A stretch of 64,000 nucleotides of DNA. It comes from Exiguobacterium sp. Leaf196 (GTDB lineage Bacteria > Bacillota > Bacilli > Exiguobacteriales > Exiguobacteriaceae). The stretch lies in NCBI RefSeq assembly GCF_001423965.1, contig NZ_LMPV01000007.1, positions 186,001-250,000 of the forward strand. The letters run 5' to 3'. Below, piece after piece: positions 1-64,000 of this stretch. The notes under the pieces are model-generated. The model made no database searches, was not told the origin of the DNA, and saw nothing but the letters and a program-made list of their open reading frames with translations. The first letter of the stretch is position 1. Each line of letters starts with the position of its first letter. The position numbers and the translations under genes were made by a program.

Positions 1-251
1 TCTACTACATCGATTACACGCTCGCTCAAGTCTGTGCCTTCCAGTTCTATGCTTGGATGGAACAGGACCGGGAAGCAGCTTGGACATCATATCTCGATCT
101 CTGTCGTGCCGGTGGATCAGAAAGCTTCCTCACGCTCGTCGAGCGCGCTGGATTGAAGTCTCCGTTTGCACCAGGTACGGTCGAAGCAGCGGTCGCACCG
201 GTCAAAGCGTATCTCGAACAAGCAGACGACCTCGTACTCGATCGCGTTTAA
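1..251 (+). CDS. M3 family oligoendopeptidase, C-terminal end (partial)
   Basis: Only the last ~83 residues are present, in a frame open from the left edge to a TAA at 249-251. They begin YYIDYTLAQVCAFQFYAWM, which matches the C-terminal part of PepF/M3B zinc oligopeptidases, where an IDYTLAQ-type stretch follows the HEXXH helix. These cytoplasmic enzymes hydrolyse short oligopeptides. The zinc-binding motif lies outside the window, so activity cannot be judged. No clear terminator follows directly; the next element is the structured repeat at 299-440. The family call is fairly firm, the exact subfamily less so. Confidence 0.8.
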   Translation, partial: YYIDYTLAQVCAFQFYAWMEQDREAAWTSYLDLCRAGGSESFLTLVERAGLKSPFAPGTVEAAVAPVKAYLEQADDLVLDRV

Positions 252-298
252 TAATTATTTTCATCAATCTAAAGTTCACGCTTACAATGAACGTTTCT

Positions 299-440
299 GT
301 CATCCCCGCTTTCCACAGGCGGGTGATAAGACCCGGCACCTCGCATTTCATGTGGTCTGCCGGGTCTTATCTAGCCCTGAAGAAAACGAAAATCGTGCTT
401 TCTTTTCCTGTAGGAGTCGAAGATGAACATTCACGTTCTC
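299..440 (+). repeat. structured intergenic repeat, copy 1
   Basis: This ~142 bp element has a diverged homologue in reverse orientation at 58505-58648, about three quarters identical by eye. It contains a short hairpin CCCGC/GCGGG (305-309 with 319-323), a perfect 14-bp stem (325-338 with 358-371) and a TCCTGTAGGA palindrome (406-415). Paired positions differ between copies in a way that keeps the pairing (CCTCCC/GGGAGG in copy 2). No ORF here looks genuine. It may be a structured RNA or a REP/MITE-like DNA element; neither is proven. Confidence 0.75.
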
Positions 441-459
441 TATTTATCGAATGAAAAAA

Positions 460-486
460 GGTGAGTTTCCAGTCCGGAAACTCACC
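460..486. terminator. bidirectional intrinsic terminator
   Basis: An 11-bp perfect stem (GGTGAGTTTCC with GGAAACTCACC) has an A-run on the left and a T-run on the right. It would end the leftward GGDEF-EAL gene and rightward transcription from the pepF side. Confidence 0.85.
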
Positions 487-541
487 TTTTTTCATTTTAA
501 GACACATACATATTAAAATCATGAATCATAATAGACTAATT

Positions 542-3328
542 TCATTCAGATAGAAGCTTTTGATGGTACTTCACGTACCAGACTCGAAACTCGTCGGCTG
601 GAATCGGTCTTGAATAATAGAATCCTTGCGCATACTCACAGTCAAGCACTCGCAAATGATCAGCTTGTTCAAGTTCTTCGATCCCTTCAGCGACGACGTC
701 ATACTTCAGCGTATGTGCGAGCTTGATGATCGTCTCGATGAGCGGTGCGTTCGAGCATGCATCCGGACCACTGATGAACGAACGGTCAATTTTCAGTCGC
801 TGAATTGGCAAGCGACTCAAGTACGACAAGGAAGAATACCCCGTACCAAAGTCATCAATCGCAAGACGATACCCCATCTGATGCAACTTCTGTAACGCAT
901 CAAACACGCGTGTGTCTGAAAAGACACCGAATGATTCCGTAATTTCCAGTTCCATCCGTTGTTCGATTCCCGGATGAACTTCTCGGACATCAGTCAGATA
1001 ATCGACGATCCGACCGGAGACGAGTTCTTTGACGGATAAGTTCGCTGAGACGCGTAGTACTCCGAGTTCCGTATCCTTCCACTCTTCGACTTGTCGGACC
1101 GTTTCGGCAACGACCCACATCCCGATCTCTTCAATCAACATGGATCGTTCGGCAATCGGAATGAAGATCGCCGGACTGATCATCCCCCGTTCAGGGTGGA
1201 ACCAGCGCAGGAGCGCTTCACAACCATCGACCTGACCGGTCGCGAGATTGATTTGTGGTTGATAGAACAATTGTAGCTCGTTCTTTTCGATCGCGTCCCG
1301 CAGTTCTCCTTCGAGGACGACGGATTCGAGATACTCGGCACTCATCCAGGATTCGAACCAGACCGGTCCGCCTTCTGTCTGTTGCTTCGCATGCTGCATC
1401 GCGATATCAACCGAAGATAACAAGGACGTGACGGCTACTGCATCATCGGGGTACCGCACCATACTCATACTGATGCTGACATTGACATACTCTCCATCGA
1501 TCTCATAGACGTGTTCGATGACTTGCTTCAATTTCTCGTAATCAACGATATCCTGTTGTGCAACCAACACGGCGAATTCGTCTCCCCCGATTCGTGCGGC
1601 TTGTCCCGTTCCGATGAAATGATGTTTGAGTCGATTGGCGAGATCTTTCAAAATCTGATCGCCTGCACCATGTCCGTAAATATCGTTGATCCGCCGGAAT
1701 TGTCGAACGCTGATGGTGACGAGTTCTCCCGGCTGAGGTGCTTTCAACGCATCTGTCATCTTTTGTTCAAAGCCATTTCGGTTCAACAGTCCCGTCAACA
1801 TGTCAAAGAGTGCGAGTTGTGTGATCCGTTCTTCGCGCCGGAACTGATCCGTTTCATCATGACAGGATAAGTAAAGTGCAACGCCTGTATCGTCTTCTTT
1901 GTTTGCGACATGGACGATGTTGACGAACATGTTTAAGATTTTTTCATCGAACAGCATCTTGCAACGAATCGTTTGACTATGGCCTTCCAATGATTGCTTC
2001 AACGCTCGCCGCATCCGATTCAAATCAGCCGGATGGATCAGTTCTTCGATCGTCCATCCCGCCGTCGCTTTCGTCAATTGTCGAAAGCGTTCGTTTCCGT
2101 TCACAATCGTATAGTCAGATGACATCGCAAGAATCGGATCTGTATTTTGTGAAAAGAGCGACTCGATTTCCGCTTTTTTCTGCTTGATTTCTTTTGTTTT
2201 CGCATCATTATGATCGAGCAACCCGGCGATGATGGCCGTCATCGTCCGAAACGCTTGGACGACAGGTTGAAAATCATTTCGCTCCGGTACGTCATAACCG
2301 GATTGCCGGCGGTCTTCTGCAAAGGTATTCGCTTCTCCTTTCAGTAAGGATAGATCTTGGCGAAAGGCGCGTAATAACGATAAGGTCAAAATCAACAGTC
2401 CAAGAATTAAGACACTGGTTACACCAAAGAGAAGCCAGGCATTGCGAATGATATGATGGCCTCGATCCTGCATTTCTTGTGCGACTTGGTTGAGTTCTTG
2501 ATCGTACAGACGATACATACTCGATTCATATTCTTCCGCTTGTCCTGCCAAAGCAGCGTACGTCTCGACTTCTGGAGCACGCAATAGATCATCGAGCGTT
2601 TGTGTATAGGCAGCCATCTGTTCCCGCATTGTTGCGACATCTTGACGTCCCATATCGTCCTGAAGAGGAATCACATCATACAGTGATTTGATGAGTGATG
2701 CCTGGCGTATCGGTAAATCAATCCGCATCTGCTGAATCCGTAATCGATCAATCGAGCTCGGTTCTTCCTTTTGACGGGCATCTTTTAAGATTTCAGCTGA
2801 TTTCCCAAGTTGTTCCTCCATCAGAATCAAATTGGAGAAGACATTATAATAAGACCCTGTCTCTTTGCTCAGTACGAGTTGATTGAAGATGATTTCACTC
2901 TTGAAATTCGTCATCGTCGTGAAGAAGCGATGGTTCGATTCATACCCTTGTCGTTGAAGCTTCTTGACTTCCGCCAAGACTTCTTCCCGTGCCGCCCCAG
3001 TCGCTTTCATGTTCGGTAGACGATCCGTTAGTTGTTCCAATGCACGATCGGACTGTCTGGACGCTTGTAGAACATCCGTGTCCTCATTCAATGATGAAAA
3101 ATAATAGCGTGTCACTTCTTGTTCAGCATGATTAAATGGTGTCACTTCAGCAATCGTTTTTCCTGATGCTTTGAAGCGATAACCTTCTTCGAGTGTTTTC
3201 ATCAAATGTTGACATGCGACGATCAATGCTAATAACCCGATGATCGCAATCATCCATGAGAACGTTTTATAGTAGGAGCGTCTTCGAAAAGCTTCTACGA
3301 TGAAGACTGGTGATAAACGTCGCAACAC
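542..3328 (-). CDS. membrane PAS-GGDEF-EAL c-di-GMP enzyme
   Basis: A 928-residue inner-membrane signalling protein. It has a transmembrane segment at about residues 22-42, a long extracytoplasmic helical region, a second segment near 300-322, a PAS-like domain around 390-500, GGDEF (motif GGDEF near 585) and a C-terminal EAL domain (EALLRW, DDFGTGYSS, QGFYYSRP). Both catalytic signatures look intact, so it could make or degrade c-di-GMP. No RxxD inhibitory site precedes GGDEF. The frame opens with GTG at 3328 after GGGAGGACGAT; the TTG one codon later has even better spacing. The sensory input is unknown. It is monocistronic, ending at the hairpin at 460-486. Confidence 0.9.
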   Translation of the reverse strand: MLRRLSPVFIVEAFRRRSYYKTFSWMIAIIGLLALIVACQHLMKTLEEGYRFKASGKTIAEVTPFNHAEQEVTRYYFSSLNEDTDVLQASRQSDRALEQLTDRLPNMKATGAAREEVLAEVKKLQRQGYESNHRFFTTMTNFKSEIIFNQLVLSKETGSYYNVFSNLILMEEQLGKSAEILKDARQKEEPSSIDRLRIQQMRIDLPIRQASLIKSLYDVIPLQDDMGRQDVATMREQMAAYTQTLDDLLRAPEVETYAALAGQAEEYESSMYRLYDQELNQVAQEMQDRGHHIIRNAWLLFGVTSVLILGLLILTLSLLRAFRQDLSLLKGEANTFAEDRRQSGYDVPERNDFQPVVQAFRTMTAIIAGLLDHNDAKTKEIKQKKAEIESLFSQNTDPILAMSSDYTIVNGNERFRQLTKATAGWTIEELIHPADLNRMRRALKQSLEGHSQTIRCKMLFDEKILNMFVNIVHVANKEDDTGVALYLSCHDETDQFRREERITQLALFDMLTGLLNRNGFEQKMTDALKAPQPGELVTISVRQFRRINDIYGHGAGDQILKDLANRLKHHFIGTGQAARIGGDEFAVLVAQQDIVDYEKLKQVIEHVYEIDGEYVNVSISMSMVRYPDDAVAVTSLLSSVDIAMQHAKQQTEGGPVWFESWMSAEYLESVVLEGELRDAIEKNELQLFYQPQINLATGQVDGCEALLRWFHPERGMISPAIFIPIAERSMLIEEIGMWVVAETVRQVEEWKDTELGVLRVSANLSVKELVSGRIVDYLTDVREVHPGIEQRMELEITESFGVFSDTRVFDALQKLHQMGYRLAIDDFGTGYSSLSYLSRLPIQRLKIDRSFISGPDACSNAPLIETIIKLAHTLKYDVVAEGIEELEQADHLRVLDCEYAQGFYYSRPIPADEFRVWYVKYHQKLLSE

Positions 3329-3403
3329 ATCGTCCTCCCTAAATTGTCATTATGTTTCTATATCGTCGTCTCATACCGTTTCCTGAAGTCGTTTTGGGTC
3401 AAT

Positions 3404-3447
3404 AAAAAGCACGTCTTCCCACATTTCTGCGAAAATAAGTGCTTTTT
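3404..3447. terminator. bidirectional terminator-like hairpin
   Basis: AAAAAGCAC (3404-3412) pairs with GTGCTTTTT (3439-3447) over a 26-nt loop. It lies between the CBS gene and the GGDEF-EAL gene and would end the CBS transcript on the minus strand. Confidence 0.6.
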
Positions 3448-3466
3448 TTACTGGTTTTATTCTTTT

Positions 3467-3889
3467 TTAATAACTGACGTTCTCACGCGCTACTTTTTTA
3501 GCAAAATAATCGATGATGTCACGTCGTCGGATAATCCCGATGAAATGTCTTCCGTCATCGATGACGGGTACGAAATTTTGATCCGTGATGACTTCAATCA
3601 TCTCTTCCATTTGCGCTGTGATCGAGACCGGTTTATAACGGACGCGTTGTTTGATATCAGTTAAACGTGTCTGCAAGACATGGTCATAATCGGCATGCTC
3701 GAGATTTGCTTCGAGCGCCCACAAGACATCGCCTTCTGTCAGCGTTCCTGCGTATTTCCCTTTATTATCAACGAGTGGGACTGACGTAAAACGATGATGT
3801 TTCATCTTTTCTAGTGCTTGTCTGACCGTTGACTCAGGATCTAAATATTTCACCTCATCTTTAGGTAATAAGAAAAAAGCAATATTCAT
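3467..3889 (-). CDS. two-CBS-domain protein
   Basis: A 140-residue soluble protein made almost wholly of two CBS motifs: roughly 12-60 (FTSVPLVDNKGKYAGTLTEG) and 80-135 (NFVPVIDDGRHFIGIIRRRD). CBS pairs bind adenosyl ligands and usually regulate a partner protein. Some small CBS proteins of Bacillota (DarB/CbpB) bind c-di-AMP; this one resembles them in size and layout but is not clearly the same orthologue. Start ATG after GGGAGGAACAGAA. It is monocistronic and divergent from the chemoreceptor. The ligand is unknown. Confidence 0.8.
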   Translation of the reverse strand: MNIAFFLLPKDEVKYLDPESTVRQALEKMKHHRFTSVPLVDNKGKYAGTLTEGDVLWALEANLEHADYDHVLQTRLTDIKQRVRYKPVSITAQMEEMIEVITDQNFVPVIDDGRHFIGIIRRRDIIDYFAKKVARENVSY

Positions 3890-4006
3890 TTCTGTTCCTC
3901 CCTAGCCACTCTGTGACACCCTTTTCATTTTATCATGAACCCTGCTCCGATTCATTTCTCAAATGATGAAAATCTCTACATAATTCCTTCATATTTGGTC
4001 ATACTA

Positions 4007-4016
4007 TTCCGATATT
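4007..4016 (+). promoter_or_regulatory. possible SigD-type -10 box
   Basis: TTCCGATATT lies 46-55 nt before the chemoreceptor ATG. Seven of eight bases match the motility sigma factor SigD -10 consensus GCCGATAT. The expected TAAA -35 is not clear, so the call rests on the -10 box and the gene's function. Confidence 0.4.
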
Positions 4017-4060
4017 CCAATTAGACAGAATTTAAAGACTATTTAGTTAGGAGAATACAT

Positions 4061-6268
4061 ATGCGCCTCCCGATCACGCGTCGTCTGTTCATCGGCCTTA
4101 TTTTATTGCCCGCTCTCACTCTCGGTGCCTCGACCTGGTTTTCTTATGATCAGACGAGCCAAACCGTCGATCAGCTTGTAGACTCGACGTCACAAACCGC
4201 TTTGAAGCAACTCGAACAATCCTTTACACGAATCATTGATGATACGAAGAAGGATACGACCTTACTCGCAGGTCTTCCGTTCAACCGAGCGGACGGCGCT
4301 TTACCGAACTACACGGATCAAACGAAACAACCCGATCCGGCTACTCCTCCGACGCAAAAAGCGAGCGATATCTATAGCGTCCTAGAAAAGTATGGTTCGT
4401 CGAAAATCGAAAACTCCTTCATTCAGTATGCGGATACCGCTGGTGGTTATCTCAACTGGCCAAAACAAGCGGCAGCACCTGGATACGATCCACGCAAGGA
4501 AGACTGGTACAAACAAGCACTTGATAACTCTAGCACCGTCATCATGAGTGAACCGCATTATGATGCGGCAACGAAACTATCCATCATCGGCTTCTCAAAA
4601 GCAACACTAGATGCACAGGCGAATATCAAAGGTGTCTTATCCATCTATAAAAGTATCGATCGCCTAGCAGAAGACATGAAGCGGATTGAAATCGGACAAA
4701 AAGGATTCGTCTTCAGCTATACCCAAAACGGGAAGATTGTCACCCATCCGAATAAAAATTATTTCTTCAAAAACGTAACGCAGATGAAAGAAGACGGAAA
4801 ACCTTACTTCTCTGCTCCTAAAGCAATGATGGAACAAGAGTCGGGTTCGACCATCATGGACGTCGCCGGTACAAAATCCGTCGTCATCTGGCAGACCTCG
4901 TCAAAAACAGGCTTTAAGTTAGCTGTCGTTCTTGACTATGCTTCCTTGTATGCACCGAAAGAAGAAATGCTCAGTCAATCGTTGATCAACTTTGTCGTCG
5001 CGATCGCCTTAGCCACGTTGATTGCTTGGTTGATTGGTCGATCAATCAATCGTCCTTTATCAACACTCCGTCAAGAAGCACTTGCCATCGCCTCTGGTGA
5101 TTTAAGGGCGCCAAAGCGTCCGACACGTTTCATCCAAGACGAGTTGACGGATCTCACCGAGAACTTTGACGCGATGCGGGCTCGACTACGTCAAACGATT
5201 CTCGCTTTGACGACTTCAGCGACGACCGTCCGGGATGCGTCTGCCGAACTCTCCACGAATGCAACGCACGTCCAAACAGCTTCTCTGCAAATCGGACGAA
5301 CGATGGAAGAGATCGCGGCGGCTGGTGAAACACAGACGAAACAAGCAGAGCGCTCGTCCCATGCCGTTCATGGCGTCAAGGAACGGTCGACGGCCATGCA
5401 ACACGTCGCGTCAACGACATTATCGGAAGTCTCGACCGTCGCTTCCGCAGCCGTTCGCGGAAGTGATGTAACGAAACAGACGATCGCCGATTTACTTGAT
5501 CATTCCGTCTCACTCGAACAGGAAATCCAAAATACGTCCGACTTCCTCGGTAAACGATCGGATGAGATTGCCAAAGTCCTTGGCACACTACAAGCAATCT
5601 CGAGTCAGACGAACTTGCTCGCCTTGAATGCCGCCATTGAAGCAGCACGCGTTGGCGAACAAGGGCGCGGATTCGCTGTCGTTGCGAGTGAAGTCCGAAA
5701 GCTTGCGGAAGAGAGTGACGCTTCTGCGAAGCAAATCAAACAACTCCTCGATCATATCCAAGACGAGACACAGACCGCGATGGGTGCGATGCACCATGTC
5801 ATGGATGATTTGAAACGATCGCTTGATTCCGTCAAGACGACCGGTGACGATTTCGAGCAAATCGCGGGTTCCGTCCAACATGTCTCACGCCGGACAGAAG
5901 AACTGACCGGTGACATCCATGCGTTGACGCAAGCGACGGAAGAAGTCTCAGACGCCATGGGGACGATTCTCGCTTTGACGGAAGAGAATGCCGCAGGTCT
6001 TGAGACGAGTAGTGCGAGCATCCAAGAAACGAACGCAACACTCGAATCCGTGACGTCTGCCGCTACGCATCTTGCAAAGATTGCTGGTAATCTCCATCAA
6101 CTGACGCTTGATTTCCAACTCGACGATACGAAAACATTGGTTCACGACTCCGTTGAAGAGGTCATACATTCGGAAGAATCCGTCTTGTATGAGGAAGCAG
6201 CTGTCGCATCACTTGACGAGGAACGACATGATTCGGATTTAAAGGTTCCTTCGTCTTCATCCGAATGA
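4061..6268 (+). CDS. methyl-accepting chemotaxis protein (dCache type)
   Basis: A 735-residue transmembrane chemoreceptor. TM1 is at about 9-29, followed by a ~250-residue extracytoplasmic dCache-like sensor ([11 protein letters not shown] and [17 protein letters not shown] are typical), TM2 near 300-320, a HAMP linker and a long methyl-accepting coiled coil. The signalling tip is recognisable ([20 protein letters not shown]). It would control CheA through CheW in response to small molecules; the ligand is unknown. Start ATG after TAGGAGAATACAT. The acidic C-terminal tail has no CheR/CheB docking pentapeptide. It is monocistronic. Confidence 0.95.
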
Positions 6269-6275
6269 TTTTTCA

Positions 6276-6299
6276 GCGAAGTCTTTTTTGAAAGGCTTC
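6276..6299 (+). terminator. intrinsic terminator
   Basis: CGAAGTC (6276-6282) pairs with GGCTTCG (6293-6299) and is followed by TTTTTC, just after the chemoreceptor stop codon. Confidence 0.65.
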
Positions 6300-6383
6300 G
6301 TTTTTCATTGTTTCGTTCTCGACTATCCGCGAAAGAGGACATACACTAGAAGCAATCCACTATATTTCGAAAGGAGTCGTGTC

Positions 6384-7541
6384 ATGAATCGCTTGTCGAC
6401 GTCTGACTTGACGCAAATCGCAGAGCACCTCTACGGGATGACTGGTTTTTTCGTCACGTACCGAGATCATCACGGTACTCCGCTGTCGTTACGTCCAGAA
6501 GCTCCATCTCATCCGGGAACCTTACTGATTGAGAACGAATGGCCAGTACTAAAAAAGACTCCTCTACTCTATACCCTGAAAGATGGTACAGCTTACCTCT
6601 TTTTAGATGTTCCGGAACAAGGAATGTACCGAATCGGTCCGGTTTTACTACAATCGGCTCTTTTTCGGGCACACATCCAAGATGAAGCCTACCATCAGTT
6701 CTATAAAGCCTTACCACGTACGACGGAGAATCGACTGATTGACTGTGCTCACCTGATGTATCGCTTGTTACACGAGGAAGCTTTACCGAAGCGCGAGATC
6801 GAACAACAGTCTGATATTCAGGAAGCTGAAATCCCTCTCGTCGCAGACGCCCCTTCCCATACGGGCGTCACGGCGTATCGAAAAGCCTGGCAACGGGAAC
6901 AACAAATCATTGATTGGATCGCAACCGGTCAAAGTGAGCGCCTCGCTACGACCTATTCCCTGCCGGCATATGGCGAGTTCGGAACACTCGCCCGTCATCA
7001 GCCGTTACGTGCAGAAAAGAATCTGTTGCTCGGGACTGTCCTCTTAAGCGCGCGTGCTGCGATTCGCGGCGGACTGGAACCGGATGAGGCATTCTCACTC
7101 AGCGACCGGATGATTGAGACGATTGAAGCGGCGACGAGTATCGCTGAGCTCCGGAATCGGCATGTACGGATTACCGTTTCGTTTGCCGAAGCCGTCAAGG
7201 AACTCCAAGCATTACGTCATTCGCCACATGTGTTGGCAGCCATTCGTTATATTCAGCAACACCTCTATGAACCTTTGTCCGTCTCGTCGATCAGTCAAGC
7301 CATCCATGTCTCGTCTAACTATCTGTCCGTCCTATTCAAAGATGAGACCGGTCTACCGCTCGCCCGCTACGTTATCCGGGAACGGATCCGGGAAGCGAAG
7401 CGCCTCTTGCGTTCTTCGGACGATTCCTTGCTGACGATCTCGAACAAGTTACACTTCTCGAGTCAAAGTCACTTCAGTCAAGCCTTCAAGCAGACGACCG
7501 GTGAGACCCCGACACATTATCGACAACGAAGTGAATTTTAA
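6384..7541 (+). CDS. AraC-family transcriptional regulator
   Basis: A 385-residue cytoplasmic DNA-binding protein. The C-terminal ~100 residues form two helix-turn-helices (LSVSSISQAIHVSSNYLSVL; SQSHFSQAFKQTTGETPTHY), the classic AraC/XylS pattern. The N-terminal ~270 residues are an uncharacterised sensor region. I start at ATG 6384 because GAAAGGAGT sits just upstream; the frame is open further, to 6288, without a ribosome site. It lies just upstream of the glycerophosphotransferase gene, but a separate leader follows it, so co-regulation is only possible. The effector is unknown. Confidence 0.85.
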   Translation: MNRLSTSDLTQIAEHLYGMTGFFVTYRDHHGTPLSLRPEAPSHPGTLLIENEWPVLKKTPLLYTLKDGTAYLFLDVPEQGMYRIGPVLLQSALFRAHIQDEAYHQFYKALPRTTENRLIDCAHLMYRLLHEEALPKREIEQQSDIQEAEIPLVADAPSHTGVTAYRKAWQREQQIIDWIATGQSERLATTYSLPAYGEFGTLARHQPLRAEKNLLLGTVLLSARAAIRGGLEPDEAFSLSDRMIETIEAATSIAELRNRHVRITVSFAEAVKELQALRHSPHVLAAIRYIQQHLYEPLSVSSISQAIHVSSNYLSVLFKDETGLPLARYVIRERIREAKRLLRSSDDSLLTISNKLHFSSQSHFSQAFKQTTGETPTHYRQRSEF

Positions 7542-7598
7542 GAGAATCGTACCTTTTTTTCGTTTTGTGATATCCTATTCAACAGGAACTATTTTCGT

Positions 7599-7619
7599 GA
7601 ATCCGTCTTGAGCGGATTC
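7599..7619 (+). promoter_or_regulatory. leader hairpin before the glycerophosphotransferase gene
   Basis: GAATCCG and CGGATTC form a 7-bp stem ending 12 nt before the AAAGGAG ribosome site. It could be a weak attenuator or a transcript-stabilising hairpin; its U-tract is poor. Confidence 0.4.
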
Positions 7620-7643
7620 TTTCAACAAAAAAGGAGAATCAAC

Positions 7644-9785
7644 ATGAACTCAATTAGTGTCATCATTCCTGTCTATCAAACCGAATCACAAACGAAGGCA
7701 GCCATTCAATCCGTTCTTGATCAGAAGGTGTCTATTCCGGTAGAAATCATCGTCGTCTTTGATGGACCAAGCACATACATCGATGAGCTTCGCTCCCTCT
7801 ATCCGACTTGTACGATCTTGGAACAGGCACATCAAGGAACATATGCTGCACGCCGTCGCGGTCTTGAAGTCGCGACAGGTGACTACGTCACATTCCTCGA
7901 CAGTGATGATATCCTCGCACCACGTGCGCTCTATACGTATATCAAAGCCTATGAGAAATCACGCGGCGAAGTCATCATCGGTAAAGTCTCACCTGTCTAC
8001 AACAAGAAAAAATGGCTTATGCCGATCGATGATGATCGTTATTTCTTCTACACTCGTACGAAATTCAATTCGCGTCATTTGACGACGATTCACGGCTGGA
8101 TGATCAAAAAGGACTTGCTGAGCGATTTGCCGGTTCTTGAGACACGATGGTTTGCTGATACGATCATCGCGCATACGATCATCTCGAAACTGACGAACCT
8201 GACATCGGTCAGTTATGTCGTCTACGGTCGAAACTCACGCAGTACACCACTCGAGGGACAATCACTCTATCAAGCACGCGATATCACGACATTGACTGAT
8301 ATCTCACGGATCTATGGTATGTTATCTGCGCATACGATGGATAACACTGTTCAAAAGTTCTTGAATACATGGTACAAACGATTCATCTCAAAACGTGGTC
8401 GTGCGTTGCTTGAACGAAGCACGTCAAAAAGTCAGCAGGCAGATATATTCCGTCATGTCGCTTACGATTTAAGACGGACGAAGACACGAAGTAAGTATCT
8501 ACAAGCATGGTCGACGGGTTCCTACTTCATGTTCCGTTCATACATCACTGCCGTGAAGACAAAACGAACGCTACGGACGGCACGACGTAAAAAGATCAAG
8601 AACGGTCTGATGCTCTATCGCCTGTTCCAAAAGATGCCGGTCAAAGAGAACCTCGTCTTATTTGAGAGTTTCCTCGGTCGGAGCTATTCTGATAATCCAA
8701 AGGCGCTTTACCTGAAATTAAAAGAACAACGCCCAGAACTTGAACTCGTCTGGATTTTCTCGAAAGAACCTTCAGATGACGTCAAGGAAGCTTGTCCAAA
8801 TTGGGTGCTCAAAAACAGCTTCGCGTACTACCAAGCAATGGCACGCGCCAAGTACTGGGTCTTCAACACGCGTCAGCCACTGAGCTTGAAAAAACGCGAA
8901 GAAACAATCTATCTCCAGACATGGCACGGTACTCCTTTAAAACGATTAGGTCTCGACATGGAAGAAGTTCATATGGCGGGAACGAATGCGACACGCTACA
9001 AACGGAACTTCTACAATCAAGCACAGGAATGGAACTACTTGATTTCTCCGAATGCTTATTCGAGCGAAATCTTTAAGAGTGCGTTCGGTTTCCAAAACAC
9101 GATGCTTGAGACGGGTTATCCACGAAACGATCTCTTGTATGCGGACGATCAAGCTGGTTTAATCAGCGAAATCAAAGCGCGTCTGGATATTCCAGCCGAC
9201 AAGAAAGTCGTCTTGTACGCACCGACATGGCGGGATGACGAATTCATTGCGCGTGGAAAATACCGCTTCGATCTCCAACTCGACTTGAACGAGATGCAAG
9301 CCCGACTCGGTGACGATTACGTCGTCTTACTCCGGATGCATTACTTGATTGCACAAAACATGGACATCAGTGGACATGAAGGATTTGCCTATGACGTGTC
9401 GTCATATGGTGATATCGCAGAGTTATATTTAATCAGTGACGTGCTAATCACCGACTATTCGTCTGTCTTCTTCGATTATGCGCACTTACAACGTCCGATG
9501 ATCTTCTTTACGTACGACTTGGAAAAATATGCATCGACGTTACGTGGCTTCTACTTCGATTTCGAAGCAGTCGTTCCGGGACCACTCTTGAAGGAAACGG
9601 ACCAAGTCATCGATTATATCGAACAGATTGATACGAAGTCTGTCGCTTACCAAGAAAAATATGATCGCTTCCTCGAACGGTTCTGTAGCTTGGATGACGG
9701 CACGGCAAGTGAACGTGTTCTTGCTGAGTTGTTCCCGAGCACAGCACAGTCAACGATGGAGGATGAAACAACAGAAACAGAATGA
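7644..9785 (+). CDS. GT2 glycosyltransferase - CDP-glycerol glycerophosphotransferase fusion
   Basis: A 713-residue wall-polymer enzyme. Residues ~1-110 are a GT-A family 2 glycosyltransferase (SISVIIPVYQTESQ, and a DSDD nucleotide-metal motif). Residues ~350-700 are a CDP-glycerol:polyglycerophosphate glycerophosphotransferase (TWHGTPLKRLGLDM, YAPTWRDDEF, ITDYSSVFFDY, all TagB/TagF signatures). It probably adds glycerol-phosphate units to a teichoic-acid-like polymer or protein-linked glycan at the inner membrane face. ATG 7644 was chosen for its AAAAAGGAG site. No other tag/tar gene is adjacent, so the polymer is unknown. Confidence 0.85.
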   Translation: MNSISVIIPVYQTESQTKAAIQSVLDQKVSIPVEIIVVFDGPSTYIDELRSLYPTCTILEQAHQGTYAARRRGLEVATGDYVTFLDSDDILAPRALYTYIKAYEKSRGEVIIGKVSPVYNKKKWLMPIDDDRYFFYTRTKFNSRHLTTIHGWMIKKDLLSDLPVLETRWFADTIIAHTIISKLTNLTSVSYVVYGRNSRSTPLEGQSLYQARDITTLTDISRIYGMLSAHTMDNTVQKFLNTWYKRFISKRGRALLERSTSKSQQADIFRHVAYDLRRTKTRSKYLQAWSTGSYFMFRSYITAVKTKRTLRTARRKKIKNGLMLYRLFQKMPVKENLVLFESFLGRSYSDNPKALYLKLKEQRPELELVWIFSKEPSDDVKEACPNWVLKNSFAYYQAMARAKYWVFNTRQPLSLKKREETIYLQTWHGTPLKRLGLDMEEVHMAGTNATRYKRNFYNQAQEWNYLISPNAYSSEIFKSAFGFQNTMLETGYPRNDLLYADDQAGLISEIKARLDIPADKKVVLYAPTWRDDEFIARGKYRFDLQLDLNEMQARLGDDYVVLLRMHYLIAQNMDISGHEGFAYDVSSYGDIAELYLISDVLITDYSSVFFDYAHLQRPMIFFTYDLEKYASTLRGFYFDFEAVVPGPLLKETDQVIDYIEQIDTKSVAYQEKYDRFLERFCSLDDGTASERVLAELFPSTAQSTMEDETTETE

Positions 9786-9794
9786 CGATTATCA

Positions 9795-9830
9795 AAATGA
9801 GAAATGGCTTAATAAAGCCGTTTCTCATTT
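9795..9830 (+). terminator. intrinsic terminator
   Basis: A long stem, AAATGAGAAATGGCTT against AAGCCGTTTCTCATTT with one mismatch, is followed by a T-run right after the glycerophosphotransferase gene. Confidence 0.9.
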
Positions 9831-9869
9831 TTTGTTCCCACCCATTAATTGCTAAGCGTAAAGACAAAA

Positions 9870-9898
9870 ATGCCTCCTTCCTTAATGGAAAGAGGCAT
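9870..9898 (-). terminator. intrinsic terminator of rlmCD
   Basis: ATGCCTCCTTCC pairs with GGAAAGAGGCAT with one mismatch. On the minus strand it is followed by TTTTTGTCTTT, directly after the rlmCD stop. Confidence 0.85.
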
Positions 9899-9906
9899 GA
9901 ACGATT

Positions 9907-11265
9907 TTAGTTACGGACGAACAAGGCAACGCTCTCAACGTGTGTCGTATGCGGGAACATATCGACCGGTGTCACTTCAACGAGTGTATAACCGAGCTCC
10001 GTCAACAACTTCGCGTCACGTGCTTGTGTCGACGCATTACATGAGACGTAGACGATCCGCTTCGGTGCGACATCTGCTGCAGCACGTAAGAACTCTTCGT
10101 CACAGCCTTTACGTGGTGGGTCGACGACGATGACGTCCGGTTGGATACCGGCTTTAACGAGATCAGGCATGACCTTCTCAGCTGCACCGTACTCGAACGT
10201 CACGTTCTCGATACCGTTCGCTTGTGCGTTCCGGCGTGCGTCATCGATTGCTTGCGGTACGATTTCGATACCATAGACGTGCTTCGCTTGTTTTGCGAGT
10301 GACAATGAAATCGAACCGATTCCACAGTATGCATCAACGACTGTCTCATCTCCTGTCAACTGAGCATACTCGAGCGCTTTCGCGTAGAGTTTCTCCGTTT
10401 GCAGCGGGTTGACTTGGAAGAACGAATGCGGTGAGATCTCATACGTCAAACCAGCGATTTGATCGCGAATGACGGACGGTCCGTACAAGACGACGTTCTT
10501 TTTCCCAAGAATGACGTTCGTATCATCCGGGTTGATGTTGTGCTGGATCGAAGTGACGTTCGGTAACGCCTTTAAGATCCCTTCGACGATTTTATCGATA
10601 CCGCGAAGTTGTTTGACCTTCGTGACGAGAACGACCATCAACTCGTTCGTATGGTAGCCATGACGTGCCATGATATGACGAATGACACCTGCTTTTTTCT
10701 TCTCGTCGTATGCTGGGACTTTTAAGTCAGCGAGGACTTTACGAACCGCTTGGACAGCTTCATCGTTTTCTTTGTTTTGGATCAAGCAGTAGTCCATATC
10801 GATGATCCGGTGGCTCCGTTTTTGATAGAAGCCCGCCATCAATTTGTTTGATTGGAACGCGACCGGTACTTGTGCCTTGTTGCGGTAACCCCATGGATCT
10901 TCCATACCCATCGTCTCGTGGACCGGAATCTCGAGGCCTGCTAGGCGCGCGAAAGCGTCACGAACGCGGTTGTGCTTGAACTTGAGTTCTGCGTCGTATG
11001 ACAAATGTTGCAATTGGCAACCGCCACACTGGTTGTAAACTGGGCAAGGTGGCTCGACACGATCGGCACTCTTCGTCTTTTGACGGATGATGCGACCGAA
11101 TCCGTAAGACTTCGTCGTTTTCGTGATCTTGATCTTGACCTGCTCCGTCGGCAATGCGCCTGGGATGAAGACCGTATATCCATCGATGCGTGCGACCCCT
11201 GATCCTTCATGTGTCAGGTCGACGATCTCGACGACGTGTTCATCGTTCTTTTGTACTGGAATCAT
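9907..11265 (-). CDS. rlmCD: 23S rRNA (uracil-C5)-methyltransferase, RlmCD/TrmA family
   Basis: A 452-residue SAM-dependent RNA methyltransferase. It has an N-terminal TRAM domain (~8-65) and iron-sulphur cysteines (CPVYNQCGGC plus a later Cys in DMDYC). The Rossmann core carries VVDAYCGIGSISL, then VDPPRKG and the catalytic cysteine in YVSCNASTQ. B. subtilis RlmCD (YefA) methylates U747 and U1939 of 23S rRNA, and the dgkB-yefA order there matches this locus. Start ATG with an AAGGAGGAT site. The preceding dgkB hairpin suggests partial independence from the gat operon. Confidence 0.9.
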   Translation of the reverse strand: MIPVQKNDEHVVEIVDLTHEGSGVARIDGYTVFIPGALPTEQVKIKITKTTKSYGFGRIIRQKTKSADRVEPPCPVYNQCGGCQLQHLSYDAELKFKHNRVRDAFARLAGLEIPVHETMGMEDPWGYRNKAQVPVAFQSNKLMAGFYQKRSHRIIDMDYCLIQNKENDEAVQAVRKVLADLKVPAYDEKKKAGVIRHIMARHGYHTNELMVVLVTKVKQLRGIDKIVEGILKALPNVTSIQHNINPDDTNVILGKKNVVLYGPSVIRDQIAGLTYEISPHSFFQVNPLQTEKLYAKALEYAQLTGDETVVDAYCGIGSISLSLAKQAKHVYGIEIVPQAIDDARRNAQANGIENVTFEYGAAEKVMPDLVKAGIQPDVIVVDPPRKGCDEEFLRAAADVAPKRIVYVSCNASTQARDAKLLTELGYTLVEVTPVDMFPHTTHVESVALFVRN

Positions 11266-11278
11266 GAATATCCTCCTT

Positions 11279-11302
11279 AAAAACCTCGCTTCACGCGAGG
11301 TT
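11279..11302 (-). terminator. terminator-like hairpin overlapping the dgkB stop
   Basis: AACCTCGC and GCGAGGTT form an 8-bp stem whose loop region contains the dgkB TGA. On the minus strand it runs straight into TTTTT and then the rlmCD ribosome site. It probably reduces read-through from dgkB into rlmCD. Confidence 0.6.
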
Positions 11303-12253
11303 CATTTCTGCTTCTTGTAGTTGTGTATTAATCTGTTCCATTTCTTCGATCCGGAACTTTGGTGTCATGACTTCGAAATGAGAGCGAAGATTCGTCATCT
11401 CGCCTTCGCAGATGCCGCCAAACTCACCATCAATGTTCAAACTCATCTCTGATGTGTTCTTCATACGGACGAATGAGGTCGTGACATGCTCGATGCAAGG
11501 GTCCGAGAAATGATCCCCTTTTAAAGCAAGACGCATGACACGAATTAATTCGACGAGGTTACATTTCTTCAGGATGAAGAGATCAAACCGACCGTCGTTA
11601 AGTGACGCGTTCGGTGACAACTTCTCGAATCCGCCGACAGAGTTCGTATTGGATGTCAAGAACAACATGACTTCTCCTTTGAATATACCCTTTTCATGCT
11701 CCAGTTCGACATATGTTGGTCGGATTTGCGGAAGTTTCTCCATCCCTTTGACATAGTACGCGAGCTGTCCGAGTGCCGTCTTCAGCTTTGAAGGCACTTC
11801 GTACGACAGTTCTGTCATGATGCCGCCACCGGCGATGTTGATGAAGTAATGGACGCCTGTCGACCCTTCGATCTTACCGATATCGACCGGCATCGTATGT
11901 CCTGTGCAGATGACATCCATCGCCCCTTCGATCGTCAACGGAATACGCATCGCTCGACCAAAGTCATTCGTCGTTCCAACAGGTAGTACACCAAGCTTTG
12001 GACGTTTGCTATAAGCTGCCATTCCGCTGATCACTTCATTCAACGTACCATCGCCGCCTGCAGCGACGACAAGATCAAAGTCTGCTTCGCATGCTCGTGC
12101 TGCTTCATACGTCGCATCGCCGACCGCTTTCGTCGAGTAGACAGATGTCTCATAACCCGCTGCTTCGAGTCGGTCGAGGATATACGGTAAATTTCGTTTA
12201 ACCATCTCTTTCCCGGAAGTCGGGTTATAAATCACGCGCGCTCTAGGTCTCAT
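11291..12253 (-). CDS. dgkB: diacylglycerol kinase, DgkB type
   Basis: A 320-residue soluble lipid kinase of the DAGK catalytic family. It starts RVIYNPTSGK and carries the nucleotide-binding GGDGTLNEV and the GTTNDFGR segment. DgkB phosphorylates diacylglycerol released by lipoteichoic acid synthesis and returns it to phosphatidate. ATG 12253 is preceded by AAAGGAGAAAATCTT; the frame extends eight codons further without a better site. It lies downstream of gatB as in Bacillus subtilis, separated by ~150 nt with a possible weak terminator. Confidence 0.9.
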   Translation of the reverse strand: MRPRARVIYNPTSGKEMVKRNLPYILDRLEAAGYETSVYSTKAVGDATYEAARACEADFDLVVAAGGDGTLNEVISGMAAYSKRPKLGVLPVGTTNDFGRAMRIPLTIEGAMDVICTGHTMPVDIGKIEGSTGVHYFINIAGGGIMTELSYEVPSKLKTALGQLAYYVKGMEKLPQIRPTYVELEHEKGIFKGEVMLFLTSNTNSVGGFEKLSPNASLNDGRFDLFILKKCNLVELIRVMRLALKGDHFSDPCIEHVTTSFVRMKNTSEMSLNIDGEFGGICEGEMTNLRSHFEVMTPKFRIEEMEQINTQLQEAEMNLA

Positions 12254-12343
12254 AAGATTTTCTCCTTTTTGACTCAACCGTTCATTTGATACATAACTGT
12301 TTTATTCTACATGAACTCTCGAGACATTACAAAGCCAAAAAAG

Positions 12344-12388
12344 ACAGCGTCCGTTTCTTCACCTCAGCGAGGGAGAGACAGACGCCAT
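12344..12388 (-). terminator. possible weak terminator after gatB
   Basis: On the minus strand GCGTC and GACGC can pair across ~29 nt, and a six-T run lies four bases after the second arm. The stem is short, so this is tentative. Confidence 0.3.
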
Positions 12389-12400
12389 CTTAAGTGCAAC

Positions 12401-13834
12401 TTATTTCAGTTTTTCGAGCTCTTCGTAGAAGAGTTGATCAAGGAGAGCAGGGTTTGCCATTCCTTTTGTTTTCTTCATGATCTGACCGATGACGAAGCCT
12501 TTCTTCCGATCACGTCCACCGAGTAACTCCTCGACGACGGCTGGGTTCGCTTCGAACATCTCGACGATGAGACCACGCAACAATCCTTCATCCGAAATTT
12601 GTGCAAGACCGTTTGCTTCAACGTATGCACGCGGCTCGACACCTTCTTCGATGACTGCCGTGAAGACTTGTTTGGCGATTTTCGAAGAAATCGTGCCGCT
12701 TGCGATCAAGTCGATCATCTCTGCCAAACGCACTGGTGTCATCTTGACTGTTTCGAACGTTTCCGTCGATTTATTCAAGTGACCTTGGATCTCACCGATC
12801 GTCCAGTTGGCTGCTGCTTTTGGCTCTGCACCAGCTGCAAGTGTCGCTTCGAAGTACTCTGCCATCTCACGTGTGACCGTCAATTGTTTCGCGTCATACG
12901 CTGAAAGACCGAGTTCTTCTTGGTAACGAACGCGACGGGCATCTGGAAGTTCCGGAATACCGGCACGAATCGCTTCTTTCCAATCGTGATCTAGCACAAG
13001 CTTGACGAGGTCAGGCTCCGGGAAGTAACGGTAGTCCGACGCCCCTTCCTTGACACGCATGAGGACGGTTTGTTTTTTCGTCTCATCGAAACGGAGTGTT
13101 TCTTGACGCATCACACCACCAGCAAGCAGTAACTTGCGGTGACGATCTTCTTCAAACTCAAGCCCTTTTAAGACGTTTCCGAATGAGTTTAAGTTCTTGA
13201 GCTCTGTTTTCGTACCGAACTTCTCTTGTCCGTATGGACGCACCGAGATGTTACAGTCGCAACGGAGTGATCCTTCTTCCATCTTGACGTCTGAGACGCC
13301 TGCATATTGCAAGACTTCTTTGAGACGTTCGAGGTAGGCGACCGCGTCTTTCGGTGAACGCATATCCGCTTCACTGACGATCTCAATTAGCGGTGCGCCT
13401 GTCCGGTTGAAGTCGACGACCGAGTGGTTGGCACCCGTGTGGTTCATCTTACCGGCATCTTCTTCCAGATGGACACGTTCGATTCGGAAGCGTTTCGTTT
13501 CGCCATCGACTTCCGCATCGATGTAGCCATCAAAGCCGATTGGTTGATCAAACTGCGAGATTTGATACGCTTTTGGCGTATCCGGATAGAAATAGTTCTT
13601 CCGGTCGAATTTTGTTTGATCGGCTACTTGGCAGTTGAGTGCCATCGCTGCACGAACGGCGAGTTCGACGGCTTTTTCGTTGATTTTCGGCAAGACGCCC
13701 GGGTGTCCAAGACAAATCGGACACGTTTTCGTGTTCGTCTCTGCGCCATATTCCCGCGCACAACCACAGAACATCTTCGTGTTCGTGCTCAGTTCGGCGT
13801 GGACCTCGATCCCGATGATCGTTTCAAAGTTCAT
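12401..13834 (-). CDS. gatB: Asp/Glu-tRNA amidotransferase subunit B
   Basis: A 477-residue subunit, the usual GatB length. The N-terminal kinase-like catalytic cradle is clear ([27 protein letters not shown]), and a helical tail plus C-terminal YqeY-like domain follows. GatB activates misacylated Glu-tRNA(Gln) or Asp-tRNA(Asn) and receives ammonia from GatA. Start ATG after ATAAGGAGCGAATG. It is third in gatC-gatA-gatB, 14 nt after gatA. An essential gene in organisms lacking GlnRS. Confidence 0.97.
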
Positions 13835-13848
13835 GATACATTCGCTCC

Positions 13849-15291
13849 TTATAACTTCGGAAGCGCGAATCCACCTGTCGCAAGCTCAAACGCATGCGCA
13901 GCGCGATAGATCGTCGCCTCATCGAAATGTTTTCCAATGATTTGTAAGCCGACCGGAAGACCGTCGACGAATCCAGCTGGAACCGAGATCGCTGGGACAC
14001 CTGCTAAGTTAATCGGAATCGTCAAGATGTCATTTGCATACATCGTGACCGGGTCATCGAGCTGTGCACCGAGTTCGAATGCTGGTGTCGGTGCTGTTGG
14101 TCCGATGATGACGTCATAGTTCGCAAGGACATCTTCGAAATCTTTTTTGATTAACGTCCGAGCTTGTTGTGCTTTTTTATAGTAGGCATCGTAGTAACCT
14201 GAGCTGAGCGCGTACGTTCCGAGCATGATCCGGCGTTTGACTTCATCTCCGAATCCTTGTGAACGGGAATACTTGAAGACATCTTCAAGTGCGTCCGCTT
14301 CCGCACGAACTCCGTAACGAATACCGTCAAAGCGTGCGAGGTTCGAAGATGCTTCTGATGAAGCGAGTAAGTAGTACGTCGCAAGCGCATATTTCGAGTT
14401 CGGAAGTGAGACTTCGTCAACCGTTGCACCGAGTGCTTCGAGTTTTTGGATCGCTTCACGGATGTTGGCTTTGACGCCTTCACTGACACCCTCGCCGAAG
14501 TATTCTTTCGGAACAGCGATCTTCAAACCTTTGATATCACCAGTCAACGCTTGTGTATAATCCGTTGCTGCAATGTTCGCAGACGTCGAATCCATCTCAC
14601 AGTGTCCTGCGATCGCGCTCAAAAGATACGCGTTATCTTCGACTGTTCGTGTCAACGGACCAATTTGGTCAAGGGACGATGCGAACGCAACGAGACCAAA
14701 ACGTGAGACGAGACCGTAAGTCGGTTTCAAACCGACGACACCACAATAGGCAGCCGGTTGACGAATCGAACCACCTGTATCCGAACCGAGGCTGAACAAG
14801 ACTTCGCCTGCTGCGACAGCAGCTGCTGAACCACCCGAAGAACCGCCTGGAACGTGTTTTGTATTCCATGGATTGCGAACCGGTTTGTACGCTGAGTTCT
14901 CGTTTGAAGAACCCATTGCGAACTCATCCATGTTCAACTTCCCGATTGTGATTGCCCCTGCTTCATGCAGACGCTCGACGACCGTCGCATCATGTGCTGG
15001 TACGAAGTTCTCAAGGAATTTCGAACCACATGTCGTCGTCATTCCTTTCGTGACGATGTTATCCTTGACGCCGATTGGAAGACCAAACAGTGGGTTCGCT
15101 TCGTGTTTCGCGACATCATCCATTCGTTTCGCTTGCTCGAACGCTTCTTCATTCAATGAGAGAAACGCACCGATTTTTCCGTCGACGCGGTCGATTTGAT
15201 CAAAGGATTCCTTGACGAGTTCAGAAGCTTTGACTTCGCCATCCTGAATGAGTGTGTGTAATGTTTTGACACCATGTTCAAAAAGTGACAT
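13849..15291 (-). CDS. gatA: Asp/Glu-tRNA amidotransferase subunit A
   Basis: A 480-residue amidase-signature enzyme that hydrolyses glutamine and channels ammonia to GatB. The Ser-cisSer-Lys triad context is present: VKDNIVTKG for the lysine, [15 protein letters not shown] for the cis-serine loop and [11 protein letters not shown] for the nucleophilic serine. Start ATG after AAGGAGGAAATGACCCG. It sits between gatC (15-nt gap) and gatB in one operon. Confidence 0.97.
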
Positions 15292-15306
15292 CGGGTCATT
15301 TCCTCC

Positions 15307-15597
15307 TTATTCGAACACCGCTGGGACGCGGACTTGTCCGTCTTCCCAATCGGGTGCGAGTCGTTCTACTTCCGTACGCGGAAGTGATGGACGTACTTCG
15401 TCCTTACGTAGGACGTTCTTTAAATCGAGGACATGAGTCGTCGGTTCGACGCCTGTCGTATCGAGTTCATTTAATTGTTCAGCGAACCCAAGAATCTTCT
15501 CGAGTTGTCCTGTGAATTGTGCTACTTCTTCATCTGTCACGGCAAGGCGTGCCAAATGCGCCACGTGGCGGACTTGCTCCTCATTAATCTTTGCCAT
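15307..15597 (-). CDS. gatC: Asp/Glu-tRNA amidotransferase subunit C
   Basis: A 96-residue belt-like subunit that stabilises the GatA-GatB interface. The family pattern is clear: [19 protein letters not shown] near the start, then [12 protein letters not shown] and the [10 protein letters not shown] tail. Start ATG after CCGGAGGTGGAATGAC. It is the first gene of the gatCAB operon. Confidence 0.96.
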
Positions 15598-15673
15598 GTC
15601 ATTCCACCTCCGGAACTTTTGCGATATATTTTACACTATTTCTAATCATAGCACTTTTTGTCCAGACAAAAAA

Positions 15674-15710
15674 GACGATGGTGCATCGGGGGGAGGTCCG
15701 CACCATCGTC
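15674..15710 (-). terminator. strong terminator hairpin with a C-rich loop, after mntH
   Basis: A perfect 11-bp stem (GACGATGGTGC with GCACCATCGTC) has six Us after it on the minus strand. Its 15-nt loop reads GGACCTCCCCCCGAT on that strand and so contains an anti-Shine-Dalgarno CCUCC. It ends the mntH transcript and may be the end of a small RNA. Confidence 0.85.
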
Positions 15711-15715
15711 CTTAT

Positions 15716-15768
15716 AGGGGTAGCAAAGCTTCCGGGCGGAAAGCTTCTAGTTATGAAATACCCGGTTT
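15716..15768 (-). ncRNA. structured 3' region after mntH, candidate small RNA body
   Basis: Between the mntH stop and the terminator, GGGTA/TACCC (15718-15722 with 15759-15763) encloses a second stem, AAGCTTCC with GGAAAGCTT (15726-15733 with 15738-15746). The paired stems followed by a C-rich terminator look like a small regulatory RNA or a processed 3' UTR. I see no convincing independent promoter. Confidence 0.4.
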
Positions 15769-15797
15769 AAATCAGACGAAACAAAAATACTGAATAT

Positions 15798-17015
15798 TCA
15801 TACTAAGACATCAAAGAGTAAATAGATATTGAAGACGATGACGATCGAGACGATGATCCATGCCAACGCGTTCATGAAATGACTGTTTCGATGTTCTCCC
15901 ATGTACCGTTCACTCGCTGTCGCCCGAATCAAAGGGATGAGCGCGAACGGAATCCCGAACGATAAAGCGACCTGACTCAGGACAAGTGCTCGTGTCGGAT
16001 CAAAACCGGAAAAGAGCAACAAAATCGCCGGTAACATCGTCACAGTCCGTCGAACGAACAACGGCAATTGAAGATGGAGGAATCCGCGCATGATTGCGTC
16101 ACCTGACATCGTACCGACACTCGATGATGCAAGACCTGAAACGAGTAAGGCAATTGCAAACAGATACGGCGCGATGCCACCAAGCGTGACATGAAGTCCC
16201 TCATAGATCTCTTCAAGTGAACCAGCTTGATATTTCGTACCGTAAAATACACTGGCCGCGATGACGAGCATTGCTCCGTTGACAGCTCCGGCGATCAGCA
16301 TCGCTCCCCAAATATCGAAGCGTTGGATTCGTAACAGCGGTATTTTGTTTGCAACATGTCCCATCCGTCGCTTCGTTAAATCGGAATGAAGATAGATCGC
16401 ATGTGGCATGACGGTTGCTCCGAGCATACCGGCAGCAAGCACGATGCTCGACGTACCTTCAAATCCCGGTACCAATCCTGCCGATAGATCGCGAAAGACC
16501 GGATGAACTTCAAACACTTCAATTGCAAAAGCGGCAGCGATGATTAAAACAAGCACCGCGATGACGGCTTCGAAATGTCGAAGTCCCTTTTGCTCGAATC
16601 CGAGGATGACGAATGATAAGACTGCCGTCAACAGCGCCGCCATACGTAAGTCGATCGCAAACAGTAAATGAAATCCGAGTGCGGCTCCAACGAACTCCGC
16701 GAGATCGGTCGCCATTGCGACGAGTTCCGCTTGTACCCAGTAAAAGAAGCGATAGACCGGCGATAACTCTTCTCGAATCACCTCCGCTAAACTGAGATTA
16801 CTGACGATTCCAAGTTTGGCTGATAGGAACTGAATGACGACGGCCATCAAGTTCGAGGCAACGATGACCCAGAGCAATAAATAGCCATATTGAGCACCTG
16901 CTGTCATGTTCGTTGCAAAGTTTCCCGGATCGAGATACGCGACGGCAGCAACGAACGCCGGTCCGATATATGTCCGTTTTTTGGGTACGTCTTGTGTAAG
17001 TGGCTGTGTCACCAT
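15798..17015 (-). CDS. mntH: Nramp-family Mn2+/H+ symporter
   Basis: A ~405-residue membrane protein with about 11 transmembrane segments. The Nramp metal-site motifs are present: DPGNFATNM in TM1 and MPHAIYLHS in TM6. It imports manganese with protons. I start at ATG 17015 (MVTQPLTQ), which has GAGGTG six bases upstream; the GTG three codons earlier overlaps that site. A TATAAT box and a TTGCG dyad lie upstream, consistent with MntR-type control. Monocistronic. Confidence 0.93.
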   Translation of the reverse strand: MVTQPLTQDVPKKRTYIGPAFVAAVAYLDPGNFATNMTAGAQYGYLLLWVIVASNLMAVVIQFLSAKLGIVSNLSLAEVIREELSPVYRFFYWVQAELVAMATDLAEFVGAALGFHLLFAIDLRMAALLTAVLSFVILGFEQKGLRHFEAVIAVLVLIIAAAFAIEVFEVHPVFRDLSAGLVPGFEGTSSIVLAAGMLGATVMPHAIYLHSDLTKRRMGHVANKIPLLRIQRFDIWGAMLIAGAVNGAMLVIAASVFYGTKYQAGSLEEIYEGLHVTLGGIAPYLFAIALLVSGLASSSVGTMSGDAIMRGFLHLQLPLFVRRTVTMLPAILLLFSGFDPTRALVLSQVALSFGIPFALIPLIRATASERYMGEHRNSHFMNALAWIIVSIVIVFNIYLLFDVLV

Positions 17016-17042
17016 CTCATTCACCTCACTTTTTTGTTTTTT

Positions 17043-17073
17043 ATTATACGCTCATTTTGCGTAAGCGCAACAA
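17043..17073 (-). promoter_or_regulatory. mntH promoter with a palindromic operator
   Basis: On the minus strand a TATAAT -10 (17043-17048) is preceded by the perfect dyad TTGCG-CTTA-CGCAA (17057-17070), which covers the -35 region. It is similar in size and core to the MntR box (TTTGCCTTAAGGAAAC type), so manganese repression is plausible. Confidence 0.55.
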
Positions 17074-17113
17074 ATATGTTTATGGTAAATAATAACGTAT
17101 CAAGTAAACAAAA

Positions 17114-17147
17114 AAGGAATGTCTCCTTTACTCAGGAAACACCCCTT
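17114..17147 (-). terminator. intrinsic terminator of putP
   Basis: AAGGAATGTCTCCT and AGGAAACACCCCTT pair with a few mismatches. On the minus strand TTTTTTG follows. It lies directly after the putP stop. Confidence 0.75.
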
Positions 17148-17155
17148 TCTGTTAT

Positions 17156-18667
17156 TTAGACGATTTTTCGCTCAGGCTCTGCACCTTTTAGTTGTGCTTG
17201 TACTTGATCGAATTCATCATAGATGGCTTGACTTGGTTCCTTCGTCACGAGACTACCGATAACGAGCGCGATCGTCGAAGCGATGAATGCTGGAATCATC
17301 TCGTACATTTCCGAAATATACGATGGTAATCCATCTACATTTTGGTTAATGAGGATCCAAGCGATGACGACGACGGATCCCGTAACCATTGAAGCAAGTG
17401 CTCCCGTCTTGTTCATCCGGCGCCACAGTAAGCTGAACAGCACGACCGGACCGAACGCTGAACCAAAACCAGCCCACGCGTATCCGACAAGCGTCAAGAT
17501 CGACTTCTGTGCTCCGAACGATAAGAGAATTGCAAGTAATGCTACGACAAGAACCATAGCACGCCCCATCAACATCAATTCACGGTCTGAAGCATCACGT
17601 TTAAAGAAACGGTGATAGAAATCATTCGTTGCCGCACTTGAAGAAACGAGCAGCTGCGTTGAAATCGTTGACATGATCGCAGCAAGTAAGGCGGCAAGCA
17701 ACAACCCTGTAATGAACCCTGGGAAAAGGTCACGTGATAATTGAATGAAGACATTCTCTGGATTTTTTAATCCTGCACTTTGTTGCGTGTAATAGGCATA
17801 TCCGATCAAGCCCGTCACCATTGCACCAACGATCGAGAACGTCATCCAAATCATCCCGACACGACGCGCCGACTTCATCTCATGTAAGTTACGAATCGCC
17901 ATGAAACGAACGATGATATGCGGCTGTCCAAAATAGCCGAGTCCCCACGCGAGAAGCGAGATGATACCGATCGTCGTCGTCCCTTTGAACAGTTCCAGTT
18001 TCGAGCCGCCTGTCGACCGGATCGTCTCCAGTGTATCATTAATCCCACCACTTAAAGTCAGCGCGACAGCTGGTACGATCAGCAACGCGATGACCATGAT
18101 CATCCCTTGCACGACGTCCGTCCAACTGACGGCAAGGAAACCACCGAGGAAGACATACGCAATGACGACGCCTGCGAGAATCCAAAGACCTGTTGTATAT
18201 TCAAGACCAAAGACAGCTTCGAATAAACGACCACCTGCGACAAAACCACTTGATGCGTACATTATAAAGAATATTAAAATAACTCCAGCTGAAACGGTAC
18301 GCAAAACACCACTTTTATCGTGGAATCGTTTTTCAAAGTAATCGGGAATCGTGATTGCATCCCCTGCATGTGCCGTATACGCACGCAGACGAGGCGCGAC
18401 GAGTAACCAGTTGGCATAGGCGCCAAGTAATAATCCGACGACAATCCATCCACTGGACAGACCAGTTGCATACATCGCACCCGGTAAGCCCATCAACAGC
18501 CACCCACTCATGTCACTTGCTCCTGCAGAGAGCGCCGTGACGACGGGACCGATCGTACGTCCTCCAAGCATATAGTCATTCATGTTCTTCGTCCGATAAT
18601 ACGCAATGACGCCAAGTGCGACCATCAGGCCGAGATATAGCAAAATCGCGAACCACATTCCGTTCAT
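17156..18667 (-). CDS. putP: sodium/proline symporter
   Basis: A 503-residue sodium:solute symporter with about 13 transmembrane segments. The N-terminal LGGRTIGPVVTALSAGASDM and GWLLMGLPGA match PutP, whose sodium and proline sites lie in that region. It imports proline. ATG 18667 is chosen for its GGGGGAGCAAGG site. It follows rocA (79 nt) after a strong terminator, so the two proline-catabolism genes are neighbours but probably separate transcripts. Confidence 0.9.
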   Translation of the reverse strand: MNGMWFAILLYLGLMVALGVIAYYRTKNMNDYMLGGRTIGPVVTALSAGASDMSGWLLMGLPGAMYATGLSSGWIVVGLLLGAYANWLLVAPRLRAYTAHAGDAITIPDYFEKRFHDKSGVLRTVSAGVILIFFIMYASSGFVAGGRLFEAVFGLEYTTGLWILAGVVIAYVFLGGFLAVSWTDVVQGMIMVIALLIVPAVALTLSGGINDTLETIRSTGGSKLELFKGTTTIGIISLLAWGLGYFGQPHIIVRFMAIRNLHEMKSARRVGMIWMTFSIVGAMVTGLIGYAYYTQQSAGLKNPENVFIQLSRDLFPGFITGLLLAALLAAIMSTISTQLLVSSSAATNDFYHRFFKRDASDRELMLMGRAMVLVVALLAILLSFGAQKSILTLVGYAWAGFGSAFGPVVLFSLLWRRMNKTGALASMVTGSVVVIAWILINQNVDGLPSYISEMYEMIPAFIASTIALVIGSLVTKEPSQAIYDEFDQVQAQLKGAEPERKIV

Positions 18668-18697
18668 CCTTGCTCCCCCTTTTTCCGTGATATAAGA

Positions 18698-18727
18698 AAA
18701 ACGGGTGTGCAGGTCGCACACCCGTTT
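18698..18727 (-). terminator. intrinsic terminator of rocA
   Basis: A perfect 12-bp stem (AAACGGGTGTGC with GCACACCCGTTT) is followed by TTTTTC on the minus strand, 19 nt after the rocA stop. Confidence 0.9.
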
Positions 18728-18745
18728 CATCTATTAAACACCATT

Positions 18746-20290
18746 TCAGAACATTTCTGAAGTAGTTTTTGCTTGAAGATGTAAAGTCAAGTAATCCGGT
18801 CCGCCCGCTTTCGAATCCGTACCTGACATGTTGAACCCACCAAATGGTTGGTAGCCAACGATTGCGCCTGTGCAACCCCGGTTGAAGTAGAGGTTACCGA
18901 CGTGGAAGTTCGCACGTGCGTACTCTTGATTCGTCCGGTCTTGCGTGATGACAGCACCTGTCAATCCGTATTCCGTGTTGTTTGCGATATCGATTGCTTC
19001 TTTGAAATCTTTCGCTTTCGTGAAGGCGACAACTGGTCCGAAGATTTCTTCTTGCATCAAACGATCCGTTGGTTGAACGTCCGCGACGACTGTCGGTGAG
19101 ACGAAGAATCCTGTTGAATCGTCAGCCGTACCACCTGCGACGATGCGTCCTTCTTCTTTTGCGACGTCGAAGTATGACGTGATTTTCTTGAAGGCTGCTG
19201 CATCGATGACTGGTCCGACATTGTTTGAGACATCCGTCGGGTTACCGATGCTGAGTTTGTTCGTGTTCGCGACGACTTTTTCGAGCAACTCGTCATAGAC
19301 AGAGTCGAGTGCGACGACACGTGAACAAGCTGAACATTTTTGACCTGAGAATCCGAATGCCGCTTTCGTGATCATGTCCGCTGCGTAATCGAGGTCAGCC
19401 GACTCATCGATGACCATCGTATCTTTTCCGCCCATTTCCGCGATGACACGTTTGAGCCAGATTTGACCTTCGTTCAGTTTTGATGCCCGCTCATTGATGC
19501 GAAGACCGACATCACGTGATCCCGTGAAGCTGATGAAACGTGTTTTTGGGTGATCGACGAGGTAGTCGCCGACTTCTGCTCCTGAACCGGGTACGAAGTT
19601 CAAGACGCCTGCCGGAAGACCAGCTTGCTCCATCACTTCAACGAATTTCGCTGCGACGACCGGTGTCGTCGATGCTGGTTTCAAGAGGATCGGGTTCCCT
19701 GCCACGATTGCTGCGACGGCTGTTCCAGCCATGATCGCGAGTGGGAAGTTCCATGGTGAGATGATGACACCGACACCGAGTGGAATGTAATCGTAACGGT
19801 TGTATTCGCCTGGACGACTCTCGACTTTTTTGCCGTCTTTTAAGACGAGCATCTGGCGTGCGTAGTATTCGAGGAAGTCGATTGCTTCTGCTGTATCCGC
19901 ATCCGCTTCATTCCAAGGCTTCCCTGCTTCTTTGACGAGGTAGGCAGAGAACTCATGCTTCCGCTTACGGATGATGTTCGCTGCTTTGAATAGGACGTCC
20001 GCACGTACAGACGGATTGACGAATTTCCATGTTTCGAAGGCTGTGACTGCTGCTTGCATCGCTTCTTCTGCATGTTCCTGTGTCGCTTTTGAGACACGTC
20101 CGACGATCTCTTCTTTGTTGGCCGGATTGACGGAGACGATTTTATCTTCCGTCGTCACATGTTTTCCACCGATGACGAGCGGATAATCTTTGCCGAGTTC
20201 TTGCGTGACGAGTGCAAGTGCCTCTTCGAACGCTTTCTTGTTTGCTTCTTGTGAGAAGTCCGTGAATGGTTCGTGTTTGTACGGAATCAT
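18746..20290 (-). CDS. rocA: 1-pyrroline-5-carboxylate dehydrogenase
   Basis: A 514-residue NAD+-dependent aldehyde dehydrogenase, the same length as B. subtilis RocA. It oxidises pyrroline-5-carboxylate/glutamate semialdehyde to glutamate in proline and arginine catabolism. Visible signatures are [12 protein letters not shown] (cofactor), [20 protein letters not shown] with the general-base glutamate, and the catalytic cysteine in [12 protein letters not shown] 20290 has an AAAGGGGGAATAGAG site; an upstream in-frame extension of 70 codons has none. A sigma-A promoter with a cre-like site precedes it. The proline transporter putP is next. Confidence 0.93.
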
Positions 20291-20335
20291 CTCTATTCCC
20301 CCTTTAATCTCTACTTTAAATCGCTTACATTCTCC

Positions 20336-20364
20336 ATTGTACAGAAGCATGAGTCCGCTTACAA
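20336..20364 (-). promoter_or_regulatory. rocA promoter with a cre-like site
   Basis: TTGTAA, 17 nt, TACAAT on the minus strand (-35 at 20359-20364, -10 at 20336-20341). TGTAAGCGGACTCA at 20350-20363 fits the relaxed CcpA cre consensus and overlaps the -35. Carbon catabolite repression of proline breakdown would make sense. Confidence 0.65.
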
Positions 20365-20386
20365 TTATTCTAGTCAAAAAAATAAA

Positions 20387-20409
20387 GGAGCGACCGATTC
20401 GGTCTCTCC
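20387..20409 (-). terminator. intrinsic terminator of the HesB-fold gene
   Basis: GGAGCGACCG and CGGTCTCTCC pair with one mismatch; on the minus strand TTTATTTTTTT follows. Confidence 0.8.
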
Positions 20410-20420
20410 TCGTTCCTCTA

Positions 20421-20708
20421 TCATTCCTTCGCTTGTGAAAAAACAATCTCTTCGTTTTCGATCGAGACTTTGACGTCTTGTCCTTGGAATAACCAGTCAT
20501 CTTGGTCAGATACGACGAAATGAATACCGTCGACGACTTCCTCGACCGCTGCCCGTTCGACTTCTTCCATATGAACGCCGACGGAGAAACCTTGCGTTAA
20601 ATCCGTTGATCCACCATATTTTGCGAAAAAGCGAATCGTATCGCCCGATTGTGCTTCCATCTCATTTTTAAAGTATTGCAATGCCTCGTCTGTAATATGA
20701 ATTTTCAT
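20421..20708 (-). CDS. HesB/IscA-fold protein lacking cysteines (YneR-like)
   Basis: A 95-residue protein with the HesB-like fold ([16 protein letters not shown] at the start, then [10 protein letters not shown] and a [11 protein letters not shown] core). It has no cysteine, so it cannot hold an iron-sulphur cluster as A-type carriers do. B. subtilis YneR is the closest type I recall; its role is unknown. ATG 20708 follows AGGGGAGTGATAGAT; a GTG three codons upstream overlaps that site. Monocistronic. Confidence 0.7.
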
Positions 20709-20829
20709 ATCTATCACTCCCCTTTCGTTTAGTGTACCGATATCCTACTCAAAAAAGCGAATTTCCTGTATGGTAGAGACAAGATTAGCTATGAAATCAT
20801 CAAGGAACACCCATCTAGGAGGAATTCGA

Positions 20830-21669
20830 ATGAAACGATCGCTCGTAGTGCTGCTTGCGACCAGTCTCGTACTCGTCGGTTGCGGAAACGATTCCCCGTC
20901 TTCTACAAATACCAAATCCCCGAAGACGACGGAAACGAAACAACAGAAGGCTGAACAAGCCGTTCTCGATATCTATCAAACCTATGAAAAAACGCTCGGT
21001 CAATCGGGACGAGCAGATGCGAAAGACCTCGCATCGATTGAATATACAGGTGATGCAAAACAACTTGAACCCCTCGCCGTTGGTGCGAAGAACTTGAACG
21101 TCATTCCTGGTAAAATCGTCAAGTCGTTCCAAAAGGGCGACGTCGCTTATATCATCCATGAATTCAAGGATGCGAAGGGAGCAATTCTCCCGAACCGCGG
21201 ATCGAAGCTGTTATTGAAGAAAGACGATGAGTGGAAGATCGTTCTGACACCGACGACGTTCGACCCGGCCGTTTTCTCGACGCTTGGTGATCTGTTCACT
21301 GGGTTTAACGCCGATGAGTATGGTGTCAATGCGAAAGCAGCAGACGAAATCGGGAAAACGGATGAAAAAGAACAGGATGCCGTCTTCTCTCGCGTCAATG
21401 CGCAAACGGATTATATGGCGCTTGAGATGAACAGTAACATTCTGATGATTTACGGTGAGGCGCTGAAGAATGAAGGAAACCCTGAGACGCTTGTTGATTA
21501 CTATCAAGACTATGCGGATTGGTATGAGGAAGAACAGCCTCTCCTCATGAAGACAGCGAAAGCCGGTACGGATTATGAGAAGTACTTGATCGCACTCGAT
21601 CCGTTAAAAGAAAGCCTTCAAAAGAAGCTTGAAAAATATGCGGATCAATTAAACATGGAATTAGGATAA
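20830..21669 (+). CDS. secreted lipoprotein of unknown function
   Basis: A 279-residue lipoprotein. The signal peptide MKRSLVVLLATSLVLVGCGN ends in a lipobox (LVGC), followed by a Ser/Thr/Lys-rich linker and a mostly helical charged domain. I do not recognise the family. ATG 20830 follows AGGAGGAATTCGA; the frame extends 20 codons upstream without a ribosome site. The stop is only 13 nt before bcp, with that gene's AAGGAGGAG site between them, so the two genes probably share a transcript. Confidence 0.75.
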   Translation: MKRSLVVLLATSLVLVGCGNDSPSSTNTKSPKTTETKQQKAEQAVLDIYQTYEKTLGQSGRADAKDLASIEYTGDAKQLEPLAVGAKNLNVIPGKIVKSFQKGDVAYIIHEFKDAKGAILPNRGSKLLLKKDDEWKIVLTPTTFDPAVFSTLGDLFTGFNADEYGVNAKAADEIGKTDEKEQDAVFSRVNAQTDYMALEMNSNILMIYGEALKNEGNPETLVDYYQDYADWYEEEQPLLMKTAKAGTDYEKYLIALDPLKESLQKKLEKYADQLNMELG

Positions 21670-21682
21670 GGAGGAGTTTTTC

Positions 21683-22132
21683 ATGCAAGCACCAACATTC
21701 ACCCTTCCAAATGCACAAGGAGAACCAATCTCCCTTGAGGATTATCGCGGAAAAAAAGTCGTACTTTATTTCTATCCAAAGGATTCAACGCCGGGTTGTA
21801 CGACCGAGGCATGTGATTTCCGAGATGCGACGCAAGCTTTTGAAGAGAACAACACCGTCATTCTCGGCGTCTCCGCTGATAGCCAGAAGCGTCATCAGAA
21901 CTTTATCGCGAAATACGAATTACCGTTTCAATTGTTATCAGATGTCGATCACGAAGTCTGTGAACAATATGGCGTCTGGCAATTAAAGAAGAACTACGGT
22001 AAGGAATATTATGGAATCGTACGCTCGACTTTCTTAATCGATGAATCCGGTGAAATCGTCAAGGAATGGCGTAGTGTGAAAGTAAAAGATCACGTCGCAG
22101 AAGCACTTCAATACGTACAAGAACGGAAATAA
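21683..22132 (+). CDS. bcp: thioredoxin-dependent thiol peroxidase (Bcp/PrxQ)
   Basis: A 149-residue peroxiredoxin that reduces hydroperoxides in the cytoplasm. The peroxidatic cysteine sits in DSTPGCTTEACDFRD, with the PrxQ-type resolving cysteine five residues later. A FYPKD element precedes it. Start ATG after AAGGAGGAGTTTTTC. It is downstream of the lipoprotein in a probable two-gene operon and ends at a strong hairpin. Confidence 0.93.
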   Translation: MQAPTFTLPNAQGEPISLEDYRGKKVVLYFYPKDSTPGCTTEACDFRDATQAFEENNTVILGVSADSQKRHQNFIAKYELPFQLLSDVDHEVCEQYGVWQLKKNYGKEYYGIVRSTFLIDESGEIVKEWRSVKVKDHVAEALQYVQERK

Positions 22133-22137
22133 TTCGA

Positions 22138-22166
22138 AGAACCAGTTGAATCATTCAACTGGTTCT
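22138..22166 (+). terminator. intrinsic terminator of bcp
   Basis: A perfect 13-bp stem (AGAACCAGTTGAA with TTCAACTGGTTCT), loop TCA, then TTTTTG. Confidence 0.92.
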
Positions 22167-22203
22167 TTTTGTATGTGCAGATTATTAATATTCCTAATTT
22201 TAT

Positions 22204-22231
22204 CCTTACATAAAAATAATTTCATGTAAGG
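22204..22231. promoter_or_regulatory. inverted repeat upstream of the OppA-like gene
   Basis: CCTTACAT and ATGTAAGG form an 8-bp dyad over a 12-nt AT-rich spacer, about 57 nt before the -35 box at 22288. It could be an operator; no T-run supports a terminator. Confidence 0.35.
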
Positions 22232-22287
22232 AAACGTTGGTATAACACACAAATTTAATGATTTTGAAATAATCTGAAAATATCCTA

Positions 22288-22316
22288 TTGATTTTTCTGA
22301 ATATTGTATTTATTAT
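22288..22316 (+). promoter_or_regulatory. promoter of the OppA-like gene
   Basis: TTGATT, 17 nt, TATTAT is a good sigma-A match. It predicts a transcript start near 22323 and a leader of about 140 nt before the ATG at 22463. Confidence 0.6.
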
Positions 22317-22328
22317 TGATAACAAGTT

Positions 22329-22398
22329 GATCCGGTGCTTTCCATAGCTTAAGAATAAAAGGCGATGACCCCTCTTATTTTTAGTCGGACACCGGATC
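22329..22398 (+). promoter_or_regulatory. folded 5' leader of the OppA-like gene
   Basis: GATCCGGTG (22329-22337) pairs perfectly with CACCGGATC (22390-22398). The 52-nt interior can form a second stem (AATAAAAGG with CCTCTTATT). It begins a few bases after the predicted transcript start. It matches no riboswitch I know and lacks a terminator U-tract. Confidence 0.5.
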
Positions 22399-22462
22399 GC
22401 TATCCTATCGGTTCTTATCGTTTCACCATATATATCTATTTCTTTTGGGAGGGATTTACTTT

Positions 22463-24112
22463 ATGAAGAAGAAAAAGGCACTCGCACTCGTCGGAGCACT
22501 GACAATCGCTGGATCAAGTCTTGCGGCATGTTCGACGACAGATGAAGGTAAAAAAGAAGGCGGCTCGACGTCAGGCGACAAAACTTCAGACAAACAAGTC
22601 TTGAACTTAACGAGCGGTTCAGACATTCCGGCTCTTAGCCCGACAGTCGCAACGGACTCTGTATCCTTCACGGTATTGAACAACGTTCAAGAAGGTCTGT
22701 TCCGTCTTGACGACAAACAAGAGGCAACACCAGGTGTTGCTGAGAGTGTAGATGTTTCGGAAGATGGACTTACATACACGTTCAAACTTCGTGATTCAAA
22801 ATGGTCGGATGGCAGCGATGTCACAGCAAAAGACTTCGAATATGCGTGGAAACGCGTCCTCGATCCGAAGAGCGGTTCGCAATATGCGTATATCATGTAT
22901 ATCATCGACGGTGCGGAAGCGTACAACACGGGTAAAGGGAAAGCAGATGACGTTGCAGTTAAAGCGGTCGACGACAAAACACTCGAAGTCAAGTTGACGC
23001 AACCGGCTGAATACTTCAAATCATTGACTGGTTTTGGTTCATTCATGCCGCTCAAGCAAGAATTCGTCGAAAAACAAGGGAAAAACTTCGCGACGAAGCC
23101 GGATACATTCCTCTACAACGGACCATTCACCCTCTCGGATTGGAAGACGGAAGTCGGCTGGAGCTTTAAGAAGAACGACCAGTACTGGGATAAAGACAAC
23201 GTCAAGCTCGACGACATCAACTTCAAAATCGTTAAGGAAGTCTCAACGAGCGTCAACCTTTACGAAAAAGGTGATGTCGACCAAGTCGGTCTGACGAGCG
23301 AGTTCGTTGATCAGTACAAAGATAGCAAAGAGTTCGATACGCGTCTTGATGCGTCAATGTACTACATCCAAATGAACTTCAAGAATGAACTCTTGAAAAA
23401 CAAGGATATCCGTAAAGCGATCGATTCGGGATACGATAAAGCGCAGATGGCGAAAGTCCTCTTGAACAACGGTTCAATCCCTGCATACTACTACGTACCA
23501 AAAGACTTCGCAAAAGGTCCAGACGGTAAAGACTTCCGTGACGGCAACGAAGGCTTCGGGTCATACGACGCTTCTTCAGCCAAAGCATCGTTCGAAAAAG
23601 GTCTCAAAGAAGTCGGTAAGAAATCGGTGAAACTCGAGCTTCTTTCGTACGATGATGACAACTCGAAGAAAATCTCTGAGTATCTCAAAGGCGAGTGGGA
23701 GAAAAACCTTCCAGGTCTTGAAGTCACGATCAAACAACAACCGTTCAAGAACAAATTGGATCTTGAATCAAAAGGTGAGTTCGAACTGTCATTCGCAGGA
23801 TGGGGACCTGACTATCAGGATCCGATGACGTTCCTCGATATGTGGGTAACAGGTGGACCTTACAACCGTGGTAAGTACACAAGCGATAAGTATGATTCAC
23901 TCATCAAATCGGCTCAAAAAGAAGTCGATGCAGCAAAACGTTGGCAGTCACTGAAAGATGCTGAGAAAACACTCCTTGAGGATGATCAAGCCATCTCAGT
24001 CATGTACCAACGTGGAGCATCCTTCCTACGTAAACCGTATGTCAAAGGAGTCGTCAACCACAAAGTTGGTGCGGATACTTCGTACAAATGGGCTTCCATT
24101 GAAGGAAAATAA
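22463..24112 (+). CDS. peptide ABC transporter substrate-binding lipoprotein (OppA family)
   Basis: A 549-residue family-5 solute-binding protein. The signal peptide ends at a lipobox (SSLAAC), then comes the typical core: SDIPALSPTVATDSVSF, GLTYTFKLRDSKWSDGS and AKDFEYAWKRVLDP. It captures oligopeptides outside the membrane. ATG 22463 has a GGGAGG site. No permease or ATPase gene is adjacent, so this is an orphan binding protein served by a transporter elsewhere. It has its own promoter, leader and terminator. Confidence 0.92.
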   Translation: MKKKKALALVGALTIAGSSLAACSTTDEGKKEGGSTSGDKTSDKQVLNLTSGSDIPALSPTVATDSVSFTVLNNVQEGLFRLDDKQEATPGVAESVDVSEDGLTYTFKLRDSKWSDGSDVTAKDFEYAWKRVLDPKSGSQYAYIMYIIDGAEAYNTGKGKADDVAVKAVDDKTLEVKLTQPAEYFKSLTGFGSFMPLKQEFVEKQGKNFATKPDTFLYNGPFTLSDWKTEVGWSFKKNDQYWDKDNVKLDDINFKIVKEVSTSVNLYEKGDVDQVGLTSEFVDQYKDSKEFDTRLDASMYYIQMNFKNELLKNKDIRKAIDSGYDKAQMAKVLLNNGSIPAYYYVPKDFAKGPDGKDFRDGNEGFGSYDASSAKASFEKGLKEVGKKSVKLELLSYDDDNSKKISEYLKGEWEKNLPGLEVTIKQQPFKNKLDLESKGEFELSFAGWGPDYQDPMTFLDMWVTGGPYNRGKYTSDKYDSLIKSAQKEVDAAKRWQSLKDAEKTLLEDDQAISVMYQRGASFLRKPYVKGVVNHKVGADTSYKWASIEGK

Positions 24113-24122
24113 GTTATACCCG

Positions 24123-24156
24123 AAGACCAGATTCGCTGACGAGCGTGTCTGGTCTT
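24123..24156 (+). terminator. intrinsic terminator
   Basis: AAGACCAGA and TCTGGTCTT pair around an inner CGCT/AGCG stem, followed by a seven-T run after the OppA-like gene. Confidence 0.88.
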
Positions 24157-24381
24157 TTTTTCCATATGAGCCGTTTGTCCTATTTTTCTGAATAGAATTA
24201 AAATTTCGTGTCATTCTGTTTTCATTTCCATGAATTCCATTTATACTAAGCAAAGAATCCGATTCACTTTATTTACAATATTTTGCGGGAATTATTCATA
24301 ATTAATGGAAATGTACCGATATATCTAATACAGAGGACTTTTGCCTCAATATTACATCGAACTAGGAAGGAGGACTCACTC

Positions 24382-25032
24382 ATGAAGCAACGTGTACTTA
24401 CGAGTCAACAGAGTTATACAGAAGAGCAACTTGAGATGATTGAAGCCATCCGCGCGGTCGGTGAACTCATCCAGGATCGTCCACGCCGCACTGTCTATCG
24501 CCGTTATGCTCTCGTGAATGACTGGCCTCAGCCAGAAAACATCATTCGTCAATTCGGTTCATGGCCAGAAGCCTTATCTGCTGCTGGATACGAGTGGAAT
24601 GTCGATCAACAGCCGGAGGAACTCGAGCGTGCACCTAAATACACGAAAGACGAGATCTTAAAGTCATTCGAACGGTATGCACAAGACGTCGGCTCGACGA
24701 TCACGCTCAAAAAGTATCAAATGTGGCGTAAATCCGTCCATCATGCCCCGAGTCACTATCATATCGTCAAGATGTTCGGTTCATGGCATGACGCCTGTAC
24801 CGCAGCAGGACTCGAAGCAAGTGTCACCTATTCAAAAGCTGAACTTGCTGCTTCCCTGCGTCAAGCAATCGAAGAAGTTGGCTTCTCCCTCTCCTTTGAA
24901 GCATATCGAGAATGGGCAAAGCGAAACAACAAACCATCGACGAAAGCCTTACTTCATCGCTATGGGTCTTGGTCAGCCGCGATCCATGCGATCGAAAACG
25001 AGATTCGCCTTAGTAAACAACAAGCCCAATGA
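24382..25032 (+). CDS. three-repeat HNH-repeat (homing-endonuclease-associated repeat) protein
   Basis: A 216-residue soluble protein built from three ~60-residue repeats, each ending in a conserved [FY]GSW..A..A motif (FGSWPEALSAAG, FGSWHDACTAAG, YGSWSAAIHAI). This is the repeat found as a DNA-binding module beside HNH homing endonucleases. No HNH or other catalytic motif is present, so a DNA-binding or regulatory role is likelier than cutting. ATG 24382 is chosen for its GGAAGGAGGACTCACTC site. Monocistronic with its own terminator. Function unknown. Confidence 0.75.
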   Translation: MKQRVLTSQQSYTEEQLEMIEAIRAVGELIQDRPRRTVYRRYALVNDWPQPENIIRQFGSWPEALSAAGYEWNVDQQPEELERAPKYTKDEILKSFERYAQDVGSTITLKKYQMWRKSVHHAPSHYHIVKMFGSWHDACTAAGLEASVTYSKAELAASLRQAIEEVGFSLSFEAYREWAKRNNKPSTKALLHRYGSWSAAIHAIENEIRLSKQQAQ

Positions 25033-25047
25033 ACTTATACCTTCTTC

Positions 25048-25080
25048 AATCCTTCTCGTTCATTTGAACTGGAAGGATTT
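25048..25080 (+). terminator. intrinsic terminator of the HNH-repeat gene
   Basis: AATCCTTC and GAAGGATT plus an inner GTTC/GAAC stem, then TTTTTT. Confidence 0.85.
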
Positions 25081-25093
25081 TTTACATCAAAAA

Positions 25094-25119
25094 AGAAGGT
25101 GACGCATCCGCCACCTTCT
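25094..25119 (-). terminator. intrinsic terminator of the diguanylate cyclase gene
   Basis: AGAAGGTG and CACCTTCT pair, with TTTTTTG following on the minus strand, 11 nt after the gene's stop. Confidence 0.85.
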
Positions 25120-25129
25120 ATTCGCTTCT

Positions 25130-26827
25130 TTAAATGACCTTCTCTTTCCACTCCTGATACGATGCGACACGATCGCGTCCTTGGAACTTGGCACCGACGT
25201 ACATCGCCCGGTCCGCATTTCGAATCAGACTCGCGAGATCCCCAAGTTCCTTTAACGTATCGATCCCGATACTTGCTGTGATCTGAAGGGTGTGACCTTC
25301 AACTAAAATAGGATGCGCATGTAACGTCTCACGAATCCGTTCTGCAACGATTTGTGCGGAATCAAGATCCGTATTTGGTAGCAAGATGACGAATTCCTCT
25401 CCCCCGTAACGCGCAACGAGATCCGTGATTCGTGTTGCTTGCATCAATAACTTCGCGACTTCAAATAAAACGACATCTCCGACTTCATGACCATACGTAT
25501 CATTGATTTGTTTAAAGTGATCCAAATCAATCATCAATGCAGAGAACGGATACAGATCGCGTTGTTTAATACGACGATCGCCCCACTCTTGTAGCGCACG
25601 ATAGTTTGGCAATTTTGTCATCGCATCTGTTCGACTATCCGTCAATAACCGTTCTCGCTCGTGCGCTCGTTCAACGGCCCACGATAGAACACGTAAAGCG
25701 CGGTATAACTCGTATCCGAAATCCTTCGTGAACTCTCCACTCGCATGGGACGCAAGGAATAAGGAACAGTTAATCGTCTCCGTCGCCTCCGGTTGGATGA
25801 AGAGGACAGATTGTGTTTCTTCTGGCAGACAATCGTACAGACGAATATCCCATTCCTGTTGCATACCGTAAAGAAGGACTTCTTCTTTTTCGATGATATC
25901 TTCAATGATTCGTCCTTCGACATGATCTGCTTTTAACTTTCGTCCATCCTTCAACGAATAGTAGACAGTCTGCTTGCCTTCTTCAAAATCAAACTTAATC
26001 CAAGCAATATCCGGTTTGACGAATTGGTTGAGCTGTCGCAGATACCGCTCGATGATGAACTGTGCATCGCCGTCCTTCCAAGCTGCTTCTTTCAATCGCT
26101 CAATCTGCTCCCAATGTTCGATACGATCAGACGCTTCGACCGAACTCCCGAGTGCTCGTTTGATGATGAACAATGCAAATGCTGCCATGACGAGTCCACT
26201 ATTCCCATTCCCTTGGACAACGAGTGTACTGAAGATCCCATATAACAGTTCTGCCGTGATGACGACTGCTTCAAAGCGTAAGAGCTGGAACATGACGTCA
26301 CTCGGAATGTTTTCTCCGAGAAGAAATCGAGATAACTGGTATTGTAACAAGAGTACGATCCAAAGGATCGCGACCATCGCTAGTAACGGAACGATGTTTT
26401 CTGTCAACAGGAATGCGTCTCCGTGTGTTCCACCTAGGGCATTATAAGCAAGACCTGCTGGCACGATCAGAAACAACTCGAGCGCGACATTGAACGGATA
26501 GTTGTGCAACATCCGACGACGTCCGATCGGCGTATGGATCGTCCGCAACTGATAGATGAGCATCGTCAGTTGACCGACGAAAATCGCTGATAACAAACCA
26601 TATGATAAGAACGTAAAGAGAACAAATCCAAAATGAAAAGTAAAACTCATATGACGACGGCGGACAGGATCGATGACGAAAATCGTCGACAAGGCGGCAA
26701 TCAATAAGAACGTAAACAAATCGATGCTGAGATTATAATCCTTTGACTTCGCAAAAAGATCGATGCCAATGACGATTACGAAAAAAACGACCCAGCTTCG
26801 GAGGAGATATTGTTGAAAACGACGCAC
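25130..26827 (-). CDS. membrane diguanylate cyclase (multi-TM, GAF-like, GGDEF)
   Basis: A 565-residue c-di-GMP synthase. The N-terminal ~220 residues hold about seven hydrophobic segments, a likely sensory membrane domain. A GAF-like region follows (~235-390), then a GGDEF domain with an intact GGEEF motif near residue 475 and an RITD inhibitory I-site five residues before it. It should therefore be catalytically active and product-inhibited. No EAL domain. It begins at GTG after GGAAGGGGAATGTTTT. Divergent from the YktB-like gene and monocistronic. Confidence 0.9.
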   Translation of the reverse strand: MRRFQQYLLRSWVVFFVIVIGIDLFAKSKDYNLSIDLFTFLLIAALSTIFVIDPVRRRHMSFTFHFGFVLFTFLSYGLLSAIFVGQLTMLIYQLRTIHTPIGRRRMLHNYPFNVALELFLIVPAGLAYNALGGTHGDAFLLTENIVPLLAMVAILWIVLLLQYQLSRFLLGENIPSDVMFQLLRFEAVVITAELLYGIFSTLVVQGNGNSGLVMAAFALFIIKRALGSSVEASDRIEHWEQIERLKEAAWKDGDAQFIIERYLRQLNQFVKPDIAWIKFDFEEGKQTVYYSLKDGRKLKADHVEGRIIEDIIEKEEVLLYGMQQEWDIRLYDCLPEETQSVLFIQPEATETINCSLFLASHASGEFTKDFGYELYRALRVLSWAVERAHERERLLTDSRTDAMTKLPNYRALQEWGDRRIKQRDLYPFSALMIDLDHFKQINDTYGHEVGDVVLFEVAKLLMQATRITDLVARYGGEEFVILLPNTDLDSAQIVAERIRETLHAHPILVEGHTLQITASIGIDTLKELGDLASLIRNADRAMYVGAKFQGRDRVASYQEWKEKVI

Positions 26828-26961
26828 AAAACATTCCCCTTCCTCTTAAGTATGTAGTTGTATATTACTGGAAATCGATATGTCCATCATTCTACTTTTC
26901 AAGCAAAATGTCGAACTTCAATAGTATCCTTTGATACAATTAATGTGAGGTGATATTTTTC

Positions 26962-27570
26962 ATGACAAACACATTCACGCAACATGCATTTGATACATTT
27001 CAAATTGATGGATTAGAACCCCGGATGGAGGCGATTCGTGAACGGATTCAGCCTGTCTTCCGCGACATCGGTCAAGAAGTCGCACCTGACTTGACGGTCG
27101 CAACAGCAGAAGATGTCCATGTCCACATCGCGCAACATGCTCGGCGGAAGGTCAATCCTCCGAAAGATACATGGATGGCATTCTCACCCGATAAACGTGG
27201 ATATAAAAAACATCCGCACTTTCAAGTCGGTCTATTTGATGATCACTTGTTCATTTGGCTCGCTTATATTTATGAGTTACCGAACAAACAACAATATGCA
27301 TCAAAACTGTTACAGCATACGGAACTGCTGACGACTCTCCCGGATGATTTCGTCGTTTCTTATGACCATATGAAAAAAGACGCGGTTCCTGTTCACGCGA
27401 CGGATCTTCAAAAAGGTTTACAACGTTTCCACGACGTCAAAAAAGCAGAGTTCCTTGTCGGTCGCCATATTCCGGCAGAACAAGTTCATCAACTGTCACG
27501 CGAAGAGTTACTCGAAATGATTCGAAATACCTATTCGCATCTCGTACCACTCTATAAAACGATTAAATAA
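26962..27570 (+). CDS. DUF1054 (YktB-like) protein
   Basis: A 202-residue cytoplasmic protein of the Bacillota-restricted DUF1054 family. Recognisable stretches are FDTFQIDGLEPRMEAIR, HVHIAQHARRKVNPPKDTW and HFQVGLFDDHLFIWLA. Members have known structures but no assigned function. ATG 26962 follows GAGGTGATATTTTTC; a GTG at 26950 overlaps the ribosome site and is rejected. Confidence 0.85.
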   Translation: MTNTFTQHAFDTFQIDGLEPRMEAIRERIQPVFRDIGQEVAPDLTVATAEDVHVHIAQHARRKVNPPKDTWMAFSPDKRGYKKHPHFQVGLFDDHLFIWLAYIYELPNKQQYASKLLQHTELLTTLPDDFVVSYDHMKKDAVPVHATDLQKGLQRFHDVKKAEFLVGRHIPAEQVHQLSREELLEMIRNTYSHLVPLYKTIK

Positions 27571-27599
27571 AAAGGATGGCCGAATCGGTCATCCTTTTT
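27571..27599. terminator. bidirectional intrinsic terminator
   Basis: AAAGGATG and CATCCTTT form a stem with a nested CCG/CGG, A-run left and T-run right. It serves the convergent YktB-like and secreted-protein genes. Confidence 0.88.
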
Positions 27600-27601
27600 C
27601 G

Positions 27602-28114
27602 TTAGTTATATTTTACTAGAATTGACATGACTTGTGTACGGTCGGAATTTAAATTTAGATAAATGTTGACCTGTTTCGAGGAAACAGTCATGACGTTGAA
27701 TGTTTTATCGAGTTTCGCTGTCGGATATGCTTTTTTAGCTTCTTTGACCGTCACCGTCCGTTTGATTTGCTTTGGATCATAGACGATGGCGCTAACTTTA
27801 GCTTTTGTGTCCTTCACGCCATACGTTGAACAGTAATGAAGGGAGCGATCTGCTGAAGCAAGACCATTTCCACTTTGACACCAATTGGAGTTCTTTTCCC
27901 CTTTGTACGCTTTATGTACTTGTGCAAGTGTCGTTTTTTCAAGTACGACTTTTCCATCGAGTGAGCGCGCTTGTTTCGCTTGTGTTTGAATTTCTTGAAG
28001 CCATTTGACGTCTGATTGTTTGGATGCCTCGACCGGTTGCTGTTTATATGAAGTGCCTGACACGATGCTGACAGTGAGAGCGGCAGTTAAGATGATTCCT
28101 AGAACTTGTTTCAT
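27602..28114 (-). CDS. small secreted protein, possibly DUF4309/YjgB-like
   Basis: A 170-residue protein with a signal peptide (MKQVLGIILTAALTVSIVSG, no lipobox cysteine). The mature part has two similar halves: LAQVHKAYKGEKNSNW and TVKEAKKAYPTAKLDKTF both resemble the start of SmpA/DUF4309-type repeats. A C..C pair (WCQSG, HYCST) may form a disulphide outside the cell. The family link is tentative and the role unknown. Start ATG with a GGGGAGGACATCATC site. Confidence 0.65.
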   Translation of the reverse strand: MKQVLGIILTAALTVSIVSGTSYKQQPVEASKQSDVKWLQEIQTQAKQARSLDGKVVLEKTTLAQVHKAYKGEKNSNWCQSGNGLASADRSLHYCSTYGVKDTKAKVSAIVYDPKQIKRTVTVKEAKKAYPTAKLDKTFNVMTVSSKQVNIYLNLNSDRTQVMSILVKYN

Positions 28115-28246
28115 GATGATGTCCTCCCCGGTGCCTGTAAAAAGGCGTTGATAATAAACTGATTCCCCTATTTCAAAAAATTATTCAGTTTTTACAGTTT
28201 TTTTTTGGGAACTTATATTTATTTTTATGAAGAGAAATAAAAAAAG

Positions 28247-28272
28247 AACCTAGTGCCCCCTAGCACTAGGTT
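28247..28272 (-). terminator. intrinsic terminator of the pot operon
   Basis: A perfect 10-bp stem (AACCTAGTGC with GCACTAGGTT). On the minus strand it is followed by CTTTTTTTA, a few bases after the potD stop. Confidence 0.9.
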
Positions 28273-28277
28273 TTTCC

Positions 28278-29348
28278 TCATTTCTTATGCATCTTAAACT
28301 CTAAGAACAACTCATTATAATGCGCGAGCATCTTCTTCCCGAGGTTCTCATAGACTTCAAGCGTATCCGTGACTTGTTTATCAGGATAGAATCGTTTATC
28401 CGTCCGAACCGATTTGTCGAGTAACTTTAAGCCTTCTTTGTTCGGTGTCGAATAACCGACGTAGTCCGCATTTTTCGCTGAAATATCTGGGCGTAACATG
28501 AAGTTGATGAACTGATGTGCTCCCTTGACGTTTTTAGCTGTCTTTGGAATGACGATATTATCGAACCAGACGTTCGAGCCTTCTTTTGGAATGACGTAGT
28601 CAAGTTTGTCGTTTTCACTCATGATCTCGTTCGCATCTCCAGACCAGACGACACCAAGTCCTGCTTCTTCGTTCGCAAGCAATAACTTGATTTCGTCCCC
28701 GACGATCGCTTTGACATTTGGCGTCAAACGCATCAGGTTCGCTTTTGCTTCCTGTAGCTTCGACTCATCCGTCTCATTCAAGGAATAACCGAGACTGTTC
28801 AAACTCATCCCTATTACTTCACGCGCACCATCGGCAAGTAGAATCTGGTTCTTCAACTTCGGATCCCATAGATCCTTCCAGCTCGTCGGTTTTTTTCCGA
28901 TCAAGTCTTTGTTGTAGACAATACCGACCGTTCCCCAGAAATACGGAATCGAATATTTATTTTTCGGATCAAAGGATAGATCCAAGAAACGTGAATCGAT
29001 ATTTTTGAGATTCGGGATTTTTTGATGATCAATCGGCAGGACGAGCTTCTCATCGATCATCTTTGCGATCGCATAGTCGGATGGGACGGCGATATCATAC
29101 GTCGTTCCTCCCTGTTCGATTTTCGTCAACATCGCTTCATTCGAGTCGAATGTCTGATAGACGACCTTGATGCCGCTCTCTTTTTCAAACTGTTTGATCA
29201 GTGCCGGATCGATATAATCGCCCCAGTTATAAATGTTCAGGACATTCTTACCTGAGTACCCTTGTGTCTCGTTTAACTGATTCAAGGTGAATAGGATGAC
29301 ACCCGAGATCAAGAAAATCGCGACGAATAATTGAATTAATTTTTTCAA
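28278..29348 (-). CDS. potD: spermidine/putrescine-binding protein
   Basis: A 356-residue extracellular binding protein. An N-terminal hydrophobic anchor is followed by LNIYNWGDYIDPALIKQFEK and YDIAVPSDYAI, standard PotD signatures. It delivers polyamines to PotABC. The start codon is TTG, set by CGGAGGTGAAATGACCG just upstream; it lies three bases after the potC stop. No lipobox cysteine is visible, so it may stay anchored by its N-terminal helix. Last gene of the operon. Confidence 0.92.
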   Translation of the reverse strand: MKKLIQLFVAIFLISGVILFTLNQLNETQGYSGKNVLNIYNWGDYIDPALIKQFEKESGIKVVYQTFDSNEAMLTKIEQGGTTYDIAVPSDYAIAKMIDEKLVLPIDHQKIPNLKNIDSRFLDLSFDPKNKYSIPYFWGTVGIVYNKDLIGKKPTSWKDLWDPKLKNQILLADGAREVIGMSLNSLGYSLNETDESKLQEAKANLMRLTPNVKAIVGDEIKLLLANEEAGLGVVWSGDANEIMSENDKLDYVIPKEGSNVWFDNIVIPKTAKNVKGAHQFINFMLRPDISAKNADYVGYSTPNKEGLKLLDKSVRTDKRFYPDKQVTDTLEVYENLGKKMLAHYNELFLEFKMHKK

Positions 29349-29351
29349 CGG

Positions 29352-30155
29352 TCATTTCACCTCCGGTCGCGAAAGCTTTGTAGCAGCTCGTTGGTTCAAG
29401 AAGTAGTAGCCGATGACGAGCAAGAATGTAAACAAGAAGATGACGGTCGACAACGCATTGATCTTCATCGAAATCCCTTGGCGAGCAAGTGAGTAGATTT
29501 CGACAGATAACGTCGTAAAGCCGTTTCCTGTCACGAAGAATGTCACCGCAAAATCGTCAAGTGAATACGTCAATGCTGTAAAGAATCCAGCAAAGATACC
29601 GGGTGTGATGTACGGCAGGACGACCTTCGTTAAGACATCCCAGCGACTCGCGCCTAAGTCACGCGCCGCATCGACGAGCGTTGGACTCATCTCCTGTAAT
29701 TTCGGCAAGACGAGAATGACGACGATCGGTACCGAAAATGCGATATGAGAGAGTAAGACTGACGTAAAGCCAAGCTGGATTCCAAGCATCGTAAAGAAGA
29801 TCAAAAACGATGCTCCGATGATGACATCGGGGCTGACGATCAAGATACTGTTGAGCGTCAACAACGACGTCTCGACACGTTTCTTGCGGACCGCCTGGAT
29901 CCCGATCGCTCCGAATACTCCGAGAATCGTCGAGATTGCGGCTGACAACAACGCGATGACGAGTGTGTTCAAGACGATGATCAACAAGCGTGAATCTTGG
30001 AAGACTTCCTTGTACCAATCCCACGTGAACGAATCGAAGTTCGTCATGTTATCAGCGCTGTTGAACGAATAGAACGCGAGATAGAAAATCGGAGCATACA
30101 AAATGATGAAGACACCGATCAAATAAAGATTTGCTAGTTTCAGACGTTTCATCAA
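29352..30155 (-). CDS. potC: polyamine ABC transporter permease PotC
   Basis: A 267-residue inner-membrane permease with six transmembrane segments. The ATPase-docking EAA loop is visible ([20 protein letters not shown]). It forms the channel with PotB. Its ATG overlaps the end of potB (ATGA-type), so the two are translationally coupled. Confidence 0.93.
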   Translation of the reverse strand: MMKRLKLANLYLIGVFIILYAPIFYLAFYSFNSADNMTNFDSFTWDWYKEVFQDSRLLIIVLNTLVIALLSAAISTILGVFGAIGIQAVRKKRVETSLLTLNSILIVSPDVIIGASFLIFFTMLGIQLGFTSVLLSHIAFSVPIVVILVLPKLQEMSPTLVDAARDLGASRWDVLTKVVLPYITPGIFAGFFTALTYSLDDFAVTFFVTGNGFTTLSVEIYSLARQGISMKINALSTVIFLFTFLLVIGYYFLNQRAATKLSRPEVK

Positions 30156-30961
30156 GTCGTCGCTCCTTTCTTCCGTTTCGTACTTGTCAAGGCAAGGATG
30201 ATTGCCATCGCGATGATGAGGAAGACGGCAATCGTAGCGCCCATGCCCCAGTTCTGTGTCACGAGGAATTGTTGTTCAATCGCCGTACCGAGCGTAATGA
30301 CGCGGTTCCCGGCAATCAAACGCGTGATCATGAACAGTGACAATGCCGGAATGAAGACAAGCTGACAGCCTGATTTCACACCGTCAAGTGTCAACGGAAA
30401 GACGACACGACGGAATGTCGTGAAATTTGAAGCTCCGAGATCACGTGCTGCGAAGACGAGCGATGGACTCAATTTTTCTATCGCGTTGAAGATCGGTAGG
30501 ATCATGAACGGAATGAAAATGTAAACCGAGACGAAGACAAAACTGAAATCGGTAAACAGGATTTGCTTCCGTCCGATTCCGATCGCTTCAAGCGTTTGAT
30601 TTGCGAGACCATACGTACTGAACAATCCGATGAAGGCGTAGGTCTTTAACAATAAGTTGATCCACGTCGGCAAGATGACGAGCAACAGCCAAAGTTGTTT
30701 ATGTTTCGTTTTCGTCAGCAAATAAGCCGTCGGATAACCGATCAAGAGTGAAAACAAGGTGATCAAAAAGGCATACCAGAACGAACTAAGCGTCATCGTT
30801 AGATACGTCGATGTGAAGAAGTTCCGGTAGTTCTCAAATGAGAAATTGCCATCAAGATCAAGGAACGAATAATAGACGACGAGCACAATTGGTGCGATGA
30901 CGAATAAGGCGATCCAGAATAGATACGGGATGAGATACCAGTTACGTGATTTCTGCATCAT
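30152..30961 (-). CDS. potB: polyamine ABC transporter permease PotB
   Basis: A 269-residue inner-membrane permease with six transmembrane segments and an EAA loop ([20 protein letters not shown]). It pairs with PotC. The start overlaps the potA stop by four bases (ATGA), giving tight coupling. Confidence 0.93.
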
Positions 30962-32052
30962 AACACCCCGTCGTAGGATTCCAGACGCTTATCAAATTCT
31001 TCTTCCGTCTCGTTCAATCGCATGACGTGGATCGCTTCCGGATCAAACGTCAGACCGATTTGTTCACCAACCGTCGCTTTTTTGGTACTGTGGACGAGCC
31101 ATTCGTTTCCGACTTCATCCATACAGGCGATTTCATAGTGCACCCCACGGAACAACTGTGAGTCGACCGTAACCTTTAGTTTTCCTTGTGTCACGTTCGT
31201 AATTTCAAGATCCTCGGGACGAATGACGATTTCGACCGGTTCGTTCAGCTCAAGACCGCGGTCAACACATTCGAATTCTTTTTCTGCGAACCAAACTCGA
31301 TAATCTTCGATCATACGTCCAGGAATGATATTCGACTCGCCGATGAAGTCCGCGACGAAGCGGTTGATCGGTTCATCATAAATATCTGTCGGCGTTCCCG
31401 ATTGTTGAATGACGCCGTGATTGAGAACGAAGATTTCATCTGACATCGCGAGTGCCTCTTCTTGGTCGTGTGTGACGAAGATGAACGTGATCCCAAGACG
31501 ACGTTGTAAGTCGCGGAGCTCATATTGCATCTCTGTCCGCAATTTCAAGTCGAGTGCTGAGAGCGGCTCATCGAGCAAGATGACTTCCGGTTCATTGACG
31601 ATTGCCCGGGCAATCGCGACACGCTGCCGTTGTCCACCCGACATCTCGGTGATTTCCCGTTTCTCATAACCGGACAAGTTGACGAACTTCAATGCATCGG
31701 TCACACGTTGTGCGATTTCCGCTTCCTTCACCTTCTTGATCCGAAGACCAAAAGCAATGTTTTCGAAGACGTTTAAGTGTGGGAACAGTGCGTAATCTTG
31801 GAAAACGGTATTAACTTGACGTTTGTTCGCCGGCACATCATTGATCCGTTTCCCGTCGAAGATAATGTCTCCCTCTGTCGCTTCCGAAAAACCGGCGATA
31901 AGTCGTAAGATCGTCGTTTTTCCGCAACCCGATGGTCCGAGTAACGTATAGAACTTTCCGCGTTCGATTTCAAAGCTGACTTGATCAAGAACGGTCTGAT
32001 CGTCATAACGTTTCGTGACGTCCTTGAATTGAATGATCGTAGTATCTGCCAA
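30958..32052 (-). CDS. potA: polyamine ABC transporter ATPase PotA
   Basis: A 364-residue ATPase. Walker A ([12 protein letters not shown]), signature ([13 protein letters not shown]), Walker B ([12 protein letters not shown]) and the H-loop (THDQEEAL) are intact, and a C-terminal TOBE domain (~275-350) is present. The start codon is TTG after AAAGGAGGAACTAGA. It lies 13 nt downstream of the XRE-cupin regulator, so the operon is regulator-potA-potB-potC-potD. Confidence 0.95.
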
Positions 32053-32065
32053 TCTAGTTCCTCCT

Positions 32066-32611
32066 TTATAGGTATGAGTCGGTTGCGGTCACGAGGACCT
32101 TTGTCTCTTGCATTGACTCATTGCGTAATTGATGAATTTCTGAAGCCTTATAGTAAAGTGTCTCCCCTTGCTTCGCTAAAAAAGACTGACGTCCGAGCGT
32201 CAACGTGACGTTCCCCGCGAGCACATAGACAAATGTCTCCGCCCCCGACGGTTCATACGTCTTGAAGGCTCCCCCTGGCGCAAGTGTCAGCAGGACCGGT
32301 TCCATCTCTTTTTCATTCGATTCCGGGATGAGCCATGTGACATGATACCCTTGTTCTTCGTCCGCATATGTTGTGACATCTTCTTCTCCATAGACGACTT
32401 TTTGATTAAGTGCGTCCTCATCAAAGAAATCCTTCGGTGAGATACCAAGGACTTCAAGGAGATGAAACAGTGTCTCGATCGATGGGGAACTGATTTCCCG
32501 TTCGAGTTGCGAGATGTACCCTTTACTCAGGTCTGTTCTTTCCCCGAGTTCCTCTTGCGTCAATCCCTTTTGAAGACGGAGGTTCTTGATTTTTTGTCCG
32601 ATTGAGTACAA
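32066..32611 (-). CDS. XRE-family regulator with cupin domain (polyamine operon)
   Basis: A 181-residue regulator: an N-terminal helix-turn-helix (~1-62, [20 protein letters not shown]) and a C-terminal cupin (~110-178, with [18 protein letters not shown]). The design matches PuuR-type regulators that sense small amines or amino acids. I start at TTG 32611 because AGGAGG sits seven bases upstream; the ATG at 32629 has no ribosome site and would place the SD inside the gene. It heads the pot operon and probably controls it and itself. Confidence 0.85.
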
Positions 32612-32633
32612 TCGACGTCCTCCTCTCATCGGC

Positions 32634-32669
32634 TTAGTTTAGTATAAGATGACTAAAAGTTTACTAATC
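32634..32669. promoter_or_regulatory. candidate operator/promoter of the regulator-pot operon
   Basis: This stretch holds several TTTAGT/TTTACT/ACTAAA-like half sites in both orientations and a TATACT that could be the minus-strand -10. It is the likely autoregulatory site of the XRE-cupin protein. Confidence 0.4.
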
Positions 32670-32735
32670 ACGTACCGATTATAGCGTATTTCATTATTTA
32701 ATCAACTAAAACGTTTGATATTTTTTAATGTTCAT

Positions 32736-32764
32736 TTGACAGCGAGAACGCTTACACCTACAAT
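32736..32764 (+). promoter_or_regulatory. degV promoter with a cre-like site in the spacer
   Basis: TTGACA, 17 nt, TACAAT is a near-perfect sigma-A promoter. CGAGAACGCTTACA (32743-32756) in its spacer resembles a CcpA cre site with two deviations, so glucose repression is possible. Confidence 0.6.
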
Positions 32765-32798
32765 TATTATCAGGTACTAATTTGAGGAGGAACTTGTA

Positions 32799-33644
32799 AT
32801 GCGGATTGCTTGGATCACTGATAGTACGACGATTTTACCGGATACGATCGCAAAGCGCGACGATCTCTCGGTTGTCCCTTTACTCGTCATGAAGGATGGC
32901 GAAAGTTTCATCGATGGGGTCGATGTAAATGCGGAAACCGTCTATAGCTGGATTGATGCAAAACATAAAGTGACGACGAGTCAACCTTCCATCGGTAGTT
33001 TTACCGAACACTACGAACGACTAAAAGAAGATTACGACATCGGTTTTGCTATCCACCTGTCGAGTGAGCTGAGCGGAACGTATAACGCGTCCGTCCAAGG
33101 CGCAGAAATTGCCGGCTTCCGCTTGATCGCGATTGATTCTCGTTGTGGGATTTATCCGGCTGGTCAGCTCTTAGCAGAGGCAATCGAGCTCATCGAAGCG
33201 GGACATTCGATTGAATCCGTCGAACAGTTCATTCTGGAGCGTCGTTTCGACCACCATATCGAATTCACTGTCGCGAACCTCGATCAATTGCAAGCCGGTG
33301 GACGGATCTCCTCGACGAAGGCATTCGTCGGTAACTTGTTGCAACTGCGTCCGTTGTTCCACTTCGAAGAAGGAAAGATCGTTCCATACCAAACCGTTCG
33401 GACGTTCAAGAAAGCCCATTCGAAGATTTTTGATCACCTTGTTTTGATTCTCGAGCGCGGTCAAGTGACGGACATCTCGTTGTTCCACGCGACAGCGTAT
33501 GAACTGGCGCTCGATTGGAAAAATCGACTCGAAGCACAGTTCGACGTCCGGGTCCGAATCGATGATTTAACGCCGGTTCTCGGTTCACATACCGGAAACC
33601 CCGCCATCGGCATGTCCTTTTTGAACCCGACGCGTCGACCATGA
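32799..33644 (+). CDS. DegV family fatty-acid-binding protein
   Basis: A 281-residue DegV protein (AWITDSTTILPDTIAKRD at the start, VTTSQPSIGSF, and SSELSGTYNASVQGA). DegV proteins bind one fatty acid; the FakB type hands it to the kinase FakA for acyl-phosphate formation. No fakA is adjacent. Start ATG after TTGAGGAGGAACTTGTA. Its strong promoter has a cre-like element. The fatty-acid specificity cannot be read from sequence. Confidence 0.88.
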   Translation: MRIAWITDSTTILPDTIAKRDDLSVVPLLVMKDGESFIDGVDVNAETVYSWIDAKHKVTTSQPSIGSFTEHYERLKEDYDIGFAIHLSSELSGTYNASVQGAEIAGFRLIAIDSRCGIYPAGQLLAEAIELIEAGHSIESVEQFILERRFDHHIEFTVANLDQLQAGGRISSTKAFVGNLLQLRPLFHFEEGKIVPYQTVRTFKKAHSKIFDHLVLILERGQVTDISLFHATAYELALDWKNRLEAQFDVRVRIDDLTPVLGSHTGNPAIGMSFLNPTRRP

Positions 33645-33670
33645 TGACTAATGAAAATGATTTTTGGGTA

Positions 33671-33701
33671 AACCTTCTTTAGAGAATAAAGGAGGTTTTT
33701 T
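33671..33701 (+). terminator. terminator hairpin that includes the next gene's ribosome site
   Basis: AACCTTCTTT and AAAGGAGGTT pair, then TTTTTT. The downstream arm contains AAAGGAGG, the ribosome site for the TTG start at 33704, so folding would both stop transcription and hide that site. Confidence 0.7.
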
Positions 33702-33703
33702 GT

Positions 33704-34432
33704 TTGAAAAATAAATGGATTTGGCTTAACTGGGTCGGCTTTATCTTTACGATTGCTGTGAACGCCCTCGATGGTGGAAAGACAGGACGGATTTCTGACT
33801 CCATCTTTACGTTATTCAAACCGGCTGGTTATGCGTTCTCGATTTGGGGATTGATCTATACGATTTTACTCATTTGGTTGATTCTCCAAACGATCCCAAA
33901 ATTCAAGGAACATGAACTGGCGAAGAAAATCGGACCATGGTTCCTGATCAGCTGTTTATTCAATGCTGGCTGGATTGTCTCATTCACCTTCGAATTGTTC
34001 GTCGTCTCTGTCGTCGTCATCGTTGGTCTCTTGCTGTCATTGATCGTCATCTACTCGAAAATCGACCGCGAGACGAAAGGCTTACGCTTCAAGCTACCCT
34101 TCTCGCTTTATCTCGGCTGGGTATCGGTCGCAACGATCGCCGACATCTTCCTAACGATCAACGCAGAGGGCATGACATCGTGGCTTGGAATCGGAGATGC
34201 CGGTTGGACGATGATTATGCTTGTCGTCGGTGTCATCGTCGCCCTTCTCTTCATGTTCGCAAACCGCGATCCGATTTATCCGCTCGTCTTCGTCTGGGCG
34301 TACATCGCAATCAATTTCGAGTCGGATAACGGTCTCGTCGATACAGCGGTTCTCGGTAGCGTCGTCTTATTGTTAGCCGGGTATATCTTCCTTCTTGTGC
34401 GGATGCGCCGTCGAGTCAGCGTGAGCAAGTGA
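33704..34432 (+). CDS. TspO/MBR-like tryptophan-rich membrane protein
   Basis: A 242-residue membrane protein with about seven hydrophobic segments. It resembles long TspO/MBR-related proteins, with FKPAGYAFSIWGLIY and a conserved LFNAGWIVSF helix. TspO proteins bind porphyrins and are linked to stress; the role of this subfamily is not established. The start is TTG, set by AAAGGAGG eight bases upstream. That site lies inside the degV terminator. Confidence 0.6.
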   Translation: MKNKWIWLNWVGFIFTIAVNALDGGKTGRISDSIFTLFKPAGYAFSIWGLIYTILLIWLILQTIPKFKEHELAKKIGPWFLISCLFNAGWIVSFTFELFVVSVVVIVGLLLSLIVIYSKIDRETKGLRFKLPFSLYLGWVSVATIADIFLTINAEGMTSWLGIGDAGWTMIMLVVGVIVALLFMFANRDPIYPLVFVWAYIAINFESDNGLVDTAVLGSVVLLLAGYIFLLVRMRRRVSVSK

Positions 34433-34483
34433 CGTTCCTTTCTCATTCGAACGGCGTATACTAGAGAAAAGGAGTGAATGACC

Positions 34484-34831
34484 ATGAACATCACATTTAC
34501 ACCATCTGCTCAGGAACGAATCAATCAATTACGCGGTGAAGTATCAGGTCAACTACACCTCTACTACGATACAGAAGGCTGCGGTTGCGGAAACTCTGGT
34601 ATTTTCAGTATTCGTCTCGTCGATGAAGCGACACCGGAAGACATGACGATCGACTCGAATGTCGGACCCGTTCTTGTCAAACGATGGTCGAGTCATTTCC
34701 TCGATCAAGACATGACGCTCGATTACAACGCGGAGAAAAAAGCGTTGATCCTTAAAAGCGATGGACAATACTTCAATACGAACGTGCTCGTTACGGATCA
34801 GACAGGCTGTGTCCTGACGGTTCGTTCATAA
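34484..34831 (+). CDS. HesB/IscA-like iron-sulphur biosynthesis family protein (YqkB type)
   Basis: A 115-residue HesB-fold protein. It begins MNITFTPSAQERINQLRG and has a TEGCGCGNSG cysteine motif plus one cysteine near the C-terminus (QTGCVL), a possible metal or cluster site. B. subtilis YqkB is the type I recall; its function is unproven. ATG 34484 is nine bases from GGAG; the ATG at 34478 is too close to that site. Monocistronic. Confidence 0.75.
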   Translation: MNITFTPSAQERINQLRGEVSGQLHLYYDTEGCGCGNSGIFSIRLVDEATPEDMTIDSNVGPVLVKRWSSHFLDQDMTLDYNAEKKALILKSDGQYFNTNVLVTDQTGCVLTVRS

Positions 34832-34843
34832 GCACAGACGAAA

Positions 34844-34872
34844 AAGGCAACTTCCGCGATGGAAGTTGCCTT
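34844..34872. terminator. bidirectional intrinsic terminator
   Basis: A perfect 12-bp stem (AAGGCAACTTCC with GGAAGTTGCCTT), A-run left, T-rich right. It ends the HesB-family gene and any leftward transcript from the MHYT gene. Confidence 0.9.
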
Positions 34873-34933
34873 TGTTTGTGTTCGAACAGACAGGTGCTAC
34901 GTTAAAAGCTTGGATGGTCTGAGTAATTGAATG

Positions 34934-35034
34934 TACTAGATGTCTGTCTGCGTCGTGCACGAGCTGGTGAGAAAATCCAGCGCTTTGCGTCCCCCCAGAC
35001 GTCGCATGCATCATCCTCGCATGCTTATCTAGTA
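34934..35034. ncRNA. unassigned multi-stem structured element
   Basis: TACTAGAT (34934-34941) and ATCTAGTA (35027-35034) close a ~100-nt domain. Inside are GTCTG/CAGAC (34942-34946 with 34996-35000), CTGG/CCAG (34964-34967 with 34977-34980) and GCATGC/GCATGC (35004-35009 with 35019-35024). It lies in the 3' region of the MHYT-EAL gene, before a terminator. The minus strand also contains GGGACGCAAAGC, a string typical of c-di-GMP-I riboswitches, but the rest of that motif is missing. Confidence 0.45.
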
Positions 35035-35062
35035 TACGAACGAAAGTCGTGTTTGGATTGCT

Positions 35063-37105
35063 TTATCCGACATTTAGAACGGTCTCTTCAATCGTCCGCT
35101 GATTCAGATCCTTCACATGCACCGGCTTACTGTAATAATAACCTTGTCCATAATCACAACCGAGACGTTTCAGGAAAAGATGCTGTTCGAGTGTCTCGAC
35201 GCCTTCCGCGACGACTTCGATCCCGAGACTCTTCGCAAGCTGGATGATCATTTCCGTGATTGCCGTTCCGCGTTCGTCATGCGGGACTTCATCGATGAAC
35301 GATTTATCGATCTTCAGGATATCAATCGGGAGATGCTTCAGGTGTGTCAATGATGATAGACCCGTTCCGAAATCATCAAGTGCGATCGTCAGACTGAGTT
35401 GTTTCAGTTCACCGAGCATCATCATTGCCCGGTCGAGGTTCTCCATGACGGACGTTTCCGTGATTTCAAGCTGTAACTGTAGTTCGCTCCCATTCTTCAA
35501 TGAATGGTGGACGATTTCCTTAATCATTAAGTTATGTGACTCGGACCGGAAATGCATCGCCGATAAGTTCACCGAGACTTGGCGAATGAAATAATCTTCC
35601 TTCTTCCAAATCTCCATCTGGGCGACGGTCTCTTTGAGTACCCACTCGGTTAAACGGTGAATCAAACTGTATTTTTCTGCAAGCGGGATGAACTCCGCCG
35701 GTGAGATGAAACCAAACTTCGGATGATTCCAGCGGATCAAGACTTCCGCTTGATCAACTTTTCCCGTCGCAAGGGCGATCTTCGGTTGATAGACGAGGGC
35801 GAACTCCTTGAAATCCGTCATCGCCCGGCGTAAGGATCCGACAATCAATTGCTCTCTACGATCCGAGTGTAGTGAGTCATCATACACGATGAAGCGATCA
35901 CGCCCCTCATTTTTGCCAGCCCGAAGCGCACTCTCCATCTGACCGATCCGCATCTCAAGTGATTCCTTCGCATTCGGGAGGATGACGCCCATCGTTGCTG
36001 TCAAATGAACCGGTTGATCTTCGAGATCAATCGGAAGACGTACATCGTCTAAAATTTGTTCGAAGACATCTGTCATGTCTTCTTGTGAGATACGTTTGAT
36101 GAGGAAGAACTGCGTCCCGTTATAACGAATACACGCTTCATCTTCCTTCAACGTCTGTAACATCCGTTCTGCGAATTGGCGGATGACCGCATCTCCCTTA
36201 TCGAATCCGAATGTGTCATTGACCCATTTGTATCCATCAAGATCAAGTAACGCCATCGCCATCTCCTGCTTAGCACGACCATACTGGGCATCGACTCTTG
36301 TCATGTGATGATCGAGCCATCGTCGGTTGTGTAATCCCGTCAGATGATCGGTATACGCCATCATCTGCAGTGCACGACGTTCGAGGTGAATGTAGAGACC
36401 TGCAATCAACACGAGAATCAAGAAGACCGGTATCGCGACTTCATTCAAGATGTTCGACGTGATTGGAGCATCACCGATAAGTCTGGCATCTGAGGCTGGA
36501 ATACAGAACGATGTGCCGAGCATTCCGACATAATGCATCGAAGAGATGGCAAACCCCATCACGACTGCGATGGGAATCAAGATCCGTTTCTTATCGACAT
36601 GTCTCAAGCGATGAAGCAGTAGCAAAGCGATATAGGCGACAGTGACTGCAATCAGGACGGATAAAAAAAATAAACTCTTCTCATACCGAACGGCTCCACC
36701 GAACTCCATCGCCATCATGCCAAGGTAATGCATCGTAGCGATTCCGACCCCCATCAGGGATCCTGCTAAAATGACCTTCTTTCGCGTAATCGTCGACGAG
36801 TACAACAAATGAAAGGCAATGAAAGCAGCCAAAATAGCGGGAATGACGGATAAGAACATTAAAAACCAATCATAGCGAACCGTGACGGACAGAGCGAATG
36901 CTCCCATCCCGACGAAATGCATTCCCCAGATCGATAACCCCATCGTCAACGACGAGAGGAACAAGGCACGCTTCTTTAAGGAAGTCGCTTTCGCTAGACG
37001 ACGATTTAACTCCAGTGAACCATATGAGCCGAGGATGGCAACGAGCACCGATAACACGACCAATATCACTTCGTAGTGTTTCGTTAAGATGATCCATTCA
37101 TTCAT
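35063..37105 (-). CDS. MHYT - degenerate GGDEF - EAL protein
   Basis: A 680-residue membrane c-di-GMP protein. The N-terminal ~230 residues form a seven-helix MHYT sensor with three motif copies (GMHFVGM, TMHYLGM, SMHYVGM), thought to bind copper and sense O2, CO or NO. The GGDEF domain is degenerate (RYNGTQFF instead of GGDEF). The EAL domain looks active (AEVLIRW, LEITETSVMEN, DDFGTGLSS, QGYYYSKP). It is probably a phosphodiesterase. ATG 37105 is the most likely start (AAGGAG, ~12-nt spacing); the ATG at 37135 is an alternative. Monocistronic. Confidence 0.88.
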   Translation of the reverse strand: MNEWIILTKHYEVILVVLSVLVAILGSYGSLELNRRLAKATSLKKRALFLSSLTMGLSIWGMHFVGMGAFALSVTVRYDWFLMFLSVIPAILAAFIAFHLLYSSTITRKKVILAGSLMGVGIATMHYLGMMAMEFGGAVRYEKSLFFLSVLIAVTVAYIALLLLHRLRHVDKKRILIPIAVVMGFAISSMHYVGMLGTSFCIPASDARLIGDAPITSNILNEVAIPVFLILVLIAGLYIHLERRALQMMAYTDHLTGLHNRRWLDHHMTRVDAQYGRAKQEMAMALLDLDGYKWVNDTFGFDKGDAVIRQFAERMLQTLKEDEACIRYNGTQFFLIKRISQEDMTDVFEQILDDVRLPIDLEDQPVHLTATMGVILPNAKESLEMRIGQMESALRAGKNEGRDRFIVYDDSLHSDRREQLIVGSLRRAMTDFKEFALVYQPKIALATGKVDQAEVLIRWNHPKFGFISPAEFIPLAEKYSLIHRLTEWVLKETVAQMEIWKKEDYFIRQVSVNLSAMHFRSESHNLMIKEIVHHSLKNGSELQLQLEITETSVMENLDRAMMMLGELKQLSLTIALDDFGTGLSSLTHLKHLPIDILKIDKSFIDEVPHDERGTAITEMIIQLAKSLGIEVVAEGVETLEQHLFLKRLGCDYGQGYYYSKPVHVKDLNQRTIEETVLNVG

Positions 37106-37247
37106 TGTATGAGGTCTCTCCTTATGAAATGTCATTCTCCTAACTATCGTCTGCTCTGACTCTTTTTTTCAGTGAAATTTAGAAATTCGTTTGATTTCTT
37201 ATCATTCCATCACTTTTTTACCTAATCCACTCGACATCTTACACAAA

Positions 37248-37274
37248 AACGGATCCGCTCGAGACGGATCCGTT
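37248..37274 (-). terminator. intrinsic terminator of the sigma/anti-sigma operon
   Basis: A perfect 10-bp stem (AACGGATCCG with CGGATCCGTT), then TTTTGTG on the minus strand. Confidence 0.88.
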
Positions 37275-37285
37275 AAACATCATTT

Positions 37286-38023
37286 TTAGAGTGCTACCGA
37301 TGCGACGATTTCACCCGTCGGTTTTTCTAAATCCGGTTCGGGTTCGACCGTGATGGCGACGGCATCAACTTTTCCGTCTCCTTTAAGCGAGAAGACAGCT
37401 GCTGCCTCTCCATCTTTTTCGATGACACCGTTCGCAGTAGGCGTCTCTCCTTCGAGCGTCCACAATTGATAGAGCTGACCTTTTTGAAGCGGTGGTAAAT
37501 CTTTCAGTTGAACGAGCATATACGATTTATCGTTTTGCGTAAAAATCATGCTCGATCCTTTAATGGACTCGGTACTTTCAAAGTTCCCCATCCCTTTGAT
37601 CTCATCCATGGCTAATGTCTCTGGTGTATCTGTGCTCTCTTCCTGTGACAGGAAGTAGGCATTCGCACCAAGCGAGAGAATCAAGGCGGCGGCGATACTC
37701 ATCAACCAACCGAGTGGCACACTCTTCTTCTTCGTTTGTTGCTGACGTGCTTGTTTAATGTCTACCGGAGTAGTCATCGGTGCTTCCTTCGGAGACGCTG
37801 CCTCTGCTGAACCAAGGACTTCTCCAAGAATTCGTGCTTTCATACCTGCAGGAACGGGTCGCTCCGGAAGCGATTCAGCGATGGGAAGCATGAGTTCTTC
37901 CATTTCTAAAAGCGCTTCACGACATTCTTCGCACGTCGAAAGATGCGCTTCGAACGCGTCGCGATCAGCTGCGGATAATGTTCCATTAAAATAATCGATT
38001 AAGTCATGACAACGTTCTTCCAT
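37286..38023 (-). CDS. anti-sigma factor, zinc-finger plus RskA type
   Basis: A 245-residue membrane anti-sigma factor. The cytoplasmic N-terminus has a ZAS zinc motif (HLSTCEECREAL), then come one transmembrane helix (LGWLMSIAAALILSLGANAY, ~120-140) and an external RskA-like domain (MLVQLKDLPPLQKGQLYQLW). It would hold the ECF sigma factor at the membrane until a signal releases it. ATG 38023 follows GGGAGGGAACGAG and overlaps the sigma gene's last 20 bases, so translation is coupled. Confidence 0.88.
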   Translation of the reverse strand: MEERCHDLIDYFNGTLSAADRDAFEAHLSTCEECREALLEMEELMLPIAESLPERPVPAGMKARILGEVLGSAEAASPKEAPMTTPVDIKQARQQQTKKKSVPLGWLMSIAAALILSLGANAYFLSQEESTDTPETLAMDEIKGMGNFESTESIKGSSMIFTQNDKSYMLVQLKDLPPLQKGQLYQLWTLEGETPTANGVIEKDGEAAAVFSLKGDGKVDAVAITVEPEPDLEKPTGEIVASVAL

Positions 38024-38567
38024 CTCGTTCCCTCCCATCCATTCGTTTTCGTAATGCTTGAATCGCGCTCCTGATTCGCGTCTTGACCGTTCCAAGAGGT
38101 AAATCGAGCTGCTCTGAAATCTGTTGTTGCGTCATCCCCTGGAAGTAAACGAGTTCAATCAGCTCTTGCTGTTCTGGCTTCAATTCACTGACCGCGCCGC
38201 GTACTTCAGCAGCCGTTTCACGCTGCATGACCGTCCGCTCGACCGGCTCGTCGTATCCACCATCCCGCTCTTCGACTTCGATCGTCGGTTGTCGTTTTTC
38301 ACGACGGAGACAATCGAGTGCCGCGTTACGTGTAATCGTTAAAATCCACGATGAAAACTTTCCTTTTTGTGTATCAAAATCAACACGACCATTCCAAATC
38401 TTCATCCATACTTCCTGTATGACTTCTTCGGACAACCGGTCATTATTCGTAAAGCGATGGGCGAATGAAAACAATAACCTCTCGTACTTATCGTATAATG
38501 TCTCGAGAGCTTGCTCGTCACCGCTACGCATCAGATGATAAAGCGATTCATCGGATTGAGTGTGCAT
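38004..38567 (-). CDS. ECF-family RNA polymerase sigma factor
   Basis: A 187-residue sigma-70 factor with only regions 2 and 4. Region 2 is at ~20-85 (NDRLSEEVIQEVWMKIWNG); region 4 at ~120-175 (PEQQELIELVYFQGMTQQQI, then LGTVKTRIRSA). It directs transcription of a stress or envelope regulon when freed from its anti-sigma partner, encoded next and overlapping. ATG 38567 is chosen for its AAGGAGGAGAAGG site. A TTGGTG-17-TATGAT promoter may lie upstream. The regulon is unknown. Confidence 0.92.
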   Translation of the reverse strand: MHTQSDESLYHLMRSGDEQALETLYDKYERLLFSFAHRFTNNDRLSEEVIQEVWMKIWNGRVDFDTQKGKFSSWILTITRNAALDCLRREKRQPTIEVEERDGGYDEPVERTVMQRETAAEVRGAVSELKPEQQELIELVYFQGMTQQQISEQLDLPLGTVKTRIRSAIQALRKRMDGRERDGRTLS

Positions 38568-38717
38568 CCTTCTCCTCCTTCTGACGTCAGCCCTATCATA
38601 TAGTATACGCAAGCTGACACCAAATCGTTTTCGATTTCATCCATTTTCTAAGTAAAAAACTTCACCACATCCATATTCCCTCATTCTATTAAAAGTATAG
38701 CTTAAAATTCTGCTGAA

Positions 38718-38747
38718 TTGACAGCGATACCGTAATGGGCATAGCAT
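38718..38747 (+). promoter_or_regulatory. promoter and operator-like dyad of the CstR-like gene
   Basis: TTGACA, 18 nt, TAGCAT. In the spacer, ATACCGTAATGGGCAT (38727-38742) is a pseudo-palindrome of the TACC...GGTA kind bound by CsoR/CstR proteins, which suggests autoregulation. Confidence 0.45.
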
Positions 38748-38793
38748 AAAGATACTACATGACGTCAGGTCAACGGGAATCGGAGGAATAAAG

Positions 38794-39057
38794 ATGGATT
38801 ATGATCGGAAGATGAAAAACCGTGTTAGTCGGATTGAAGGACAGCTACGAGGTATTTTACGGATGATGGAAGAAGGGCAAGATTGCCGCGATGTCATCAC
38901 CCAGCTCTCCGCTGCCCGTTCTGCGATTGACCGGACGATCGGCGTCGTCGTTAGCTCGAATTTGATCGAGTGTGTCAAGGAAGCAGAACAAAACGGCGAT
39001 GGACAAACAGAAGAACTCGTGAAGGAAGCGGTCAACCTACTGGTGAAAAGCCGCTGA
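38794..39057 (+). CDS. CsoR-family repressor, CstR-like (persulfide sensor type)
   Basis: An 87-residue all-helical repressor. The first cysteine (GQDCRDV, ~31) and second (NLIEC, ~60) are conserved, but the copper-ligand histidine four residues before the second cysteine is Asn. This Cys-Asn-Cys pattern fits CstR, which senses persulfides or polysulfides by cysteine crosslinking, rather than copper-sensing CsoR. No sqr, cstA/B or rhodanese gene is adjacent, so its targets lie elsewhere. Start ATG after CGGAGGAATAAAG. Confidence 0.8.
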   Translation: MDYDRKMKNRVSRIEGQLRGILRMMEEGQDCRDVITQLSAARSAIDRTIGVVVSSNLIECVKEAEQNGDGQTEELVKEAVNLLVKSR

Positions 39058-39073
39058 CGTCACGTTCATACCG

Positions 39074-39098
39074 ATAGTCTGCTTTGGAAGCAGGCTAT
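39074..39098 (+). terminator. intrinsic terminator
   Basis: ATAGTCTGCTT and AAGCAGGCTAT pair with one wobble, then TTTTTTT, after the CstR-like gene. Confidence 0.88.
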
Positions 39099-39235
39099 TT
39101 TTTTAACGTTTCTTTTCCCAAAGTCGTTGCGAGTGTACACCTTGACTTAGGTTTGATTGCGTATCAAAACAGGTATACTAAATTGTTATTACTTGGACAG
39201 CATGTAGAGCCGTCCGCTTAGGAGGAAGAGTACTC

Positions 39236-40042
39236 ATGACCGTTTCCCTATTCATTGATATCACCTGCAAGACAGGTGAATCCCCTGTTTACGACGCAAA
39301 AACAAAACGCTTTTATTTCGTCGATATTCCGAATCAACTGCTCTTTTCATATGATCTTGTTACAGAAGCACTTAAACCATATACGTTGCCAAGCGCTATT
39401 ACATCGATTGCCTTGACGGACGCTCCGGACTTATTGCGTGTCACATCAGCACATGGCTTTGGCACATTCGATCTCAAGGAAGGTCATCTGTCTCTCGAAC
39501 ATCAATTGTCATTACCGGATTCTGATCGGATGAACGATGGTAAGCTCGATCCGACTGGACAATATGTCGCTGGTAGCATTAATGAAGAAGACGGTAAAAC
39601 AGCTGGGCTATTCCGTCTGCGTCATGACGGTTCCATTGATGTTTTACACGAAGACTTGACGAACTCCAATGGACTCGTCTGGTCAGAAGATGGCAAGACG
39701 CTCTATCATATCGATACACCAACGAAAAAAGTCTATGCCTTCGACTACGCTCCCGATGCCCCACTTTCGAATAAACGCGTCGCCGTTGATCTCGAAGAGG
39801 AAGAAGGATTCCCGGATGGTATGACGAAGGATGCTGAGGGTCATGCTTGGATCGCACATTACGCCGGATCATGTATCACACGTTGGAATCTTACGACGGG
39901 CGAAAAACTGGATCATGTCGACTTCCCTGTCTCGAATCCGACATGTCCGATTTTTTACGAAGATCGATTACTCGTCACGACAGCTGCCAACGGAGATGAT
40001 GCACCACATGCCGGTGCTGTCTTCGCTGTGACATTTGAATAA
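39236..40042 (+). CDS. SMP-30/gluconolactonase-like beta-propeller hydrolase
   Basis: A 268-residue six-bladed propeller protein. Family motifs are visible: GESPVYDAKTKRFYFVDI at the start, SNGLVWSEDGKTLYHIDT in the middle, and FPDGMTKDAEGHAWIAHY late, giving the metal-binding Glu, Asn and Asp. Members hydrolyse lactones or other esters with a divalent metal; the substrate here is unknown. Start ATG after TTAGGAGGAAGAGTACTC. Monocistronic. Confidence 0.85.
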   Translation: MTVSLFIDITCKTGESPVYDAKTKRFYFVDIPNQLLFSYDLVTEALKPYTLPSAITSIALTDAPDLLRVTSAHGFGTFDLKEGHLSLEHQLSLPDSDRMNDGKLDPTGQYVAGSINEEDGKTAGLFRLRHDGSIDVLHEDLTNSNGLVWSEDGKTLYHIDTPTKKVYAFDYAPDAPLSNKRVAVDLEEEEGFPDGMTKDAEGHAWIAHYAGSCITRWNLTTGEKLDHVDFPVSNPTCPIFYEDRLLVTTAANGDDAPHAGAVFAVTFE

Positions 40043-40051
40043 TTAGCATGG

Positions 40052-40086
40052 GAGGGATCATCTAGTAATAGATGGTGCCTCTTTTT
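40052..40086 (+). terminator. intrinsic terminator
   Basis: GAGG/CCTC outer and CATCTA/TAGATG inner stems with a small internal loop, then TTTTT. Confidence 0.7.
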
Positions 40087-40168
40087 ACACATAATCCGTC
40101 TAGACGCCTATTCAAAAACAGACGATACTAAAGAAGAAGTCTATTTACTTTTTGAAGGAGTGAAGCCG

Positions 40169-40897
40169 ATGCGTGTCACGATCATCGAACGTTTACACCA
40201 ATTGCAGACGACCCCATCCTTTTTCCCGGTCAATTGCTACCTGTTTGAAGAAGCAGACAGTTTGACATTGATTGACGCCGGACTCGGAATCAACGCAAAG
40301 GCGCTTTATCACTATATTCGAAAGCAAGAAAAACCGCTCGGCGCAATTATCCTGACACACGCACATGCCGATCATGTCGGCTCGCTCGATTTCCTTGCGA
40401 ATGCCTTTCCTCTCGCTCAAGTCTGTATCAGTTACCGTGATGCCGCATTGCTCAGTGGGGACGAGACGCTACGCGAAGGCGAAACGACCCCCTTAAAAGG
40501 CGGTATTCCGAAAAACATCAAAACACGTCCAGATCGATTGCTCGAAAGTGGTCAACAAGTCGGTAGCCTCAGCGTCATCGCCTCGCCAGGTCATACACCT
40601 GGTTCGATTTCTCTTTGGCATGAAGGTAGTCGGATGCTAATCGCCGGAGATGCCTTTCAGACACAAGGGGGACTCGCTGTCTCCGGTGACGTCCGTTGGC
40701 AATTTCCGTTCCCAGCACTTGCGACATGGGATCCGGACGTTGCTCTTCGCTCCGCCGATCAATTAACGGAACTGTCTCCAGATATTCTTGCCGTCGGACA
40801 TGGTCCCCTCATCCTTGGACCAAGTTACGAGATGCGCCAAGCCGTCGATCGATTCACGCAAGTCTTACAGACGAAAAAATCGTCACCTTTCAAATAA
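40169..40897 (+). CDS. metallo-beta-lactamase fold hydrolase
   Basis: A 242-residue MBL-fold enzyme. The zinc motif THAHADHVGS is intact, with LIDAGLG before it, SPGHTPGSISLW, IAGDAF and a late VGHGP histidine, so a two-metal site is likely. Substrate unknown; YflN and glyoxalase-II-like proteins are relatives by pattern. ATG 40169 follows GAAGGAGTG; a GTG at 40160 overlaps that site and is rejected. Confidence 0.85.
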   Translation: MRVTIIERLHQLQTTPSFFPVNCYLFEEADSLTLIDAGLGINAKALYHYIRKQEKPLGAIILTHAHADHVGSLDFLANAFPLAQVCISYRDAALLSGDETLREGETTPLKGGIPKNIKTRPDRLLESGQQVGSLSVIASPGHTPGSISLWHEGSRMLIAGDAFQTQGGLAVSGDVRWQFPFPALATWDPDVALRSADQLTELSPDILAVGHGPLILGPSYEMRQAVDRFTQVLQTKKSSPFK

Positions 40898-40903
40898 CAC
40901 ACG

Positions 40904-40947
40904 AAAAAACATCCGTACGCGTTCCTGACACGTCGCGGATGTTTTTT
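40904..40947. terminator. bidirectional intrinsic terminator
   Basis: AAAAAACATCCG and CGGATGTTTTTT form a 12-bp stem between the convergent MBL and glucosidase genes. Confidence 0.85.
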
Positions 40948-40957
40948 GTCCAGTAGT

Positions 40958-42568
40958 TCAATTCTGTTCTGTAACAGTATATCGATATACACGTGCTTCA
41001 TAAGGACGTAGTTCATCCGAGATATCTGGATAGTTCGACACAAGCAACTTATCTTGCGATAAAACGAAGGCAGTTTGCATCGGTTCGTCATGCACGTTGA
41101 GAACGATCCGCCACACTTCTCCCTCTAGTTCCCGCTCATAGATGTAGAGATACGGATCATGAAGAGCTAAGTCGCGATACGTACCATAGACCATGATTGG
41201 ATGATCCTTTCGCATCTGAATCAATGCTCGGTAAAAGGCAAGTACGGATGATGGATCGGCTTCTGCTTGAGCGACATTGATGTCCGTGTAATTCGGATTG
41301 ACCGCTAACCACGGTTTCCCACTCGTAAAGCCTGCCGCGTGCGTACTGTCCCACTGCATCGGCGTGCGGGAATTATCGCGTGCGAGTAACTGCATTGACG
41401 AGAGTACGACCTCCGGATCCTCGCCGCCAGCGACGCGCTCCGCGTATCGATTGCGAAAGGCGACGTCTTGATAGAGCGACGGATCCGAGAAGCGAATCCC
41501 CGTCATCCCAATCTCTTCTCCTTGATACACGTATGGAATGCCAGGTAATGTATGCAACATCAAACCGAGTAGTTTCGCACTCTCGACTCGGTATCGTTCA
41601 CTGCCGAAGCGCGTCACTTGTCGCGTATGATCGTGGTTGTTGAGAAACTGTGAATTGACGCCTAACGGATACAAGACGTCATACCATCGTTTCTGAATTT
41701 CCTTGAAACGTAAAAGATCCATCGCCTCCATGTCGTCCGCGATTTCGAAGTGAAACAGCGTTCGAAGTTCTTTTCGTTCTTCACTGACATATAACAGACC
41801 GTCTTCTGGACCGACGAACGGAATCTCACCGACCGTGAACAAGTCTTTCCCGGCAAGGACGTTCGCATGCATTTCCTGAAGGAAGTCGTGCACACCTGGT
41901 TGATTTCCGAGATACGATAGATCAAACGGATTGACGACATCCTCAAGTGAACGTTTTTTGATCAAGTTGATGACGTCCATCCGGAAACCGTCAATCCCTT
42001 GAGCGATCCACCAGTTCATCATGTCGTAGATCGCTTGCCGGACAGCCGGTTGTTCCCAGTTCAAATCGGGTTGTTCTTTCGCAAAAGAATGGAAATAATA
42101 TTGTTCGCGCTCTTCACTCCACGTCCAAGGGCTCGGCGCAAAGTACGACCGCCAATTGTTCGGGGGCGTCTCTTTCGTTCCATCTTTCCAGATGTACCAA
42201 TCATCCTTGTCGTGGATTCGGTCCCGCGACTGACGGAACCAATCATGCTGGTCACTCGTATGATTGACGACCAAATCAAGAATTATCTTTAAGCCGCGTG
42301 CGTGAGCCGCTGTGATCAACTCTTGTAGATCGCCCATCGTCCCCGCCTTGTCCATGATCGTGTAATAATCGGCAATATCATAGCCATTATCGATGTCTGG
42401 AGAACGGTAACATGGATTTAACCAGACGATATCGACACCAAGCGATGCGATGTAATCTAGCTTGTCGATGACACCTCGCAAATCACCGATGCCGTCCCCA
42501 TTCGAATCCTTAAAACTGCGCCAATAGACTTGATAGACGACTGCTTCTTTCCAGCTAGCTCGCTTCAT
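40958..42568 (-). CDS. malL: GH13 oligo-1,6-glucosidase
   Basis: A 536-residue cytoplasmic alpha-glucosidase of GH13 subfamily 31. The conserved regions are intact: DLVVNHTSDQH, GFRMDVINLI (nucleophile Asp), FTVGEIP (acid Glu) and NNHDHTR. The Val after the nucleophile in region II (MDVI) is associated with alpha-1,6 preference, as in B. cereus oligo-1,6-glucosidase; a Thr would suggest maltase. A trehalose-6-phosphate hydrolase is a less likely alternative. Start ATG after GAGAGGAGTGAGGAG. No sugar transporter is adjacent. Confidence 0.87.
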   Translation of the reverse strand: MKRASWKEAVVYQVYWRSFKDSNGDGIGDLRGVIDKLDYIASLGVDIVWLNPCYRSPDIDNGYDIADYYTIMDKAGTMGDLQELITAAHARGLKIILDLVVNHTSDQHDWFRQSRDRIHDKDDWYIWKDGTKETPPNNWRSYFAPSPWTWSEEREQYYFHSFAKEQPDLNWEQPAVRQAIYDMMNWWIAQGIDGFRMDVINLIKKRSLEDVVNPFDLSYLGNQPGVHDFLQEMHANVLAGKDLFTVGEIPFVGPEDGLLYVSEERKELRTLFHFEIADDMEAMDLLRFKEIQKRWYDVLYPLGVNSQFLNNHDHTRQVTRFGSERYRVESAKLLGLMLHTLPGIPYVYQGEEIGMTGIRFSDPSLYQDVAFRNRYAERVAGGEDPEVVLSSMQLLARDNSRTPMQWDSTHAAGFTSGKPWLAVNPNYTDINVAQAEADPSSVLAFYRALIQMRKDHPIMVYGTYRDLALHDPYLYIYERELEGEVWRIVLNVHDEPMQTAFVLSQDKLLVSNYPDISDELRPYEARVYRYTVTEQN

Positions 42569-42716
42569 CTCCTCACTCCTCTCCCTACTCTCTATTCCCG
42601 CTCCACATATCTGTACCTGTTTATTGGACGATTTTTTTGAATTTCAAAAAAGTTCTTTTCTTTTGACTGAATATTCGTTATCCTTGACGACAATACTACG
42701 AAGGAGGCACACATCC

Positions 42717-43904
42717 ATGAAACATTTCGCTCCATCCATCGCCATCGATCGGCTTCCTGCTCCCGTTTTCGCTGAACTTGCGAACCGGATCGGTGCTGTG
42801 AAAGCTGCCGGACATGATGTCATTACCCTTGGTCAAGGAACACCCGATCAAACCACGCCCGTACATATTCTCGACGCCTTGAAACAGGCGATCGATGAGC
42901 CAACAAACCTTCAATATCCACCATTTCGTGGACATGATTTTCTAAAGCAAGCCGTCGCGAGCTTTTATGCCAATGAATTCGGCGTCACGATCGATCCGGC
43001 AACCGAGGTCGCAATTCTTCTCGGTAGTAAAGCCGGAATCGTTGCCTTACCACAAACGATCGTCAATCCTGGAGAAGGTGTCATCGTCCCGGATCCGGGG
43101 TATCCGGATTACCTGTCTGGAGCAGCACTTGCTGGTGCTTATCCGATTACGCTTCCATTGCTTGAGAAAAATAACTTCCTGCCGGATTACGATTTACTTG
43201 ATACGACAGATGTCGAACGCGCCCGGATGTTGTTCCTCAATTACCCGAGTAATCCGACAGGTGCGACAGCGACAGCAGAAGCCTTCGAACAGACAGTTGC
43301 CTTCGCAGATGCCCACGATATTTGTGTCGTTCACGATTTAGCATATGGTGGAATCAGTTTTGACGGTCCGACACGAAGCTTTCTGCAGACGGAAGGGGCG
43401 AAAGATGTCGGAATCGAGTTGTTCTCACTCTCGAAACGATTCAACATGTCCGGCTTCCGAATCGCTTTCGCGATCGGAAATCCGTCCGTCATCTCAAGCA
43501 TCGAGACGTATCAGGAACATCTCTACGTCAGTGCTTTCACACCGATTCAACATGCAGCGACCGTTGCCCTGACGAGTGACCAAACATGTGTCCGTGAGTT
43601 AAGTAGCTTATATGAAACACGACGCGATGCCTTATTTACGAAACTCGATGCAATCGGCTGGAGCGGACCACGACCGGGCGGTTCCTTCTTCGTCTGGCTT
43701 CCGGTGCCTGAAGGATACACGTCCCAAAGCTTCACGGATCATCTGCTTGACGAAGCACACGTCGCCGTGACCCCTGGATCATTCTTCGGCGAATACGGCG
43801 AAGGCTACGTACGGATCAGCTTAATTGCTGACGTCGAACGTCTAGAAGAGGCCGTCGGGCGAATTGGAACGCTCAACCTGTTCCGGACACCTGTTGCGGA
43901 ATAA
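42717..43904 (+). CDS. mtnE: class I PLP aminotransferase, MtnE-like
   Basis: A 395-residue fold-type I aminotransferase. The PLP lysine is in SLSKRFNMSGFR, with LGQGTPDQTTP, LNYPSNPTGA and FVWLPVPEG elsewhere. The overall pattern is closest to B. subtilis MtnE (YkrV), which makes methionine from 4-methylthio-2-oxobutyrate in the salvage pathway. The SAM riboswitch and metNIQ immediately downstream support a methionine link, but no other mtn gene is here. ATG 42717 follows GAAGGAGGCACACATCC; the frame extends 31 codons upstream without a site. Confidence 0.75.
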   Translation: MKHFAPSIAIDRLPAPVFAELANRIGAVKAAGHDVITLGQGTPDQTTPVHILDALKQAIDEPTNLQYPPFRGHDFLKQAVASFYANEFGVTIDPATEVAILLGSKAGIVALPQTIVNPGEGVIVPDPGYPDYLSGAALAGAYPITLPLLEKNNFLPDYDLLDTTDVERARMLFLNYPSNPTGATATAEAFEQTVAFADAHDICVVHDLAYGGISFDGPTRSFLQTEGAKDVGIELFSLSKRFNMSGFRIAFAIGNPSVISSIETYQEHLYVSAFTPIQHAATVALTSDQTCVRELSSLYETRRDALFTKLDAIGWSGPRPGGSFFVWLPVPEGYTSQSFTDHLLDEAHVAVTPGSFFGEYGEGYVRISLIADVERLEEAVGRIGTLNLFRTPVAE

Positions 43905-43918
43905 TTCTGAAAAAACAT

Positions 43919-43948
43919 TTGACAGATGGGAATCATTTCCGTTAAAGT
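43919..43948 (+). promoter_or_regulatory. promoter of the SAM riboswitch-metNIQ transcript
   Basis: TTGACA (43919-43924), 18 nt, TAAAGT, placed ~20 nt before the S-box aptamer. Confidence 0.6.
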
Positions 43949-43967
43949 AAATCCCAACAGCATAACT

Positions 43968-44138
43968 ACTTATCGAGAGCGACCGAGGGATTAGGCCCAA
44001 CGACGTCCGGCAACCACCTATCAGGAACGGTGCCACATCCTACAGAATGGATTCATTCTGAGAGATAAGTTACGAAATCTTACACTTTCGTCGCTTTTTT
44101 CTGGTTGCTCTGCTACTAGGAAAAAGCGACTTTTTTTT
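43968..44138 (+). promoter_or_regulatory. SAM-I (S-box) riboswitch with terminator
   Basis: The aptamer runs from ACTTATC (43968-43974), pairing with GATAAGT (44064-44070), and contains the S-box core: GAGGGATTAGGCCC, then CCGGCAACC and GGTGCCA. The expression platform is a terminator, GTCGCTTTTTTC with GGAAAAAGCGAC (44090-44130), followed by eight Ts. With SAM bound the terminator forms and metNIQ is off. Confidence 0.95.
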
Positions 44139-44156
44139 GTACAAGGAGATGAGCAA

Positions 44157-45170
44157 ATGATTGAATTCAAACAGATTACGAAACGGTTCGTCCGAGACCG
44201 GACCCCGATTTTCGCATTACGGGATGTCGATTTGACGATTCAAAAAGGAGAAATCTTTGGGATCATCGGTGAATCCGGTGCCGGTAAGAGTACGTTACTT
44301 CGTCTGATCAACGGTCTCGAGCATCCGACACAAGGAACGGTCAAGGTCGACGGTGTCTCGCTCGGTGGGATGTCAAAAGCAGATTTGCGTCAACTTCGTT
44401 TGCGGACAGGAATGATCTTTCAGCATTTCCAATTGATCCAGTCGCGTAATGTCGCAGATAACATTGCTTTCGCACTGAAGGCTGCTGGCGTCAAACGAGC
44501 AGATTTTCCGGAACGGATCCGTGAACTCGTCTCACTCGTCGGACTCGAAGGATTCGAAACGAACTTCCCGAGTCAGTTGAGCGGCGGACAAAAACAGCGC
44601 GTTGGGATTGCCCGGGCACTCGCGAATGATCCAACCGTCTTGTTATGTGACGAAGCGACCTCTGCCCTTGATCCGGTCACGACGCTGCAGATTTTAGATT
44701 TGTTGAAAGATTTGAATGAACGACTCGGATTGACGATCGTCCTCATCACGCATGAGATCGATGTCGTCAAACAGATTTGCCATCGTGTCGCGGTCATGTC
44801 GCAAGGGGAAGTCGTCGAAGTCGCCTCTACATACGATTTGTTCAGTCAAGCCAAACATCCGGTGACACAACATTATGTCGACACGGCACTCCAGATCGAG
44901 CTACCGGAACGCATCTTGCAAACGACACCGGGAAAGATCATCCGCCTGCAGTTCACGGGCGAGAAGACCGGTGAAAGTACGTTATCGGAAGCCATCCGTC
45001 GATACGATATCTCGGTCAGCATCCTGCACGGAAAAGTCGATTACATCCAAGACGTCGCTTTTGGTGTCTTAATCGTCAGCTTGACGGGATCCTCCGATCA
45101 AATCGCACCTGCCCTCGACTGGCTTGCGGCGGAACTTCATACACTCGAGGTGATTCAGGATGTGGCTTGA
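44157..45170 (+). CDS. metN: methionine ABC transporter ATPase
   Basis: A 337-residue ATPase. Walker A (GESGAGKSTLLRLI), signature (LSGGQKQRVGIARAL), Walker B (VLLCDEATSALD) and the switch His (LITHEIDVV) are present. A C-terminal ACT-like NIL domain (~265-337) fits MetN's methionine-sensing regulatory part. Start ATG after ACAAGGAGATGAGCAA. First gene after the SAM riboswitch; its end overlaps metI. Confidence 0.95.
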   Translation: MIEFKQITKRFVRDRTPIFALRDVDLTIQKGEIFGIIGESGAGKSTLLRLINGLEHPTQGTVKVDGVSLGGMSKADLRQLRLRTGMIFQHFQLIQSRNVADNIAFALKAAGVKRADFPERIRELVSLVGLEGFETNFPSQLSGGQKQRVGIARALANDPTVLLCDEATSALDPVTTLQILDLLKDLNERLGLTIVLITHEIDVVKQICHRVAVMSQGEVVEVASTYDLFSQAKHPVTQHYVDTALQIELPERILQTTPGKIIRLQFTGEKTGESTLSEAIRRYDISVSILHGKVDYIQDVAFGVLIVSLTGSSDQIAPALDWLAAELHTLEVIQDVA

Positions 45171-45825
45171 TCGTATACAAACGATGTTACCCGAGTTGTT
45201 GAAGGCACTTGGTGAGACGGCGTGGATGGTTGGCATTTCGCTTGCCTTCGCATTGGTCGTCGGGATTCCACTCGGGATTCTCCTGTTCGTCACCGACCGC
45301 GGTTTATTCTTTCAAAACATTGCCATCCGACGTGTCCTTGACTTCGTCGTCAACATCGTCCGGTCCTTGCCGTTCATCATCTTGCTTGTTGCCCTCATTC
45401 CATTAACGAAGTTCTTGCTTGATAATACGATTGGTCCGACGGCAGCGTCCGTCAGCCTTAGTGTCGCAGCGATTCCGTTTCTCGCGCGCCTCGTCGAAAC
45501 ATCACTCCGTGAAATTCCACCTGGTTTGATCGAAGCAGCGGAAGCCTGCGGAGCGAAACCATTACGGATCATCGTCAGTGTCCTCTTACCGGAAGCACTC
45601 CCTGGCATCATTCAGGGCATCACATTAACGACGATCAGCTTGATCGGCTTCTCGGCGATGGCTGGTATCGTCGGCGGTGGAGGTGTCGGTGACCTCGCGA
45701 TCCGTTTCGGTTACTATCGCTACGATAATCTCATCATGATCGTGACGATCGTCGTCCTCATCGTCATCGTCCAGAGCATTCAAGCACTCGGCAATCAACT
45801 GGCGCGAAAAACAGACAAGCGCTAA
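45160..45825 (+). CDS. metI: methionine ABC transporter permease
   Basis: A 221-residue inner-membrane permease with five to six transmembrane segments and an EAA-type loop (EAAEACGAKPLRIIVSVLLP). It pairs with MetN. The start overlaps the last 11 bases of metN, indicating translational coupling. Confidence 0.94.
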   Translation: MWLDRIQTMLPELLKALGETAWMVGISLAFALVVGIPLGILLFVTDRGLFFQNIAIRRVLDFVVNIVRSLPFIILLVALIPLTKFLLDNTIGPTAASVSLSVAAIPFLARLVETSLREIPPGLIEAAEACGAKPLRIIVSVLLPEALPGIIQGITLTTISLIGFSAMAGIVGGGGVGDLAIRFGYYRYDNLIMIVTIVVLIVIVQSIQALGNQLARKTDKR

Positions 45826-45852
45826 TCATACATATAAAGGGAGAGTTGAATC

Positions 45853-46668
45853 ATGAAAAAACGATATGCCTTTTTAGCGACAGCCTTACTCGGTGCAGGA
45901 ATCCTCGCAGGATGCGGAGACAGCAGCGCTGATGAAAAAGACAAGACGATCAAGATTGGGGCGACAAGCGGTCCTTATAGCGACATGGTCAAACAAGCGA
46001 TTCAACCGCAACTCGAAAAGAAAGGCTATAAAGTCGAAATCGTCGAATTCAGCGATTATATCCAACCGAACATCGCACTCGGTAGTGGCAATATCGATGC
46101 TAACTTATTCCAACACTCGATTTACCTGAAGACGTTCTCTAAAGAAAAGAAGCTCGACCTTAAAGGGCTCATCACTGTCCCGACGGCACCGATGGGACTG
46201 TATAGTAAAACGGCGAAGACACTTGACGACGTCAAGACAGGCGCTGAAGTCGCGACACCGAACGATCCAACGAACCAGGCACGCGCGCTGAACCTCTTGG
46301 CAGAACAAGGCTGGATCGAACTGAAGCCAGATGTCGATCCACTGACCGTCTCAGAGAAAGATATCGTCAAAAATCCGAAGAAACTCGTCATCAAGCCGCT
46401 TGAAGCAGCGCAACTGCCACGTGCCATCGAAAGCGTTGATGTCTCAGCAGTTCCAGGAAACTTCGCGCTTGCTGCGAAATTCGATTTACTCGATGCGTTA
46501 GCACTTGAGACGATGGACGAGCAATACCGGAACCTCATTGCTGTCCAAACGAAAGATGCAGACTCACAAGTCGCAAAAGACCTGAAGACAGCTGTCGAAT
46601 CCGATGCATTCAACACAGTCATCGAAAAATCATTCAAAGGTTTCAGCAAACCAAATTGGGCAAACTGA
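45853..46668 (+). CDS. metQ: methionine-binding lipoprotein
   Basis: A 271-residue NlpA-family lipoprotein. The signal peptide ends in the lipobox LAGC, followed by IKIGATSGPYSDMVKQAIQP and a PNIALGSGNIDANLFQHS stretch typical of MetQ. It binds methionine outside the membrane and feeds MetNI. Start ATG after AAAGGGAGAGTTGAATC. Last gene of the riboswitch-controlled operon. Confidence 0.94.
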   Translation: MKKRYAFLATALLGAGILAGCGDSSADEKDKTIKIGATSGPYSDMVKQAIQPQLEKKGYKVEIVEFSDYIQPNIALGSGNIDANLFQHSIYLKTFSKEKKLDLKGLITVPTAPMGLYSKTAKTLDDVKTGAEVATPNDPTNQARALNLLAEQGWIELKPDVDPLTVSEKDIVKNPKKLVIKPLEAAQLPRAIESVDVSAVPGNFALAAKFDLLDALALETMDEQYRNLIAVQTKDADSQVAKDLKTAVESDAFNTVIEKSFKGFSKPNWAN

Positions 46669-46673
46669 TTTTT

Positions 46674-46725
46674 AAAACGACCGGAATTCAAAAGAGATCA
46701 TCTCTCATTGAATTTCGGTCGTTTT
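46674..46725. terminator. bidirectional intrinsic terminator
   Basis: AAAACGACCGGAATTCAA pairs with TTGAATTTCGGTCGTTTT with one mismatch, between convergent metQ and the GNAT gene. Confidence 0.9.
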
Positions 46726-46728
46726 GTG

Positions 46729-47226
46729 TTAGAACCGATACCACATGAGTTCTTCATCATGATAGGTACCATCGATTTTCAACGCCCGCGGTTCAATCGC
46801 GTACGATTCGAAGCCAAGCGACCGATACAAGGCTTTAGCGGCTTCATTCGTCCGAACGACCGAGAGATGAACCTGCTCGATCCAAGGACGTTCCTCTAAT
46901 GCCCGTAATGCCTCTTGTACCAATTGCTGTCCGACCTGCTGTTTTCTGATGCTTGGAGTGACGTACATCGCAAATAAATTGGCTCGATGTCGCATCTTGT
47001 CTAGCTCGGAGCAGACAACGGTGACGACCCCAACGAGTTGCGCTTCATGAAAGGCACCGAACGTCGCTGCCTGTTCGCTCTGAAATCGCGTAGCATACTG
47101 GTCGACCGGTCGATCTTTTTCCGCTTCATAATCGGAGCCGAACGCTTCCGGATGATTCTGTAATGCTTCTAATCGCAATGCTTTATAGAGTACTGCATCT
47201 TCTGGATTCAATCGACGGATTTCCAA
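46729..47226 (-). CDS. GNAT family N-acetyltransferase
   Basis: A 165-residue acetyltransferase. It begins LEIRRLNPEDAVLYKALRLE, has the acetyl-CoA pyrophosphate loop region (VTPSIRKQQVGQQLVQEAL) and a C-terminal NEAAKALYRSLGFES. The acceptor is unknown. The best start is TTG 47226, eight bases after AGGAGG; the GTG three codons upstream lies inside the ribosome site region. Monocistronic. Confidence 0.85.
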   Translation of the reverse strand: MEIRRLNPEDAVLYKALRLEALQNHPEAFGSDYEAEKDRPVDQYATRFQSEQAATFGAFHEAQLVGVVTVVCSELDKMRHRANLFAMYVTPSIRKQQVGQQLVQEALRALEERPWIEQVHLSVVRTNEAAKALYRSLGFESYAIEPRALKIDGTYHDEELMWYRF

Positions 47227-47272
47227 TCGCCCCACCTCCTGCCTTTAGTATAAAACAAACAATCTCATGAAA

Positions 47273-47304
47273 AAGAGAACGACATCGTGAAATGTCATCC
47301 TCTT
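47273..47304 (-). terminator. intrinsic terminator of the CAP-domain gene
   Basis: AAGAGAACGACA and TGTCATCCTCTT pair with two mismatches; on the minus strand TTTTT follows. Confidence 0.8.
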
Positions 47305-47314
47305 TTTTACATAC

Positions 47315-48193
47315 TTAAGGTGTTCGGAAATTAATCGTGAAGTACGGTGCATTGTCTCGGAATGCCACACCGACATCGGCTTGCTTGTACTCTTTTTTCA
47401 AAATATTTTCTCGGTGTCCTTGTGAATTCATTAGACCCCAATGCGCGGCAAAGACGTTCGGATACCCCATCGAGAGGTTTTCACCAGCATAGCTGAACGT
47501 GATTCCTCCGCGTTTCATCCGGTCGAACGGATCACGACCTTGTGGATCTGTATGCGAGAAGAAATTATGTTTCGCCATGTTTTCGCTGTGACCACGGGTG
47601 ACCGGCTTCAATGCTGTGTACGGTGCTAACGGATTCAACTTATAGTCAGCGCGTTCCCAGTTCATCAAGCGAAGCATTAATTTCTCATCCGTCGTCCGTA
47701 GCGCATTTGATGACGTACCGTAGAAGCCTTTTTTCTCCGCTTCGACGTCTTTCGGAATCGCAAGTGTCGCTTTGACTTTATTGCCGTCATGTTGATCGAA
47801 GAAGTACGTTACATAGTTCCCTTTCTTCTCATAAACGGCGGCATGGTCCAGATTCAGCATGTAGTTTGTGTTGCCTTTACGATAGGACTTCACTGCGGAC
47901 CACCCCTTTTTCTTCAAAGAGGATTCCGTATCCTTATTCAATACTGCACCTTGTGTCGTCACACCGTTTTTGAAACGATATTTTCCGTAGTCCTTACCAT
48001 CCTTCGTTAAGGCGACGAATTCTTCCGTTGAAGTCCGTCTGACTTCCCAGTCATATCCGGGATACTCACTGCTATATCGATCAATCAGCTTGCCGCCACT
48101 TTTCGGGTAATCGGCTTCTGCCTGTTCCATTGGAATGTTTTCGTAGCCGAAAAAGGCTACCGCTGCTACTCCGATGATCAACCATTTTTTCAT
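47315..48193 (-). CDS. secreted CAP/SCP-domain protein with CAP-associated N-terminal domain
   Basis: A 292-residue exported protein. A signal peptide (MKKWLIIGVAAVAFFGYE) is followed by a CAP-associated N-terminal domain (~35-155) and a C-terminal CAP domain (~165-290). The CAP signature residues are visible: GHSENMAKHNFFSHTDPQGR (His), YAGENLSMGY (Glu) and HRENILKKEYKQADVG (His). Bacterial YkwD/YlbC-type proteins share this layout; their activity is not established. Start ATG after AAAGGAGGCGAAACGACGAC. Monocistronic. Confidence 0.87.
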   Translation of the reverse strand: MKKWLIIGVAAVAFFGYENIPMEQAEADYPKSGGKLIDRYSSEYPGYDWEVRRTSTEEFVALTKDGKDYGKYRFKNGVTTQGAVLNKDTESSLKKKGWSAVKSYRKGNTNYMLNLDHAAVYEKKGNYVTYFFDQHDGNKVKATLAIPKDVEAEKKGFYGTSSNALRTTDEKLMLRLMNWERADYKLNPLAPYTALKPVTRGHSENMAKHNFFSHTDPQGRDPFDRMKRGGITFSYAGENLSMGYPNVFAAHWGLMNSQGHRENILKKEYKQADVGVAFRDNAPYFTINFRTP

Positions 48194-48281
48194 GTCGTCG
48201 TTTCGCCTCCTTTAATCTCATTACCTTTATTTTAAAAGAAATTGTTTCCCCCGAACAGTCATTGGCTCTCATTTGTCTAAA

Positions 48282-48563
48282 TCACATCTTCTGTCCACAA
48301 ACCTGACACATTTCATGAGAACGCTCTTCCTTTAGTGAAATGCTTTCTTTTAAACGATTCTTGAAAACATTTAGTACAGAGACTAAAGTATATTCCCCTT
48401 TTCTTAAAATGTGTGAACATTCTTTTATTTCATTCTCAGCGAATTTTGGTTGCTCTCCGAATCTTGACTCGGTATCATTAAAATTCGTAAGCCAAACTTT
48501 CAATGCTTTTCCAAATAACATAATGATATGAAGGAGCTGACCTATGGTTTTACTGTATTTCAT
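48282..48563 (-). CDS. doubtful small ORF, possible gene remnant
   Basis: A 93-codon open frame fills the otherwise empty 48194-48543 gap. The peptide composition is protein-like and ends in a CQVCGQKM motif, but no ribosome site precedes the first ATG (48563) or the internal ATG near 48519. Its first 20 bases overlap the opposite-strand membrane protein gene. The region is AT-richer than its surroundings. It may be a decayed gene or a chance frame. No family recognised. Confidence 0.25.
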   Translation of the reverse strand: MKYSKTIGQLLHIIMLFGKALKVWLTNFNDTESRFGEQPKFAENEIKECSHILRKGEYTLVSVLNVFKNRLKESISLKEERSHEMCQVCGQKM

Positions 48564-48900
48564 TTATGAATCCATTGCCTTTTTACCCATTCAACAATAC
48601 TTATTCTCCGGCTGGATGATCCTTGTCGCCTTGACTGTATCCTTTAGCTTAGCCAATGCCCACGAAGATGTTCGTCTCAATCAACGACTTGGATTTGAAA
48701 TACTCGTTCCAGGTTCCGGTATGTTGCTCTCAAAACAATTCATTCCTGGTCTCGCTATCATTCTATTATTGATCATCATTCACTTCACGTATATGTTCCG
48801 TGCCATCCCGTTACCCGTTGCCTTAATTTCCACACTCTCGATCAGTACACTCTCACTTCTTTTACTCTTTATCCCAGCACGCAAAAAAGCGGACCGCTAA
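48544..48900 (+). CDS. small membrane protein of unknown function
   Basis: A 118-residue protein with about three to four hydrophobic segments (FLPIQQYLFSGWMILVALTV, LAIILLLIIIHFTYMF, LSISTLSLLLLFI) and a short basic tail. Start ATG after ATGAAGGAGCTGACCT, a good ribosome site. Not a family I recognise. Its stop codon lies inside the loop of the following terminator. Confidence 0.65.
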   Translation: MVLLYFIYESIAFLPIQQYLFSGWMILVALTVSFSLANAHEDVRLNQRLGFEILVPGSGMLLSKQFIPGLAIILLLIIIHFTYMFRAIPLPVALISTLSISTLSLLLLFIPARKKADR

Positions 48901-48914
48901 GTCCGCTTTTTTTG
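48884..48914. terminator. bidirectional terminator overlapping a stop codon
   Basis: AAAAAAGCGGAC and GTCCGCTTTTTTT pair; the loop contains the TAA of the membrane protein gene. It also serves the convergent nuclease gene. Confidence 0.88.
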
Positions 48915-48917
48915 ATT

Positions 48918-51668
48918 TTATTGGTATTTCGTTGTTTCAGCTAGTTTGTATTTGTTCGACAATTCAAGCCAGATCGTTTTGCCTTTGATTGTCTTCACTT
49001 GAATGTATGGACGCCCCTGTGACACGCGAAGTGCGAGCAATTCACCTTGTTGATCGGCGTGTGTTTCACTAGCTTTATCCCAGTTGCGACCCAATTTACG
49101 TTCAATGAAGATATGTTTTCCTTTTTGAACAGCACGCCAGATACCGACTTCTGCCGTTCCTTTGACCGGTACTGCCGTTTGTGCACCTTGAATCGAGATG
49201 ATCGCTGGATCGTGGTCACTCGCGCTACCGTCTGCTTCCATGTAATCCGAGTTGATGTTGACGATATCCGACGATGTATACGACTTCAAGTTATTCGAAA
49301 TTAAGATATGGTCGAGTACTTGCGCATTTCCGTTGTAGACGTACGAGTAACGCTCAGATTTCGGAAGATCATCGACTGTGTTCCAGAGATTTTTCCCTTT
49401 CAGGATGTCTAACGTTTCTGAGAACTGGAAGTCGTTGAGGTCACCAAGAACGACGACATTCGAATCTTTGACTTCCGTCTTCAATTCAGAAACGAAGTTT
49501 TGGACGATGTTCGCAATCGCATGACGCTGGACTTCACTCTTACGAACGACCGGTTGGTTTTTACCGAAGTCAGCTCCATCGCCACCTTTTGAGTTGAAGT
49601 GGTTGACGATGACATGATATGAATCACCATTAAAGAGGAATTCCGCGACGAGCGGTTTCCGCGAACTCGCGAAGTTCGGATCCGTCGGCTGAATGCGACC
49701 CGGGTTTTTCGTCAGCTTACCATTTTCAACTGACACGGCTTCCGTCGCTCCACCTTTTTCTCCTGGTGCGAGTGATACACGCGCTGGATTGTAGAGGAAC
49801 CCGACACGGATGTTTCCGCCTGGTTGCCCGCCGTCCTTTTTATCTTCTGGTGCGATGTCCGTATACGCATACCGGACACCTGTTTTTGCTTCGATCGCTG
49901 CGATCAATGTCTCAAATGATTTCGAAGCGTCGACTGTGCCGCTATCCGTTGCGCCGTCGTTATCCTGCATCTCTGTCAAACCAACGATGTCTGGTGTCTT
50001 CAGGAATGTCGCGATGCCTTCCGAGACACGATCAACTTTTCCAGCATCGGCTGTCGACGCGAAGTTCTCGACGTTGTATGAAGCGACAGTCAGACGTGAT
50101 TCACCCGTTTCGATGTTCGTCGGTTGACGTTCCGCTTCGCTCGTAACGAGTTTCGGAAGGTCTGCTGCTTTTGCGAGTACTTTGTAAGCCGAATAGTTGT
50201 AGCTCATGACACCCTCAATCGTTCCATCGAATGTGTCTCCGGCTTTCGCACGATACGATGAACTTCCCATCTCGACGAACAAGCGCTCCGGATTGACGTT
50301 GTCCTTCGTCAGAATCGGTGTGCCACGTTTCGTATAGACCTTGTTTGCGTCTGTTTGTGTACGAACTGGGATCGTCCGGTTCGCTTGTGGTCCTGTGACG
50401 ATCGCGTTCGGTAAAGCAACACGCATGCCTTCTAAGCTTTCGTATAAATCGATCGCATCTTCTTTCGGGTCAAACTGAGCGAAGGAATCGTTATCGACGA
50501 CTTGAGTCGGAATCAAGACGCCTTTATCACCAAGGACGATACTCGCTGGTAACCCTTCGTTGAGCGCACCCTTTACGAGATTGACCGTACTGATTTCCGT
50601 AACGGCTAGATCCGTATCGAATTTATCGCTGTATCCGCCGAGGATCCATTCTTTGACGTAACCTGTCGTCGCGACCTTTTGTCCAACGGCAGCACCGTGG
50701 TTTTTCGCGTAGACGAGAATACCTTCTGATGTCCGGCTGTCGTTATCCGGATTTGGATCCTGCATGTAGAAGTTGTTCGCATCAACGACATACGTGACGA
50801 CGCCCGTCGTCCGGACGAGTTGATCTGCGTATGGTGATGTGTGCGCGACGCCTTGGATACTGCTGATTTTAGTGATTGGTGGTGCGATGTAGTACTTGAA
50901 TGTCGAGACAGCTGACGTTTTCCCGTCCTTGACAGCAACTGCTTGAATCGTCACTTCGTCATTGATCGTAATCGGTGATGTGTAAACCGGACTGTCAACA
51001 GTCGGTGTCGTACCATCAACTGTATAATGGATCGTTCCTTCACCTGACAGTGTCACTTGATCCCCACGCTCGACCTCACCGACTGGAGTAGCCGTTGGTG
51101 CAACGAGAATATCGCCGGCTTCCGTCTGATGGCTACCGAGATTCGTCAGTGTATCGACAGGAAAGCTCGTCCACTGTGATGGTTCATACGTCTTAACACC
51201 TGATGTAACACCTGATTTCCGAACAAGTGTCGTGTCTTTTGCGAAATCAACGGATGAACCGATCGGTCCGATGATATCAAGGACAACGTCGCCCTTTTTT
51301 AATGCAACCGGATCATTTCCGTTGAAGTTCAACGAACCCGTCGTCATTTGCGCTTTTGCTTTGATGTCTGCATTCGCACTTGAATTCGCGATAACGAATG
51401 TTTTACCTGGATCTACTTTCCCCGATAATGTGATTTTGGACTCAGATGGTCCACCGTTCGTGTATTGAACGAGTGTATAGTCTGCTAAATCAATGATTTG
51501 CCCCGATCCATTGTATAGCTCGATTGCCTTGTTGTTACTTGTTCCTTCTATGTATTCAGACAAGATGACGCCTTCGCCTTCTGCCCCGACAAGACCCGCT
51601 TGTGGAAGGATTCCTGCAGTCAATACTCCGGCCAATGCCCACTTTCCAAACGTACTGCCGTATTTCAT
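48918..51668 (-). CDS. large secreted nuclease: LTD, chitobiase-like, OB-fold and EEP domains
   Basis: A 916-residue exported protein. The signal peptide (~1-31) is followed by a lamin-tail domain (~35-155, VILSEYIEGTSNNKAIELYN), a chitobiase C-like domain (~190-260, YTVDGTTPTVDSPVYTSP), an OB-fold region (~265-510) and an endonuclease/exonuclease/phosphatase domain (~530-830). EEP catalytic motifs are SYNVENF, TEMQDND, NHFNSKGGD, LGDLNDF and SDHDPAI. It resembles YhcR/ExeM-type extracellular nucleases and probably scavenges phosphate or nucleosides from DNA. No sortase motif. ATG 51668 follows AGGGGGTCACATC. Confidence 0.88.
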   Translation of the reverse strand: MKYGSTFGKWALAGVLTAGILPQAGLVGAEGEGVILSEYIEGTSNNKAIELYNGSGQIIDLADYTLVQYTNGGPSESKITLSGKVDPGKTFVIANSSANADIKAKAQMTTGSLNFNGNDPVALKKGDVVLDIIGPIGSSVDFAKDTTLVRKSGVTSGVKTYEPSQWTSFPVDTLTNLGSHQTEAGDILVAPTATPVGEVERGDQVTLSGEGTIHYTVDGTTPTVDSPVYTSPITINDEVTIQAVAVKDGKTSAVSTFKYYIAPPITKISSIQGVAHTSPYADQLVRTTGVVTYVVDANNFYMQDPNPDNDSRTSEGILVYAKNHGAAVGQKVATTGYVKEWILGGYSDKFDTDLAVTEISTVNLVKGALNEGLPASIVLGDKGVLIPTQVVDNDSFAQFDPKEDAIDLYESLEGMRVALPNAIVTGPQANRTIPVRTQTDANKVYTKRGTPILTKDNVNPERLFVEMGSSSYRAKAGDTFDGTIEGVMSYNYSAYKVLAKAADLPKLVTSEAERQPTNIETGESRLTVASYNVENFASTADAGKVDRVSEGIATFLKTPDIVGLTEMQDNDGATDSGTVDASKSFETLIAAIEAKTGVRYAYTDIAPEDKKDGGQPGGNIRVGFLYNPARVSLAPGEKGGATEAVSVENGKLTKNPGRIQPTDPNFASSRKPLVAEFLFNGDSYHVIVNHFNSKGGDGADFGKNQPVVRKSEVQRHAIANIVQNFVSELKTEVKDSNVVVLGDLNDFQFSETLDILKGKNLWNTVDDLPKSERYSYVYNGNAQVLDHILISNNLKSYTSSDIVNINSDYMEADGSASDHDPAIISIQGAQTAVPVKGTAEVGIWRAVQKGKHIFIERKLGRNWDKASETHADQQGELLALRVSQGRPYIQVKTIKGKTIWLELSNKYKLAETTKYQ

Positions 51669-51751
51669 GATGTGACCCCCTATTGAATTTTCTGACACTT
51701 CTTTATAATATCAGATTATATTCAAAAGAGTGTATATTTTTCGTAAAAAAA

Positions 51752-51785
51752 GATACCATCCTTCGTAAATGAAAGAAATGGTATC
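51752..51785 (-). terminator. intrinsic terminator of the YdaT-like gene
   Basis: GATACCAT and ATGGTATC pair, with TTTTTTTA following on the minus strand. Confidence 0.8.
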
Positions 51786-51797
51786 GCTTACAACATT

Positions 51798-51977
51798 TTA
51801 TTGTTCGTCTTTGTGACTTTCGTACCATTTTTCAGCTTGTGATGTCGCAATCGGAATAGCGCGTCCCTCTTCATACCCTTCTTCTAACAAAGCGTTCGCG
51901 ATCTCAATCGCTTTTTTTCGAAGCGGTGGATCAAAGTTCTTGAATGAATCCGGATAGTTGTTCTCATTCCATGGCAT
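51798..51977 (-). CDS. YdaT-like small stress protein
   Basis: A 59-residue protein, MPWNENNYPDSFKNFDPPLR at the start and an EEGYEEGRAIPIATSQAEKW core. I recall this pattern from YdaT, part of the SigB general stress regulon in B. subtilis; no biochemical role is known. ATG 51977 has a GGGGGTGACGAC site. The frame continues 28 codons upstream, through what looks like its own promoter, so that extension is unlikely to be translated. Confidence 0.7.
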   Translation of the reverse strand: MPWNENNYPDSFKNFDPPLRKKAIEIANALLEEGYEEGRAIPIATSQAEKWYESHKDEQ

Positions 51978-52000
51978 GTCGTCACCCCCTTCTTTCCGCT

Positions 52001-52027
52001 TTACCCGAAAAAAGGCATAAAAAAAAC
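52001..52027 (-). promoter_or_regulatory. possible SigB promoter of the YdaT-like gene
   Basis: On the minus strand GTTTTT (52022-52027), 15 nt, GGGTAA (52001-52006) resembles the SigB consensus GTTTAA-N12-15-GGGTAT. It would give a very short leader before ATG 51977. Confidence 0.4.
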
Positions 52028-52079
52028 GCCTCATCAGCGTGTCGTTGTTTTTGGTTGTCATGAGAATCGAGGATTACAG

Positions 52080-52210
52080 GTGATCAAAACACCTGAAACG
52101 ACGAAAGCCCTACCTCTCTTTCGTTGTTACGGCTCCTTGGCCGCGCCAGCTGAATCAAGCATTTTAGCAAGAATCGTGATACGTCTGCAACGGACGCATG
52201 ATACTGGGAT
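52080..52210 (-). ncRNA. unassigned structured region upstream of the YdaT-like gene
   Basis: Within the 516-nt gap 52062-52577 I see a row of hairpins on the minus strand: CAGGTG/CACCTG, AACGAAAG with CTTTCGTcGTT, CGGC/GCCG, and TGCGTC with GACGTA, which uses a G-U wobble only on this strand. An ACGC-loop-GCGT stem followed by eight Ts lies downstream at ~52020-52042. This could be a leader RNA or a separate small RNA. It matches no riboswitch class I know. Confidence 0.4.
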
Positions 52211-52506
52211 TTTTAGAAATAGCTCGGGAATGAGCGGAAAAGTATCGATTGGAAGGTTTATCTTGCTGGGTCGACTTCTTCCCGTAGTATGAAGAAGGAC
52301 AAAATAAAAGCGATGACTTATGTCTGACTCATTTGTCAGTAGCGGTCTAAAAATCCTGACCTGTCGATTTAATTGTATGATATGGATTGAAGATTCTCAC
52401 ATGAGTGATCATCCCCGATTCATGACTTATATTAATTTATCATACTTTCTTTTATAAAGTCAATCTTTCTTTTAGAAAATCGTTTTCCCTCGTCTTGGAA
52501 TCAGAG

Positions 52507-52535
52507 TTGCACCTGCTACAAAAGCCGAGTATCGT
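52507..52535 (+). promoter_or_regulatory. promoter of the yyaL-type gene
   Basis: TTGCAC, 17 nt, TATCGT, 43 nt before the start codon. The rest of the 52211-52577 stretch holds no other clear signal. Confidence 0.4.
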
Positions 52536-52577
52536 GAAGAGGACTTATTACTATAGAAGAAACGAGGGAAATCCATC

Positions 52578-54608
52578 ATGTCGAATCGACTTATCCATGA
52601 AACGAGTCCCTATCTATTGCAACATGCCCACCACCCTGTCGATTGGTATCCCTGGGGTGAGGATGCCTTCACTGCCGCGCGCGAGACTGGTAAGCCAATC
52701 TTTTTATCAATCGGGTATTCGACGTGTCACTGGTGCCATGTGCTGGCACACGAAAGTTTCGAAGATGAAGAAACGGCACGACTCTTAAATGAACGCTATA
52801 TCTCGATCAAAGTCGACCGAGAAGAACGTCCCGATATCGATCATTTGTACATGACGGCTGCTCAAGTCATGAACGGACAAGGCGGCTGGCCGCTGAGCGT
52901 CTTCATGACAGCGGATCAACAGCCATTTTATATCGGCACGTATTTTCCAAAAACGCCTCAGTTCAATCGTCCGAGTTTTCGTCAAGTGACACTCCAGCTC
53001 AGCGAACAATTCCGCCGTTCACCAGAGAAAATCGCACAAGTCGGTCAGAATATGTCGCAGACGCTTCGCGACGTATTGCAGCCTGCGACGTCTACCCGTA
53101 CTTGGAATGAATCGATCATTCATGACACTTTTGATCAAGCGATGCGACAATTTGATCGTCAACATGGCGGATTCGGAGAGGCACCGAAGTTCCCGTCGCC
53201 TGCCCTGCTCCGTTTCTTGCTCGATTATTATCAGTTCGCGGAAGACGAGACGGCACTTCATATGGTCATGCGATCGCTGATCGCGATGCGTGACGGCGGG
53301 ATGACGGATCAAGTCGGCTACGGTCTATTCCGCTACACGGTCGATGCCAAGTGAGAAATTCCTCATTTCGAGAAGATGCTCTATGACAATGCCTGGTTTG
53401 CGACAGCATGCATCGAAACGTATCAAGCATCGGGTCAAACTCGCTTCCGTCGCTATGCAGAAGAAGTGCTGACGTTTGTAGAACAGGAATTGACCGCACC
53501 GGACGGCACCTTTTATGCCGCACTGGATGCAGATAGCGAAGGGGGCGAAGGACATTTTTATACGTTCACGGAGCGTGAGCTGACCGACTTGCTCGGACTA
53601 AACGCGCTGTTCCCCCGCTTCTATCATGCTTCATCATCGGGAAACTTTGAGGGACGGAACGTCTTTTACCGGACAGGACGAACACTCGAGGCATTCGCAC
53701 GTTCTATTCACTTGTCGCTTGCTGAAACAGCGTCGCAACTCGAACACGAGCGCCAAATTCTTCTTCGTGCGCGAAATGAACGCATGCGACCGTTCCGTGA
53801 TGATAAACGGTTGACATCGTGGAATGCGATGATGATCTCGACGTTCGCTAAAGCCGGTCGTGTGTTTGGCGAACCGTATTATACACGTGTCGCAACGCGT
53901 GCCATGACGTCACTCGAGCGATTCGTTCGTACTGAACAGCATCTTGCAGTCCATTACCGCGATGGACAAGCAACCGGTCACGGTTTCCTCGATGACTATG
54001 CGTACATGATTGATGCACATCTTGAACTATTCCAGTCTACACACCATGCTCTCCATCTAAAGGAAGCTTTAGCATTTGCAGATGTGCTGCAGGACCAGTT
54101 CCAGACAGCAGATGGTTATTTTTATCTGACGTCGTCACGCTCCGACAAACTACTTGTTCGTCCACTCGATCTGTATGATGGCGTCACACCTGCCGGAAAT
54201 AGCATTGCCTTGAACGCCCTTTTCACGCTCAGTCGTCTTACTGGTCGTCTCGTTTATCAAGAGAGTGCTGAACGGGCTCTCGCAACTTTAATAGAGGAAG
54301 TCGAGCAACAACCGACCGGATTCGCCTCACTTGTCAGTACCTTCACCTACCGGCAGATGGAACCGAAGGAATTGATTATCTTGCTTCCGGAAGAAGTAGA
54401 CATCCCGCTCGAAATCAAGCAACTGCAACAGTTACGCTTACCGGAAGTTGCTTTGTTGATCGGTACGAAGCGCGACCTTCTTCCGCACGTCCCACTGCTT
54501 GCGGAGTATCCAGAACCAGACGCACCAACGGCTTATCTCTGTCATGATTTTTCCTGCGAACGTCCGACGACGCGTTTAACGGAAATCCTCGCACGTCTCA
54601 ATATCTAA
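52578..54608 (+). pseudogene. yyaL: yyaL-type thioredoxin-domain protein (DUF255), interrupted by one stop codon
   Basis: The reading frame encodes a ~676-residue protein of the YyaL/spermatogenesis-associated-20 family: an N-terminal thioredoxin-like domain with STCHWCHV ([10 protein letters not shown] follows) and a C-terminal alpha/alpha-barrel epimerase-like domain. A TGA at 53352-53354 cuts the frame after residue 258. The frame resumes unchanged (EIPHFEKMLYDNAW), and the family normally has Trp here (W.VPHFEKMLYDN), so TGG probably became TGA. No frameshift is seen elsewhere. A sequencing error or UGA read-through must be excluded. Start ATG after AACGAGGGAAATCCATC. Confidence 0.85.
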
Positions 54609-54615
54609 CCATATC

Positions 54616-54646
54616 CCCTCTTGTTTAAAAAAACAGGAGGGTTTTT
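54616..54646 (+). terminator. intrinsic terminator
   Basis: CCCTCTTGTTT and AAACAGGAGGG pair with one mismatch, then TTTTT, just after the yyaL-type gene. Confidence 0.85.
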
Positions 54647-54698
54647 CAAAAAACCAGACCCCTTTTTTCAAAATTATTCAATCTTTTGTTCATAAAAA

Positions 54699-54707
54699 TC
54701 CGATATT
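54699..54707 (+). promoter_or_regulatory. possible SigD-type -10 box
   Basis: TCCGATATT, the same nine bases as before the chemoreceptor at 4061, lies 103-111 nt before the autolysin TTG. A TAAA -35 at the right distance is not evident. A small hairpin (CGTCC/GGACG near 54774-54787) lies later in the leader. Confidence 0.35.
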
Positions 54708-54809
54708 GTCGATAGTAAGGATAGGCAATAGATTTTACAACTTAGACTTAGACATCCTAGAAGCCGATTCCGTCCATCCGGACGAATATCTACTAGGAGG
54801 AAAGATACT

Positions 54810-57800
54810 TTGAACACGACATCATTCTCGAAGACCTTGAAGGTGTTCGCAAGCTTTCTCATCGTTTTTAGCATCGTTTTGACATCTCTTCCGATGGCTG
54901 AAGCAGCAACGACGAAAGCGACGACCTACCGTCTGTCTACCGATAGTTATCTGTACGATAAGACGGCATCTTCTCGGAAACGCTTGTTGACGATCAAGAC
55001 CGGAACTGTCGTTTCATCTACGTATGCTTCTGGCTCGTTCAGAAGGGTCACATATGCTGGAAAAACGGGATATGTCGCGTCGAAATACCTCACGCTGTAT
55101 GAAAAGAAACAAACCGTTTCAGGACAGCGCTACCTCGTCCTCAAAAAGACACCGATCAAAAAGACAGCAGTGGATACTGCAACGACGATCGGCACGTTGA
55201 ACGAAGAGGATGTGTACTACACGTCACAACGTGTGACGAATCCATATGGCGAGACATGGTACCGCGTCAAATATGACGGCAAGACAGGCTATGTCGCAGC
55301 TGGCGCAAAAGCGGTCGCATATAAAAAGGTGACGAACACGACGTTAAAAACGATCGATGCTTACATCTTGCGTCAGTACGCTGGAACAGGTTATCCCAAA
55401 GTTCAGACCATTCCATCTGGAAAAGACGTCAAAGTCGTCGGTCGGATCGAAAAATGGGTCAGTATCCAGTACGACGGGAAGACAGGCTACATGCATCAAG
55501 ATGCGTTCGCCTCTTCTGAAAAGCAAAATGTGACATTAATTCCACAAACACGGTATCAGACGAAAAGTGTGACACCACTTTACAGTCAAGCCGAGGCAAA
55601 ACAAAGTCTAGCGAGTCTACCAAAAGGTACGGTCGTCACCTCGAATGCTAAGACGGCAATCTATCACCAAGTCACATATGCCGGAAAGACAGGGTATGTC
55701 TTATCCGCTACGTTGGCAGAATACACAGAAAAAACAAAGCTTCCGTCTTCACGCTTCTTGTTGACATCACCACTCGTCATCAAAACGACACCTGCTGCGA
55801 ATGGAGAAGCACTTGCGACACTGAGTGCCGGAAACGTCTATTATACGAAAACACGTGTGACGAATCCGCTCGGCGAAACATGGCATCAAGTATCGAAGGA
55901 AGGTAAAATCGGATTCGTACCAGCCAATCAAAGGACAGCGATTGCATACGAAACTGAATCAAACCTCTCTTTAAAAACGACGGCATCGACGGCGATTCGT
56001 TCGTATGCTGGTCCATCGTATGCAACAGTACAAACGATTCCGAGCAATACCGTCATCAAAATTTCTGGACGGATCGGGAATTGGTACCGTGTCAGTTATA
56101 ACGGTAAAACGGGATATGCCGCATCAAACACGTTTACGACACTTGCGACGAAACAAACGATTTCAGGCGCCCGCTTCGAACTGGAAAACACGGTTTCCAT
56201 CAAATCTTCACCCGACGCACAAGCATCGACACTTGCAACACTGCAGAGCGGTGACATCTATTACACGACACAGCTCGTCACGTCAAACGGACAGCAATGG
56301 CATCGTGTCAGTAAGGATGGAAAGACGGGCTACATTCCTGTCAACCAAGGCAAGAGTGTGCAGTACCAATCGGACCGGATCGTCATGCAGACGACGGCTT
56401 CGACTCCACTTCGCTCGTATGCCGGAAACACTTACGCGACCGTTAAAACGATTCCTTCTGGTACAAGCATTACTGTCACTGGAATGATCGATGACTGGTA
56501 TCGCGTGACGTACAGCGGGAAGACGGGTTATATCGCTTCACGTTACGCCAAGGAAAAAGTCATGACGCAATCGATTCCTTCTTCTTATTATCGCCTTGAA
56601 CGTACCGTCGAAGTGAAAGCATCGCACCATGCGACAGCAGAAACCGTCGTTCGCCTTTCTTCTGGAGACGTCTATACGACGAATCAAGTCGTCACGAATG
56701 GTCATTCCGAGCAATGGCATCGCCTGACAGTCGATGGGAAGACCGGCTACGTTCAAATCAATCAAGGTTCACCGGTCACCTATGAGAGCGTTAATAACCA
56801 CCGCTATCAAGCAATGACGGATACGACACTCCAGTCGGATGCCGGTTCAGCCTATGCGACAGTGACGAAGCTTCCAAAAGCAGCCGTCGTTCAAGTAACA
56901 GGCAGTCTCGATCAGTGGTTAAAGATCAGCTACGCTGGGAAAAATGGTTATGTCTTAAAATCAACACTGACACCATATACCGAAACGAAAAAGATCACAG
57001 GTGCACGCTTCTTGGCGAATGAATCGCTCGTCGTCAAACAAGCACCGGACGATCAAGCATCGAATGTCACGACACTCGCGTTCGGAAATGTCTATTACAC
57101 TTCTGCTTTGATCACGTCGTACACGAACACGTCGTGGCATAAAGTAACGATCGACGGGAAAACGGGTTATATCCGTACCGGACAAAATACGTCATCGATC
57201 AAATATGAATCAAAGGACAAAATGTATGTACGGGCAACATCAGACGCTGCCTTACGGTCTTACGTTGGTAGCTCCTATAATGTCATCAAGACGATTCCGA
57301 AAAACCTCGTCGTTACTGTCTCCGGTCAAATCGGTGATTGGTATAAGATTTCTTATGATGGAAAAAGTGGGTACGCGTATAAGGGGGCGTTCGTGACGAC
57401 TTCTTCGAAATTAAACGTCTATAACTCTGTCGCGACACCGTATACGTTCGATACCTTCATCAGCGCCCAGATGAAACTGAACCCACCACCACAAACGGAT
57501 ATCTATAAAGATAAATTGATGTATGTCAGTACGGGTTACGTCCGTCTCGGCGGCGCACTTGATCCAGTCAATGGAACAATTGCGACTGTCACAGCGACGA
57601 CACCACTTAACATCCGCTCTGGTGCTTCGACGGCGAGTCACGTCTACGGTCAGTTCCAACCTGGTCGAATGATTCGCGTCTATCAATCAGTCAGTGGCTT
57701 CTATACGACAAAGCCACGTGTCTACACGAGTGCGACAAGTGGTTACTCAACGATCCAATGGTTGAATGCCCTCGAAACGGACGTCCGTGATGTTGCCGAT

Positions 57801-58397
57801 CCACTGAAAGTCGACCGCAACTCTTCTGCCTTCTATCAGTTCCTCGATCTCTCGAAAACGACAGGAGCATCGGCTGCGACACTTGATAAGATGTTAGCGA
57901 ACGTAACGAAAGGACTCGGGATCTTCAATAAGTGTAGCAACGGTAGTTGTGGACAAGCGTTCATCGATGCTGGTCAAAAATACAGCGTCAACGAAGCTTA
58001 CTTGATCTCACACGCTTTACTTGAGACAGGCAATGGACAATCGACACTCGCAATGGGTGTGACATGGAATGGACGTAAAGTCTATAACATGTATGGAATC
58101 GGTGCGTATGATTATGATGCGATCAACACCGGCGCTGCTTATGCCTATAAAATGGGCTGGTTTACATCAGAAGCGGCAATCGTCGGTGGTGCTGAATTCA
58201 TCAGCACGAAGTACATCCATAATGAATACGGACAAAACACGCTCTACAAGATGCGTTGGAGTCCGATGCGTCCTGGTAGCCATCAATACGCAACAGACAT
58301 GGGATGGGCCGTTAAGCAAACGTCTCGAATCTATTCACTCTATCAACAGATGGATAGCTACACAGCTGTCTTTGATATTCCAGTCTTCGCTCGTTAA
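54810..58397 (+). CDS. multi-SH3b cell-wall hydrolase with C-terminal glucosaminidase domain
   Basis: A 1195-residue exported protein. A signal peptide (~1-33, cut after AEA) is followed by twelve SH3b-type repeats, each ending in a GKTGY-like motif (DGKTGYVAAG, AGKTGYVLSA, DGKTGYIRTG and variants). They alternate between two types, so the unit is a pair of ~150-160 residues. A linker leads to a GH73-like N-acetylglucosaminidase domain (~1040-1180, SHALLETGNGQSTLA with the catalytic Glu). It likely cleaves peptidoglycan during growth, separation or motility. The start is TTG after CTAGGAGGAAAGATAC. Confidence 0.9.
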   Translation: MNTTSFSKTLKVFASFLIVFSIVLTSLPMAEAATTKATTYRLSTDSYLYDKTASSRKRLLTIKTGTVVSSTYASGSFRRVTYAGKTGYVASKYLTLYEKKQTVSGQRYLVLKKTPIKKTAVDTATTIGTLNEEDVYYTSQRVTNPYGETWYRVKYDGKTGYVAAGAKAVAYKKVTNTTLKTIDAYILRQYAGTGYPKVQTIPSGKDVKVVGRIEKWVSIQYDGKTGYMHQDAFASSEKQNVTLIPQTRYQTKSVTPLYSQAEAKQSLASLPKGTVVTSNAKTAIYHQVTYAGKTGYVLSATLAEYTEKTKLPSSRFLLTSPLVIKTTPAANGEALATLSAGNVYYTKTRVTNPLGETWHQVSKEGKIGFVPANQRTAIAYETESNLSLKTTASTAIRSYAGPSYATVQTIPSNTVIKISGRIGNWYRVSYNGKTGYAASNTFTTLATKQTISGARFELENTVSIKSSPDAQASTLATLQSGDIYYTTQLVTSNGQQWHRVSKDGKTGYIPVNQGKSVQYQSDRIVMQTTASTPLRSYAGNTYATVKTIPSGTSITVTGMIDDWYRVTYSGKTGYIASRYAKEKVMTQSIPSSYYRLERTVEVKASHHATAETVVRLSSGDVYTTNQVVTNGHSEQWHRLTVDGKTGYVQINQGSPVTYESVNNHRYQAMTDTTLQSDAGSAYATVTKLPKAAVVQVTGSLDQWLKISYAGKNGYVLKSTLTPYTETKKITGARFLANESLVVKQAPDDQASNVTTLAFGNVYYTSALITSYTNTSWHKVTIDGKTGYIRTGQNTSSIKYESKDKMYVRATSDAALRSYVGSSYNVIKTIPKNLVVTVSGQIGDWYKISYDGKSGYAYKGAFVTTSSKLNVYNSVATPYTFDTFISAQMKLNPPPQTDIYKDKLMYVSTGYVRLGGALDPVNGTIATVTATTPLNIRSGASTASHVYGQFQPGRMIRVYQSVSGFYTTKPRVYTSATSGYSTIQWLNALETDVRDVADPLKVDRNSSAFYQFLDLSKTTGASAATLDKMLANVTKGLGIFNKCSNGSCGQAFIDAGQKYSVNEAYLISHALLETGNGQSTLAMGVTWNGRKVYNMYGIGAYDYDAINTGAAYAYKMGWFTSEAAIVGGAEFISTKYIHNEYGQNTLYKMRWSPMRPGSHQYATDMGWAVKQTSRIYSLYQQMDSYTAVFDIPVFAR

Positions 58398-58452
58398 GGA
58401 GACGATGAACCAACGTCTTTAAATCAATAAATGTGTTCCAACATCAAAAAAA

Positions 58453-58497
58453 GGAAAGACCGTTCTGGTGATCCCACCGGAACGGTTTTTCCTTTTT
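58453..58497. terminator. bidirectional intrinsic terminator
   Basis: A ~17-bp stem with mismatches (GGAAAGACCGTTCTGGT with ACCGGAACGGTTTTTCC), A-run left, T-run right, between the autolysin gene and the repeat. Confidence 0.88.
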
Positions 58498-58504
58498 CAT
58501 TAGT

Positions 58505-58648
58505 AGCGAACGAGCAGGATCATCCTCAACTCCTGCAGGAAAAGAAAGCGCGCTCGACGCTTTCGACAGGGATAGGTAAGACCCGGTAGACCGCATAAAA
58601 TGCAAGGATGTCGCAGCTTACCTCCCACCTGCGGAAAGGGAGGATGAC
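58505..58648 (-). repeat. structured intergenic repeat, copy 2
   Basis: Reverse-oriented homologue of 299-440. It carries CCTCCC/GGGAGG (58621-58626 with 58638-58643) where copy 1 has CCCGC/GCGGG, a perfect TCCTGCAGGA palindrome (58531-58540), and a GAAAGCG/CGCTTTC stem in place of copy 1's imperfect one. It lies 80 nt beyond the end of the short kdpD. The stretch 58649-58728 holds only a weak CCCT/AGGG hairpin. Confidence 0.75.
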
Positions 58649-58728
58649 CAACTGACTCGTTCGTCTTATGAAACGATAGACTGATGATGTTGCGAAGAAA
58701 ACCCCTGCATTTACGCGGAAGGGCTCCC

Positions 58729-59817
58729 CTAGCGTTCCATGTCATCGGCGACGATTTGGATATCGATTCCGCGGACATGACGCATGATTTCATTGATGAT
58801 CGATCCGCGTCGGATTTCCTGCCAGCGGGTCCGCGCGGATTGACCGAGGACGATTTGCGTGATGCGATGATGTTTGGCAGCGGCGGTAATCGCTTGAGCA
58901 ATCGAACGTTCGCCTTGAATCCGGATCAGCACTTCTGCTCCGAACAAGGCACCACTCTCCCGCACCATCGCAAGCACTTCCTTCTGTTTCGCATTCAATT
59001 GATTTTCCGCTGCCGGTAAAATCGTCAGAACATACAGTTCCGCCTTTAATCGACTTGCCATGCGAAATCCGCGATAGATCAACTTTCGCGCGTTATCATT
59101 AAGCTGGATGCAGACGAGAATCCGTTCTTGTAACGTCGCCGGGTCTTTTTCAATCAACAAACGTGATTGATAGACTTGATCGTCGACTTCGTCCGCGACT
59201 TGTCGTAACGATAACTCCCGTAAGCTCGCGAGATTCTGAAGCGAGAAGAACGAATTCAGACTCTGTTCAATCTTTTCTTTCTTGTAGATTTTCCCTTGCT
59301 CGAGTCTCTCCCGTAACGTTTGCGGCGTCACGTCGACGAGTAAGATCTCATCGGCCTCTCCGAGAAATGGATCCGGGATTCGCTCCCGGACCTCGACACC
59401 CGTCACTTCTTTGACTTTAAAGAGTAAGCTTTCGAAGTGCTGGATGTTGACGGCCGAGTAAACGTTGATCCCGGCGTCAAGGAGTGCCGCGACATCTTGA
59501 TAGCGTTTTTTCCGTTCTGATCCGGGAGCATTCGTATGCGCCAGTTCATCGATCAGGACAATATCCGGGTGACGGGCAATGATCGCGTCCACGTTCACCT
59601 CAGGAAACACTTTCTCTTTATAGACGACTTCAAGTAACGGGACTTGTTCGAGCTGTCCGACCATCTCCGCCGTCTCTTTTCGACCGTGTGTCTCGATCAG
59701 ACCGATGACGACATCCTTGCCTTCAAGCGTCAAGGTTCGTGCATCGGCAAGCATCTTATACGTTTTTCCGACACCAGGAGCTGAGCCGATATAAAGCTTC
59801 AGCTTTCCCCGTGTCAT
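58729..59817 (-). CDS. kdpD: short KdpD: sensor N-domain plus USP domain, no kinase
   Basis: A 362-residue protein corresponding to the N-terminal cytoplasmic half of KdpD. The KdpD domain (~1-210) has Walker A (GSAPGVGKTYKML) and LIDELAHTNAPGS. A universal-stress-protein domain (~230-362) follows and ends naturally. The four transmembrane helices, GAF and histidine kinase of full KdpD (~890 residues) are absent, and no kdpE follows. Short KdpDs occur in some cyanobacteria and Firmicutes. The USP domain of S. aureus KdpD binds c-di-AMP, so this may be a c-di-AMP- or ATP-sensing subunit. The start overlaps kdpC (ATGA). Confidence 0.9.
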   Translation of the reverse strand: MTRGKLKLYIGSAPGVGKTYKMLADARTLTLEGKDVVIGLIETHGRKETAEMVGQLEQVPLLEVVYKEKVFPEVNVDAIIARHPDIVLIDELAHTNAPGSERKKRYQDVAALLDAGINVYSAVNIQHFESLLFKVKEVTGVEVRERIPDPFLGEADEILLVDVTPQTLRERLEQGKIYKKEKIEQSLNSFFSLQNLASLRELSLRQVADEVDDQVYQSRLLIEKDPATLQERILVCIQLNDNARKLIYRGFRMASRLKAELYVLTILPAAENQLNAKQKEVLAMVRESGALFGAEVLIRIQGERSIAQAITAAAKHHRITQIVLGQSARTRWQEIRRGSIINEIMRHVRGIDIQIVADDMER

Positions 59818-60335
59818 GATTTGCTCCGATCAAGTGCTAGGTTCAAAAGGAGGACATTGACGTAATCATGCGTCCCGGCTTCTTTCGTGATTAGCTTGCG
59901 TACCTCGTCACGCGATAGGTCGCGTGCGGTTGCGATACGCTTCGCTTGATCCAAAGCATAAGCGACTGAGATGTGCGGATCGAAACCAGAACCGGATGTC
60001 ACGAGGGCATCGTCCGGAAGCGAAGCGCCGTCCACTCGGTTCTGTTTCTGCAATGCCGCTATCTTCGTGCCAAGCTCCGGGTTCGATGCTGCCAAGTTAT
60101 CCCCAGCAGATGATCCCGCTAATTGATCGACCGCTGATGGACGTCCGTGAAAATACTGTTTCGACGTGAACGGTTGGGCAATCAATTCCGATCCAATGAA
60201 TTTTCCGTTTTCCTGTACGAGTGAACCGGCTGCTTTATCCGGTACGAGAATCTGACCGAACAGCGTCAACAAGGCGGGAAAGACGATCCCGCATAATGCT
60301 GTGATGAAGATCGTCACACGAATGGCTTGTTTCAT
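59814..60335 (-). CDS. kdpC: potassium-transporting ATPase subunit C
   Basis: A 173-residue subunit with one N-terminal transmembrane helix (VTIFITALCGIVFPALLTLF) and a soluble domain (FIGSELIAQPFTSKQYFHGR, GSGFDPHIS). It acts as a chaperone that raises ATP affinity of KdpB in the KdpFABC complex. Start ATG after AAGGAGAAAACGAATC, 14 nt after kdpB. Confidence 0.94.
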   Translation of the reverse strand: MKQAIRVTIFITALCGIVFPALLTLFGQILVPDKAAGSLVQENGKFIGSELIAQPFTSKQYFHGRPSAVDQLAGSSAGDNLAASNPELGTKIAALQKQNRVDGASLPDDALVTSGSGFDPHISVAYALDQAKRIATARDLSRDEVRKLITKEAGTHDYVNVLLLNLALDRSKS

Positions 60336-60349
60336 GATTCGTTTTCTCC

Positions 60350-62419
60350 TTAAAGGATGCTTGCAAGCAAGACATCGATGATTTTAATCCCAATGAACGG
60401 TACGACGACACCGCCAAGACCGTAGATGAGTAAGTTACGCCCGAGCAATTGATCGGCTGTCATCGGTTTATACGAGACACCTTTCATCGCGAGCGGGATC
60501 AGCATCGGAATGATGATCGCGTTGAAGATTAGAGCCGACAAAATCGCTGTCGTCGGGGAATCGAGTCGCATGATGTTGAGTACTTCCATTTGCGGAATCG
60601 CGACCATGAACATCGCCGGGATGATCGCAAAATATTTTGCGACATCGTTTGCAATCGAGAACGTCGTCAACGCTCCCCGTGTCATCAAGAGCTGCTTTCC
60701 GATTTCGACGACTTCGATGATCTTCGTTGGGTTCGAATCAAGATCGATCATGTTCGCTGCTTCTTTCGCGGCTTGTGTCCCACTGTTCATCGCTAGACCC
60801 ACGTCCGCTTGAGCAAGCGCTGGTGCATCATTCGTACCGTCTCCTGTCATGGCGACGAGGTGACCGGCTGCTTGTTCTTGCTGGATGACACGGATTTTAT
60901 CTTCCGGTTTACATTCGGCGACGAAGTCATCAACGCCTGCTTCGCGAGCGATCGTTGCTGCCGTCAACGGGTTGTCGCCGGTACACATGATCGTTTTGAT
61001 CCCCATCTCACGCAACCGATCAAACCGTTCCCGCATTCCTGGTTTGACTGTGTCTTTCAAGTAAATGACTCCAAGAATCGTCGCATCTATCGCAACGACA
61101 AGTGGGGTTCCACCTAAGCGTGAGACTGAATCGATCGTTTCTTGCAAATCATTCGGAATCGTTCCGCCTTGTTCTGTCACCCATTCTTGAATTGCTTGAC
61201 CCGCCCCTTTCCGTACACGACGACCATCCGTCAAATCCAGACCTGACATCCGTGTTTCCGCACGGAACGGAATGATTTCTGCTCCATCTAACCACTCGCG
61301 TTCGACTGGCATGTCTCGTAGTTCTGCGAGTTCTAGGACAGAACGTCCTTCCGGTGTCTCATCGGCTAAAGAAGCGATGATCGCCCCTTCGAATGCTTGC
61401 TCGACAGAGCGTCCACCGACCGGCGTGATCTCTGACGCCATCCGGTTCCCGAACGTGATCGTTCCCGTTTTATCTAAGATGATCGTTTGGATATCCCCTG
61501 CTGCTTCGACCGCCTTCCCGCTCATCGCGATGACGTTAAAACGGGTGACACGGTCCATCCCGGCGATGCCGATCGCGGACAGCAAACCACCGATCGTCGT
61601 CGGAATTAAACAGACGAGCAAAGCGATCAAGATTGGACCAGAAAGATTGAATCCAAGATAGTTCGTAAAGACTGGTAACGTCATGACGACGAGTAAGAAA
61701 ATCAATGTCAAGCTCGTCAACAGTGTTGATAAAGCGAGCTCGTTCGGTGTTTTTTGACGGCTTGCGCCTTCGACAAGTGCAATCATCTGATCGAGGAACG
61801 ATTCCCCTGGATTACTCGTGATCCGGACTTCAATCTCATCACTAACGACGAGTGTTCCACCGATGACCGACGAGAAATCACCCCCCGCTTCCTTGATGAC
61901 TGGTGCCGATTCCCCTGTGATCGCCGATTCATCAATCGAAGCAAGACCTTTGATGATTTCACCGTCACCTGGTACATATTCACCGGTCCGGACGAAGACG
62001 ATGTCGCCTTTCCGGAGTGTCGCGGACGAGACGCTCTCAATCAATTGTCCGACACGTTTACGAGCCATGACGTCCGCTTTCGACGCTTTTAGCGAGTCTG
62101 CTTGTGCTTTCCCGCGTCCTTCGGCGATCGATTCTGCGAAGTTCGCGAACAAGACCGTCAAGAAGAGGATGATGCTGACCGTCAAGTTAAAACCACGCAT
62201 CTCATCAATGAAGATCGTATAGCCGATTGCGAGCAAACAACCGATCCAGACGACGAACATGATTGGTTGTTTAATCATGTTGACGGGATTCATTTTTTTA
62301 AAGGCATCAATTGTCGCCTGGCGCGCGATTGAGCCGTTGATTGCTGATTTGGATTGGTGTTCCGGCTGCCCATTCGGTTGGTGTTCGTCGGACGTCGGAT
62401 GCATGATACGTTCCATCAT
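60350..62419 (-). CDS. kdpB: potassium-transporting P-type ATPase subunit B
   Basis: A 689-residue P-type ATPase. The phosphorylation site [11 protein letters not shown], actuator [12 protein letters not shown] and hinge [15 protein letters not shown] are intact. It has about seven transmembrane helices. The N-terminal ~30 residues are a polar extension rich in Gln and His. It hydrolyses ATP to drive high-affinity K+ uptake through KdpA. Start ATG after AGGAGATAAAAGCAT, 17 nt after kdpA. Confidence 0.96.
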
Positions 62420-62436
62420 ATGCTTTTATCTCCTGT

Positions 62437-64000
62437 TCACATCGTCAGCCAGTCCGCGACCGGTCCAAGTACGAGCACTGGCAAGAATGTCAATGCACCG
62501 ACGAGTACGACCGTACCGAGGAAGACTGTTCCGAAGAGTGGTGTGTCTGTTTTGAATGAAAACTCATCTTGCGGCACGGATGGCTTCGCCTTCAGCGAAC
62601 CAACGATCGCAAGCATTAAAATCAATGGGATGTAACGTCCGATGAATAAGGCGAACGACGTCGAAACGTTCCAGTAGACATTCGCGTCCCCGAGCCCTTC
62701 AAATCCAGAACCATTATTGGCTGTCGCCGACGTGAATTCGTACAAGACTTGTGATAGCCCGTGATAGCCTGGATTCGAGATGCCAGCGACGCCTGGTGCA
62801 ACGTACATGGAGATCGCCGTTCCGACGAGAATCAAGAATGGTGGCACGAGAAGTGCGATAGCGATCATCTTCACTTCGAACGTCTCGATTTTCTTACCAA
62901 GGAACGTTGGTGTCCGACCGATCAAGAGACCTGTCAGGAAAACTGCGACGAAAGCATAAAGCAAGACATTCAAGAATCCAGCTCCGGCACCGCCGTACAC
63001 GACGTTGAGCATCAAGTTTCCGAGCTGGATCAATCCAGCAAGCGGATGGAGTGAGTCATGCATCGCATTGACCGCACCGGTTTCAGCCGCTGTCGTAATC
63101 GAGCTATAGAGCGCTGTACCGACTTGACCGAAGCGTAATTCCTGACCGTGTGCAGTCGGGTTCGCAAATAGGCTACCTGCCATTCCGAACGTCATCATGA
63201 TAAATAAAATCGTCATGACACCGAGGAAAAGTCGCCCCTGTTTCGCAGAACCGATGATTTTGCCGTATGCGACAGGAAGTGACATCGGAATCAATAACAT
63301 CAAGAACATCTGGATGAAGTTGACGAACTGATTCGGATTTTCAAACGGATGCGCTCCGTTTGCTCCGAAAAAACCACCGCCGTTGTTACCGAGCTGTTTG
63401 ATGACCTCAAACGCTGCGACCGGACCACGATAAATCAACTGTTTCGCTCCTTCAAGCGTCGTGACGCTGATTGCGCCACTAAACGTCTGTGGTACGCCGA
63501 GTAAAATCATCAACATACCGAAGAAGAATGAGATCGGAAGCAGGATACGTGTGATGAAGCGAACGAAGTCCGCATAAAAGTTACCGAGCGGTTTATTCGC
63601 AAGACCACGGATGACAGCGATACAGACCGTGAATGCCATCGTCGGTGCGACGAATAACATCGTCCCGAGGACGAACGTTTGTGAGAGATACGATAACGCT
63701 TCACCTGAATAATGCTGTTGATCGGTGTTCGTCATGAAACTGATCGTCGTATGAAGCGCAGTCGACCAATCAAGATTGGCAGCACCGTTTGGATTAAGCG
63801 GCAGATTGCCTTGGAAGCGAAGCAACAAGTACCCACCGATAAAGAACAGTAGATTGACGACTAATAGACTTTTTGAATAGCCGACCCACGATTGATCTTG
63901 TTTCTTTTCATCGACACCAAGTAACGATAGAAGGCGTCGTTCGACCTTACCGATTGTATCGACCCGACGCTCTGCGATCGGCGCGAAGTACATCCCGATG
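62437..64000 (-). CDS. kdpA: potassium-transporting ATPase subunit A (N-terminus outside window)
   Basis: About 520 residues of the K+-selective subunit; the frame stays open to the right edge (IGMYFAPIAERR), so the start and any kdpF lie beyond it. KdpA has four pore-loop repeats: SFMTNTDQQHYSG, NNGGGFFGANGAHPFENP, ETGAVNAMHDSLHPLAG and TATNNGSGFEGLG are visible. It selects and conducts K+ in KdpFABC at the inner membrane. Any promoter or c-di-AMP riboswitch for the operon is not in view. Confidence 0.95.
   Translation of the reverse strand, partial: IGMYFAPIAERRVDTIGKVERRLLSLLGVDEKKQDQSWVGYSKSLLVVNLLFFIGGYLLLRFQGNLPLNPNGAANLDWSTALHTTISFMTNTDQQHYSGEALSYLSQTFVLGTMLFVAPTMAFTVCIAVIRGLANKPLGNFYADFVRFITRILLPISFFFGMLMILLGVPQTFSGAISVTTLEGAKQLIYRGPVAAFEVIKQLGNNGGGFFGANGAHPFENPNQFVNFIQMFLMLLIPMSLPVAYGKIIGSAKQGRLFLGVMTILFIMMTFGMAGSLFANPTAHGQELRFGQVGTALYSSITTAAETGAVNAMHDSLHPLAGLIQLGNLMLNVVYGGAGAGFLNVLLYAFVAVFLTGLLIGRTPTFLGKKIETFEVKMIAIALLVPPFLILVGTAISMYVAPGVAGISNPGYHGLSQVLYEFTSATANNGSGFEGLGDANVYWNVSTSFALFIGRYIPLILMLAIVGSLKAKPSVPQDEFSFKTDTPLFGTVFLGTVVLVGALTFLPVLVLGPVADWLTM

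Follow-up and report, generated by a model that had tools for sequence, protein, structure and literature searches.

Two folding repeats beside terminators in Exiguobacterium sp. Leaf196 are probably old insertions of a non-autonomous, IS1182-linked element

Two repeats sharing a branched fold occur in the window, the 64,000-nucleotide stretch of the Exiguobacterium sp. Leaf196 genome analyzed here, and we consider them probable old insertions of a non-autonomous, MITE-like element from a terminator-associated family linked to IS1182. The repeat family is a superfamily found across several families of the class and defined by a conserved branched-hairpin core. The IS1182 link of the window copies rests on their relatives, because their own ends carry no recognized outer repeat.

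Both repeats are located where the initial annotation had placed them, and a covariance model of the family (R1) matched there at 289-438 (plus strand) and 58508-58658 (minus strand). Their end-to-end identity had been estimated by eye at roughly three quarters, which agrees with the 109 identical columns in an alignment of 141 (77%). Copy 1 aligned to copy 2 with a score of 120, as compared to a maximum of 25 among 300 shuffles of copy 2. Each copy folded better than all 200 shuffles of its own sequence (z scores in Table 1). No coding capacity was evident in the repeat sequences that we inspected. Searching Rfam gave two matches in the window at gathering score, both away from the repeats, and a search of 12 loci at E-values up to 5 gave no match at a repeat that reached the gathering score.

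Table 1. Positions of the repeats, their helices and the neighboring terminators within the window.
Feature	Positions	Strand	Evidence
Copy 1, subfamily A, whole branched fold	289..438	+	R1 match of 147.1 bits; fold z -7.2
Copy 1 closing helix, 5′ arm (partner 418-438)	289..308	+	Double-sided changes in 12/15 pairs of helices 1 and 2
Copy 1 closing helix, 3′ arm	418..438	+	Family alignment
Copy 1 second helix, 5′ arm (TCCACAGG; partner 407-415)	312..319	+	Double-sided changes in 3/8 pairs
Copy 1 second helix, 3′ arm	407..415	+	Family alignment
Copy 1 long internal stem (321-338 with 358-377) and apical hairpin	321..377	+	Double-sided changes in 7/18 pairs
Copy 1 GAAAACG/TGCTTTC hairpin (382-388 with 396-402)	382..402	+	Double-sided changes in 5/7 pairs
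Host terminator 3′ of copy 1, outside the insertion	454..492	+	Hairpin closely resembling it follows the gene in genomes without copy 1 (G012, G015 and G016)
Copy 2, subfamily A, whole branched fold	58508..58662	-	R1 match of 143.3 bits; fold z -5.9
Host terminator 3′ of copy 2, outside the insertion	58446..58497	-	Similar hairpin at the G012 site, which lacks copy 2

The repeat was initially described as a two-copy family, with the suggestion that a covariance model be searched against this genome and its relatives. That search found 20 matches in the window's genome, five at 143-160 bits (both window copies among them) and 15 at 28-73 bits, and covariation appeared once more sequences were added. 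Used as a nucleotide query, copy 1 matched 15 of 18 genomes of the genus and none of 43 others. There were 66 matches in total, 53 of which spanned at least 110 bases; 46 of these were aligned, leaving out seven near-identical or truncated copies, and R1 was built from the 46-row alignment on the structure proposed by RNAalifold. All 18 genus genomes matched R1, ranging from at least 12 to at least 109 copies each, where the counts are lower bounds obtained by scoring up to 124 candidates per genome. Together with the alignment score above, these matches refute a chance similarity between two unrelated hairpin regions, to which we attach practically no weight.

Outside the genus, R1 matched none of seven genomes from the sister genus, and 13 of 250 genomes drawn from across the class, nine of which belong to Exiguobacterium and the other four of which were weak matches (best 4.9e-7). 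A pattern search for the core found it in 43 of 398 class genomes, representing 12 of 145 genera (11 beyond Exiguobacterium), with the reversed pattern giving zero hits in all rows listed. Many matches outside Exiguobacterium also have, by eye, the mismatch-bearing motif of the long stem described below (AGCCKC opposite GGGTCT). None of the plasmid and phage records searched matched the repeat. Having a core of about 150 bp and no transposase, the repeat is short, dispersed and present in many copies, as are MITE-like elements.

Long-range pairing gives the family a branched fold (Table 1), wherein 31 of 53 pairs had double-sided changes across the 46-row alignment. This is the covariation for one common fold that a structured RNA would show. 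Double-change cells numbered 217, as compared to 65.5 after shuffling and 10-38 for slid controls. The lead over the slid controls is partly by construction because the fold was drawn by hand after viewing the alignment and the folds of the two window copies. Compensatory changes reported by the initial annotation are real at the scale of the family but do not support all of the hairpins it drew: the local hairpins CCCGC/GCGGG and the TCCTGTAGGA self-palindrome had no double-sided changes in eight pairs. Its GAAA..TTTC hairpin is part of the covarying fold. Two local hairpins that RNAalifold placed in the middle of the element covaried at only one of eight pairs, and we rejected them and replaced them with the long-stem structure.

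The long stem, which had been thought largely lost in copy 2, is in fact kept there. Two mismatches are the family norm, with the positions concerned unpaired in 44 and 45 of the 46 rows, and the conserved internal mismatches of the core are C·U, and G or U opposite G. Copy 1 was the only row pairing at both positions, and its perfect stem is thus the exception. A genome of the same species (G366) has a copy at the same place with the usual mismatches.

The main rival to insertion of a mobile element is a functional structured RNA, either an element of the 3′ untranslated region or a small RNA ending at the adjoining terminator, that is kept by selection on RNA structure. We judge it unlikely, even though the strong covariation of the branched fold speaks in its favor. 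Both window copies are located between a gene and its terminator, just 5′ of the latter. The placement of subfamily A also speaks for a structured RNA. When neighbors were defined as the closest open frames of 100 or more codons, 41 of the 53 copies were in convergent contexts, 10 were co-directional in sense orientation, two were antisense, and none were between divergent genes; 51 of the 53 were downstream of a same-strand open frame. Searching 110 nt to either side revealed a terminator 3′ of 34 copies and 5′ of nine, versus 22 of 212 when shuffled. However, the 53 copies make up just 19 locus groups, and the contrast per locus group falls to 11 of 19 on the 3′ side versus 10 of 19 on the 5′ side, where the latter figure counts either strand. 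Because convergent contexts are symmetric and there are only 19 locus groups, placement at 3′ ends is better supported than a choice of strand, and the other repeat sets were mixed in orientation.

The kinds of mismatch in the stems bear on whether RNA or DNA pairing is maintained. Under selection on the RNA of one strand, G·U in its stems should outnumber A·C, which is G·U on the complement. Family stems contained 65 G·U and 71 A·C cells, and this near equality gives no sign that pairing is selected on the RNA of this strand. In the expansion of the family in genome G014, G·U numbered 12 versus 26 A·C in columns where a Watson-Crick pair is commonest, a count that excludes another 149 G·U cells from three columns in which that pair is usual. 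By comparison, a small control composed of the genus's SAM riboswitches (31 sequences, 17 distinct) had 21 G·U versus 4 A·C, or 11 versus 4 when limited to Watson-Crick-majority columns. The repeats therefore lack the G·U surplus of a structured RNA. The initial annotation had reasoned from covariation to selection on structure, and the covariation stands while the step to RNA selection is weakened by these counts.

Within locus groups, 167 single changes produced G·U and 167 produced A·C. Double changes exceeded expectation (180 observed versus 55 expected), which favors a structured RNA. Their number is likely to be inflated because some locus groups mix copies of opposite orientation, which are probably separate insertions. 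Should mixed orientation not inflate the double changes, it is possible that selection on pairing continues.

Comparison of insertion sites among relatives supports the interpretation of the window copies as insertions. Empty sites were surveyed with a joined-flank search in eight relatives and 20 fetched sites. Copy 1 was absent at its site in G012, G015, G016, and G004, and the first three have an intact terminator closely similar to that following copy 1. In G001 and G002, a copy is present in the same intergenic space but in the opposite orientation and beside a different terminator. Copy 2 was absent at its site in G012, where a similar terminator hairpin is kept, had an internal deletion in G001, and was represented by apparent arm remnants only in G004. 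Among the kdp loci of named Exiguobacterium, R1 found copy 2 at one of ten. Hence, both copies vary in presence among close relatives in the manner of MITE-like elements, with four empty sites for copy 1 and that of G012 for copy 2. We had considered the 3′ terminator to be part of the window copies and dropped this idea, given that empty sites keep a similar terminator. That the terminator is a property of the host site argues against a functional RNA, as does the loss, internal deletion, or reversal of copies between species. Site comparison revealed no clean target-site duplication at either window copy, and neither has a recognized outer inverted repeat or a hairpin that was replaced or duplicated.

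Related elements hint at how such repeats may move. In G014, the core is found inside elements of 268-388 bp with inverted repeats, and these elements share their TGTAGACAA ends with an insertion sequence of the same genome, a 304-aa frame of which scored 245.6 bits against NF033551, below the cut-off of 270 bits. We fetched 60 places in G014, located 56 elements by pattern, and had both repeats in reach for 14. A terminator-like hairpin was repeated on both sides of 11 of these 14 elements (9 clear and 2 diverged, read by eye) and not at the remaining three. Similar ends flank a 1661-bp insertion sequence in G008, four of whose five copies have a hairpin repeated on both sides and whose transposase belongs to the IS1182 family (NF033551, 5.8e-141). 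The ends of an insertion sequence in G016 are GAGGCTGGGACATAA. A 1.9-kb span of that genome between two GRGGCTGACTC-type ends (L246) was rejected as a full insertion sequence, since visual inspection showed an IS3-like insertion within a repeat element. We also dropped the idea that the outer arms derive from palindromic targets, as similar arms were copied along with the core during the G014 expansion.

Within the own clade of the window's genome, 15 of the 19 loci fetched for their GRGGCTGACTC-type ends are elements 191-244 bp in length. The element at the 597-kb site occupies the place of a different terminator hairpin in G366, and that at the 457-kb site the place of a different terminator hairpin in G012 and G015; hairpin replacement at these two sites involves subfamily B. 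In G002 and G012, the 674-kb site is occupied by a small hairpin whose outer stem is the same. G366 has neither the element nor a clear hairpin instead at the 626-kb site, and a shortened copy of the element at the 1058-kb site. Of 11 subfamily-A copies inspected from six other species (G003, G006, G008, G010, G013, and G017), five are enclosed by elements of 328-373 bp whose ends are of this kind (GGGGCTGACTC-type), linking the subfamily of the window copies with the own-clade elements. No full-length transposon with exact GRGGCTGACTC ends was found among the 24 DUF772 loci fetched.

We propose that IS1182-type DDE transposases would move such elements in trans, and that these enzymes may recognize stem-loops, including terminators, by their structure. 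The complementarity of the arms might be kept because the DNA must fold as a substrate or target, or alternatively through mutual correction of the two arms at replication. The window copies would be immobile descendants, devoid of recognizable outer repeats and now residing within 3′ untranslated regions. By analogy with their relatives, the enzyme that mobilized the window copies themselves would also have been of IS1182 type.

Two other accounts of mobility were weighed. The core could be mobile in its own right, through a mobilizer of its own, with IS1182-type ends gained later around some copies. Its varied contexts, which include TGTAGACAA-type ends, GRGGCTGACTC-type ends, and neither (the window copies), fit this account, as does its occurrence in genera beyond Exiguobacterium. 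We nevertheless regard it as quite improbable, given that no enzyme or mechanism was found for the core alone and the copy 1 insert has no clean duplication. The initial annotation had suggested a REP- or MITE-like element. The MITE-like half is borne out by the many copies, empty sites, and inverted-repeat relatives by terminators, but a REP family in the strict sense, dependent on a RAYT (Y1) transposase, is very hard to sustain. Like REP and REPIN sequences, the repeats are extragenic, palindromic, and present in many copies, but they are longer and branched. PF01797 had no match in the window's genome, which thus lacks a Y1 transposase match, nor in G010, which has the at least 109 copies, and was without a match in 9 of 18 genus genomes. 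Matches to PF01797 in the genus were mostly frames of 132-140 aa, which we take to be the size of IS200 transposases.

A bolder interpretation is that the branched core is a portable module, present in at least 12 genera, that travels in mobile elements of varied ends and directs their insertion to intrinsic terminators, such that mobile DNA would be swapping, doubling, and supplying terminators across the genus. This is conceivable but doubtful at present; if true, mobile terminators would be rewriting the 3′ ends of genes. With insertion of an IS1182-linked element as the favored explanation, a puzzling pair of repeats becomes a testable case of structure-directed transposition. Comparisons among Exiguobacterium genomes show, around related elements, both of the outcomes proposed for IS1182-type transposition, stem-loop replacement and duplication, with the stem-loops being gene terminators. 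They also caution that strong covariation in a dispersed repeat is not proof of a functional RNA, and counting G·U versus A·C offers a cheap check on covarying repeats.

The superfamily is unnamed in the literature searched, which covers few subscription journals, includes parts of PMC2267715, PMC1525189, PMC4923244, and PMC5678879, and leaves earlier publication possible. Among known repeats, the stem-loop repeats of Bacillus (bcr-type, Bcr1, and Bhal-1) are likewise dispersed, intergenic, and able to fold, a comparison made by description rather than sequence from excerpts of PMC2267715, which give Bhal-1 a length of 74 bp and a copy number of 36 in B. halodurans. The closest parallels are IS1182-family systems. 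According to excerpts of PMC5678879, IS1272, a member of this family, replaces stem-loops; the model put forward by its authors has, in addition, a pathway in which the whole stem-loop is duplicated. Excerpts of PMC4923244 describe a related composite transposon that hit predicted terminator hairpins at three of seven sites. Unlike these systems, the Exiguobacterium repeats lack a transposase, are about 150-390 bp long, and have a common branched core, and neither replacement nor duplication is seen at the window copies. Like them, related Exiguobacterium elements appear to target stem-loops that include terminators and are surrounded by patterns of both replacement and duplication, and the genus encodes transposases of the IS1182 family.

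The space between two convergent genes that holds copy 1 of the repeat (window 289-438, +) also carries a copy in two other Exiguobacterium genomes, G001 (locus L368) and G002, where it faces the opposite way and adjoins another terminator than copy 1 does. In the Exiguobacterium genome G014, tandem or clustered copies were observed at three places (G014:C1:1724569-1725091, 1064567-1065459 and 1090444-1091393), with spacings of ~196, ~370 and ~244-278 bases, respectively. At L246 in a further genome of the genus (G016:C1:638705-640626), a repeat element is split by a stretch that by eye resembles an insertion sequence of the IS3 type. Other families of the class have several near-identical copies of a variant with a long A/T-rich central hairpin, found at loci L123, L129-L143 (G044) and L146 (G341).

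Other features of the window are listed in the table below. No kinase match was found in the 361-aa frame with the KdpD sensor domain. The SAM riboswitch was taken into the control in which G·U versus A·C stem pairs are counted as a mark of selection on the RNA of one strand.

Open frame and Rfam-matched RNAs elsewhere in the window
Feature	Window position	Strand	Description
361-aa frame	58729-59817	-	KdpD sensor domain, then universal stress protein domain
BsrC (RF01410)	52088-52173	+	Rfam match, 73.7 bits (gathering score 38)
SAM riboswitch	43967-44071	+	Rfam match, 81.5 bits
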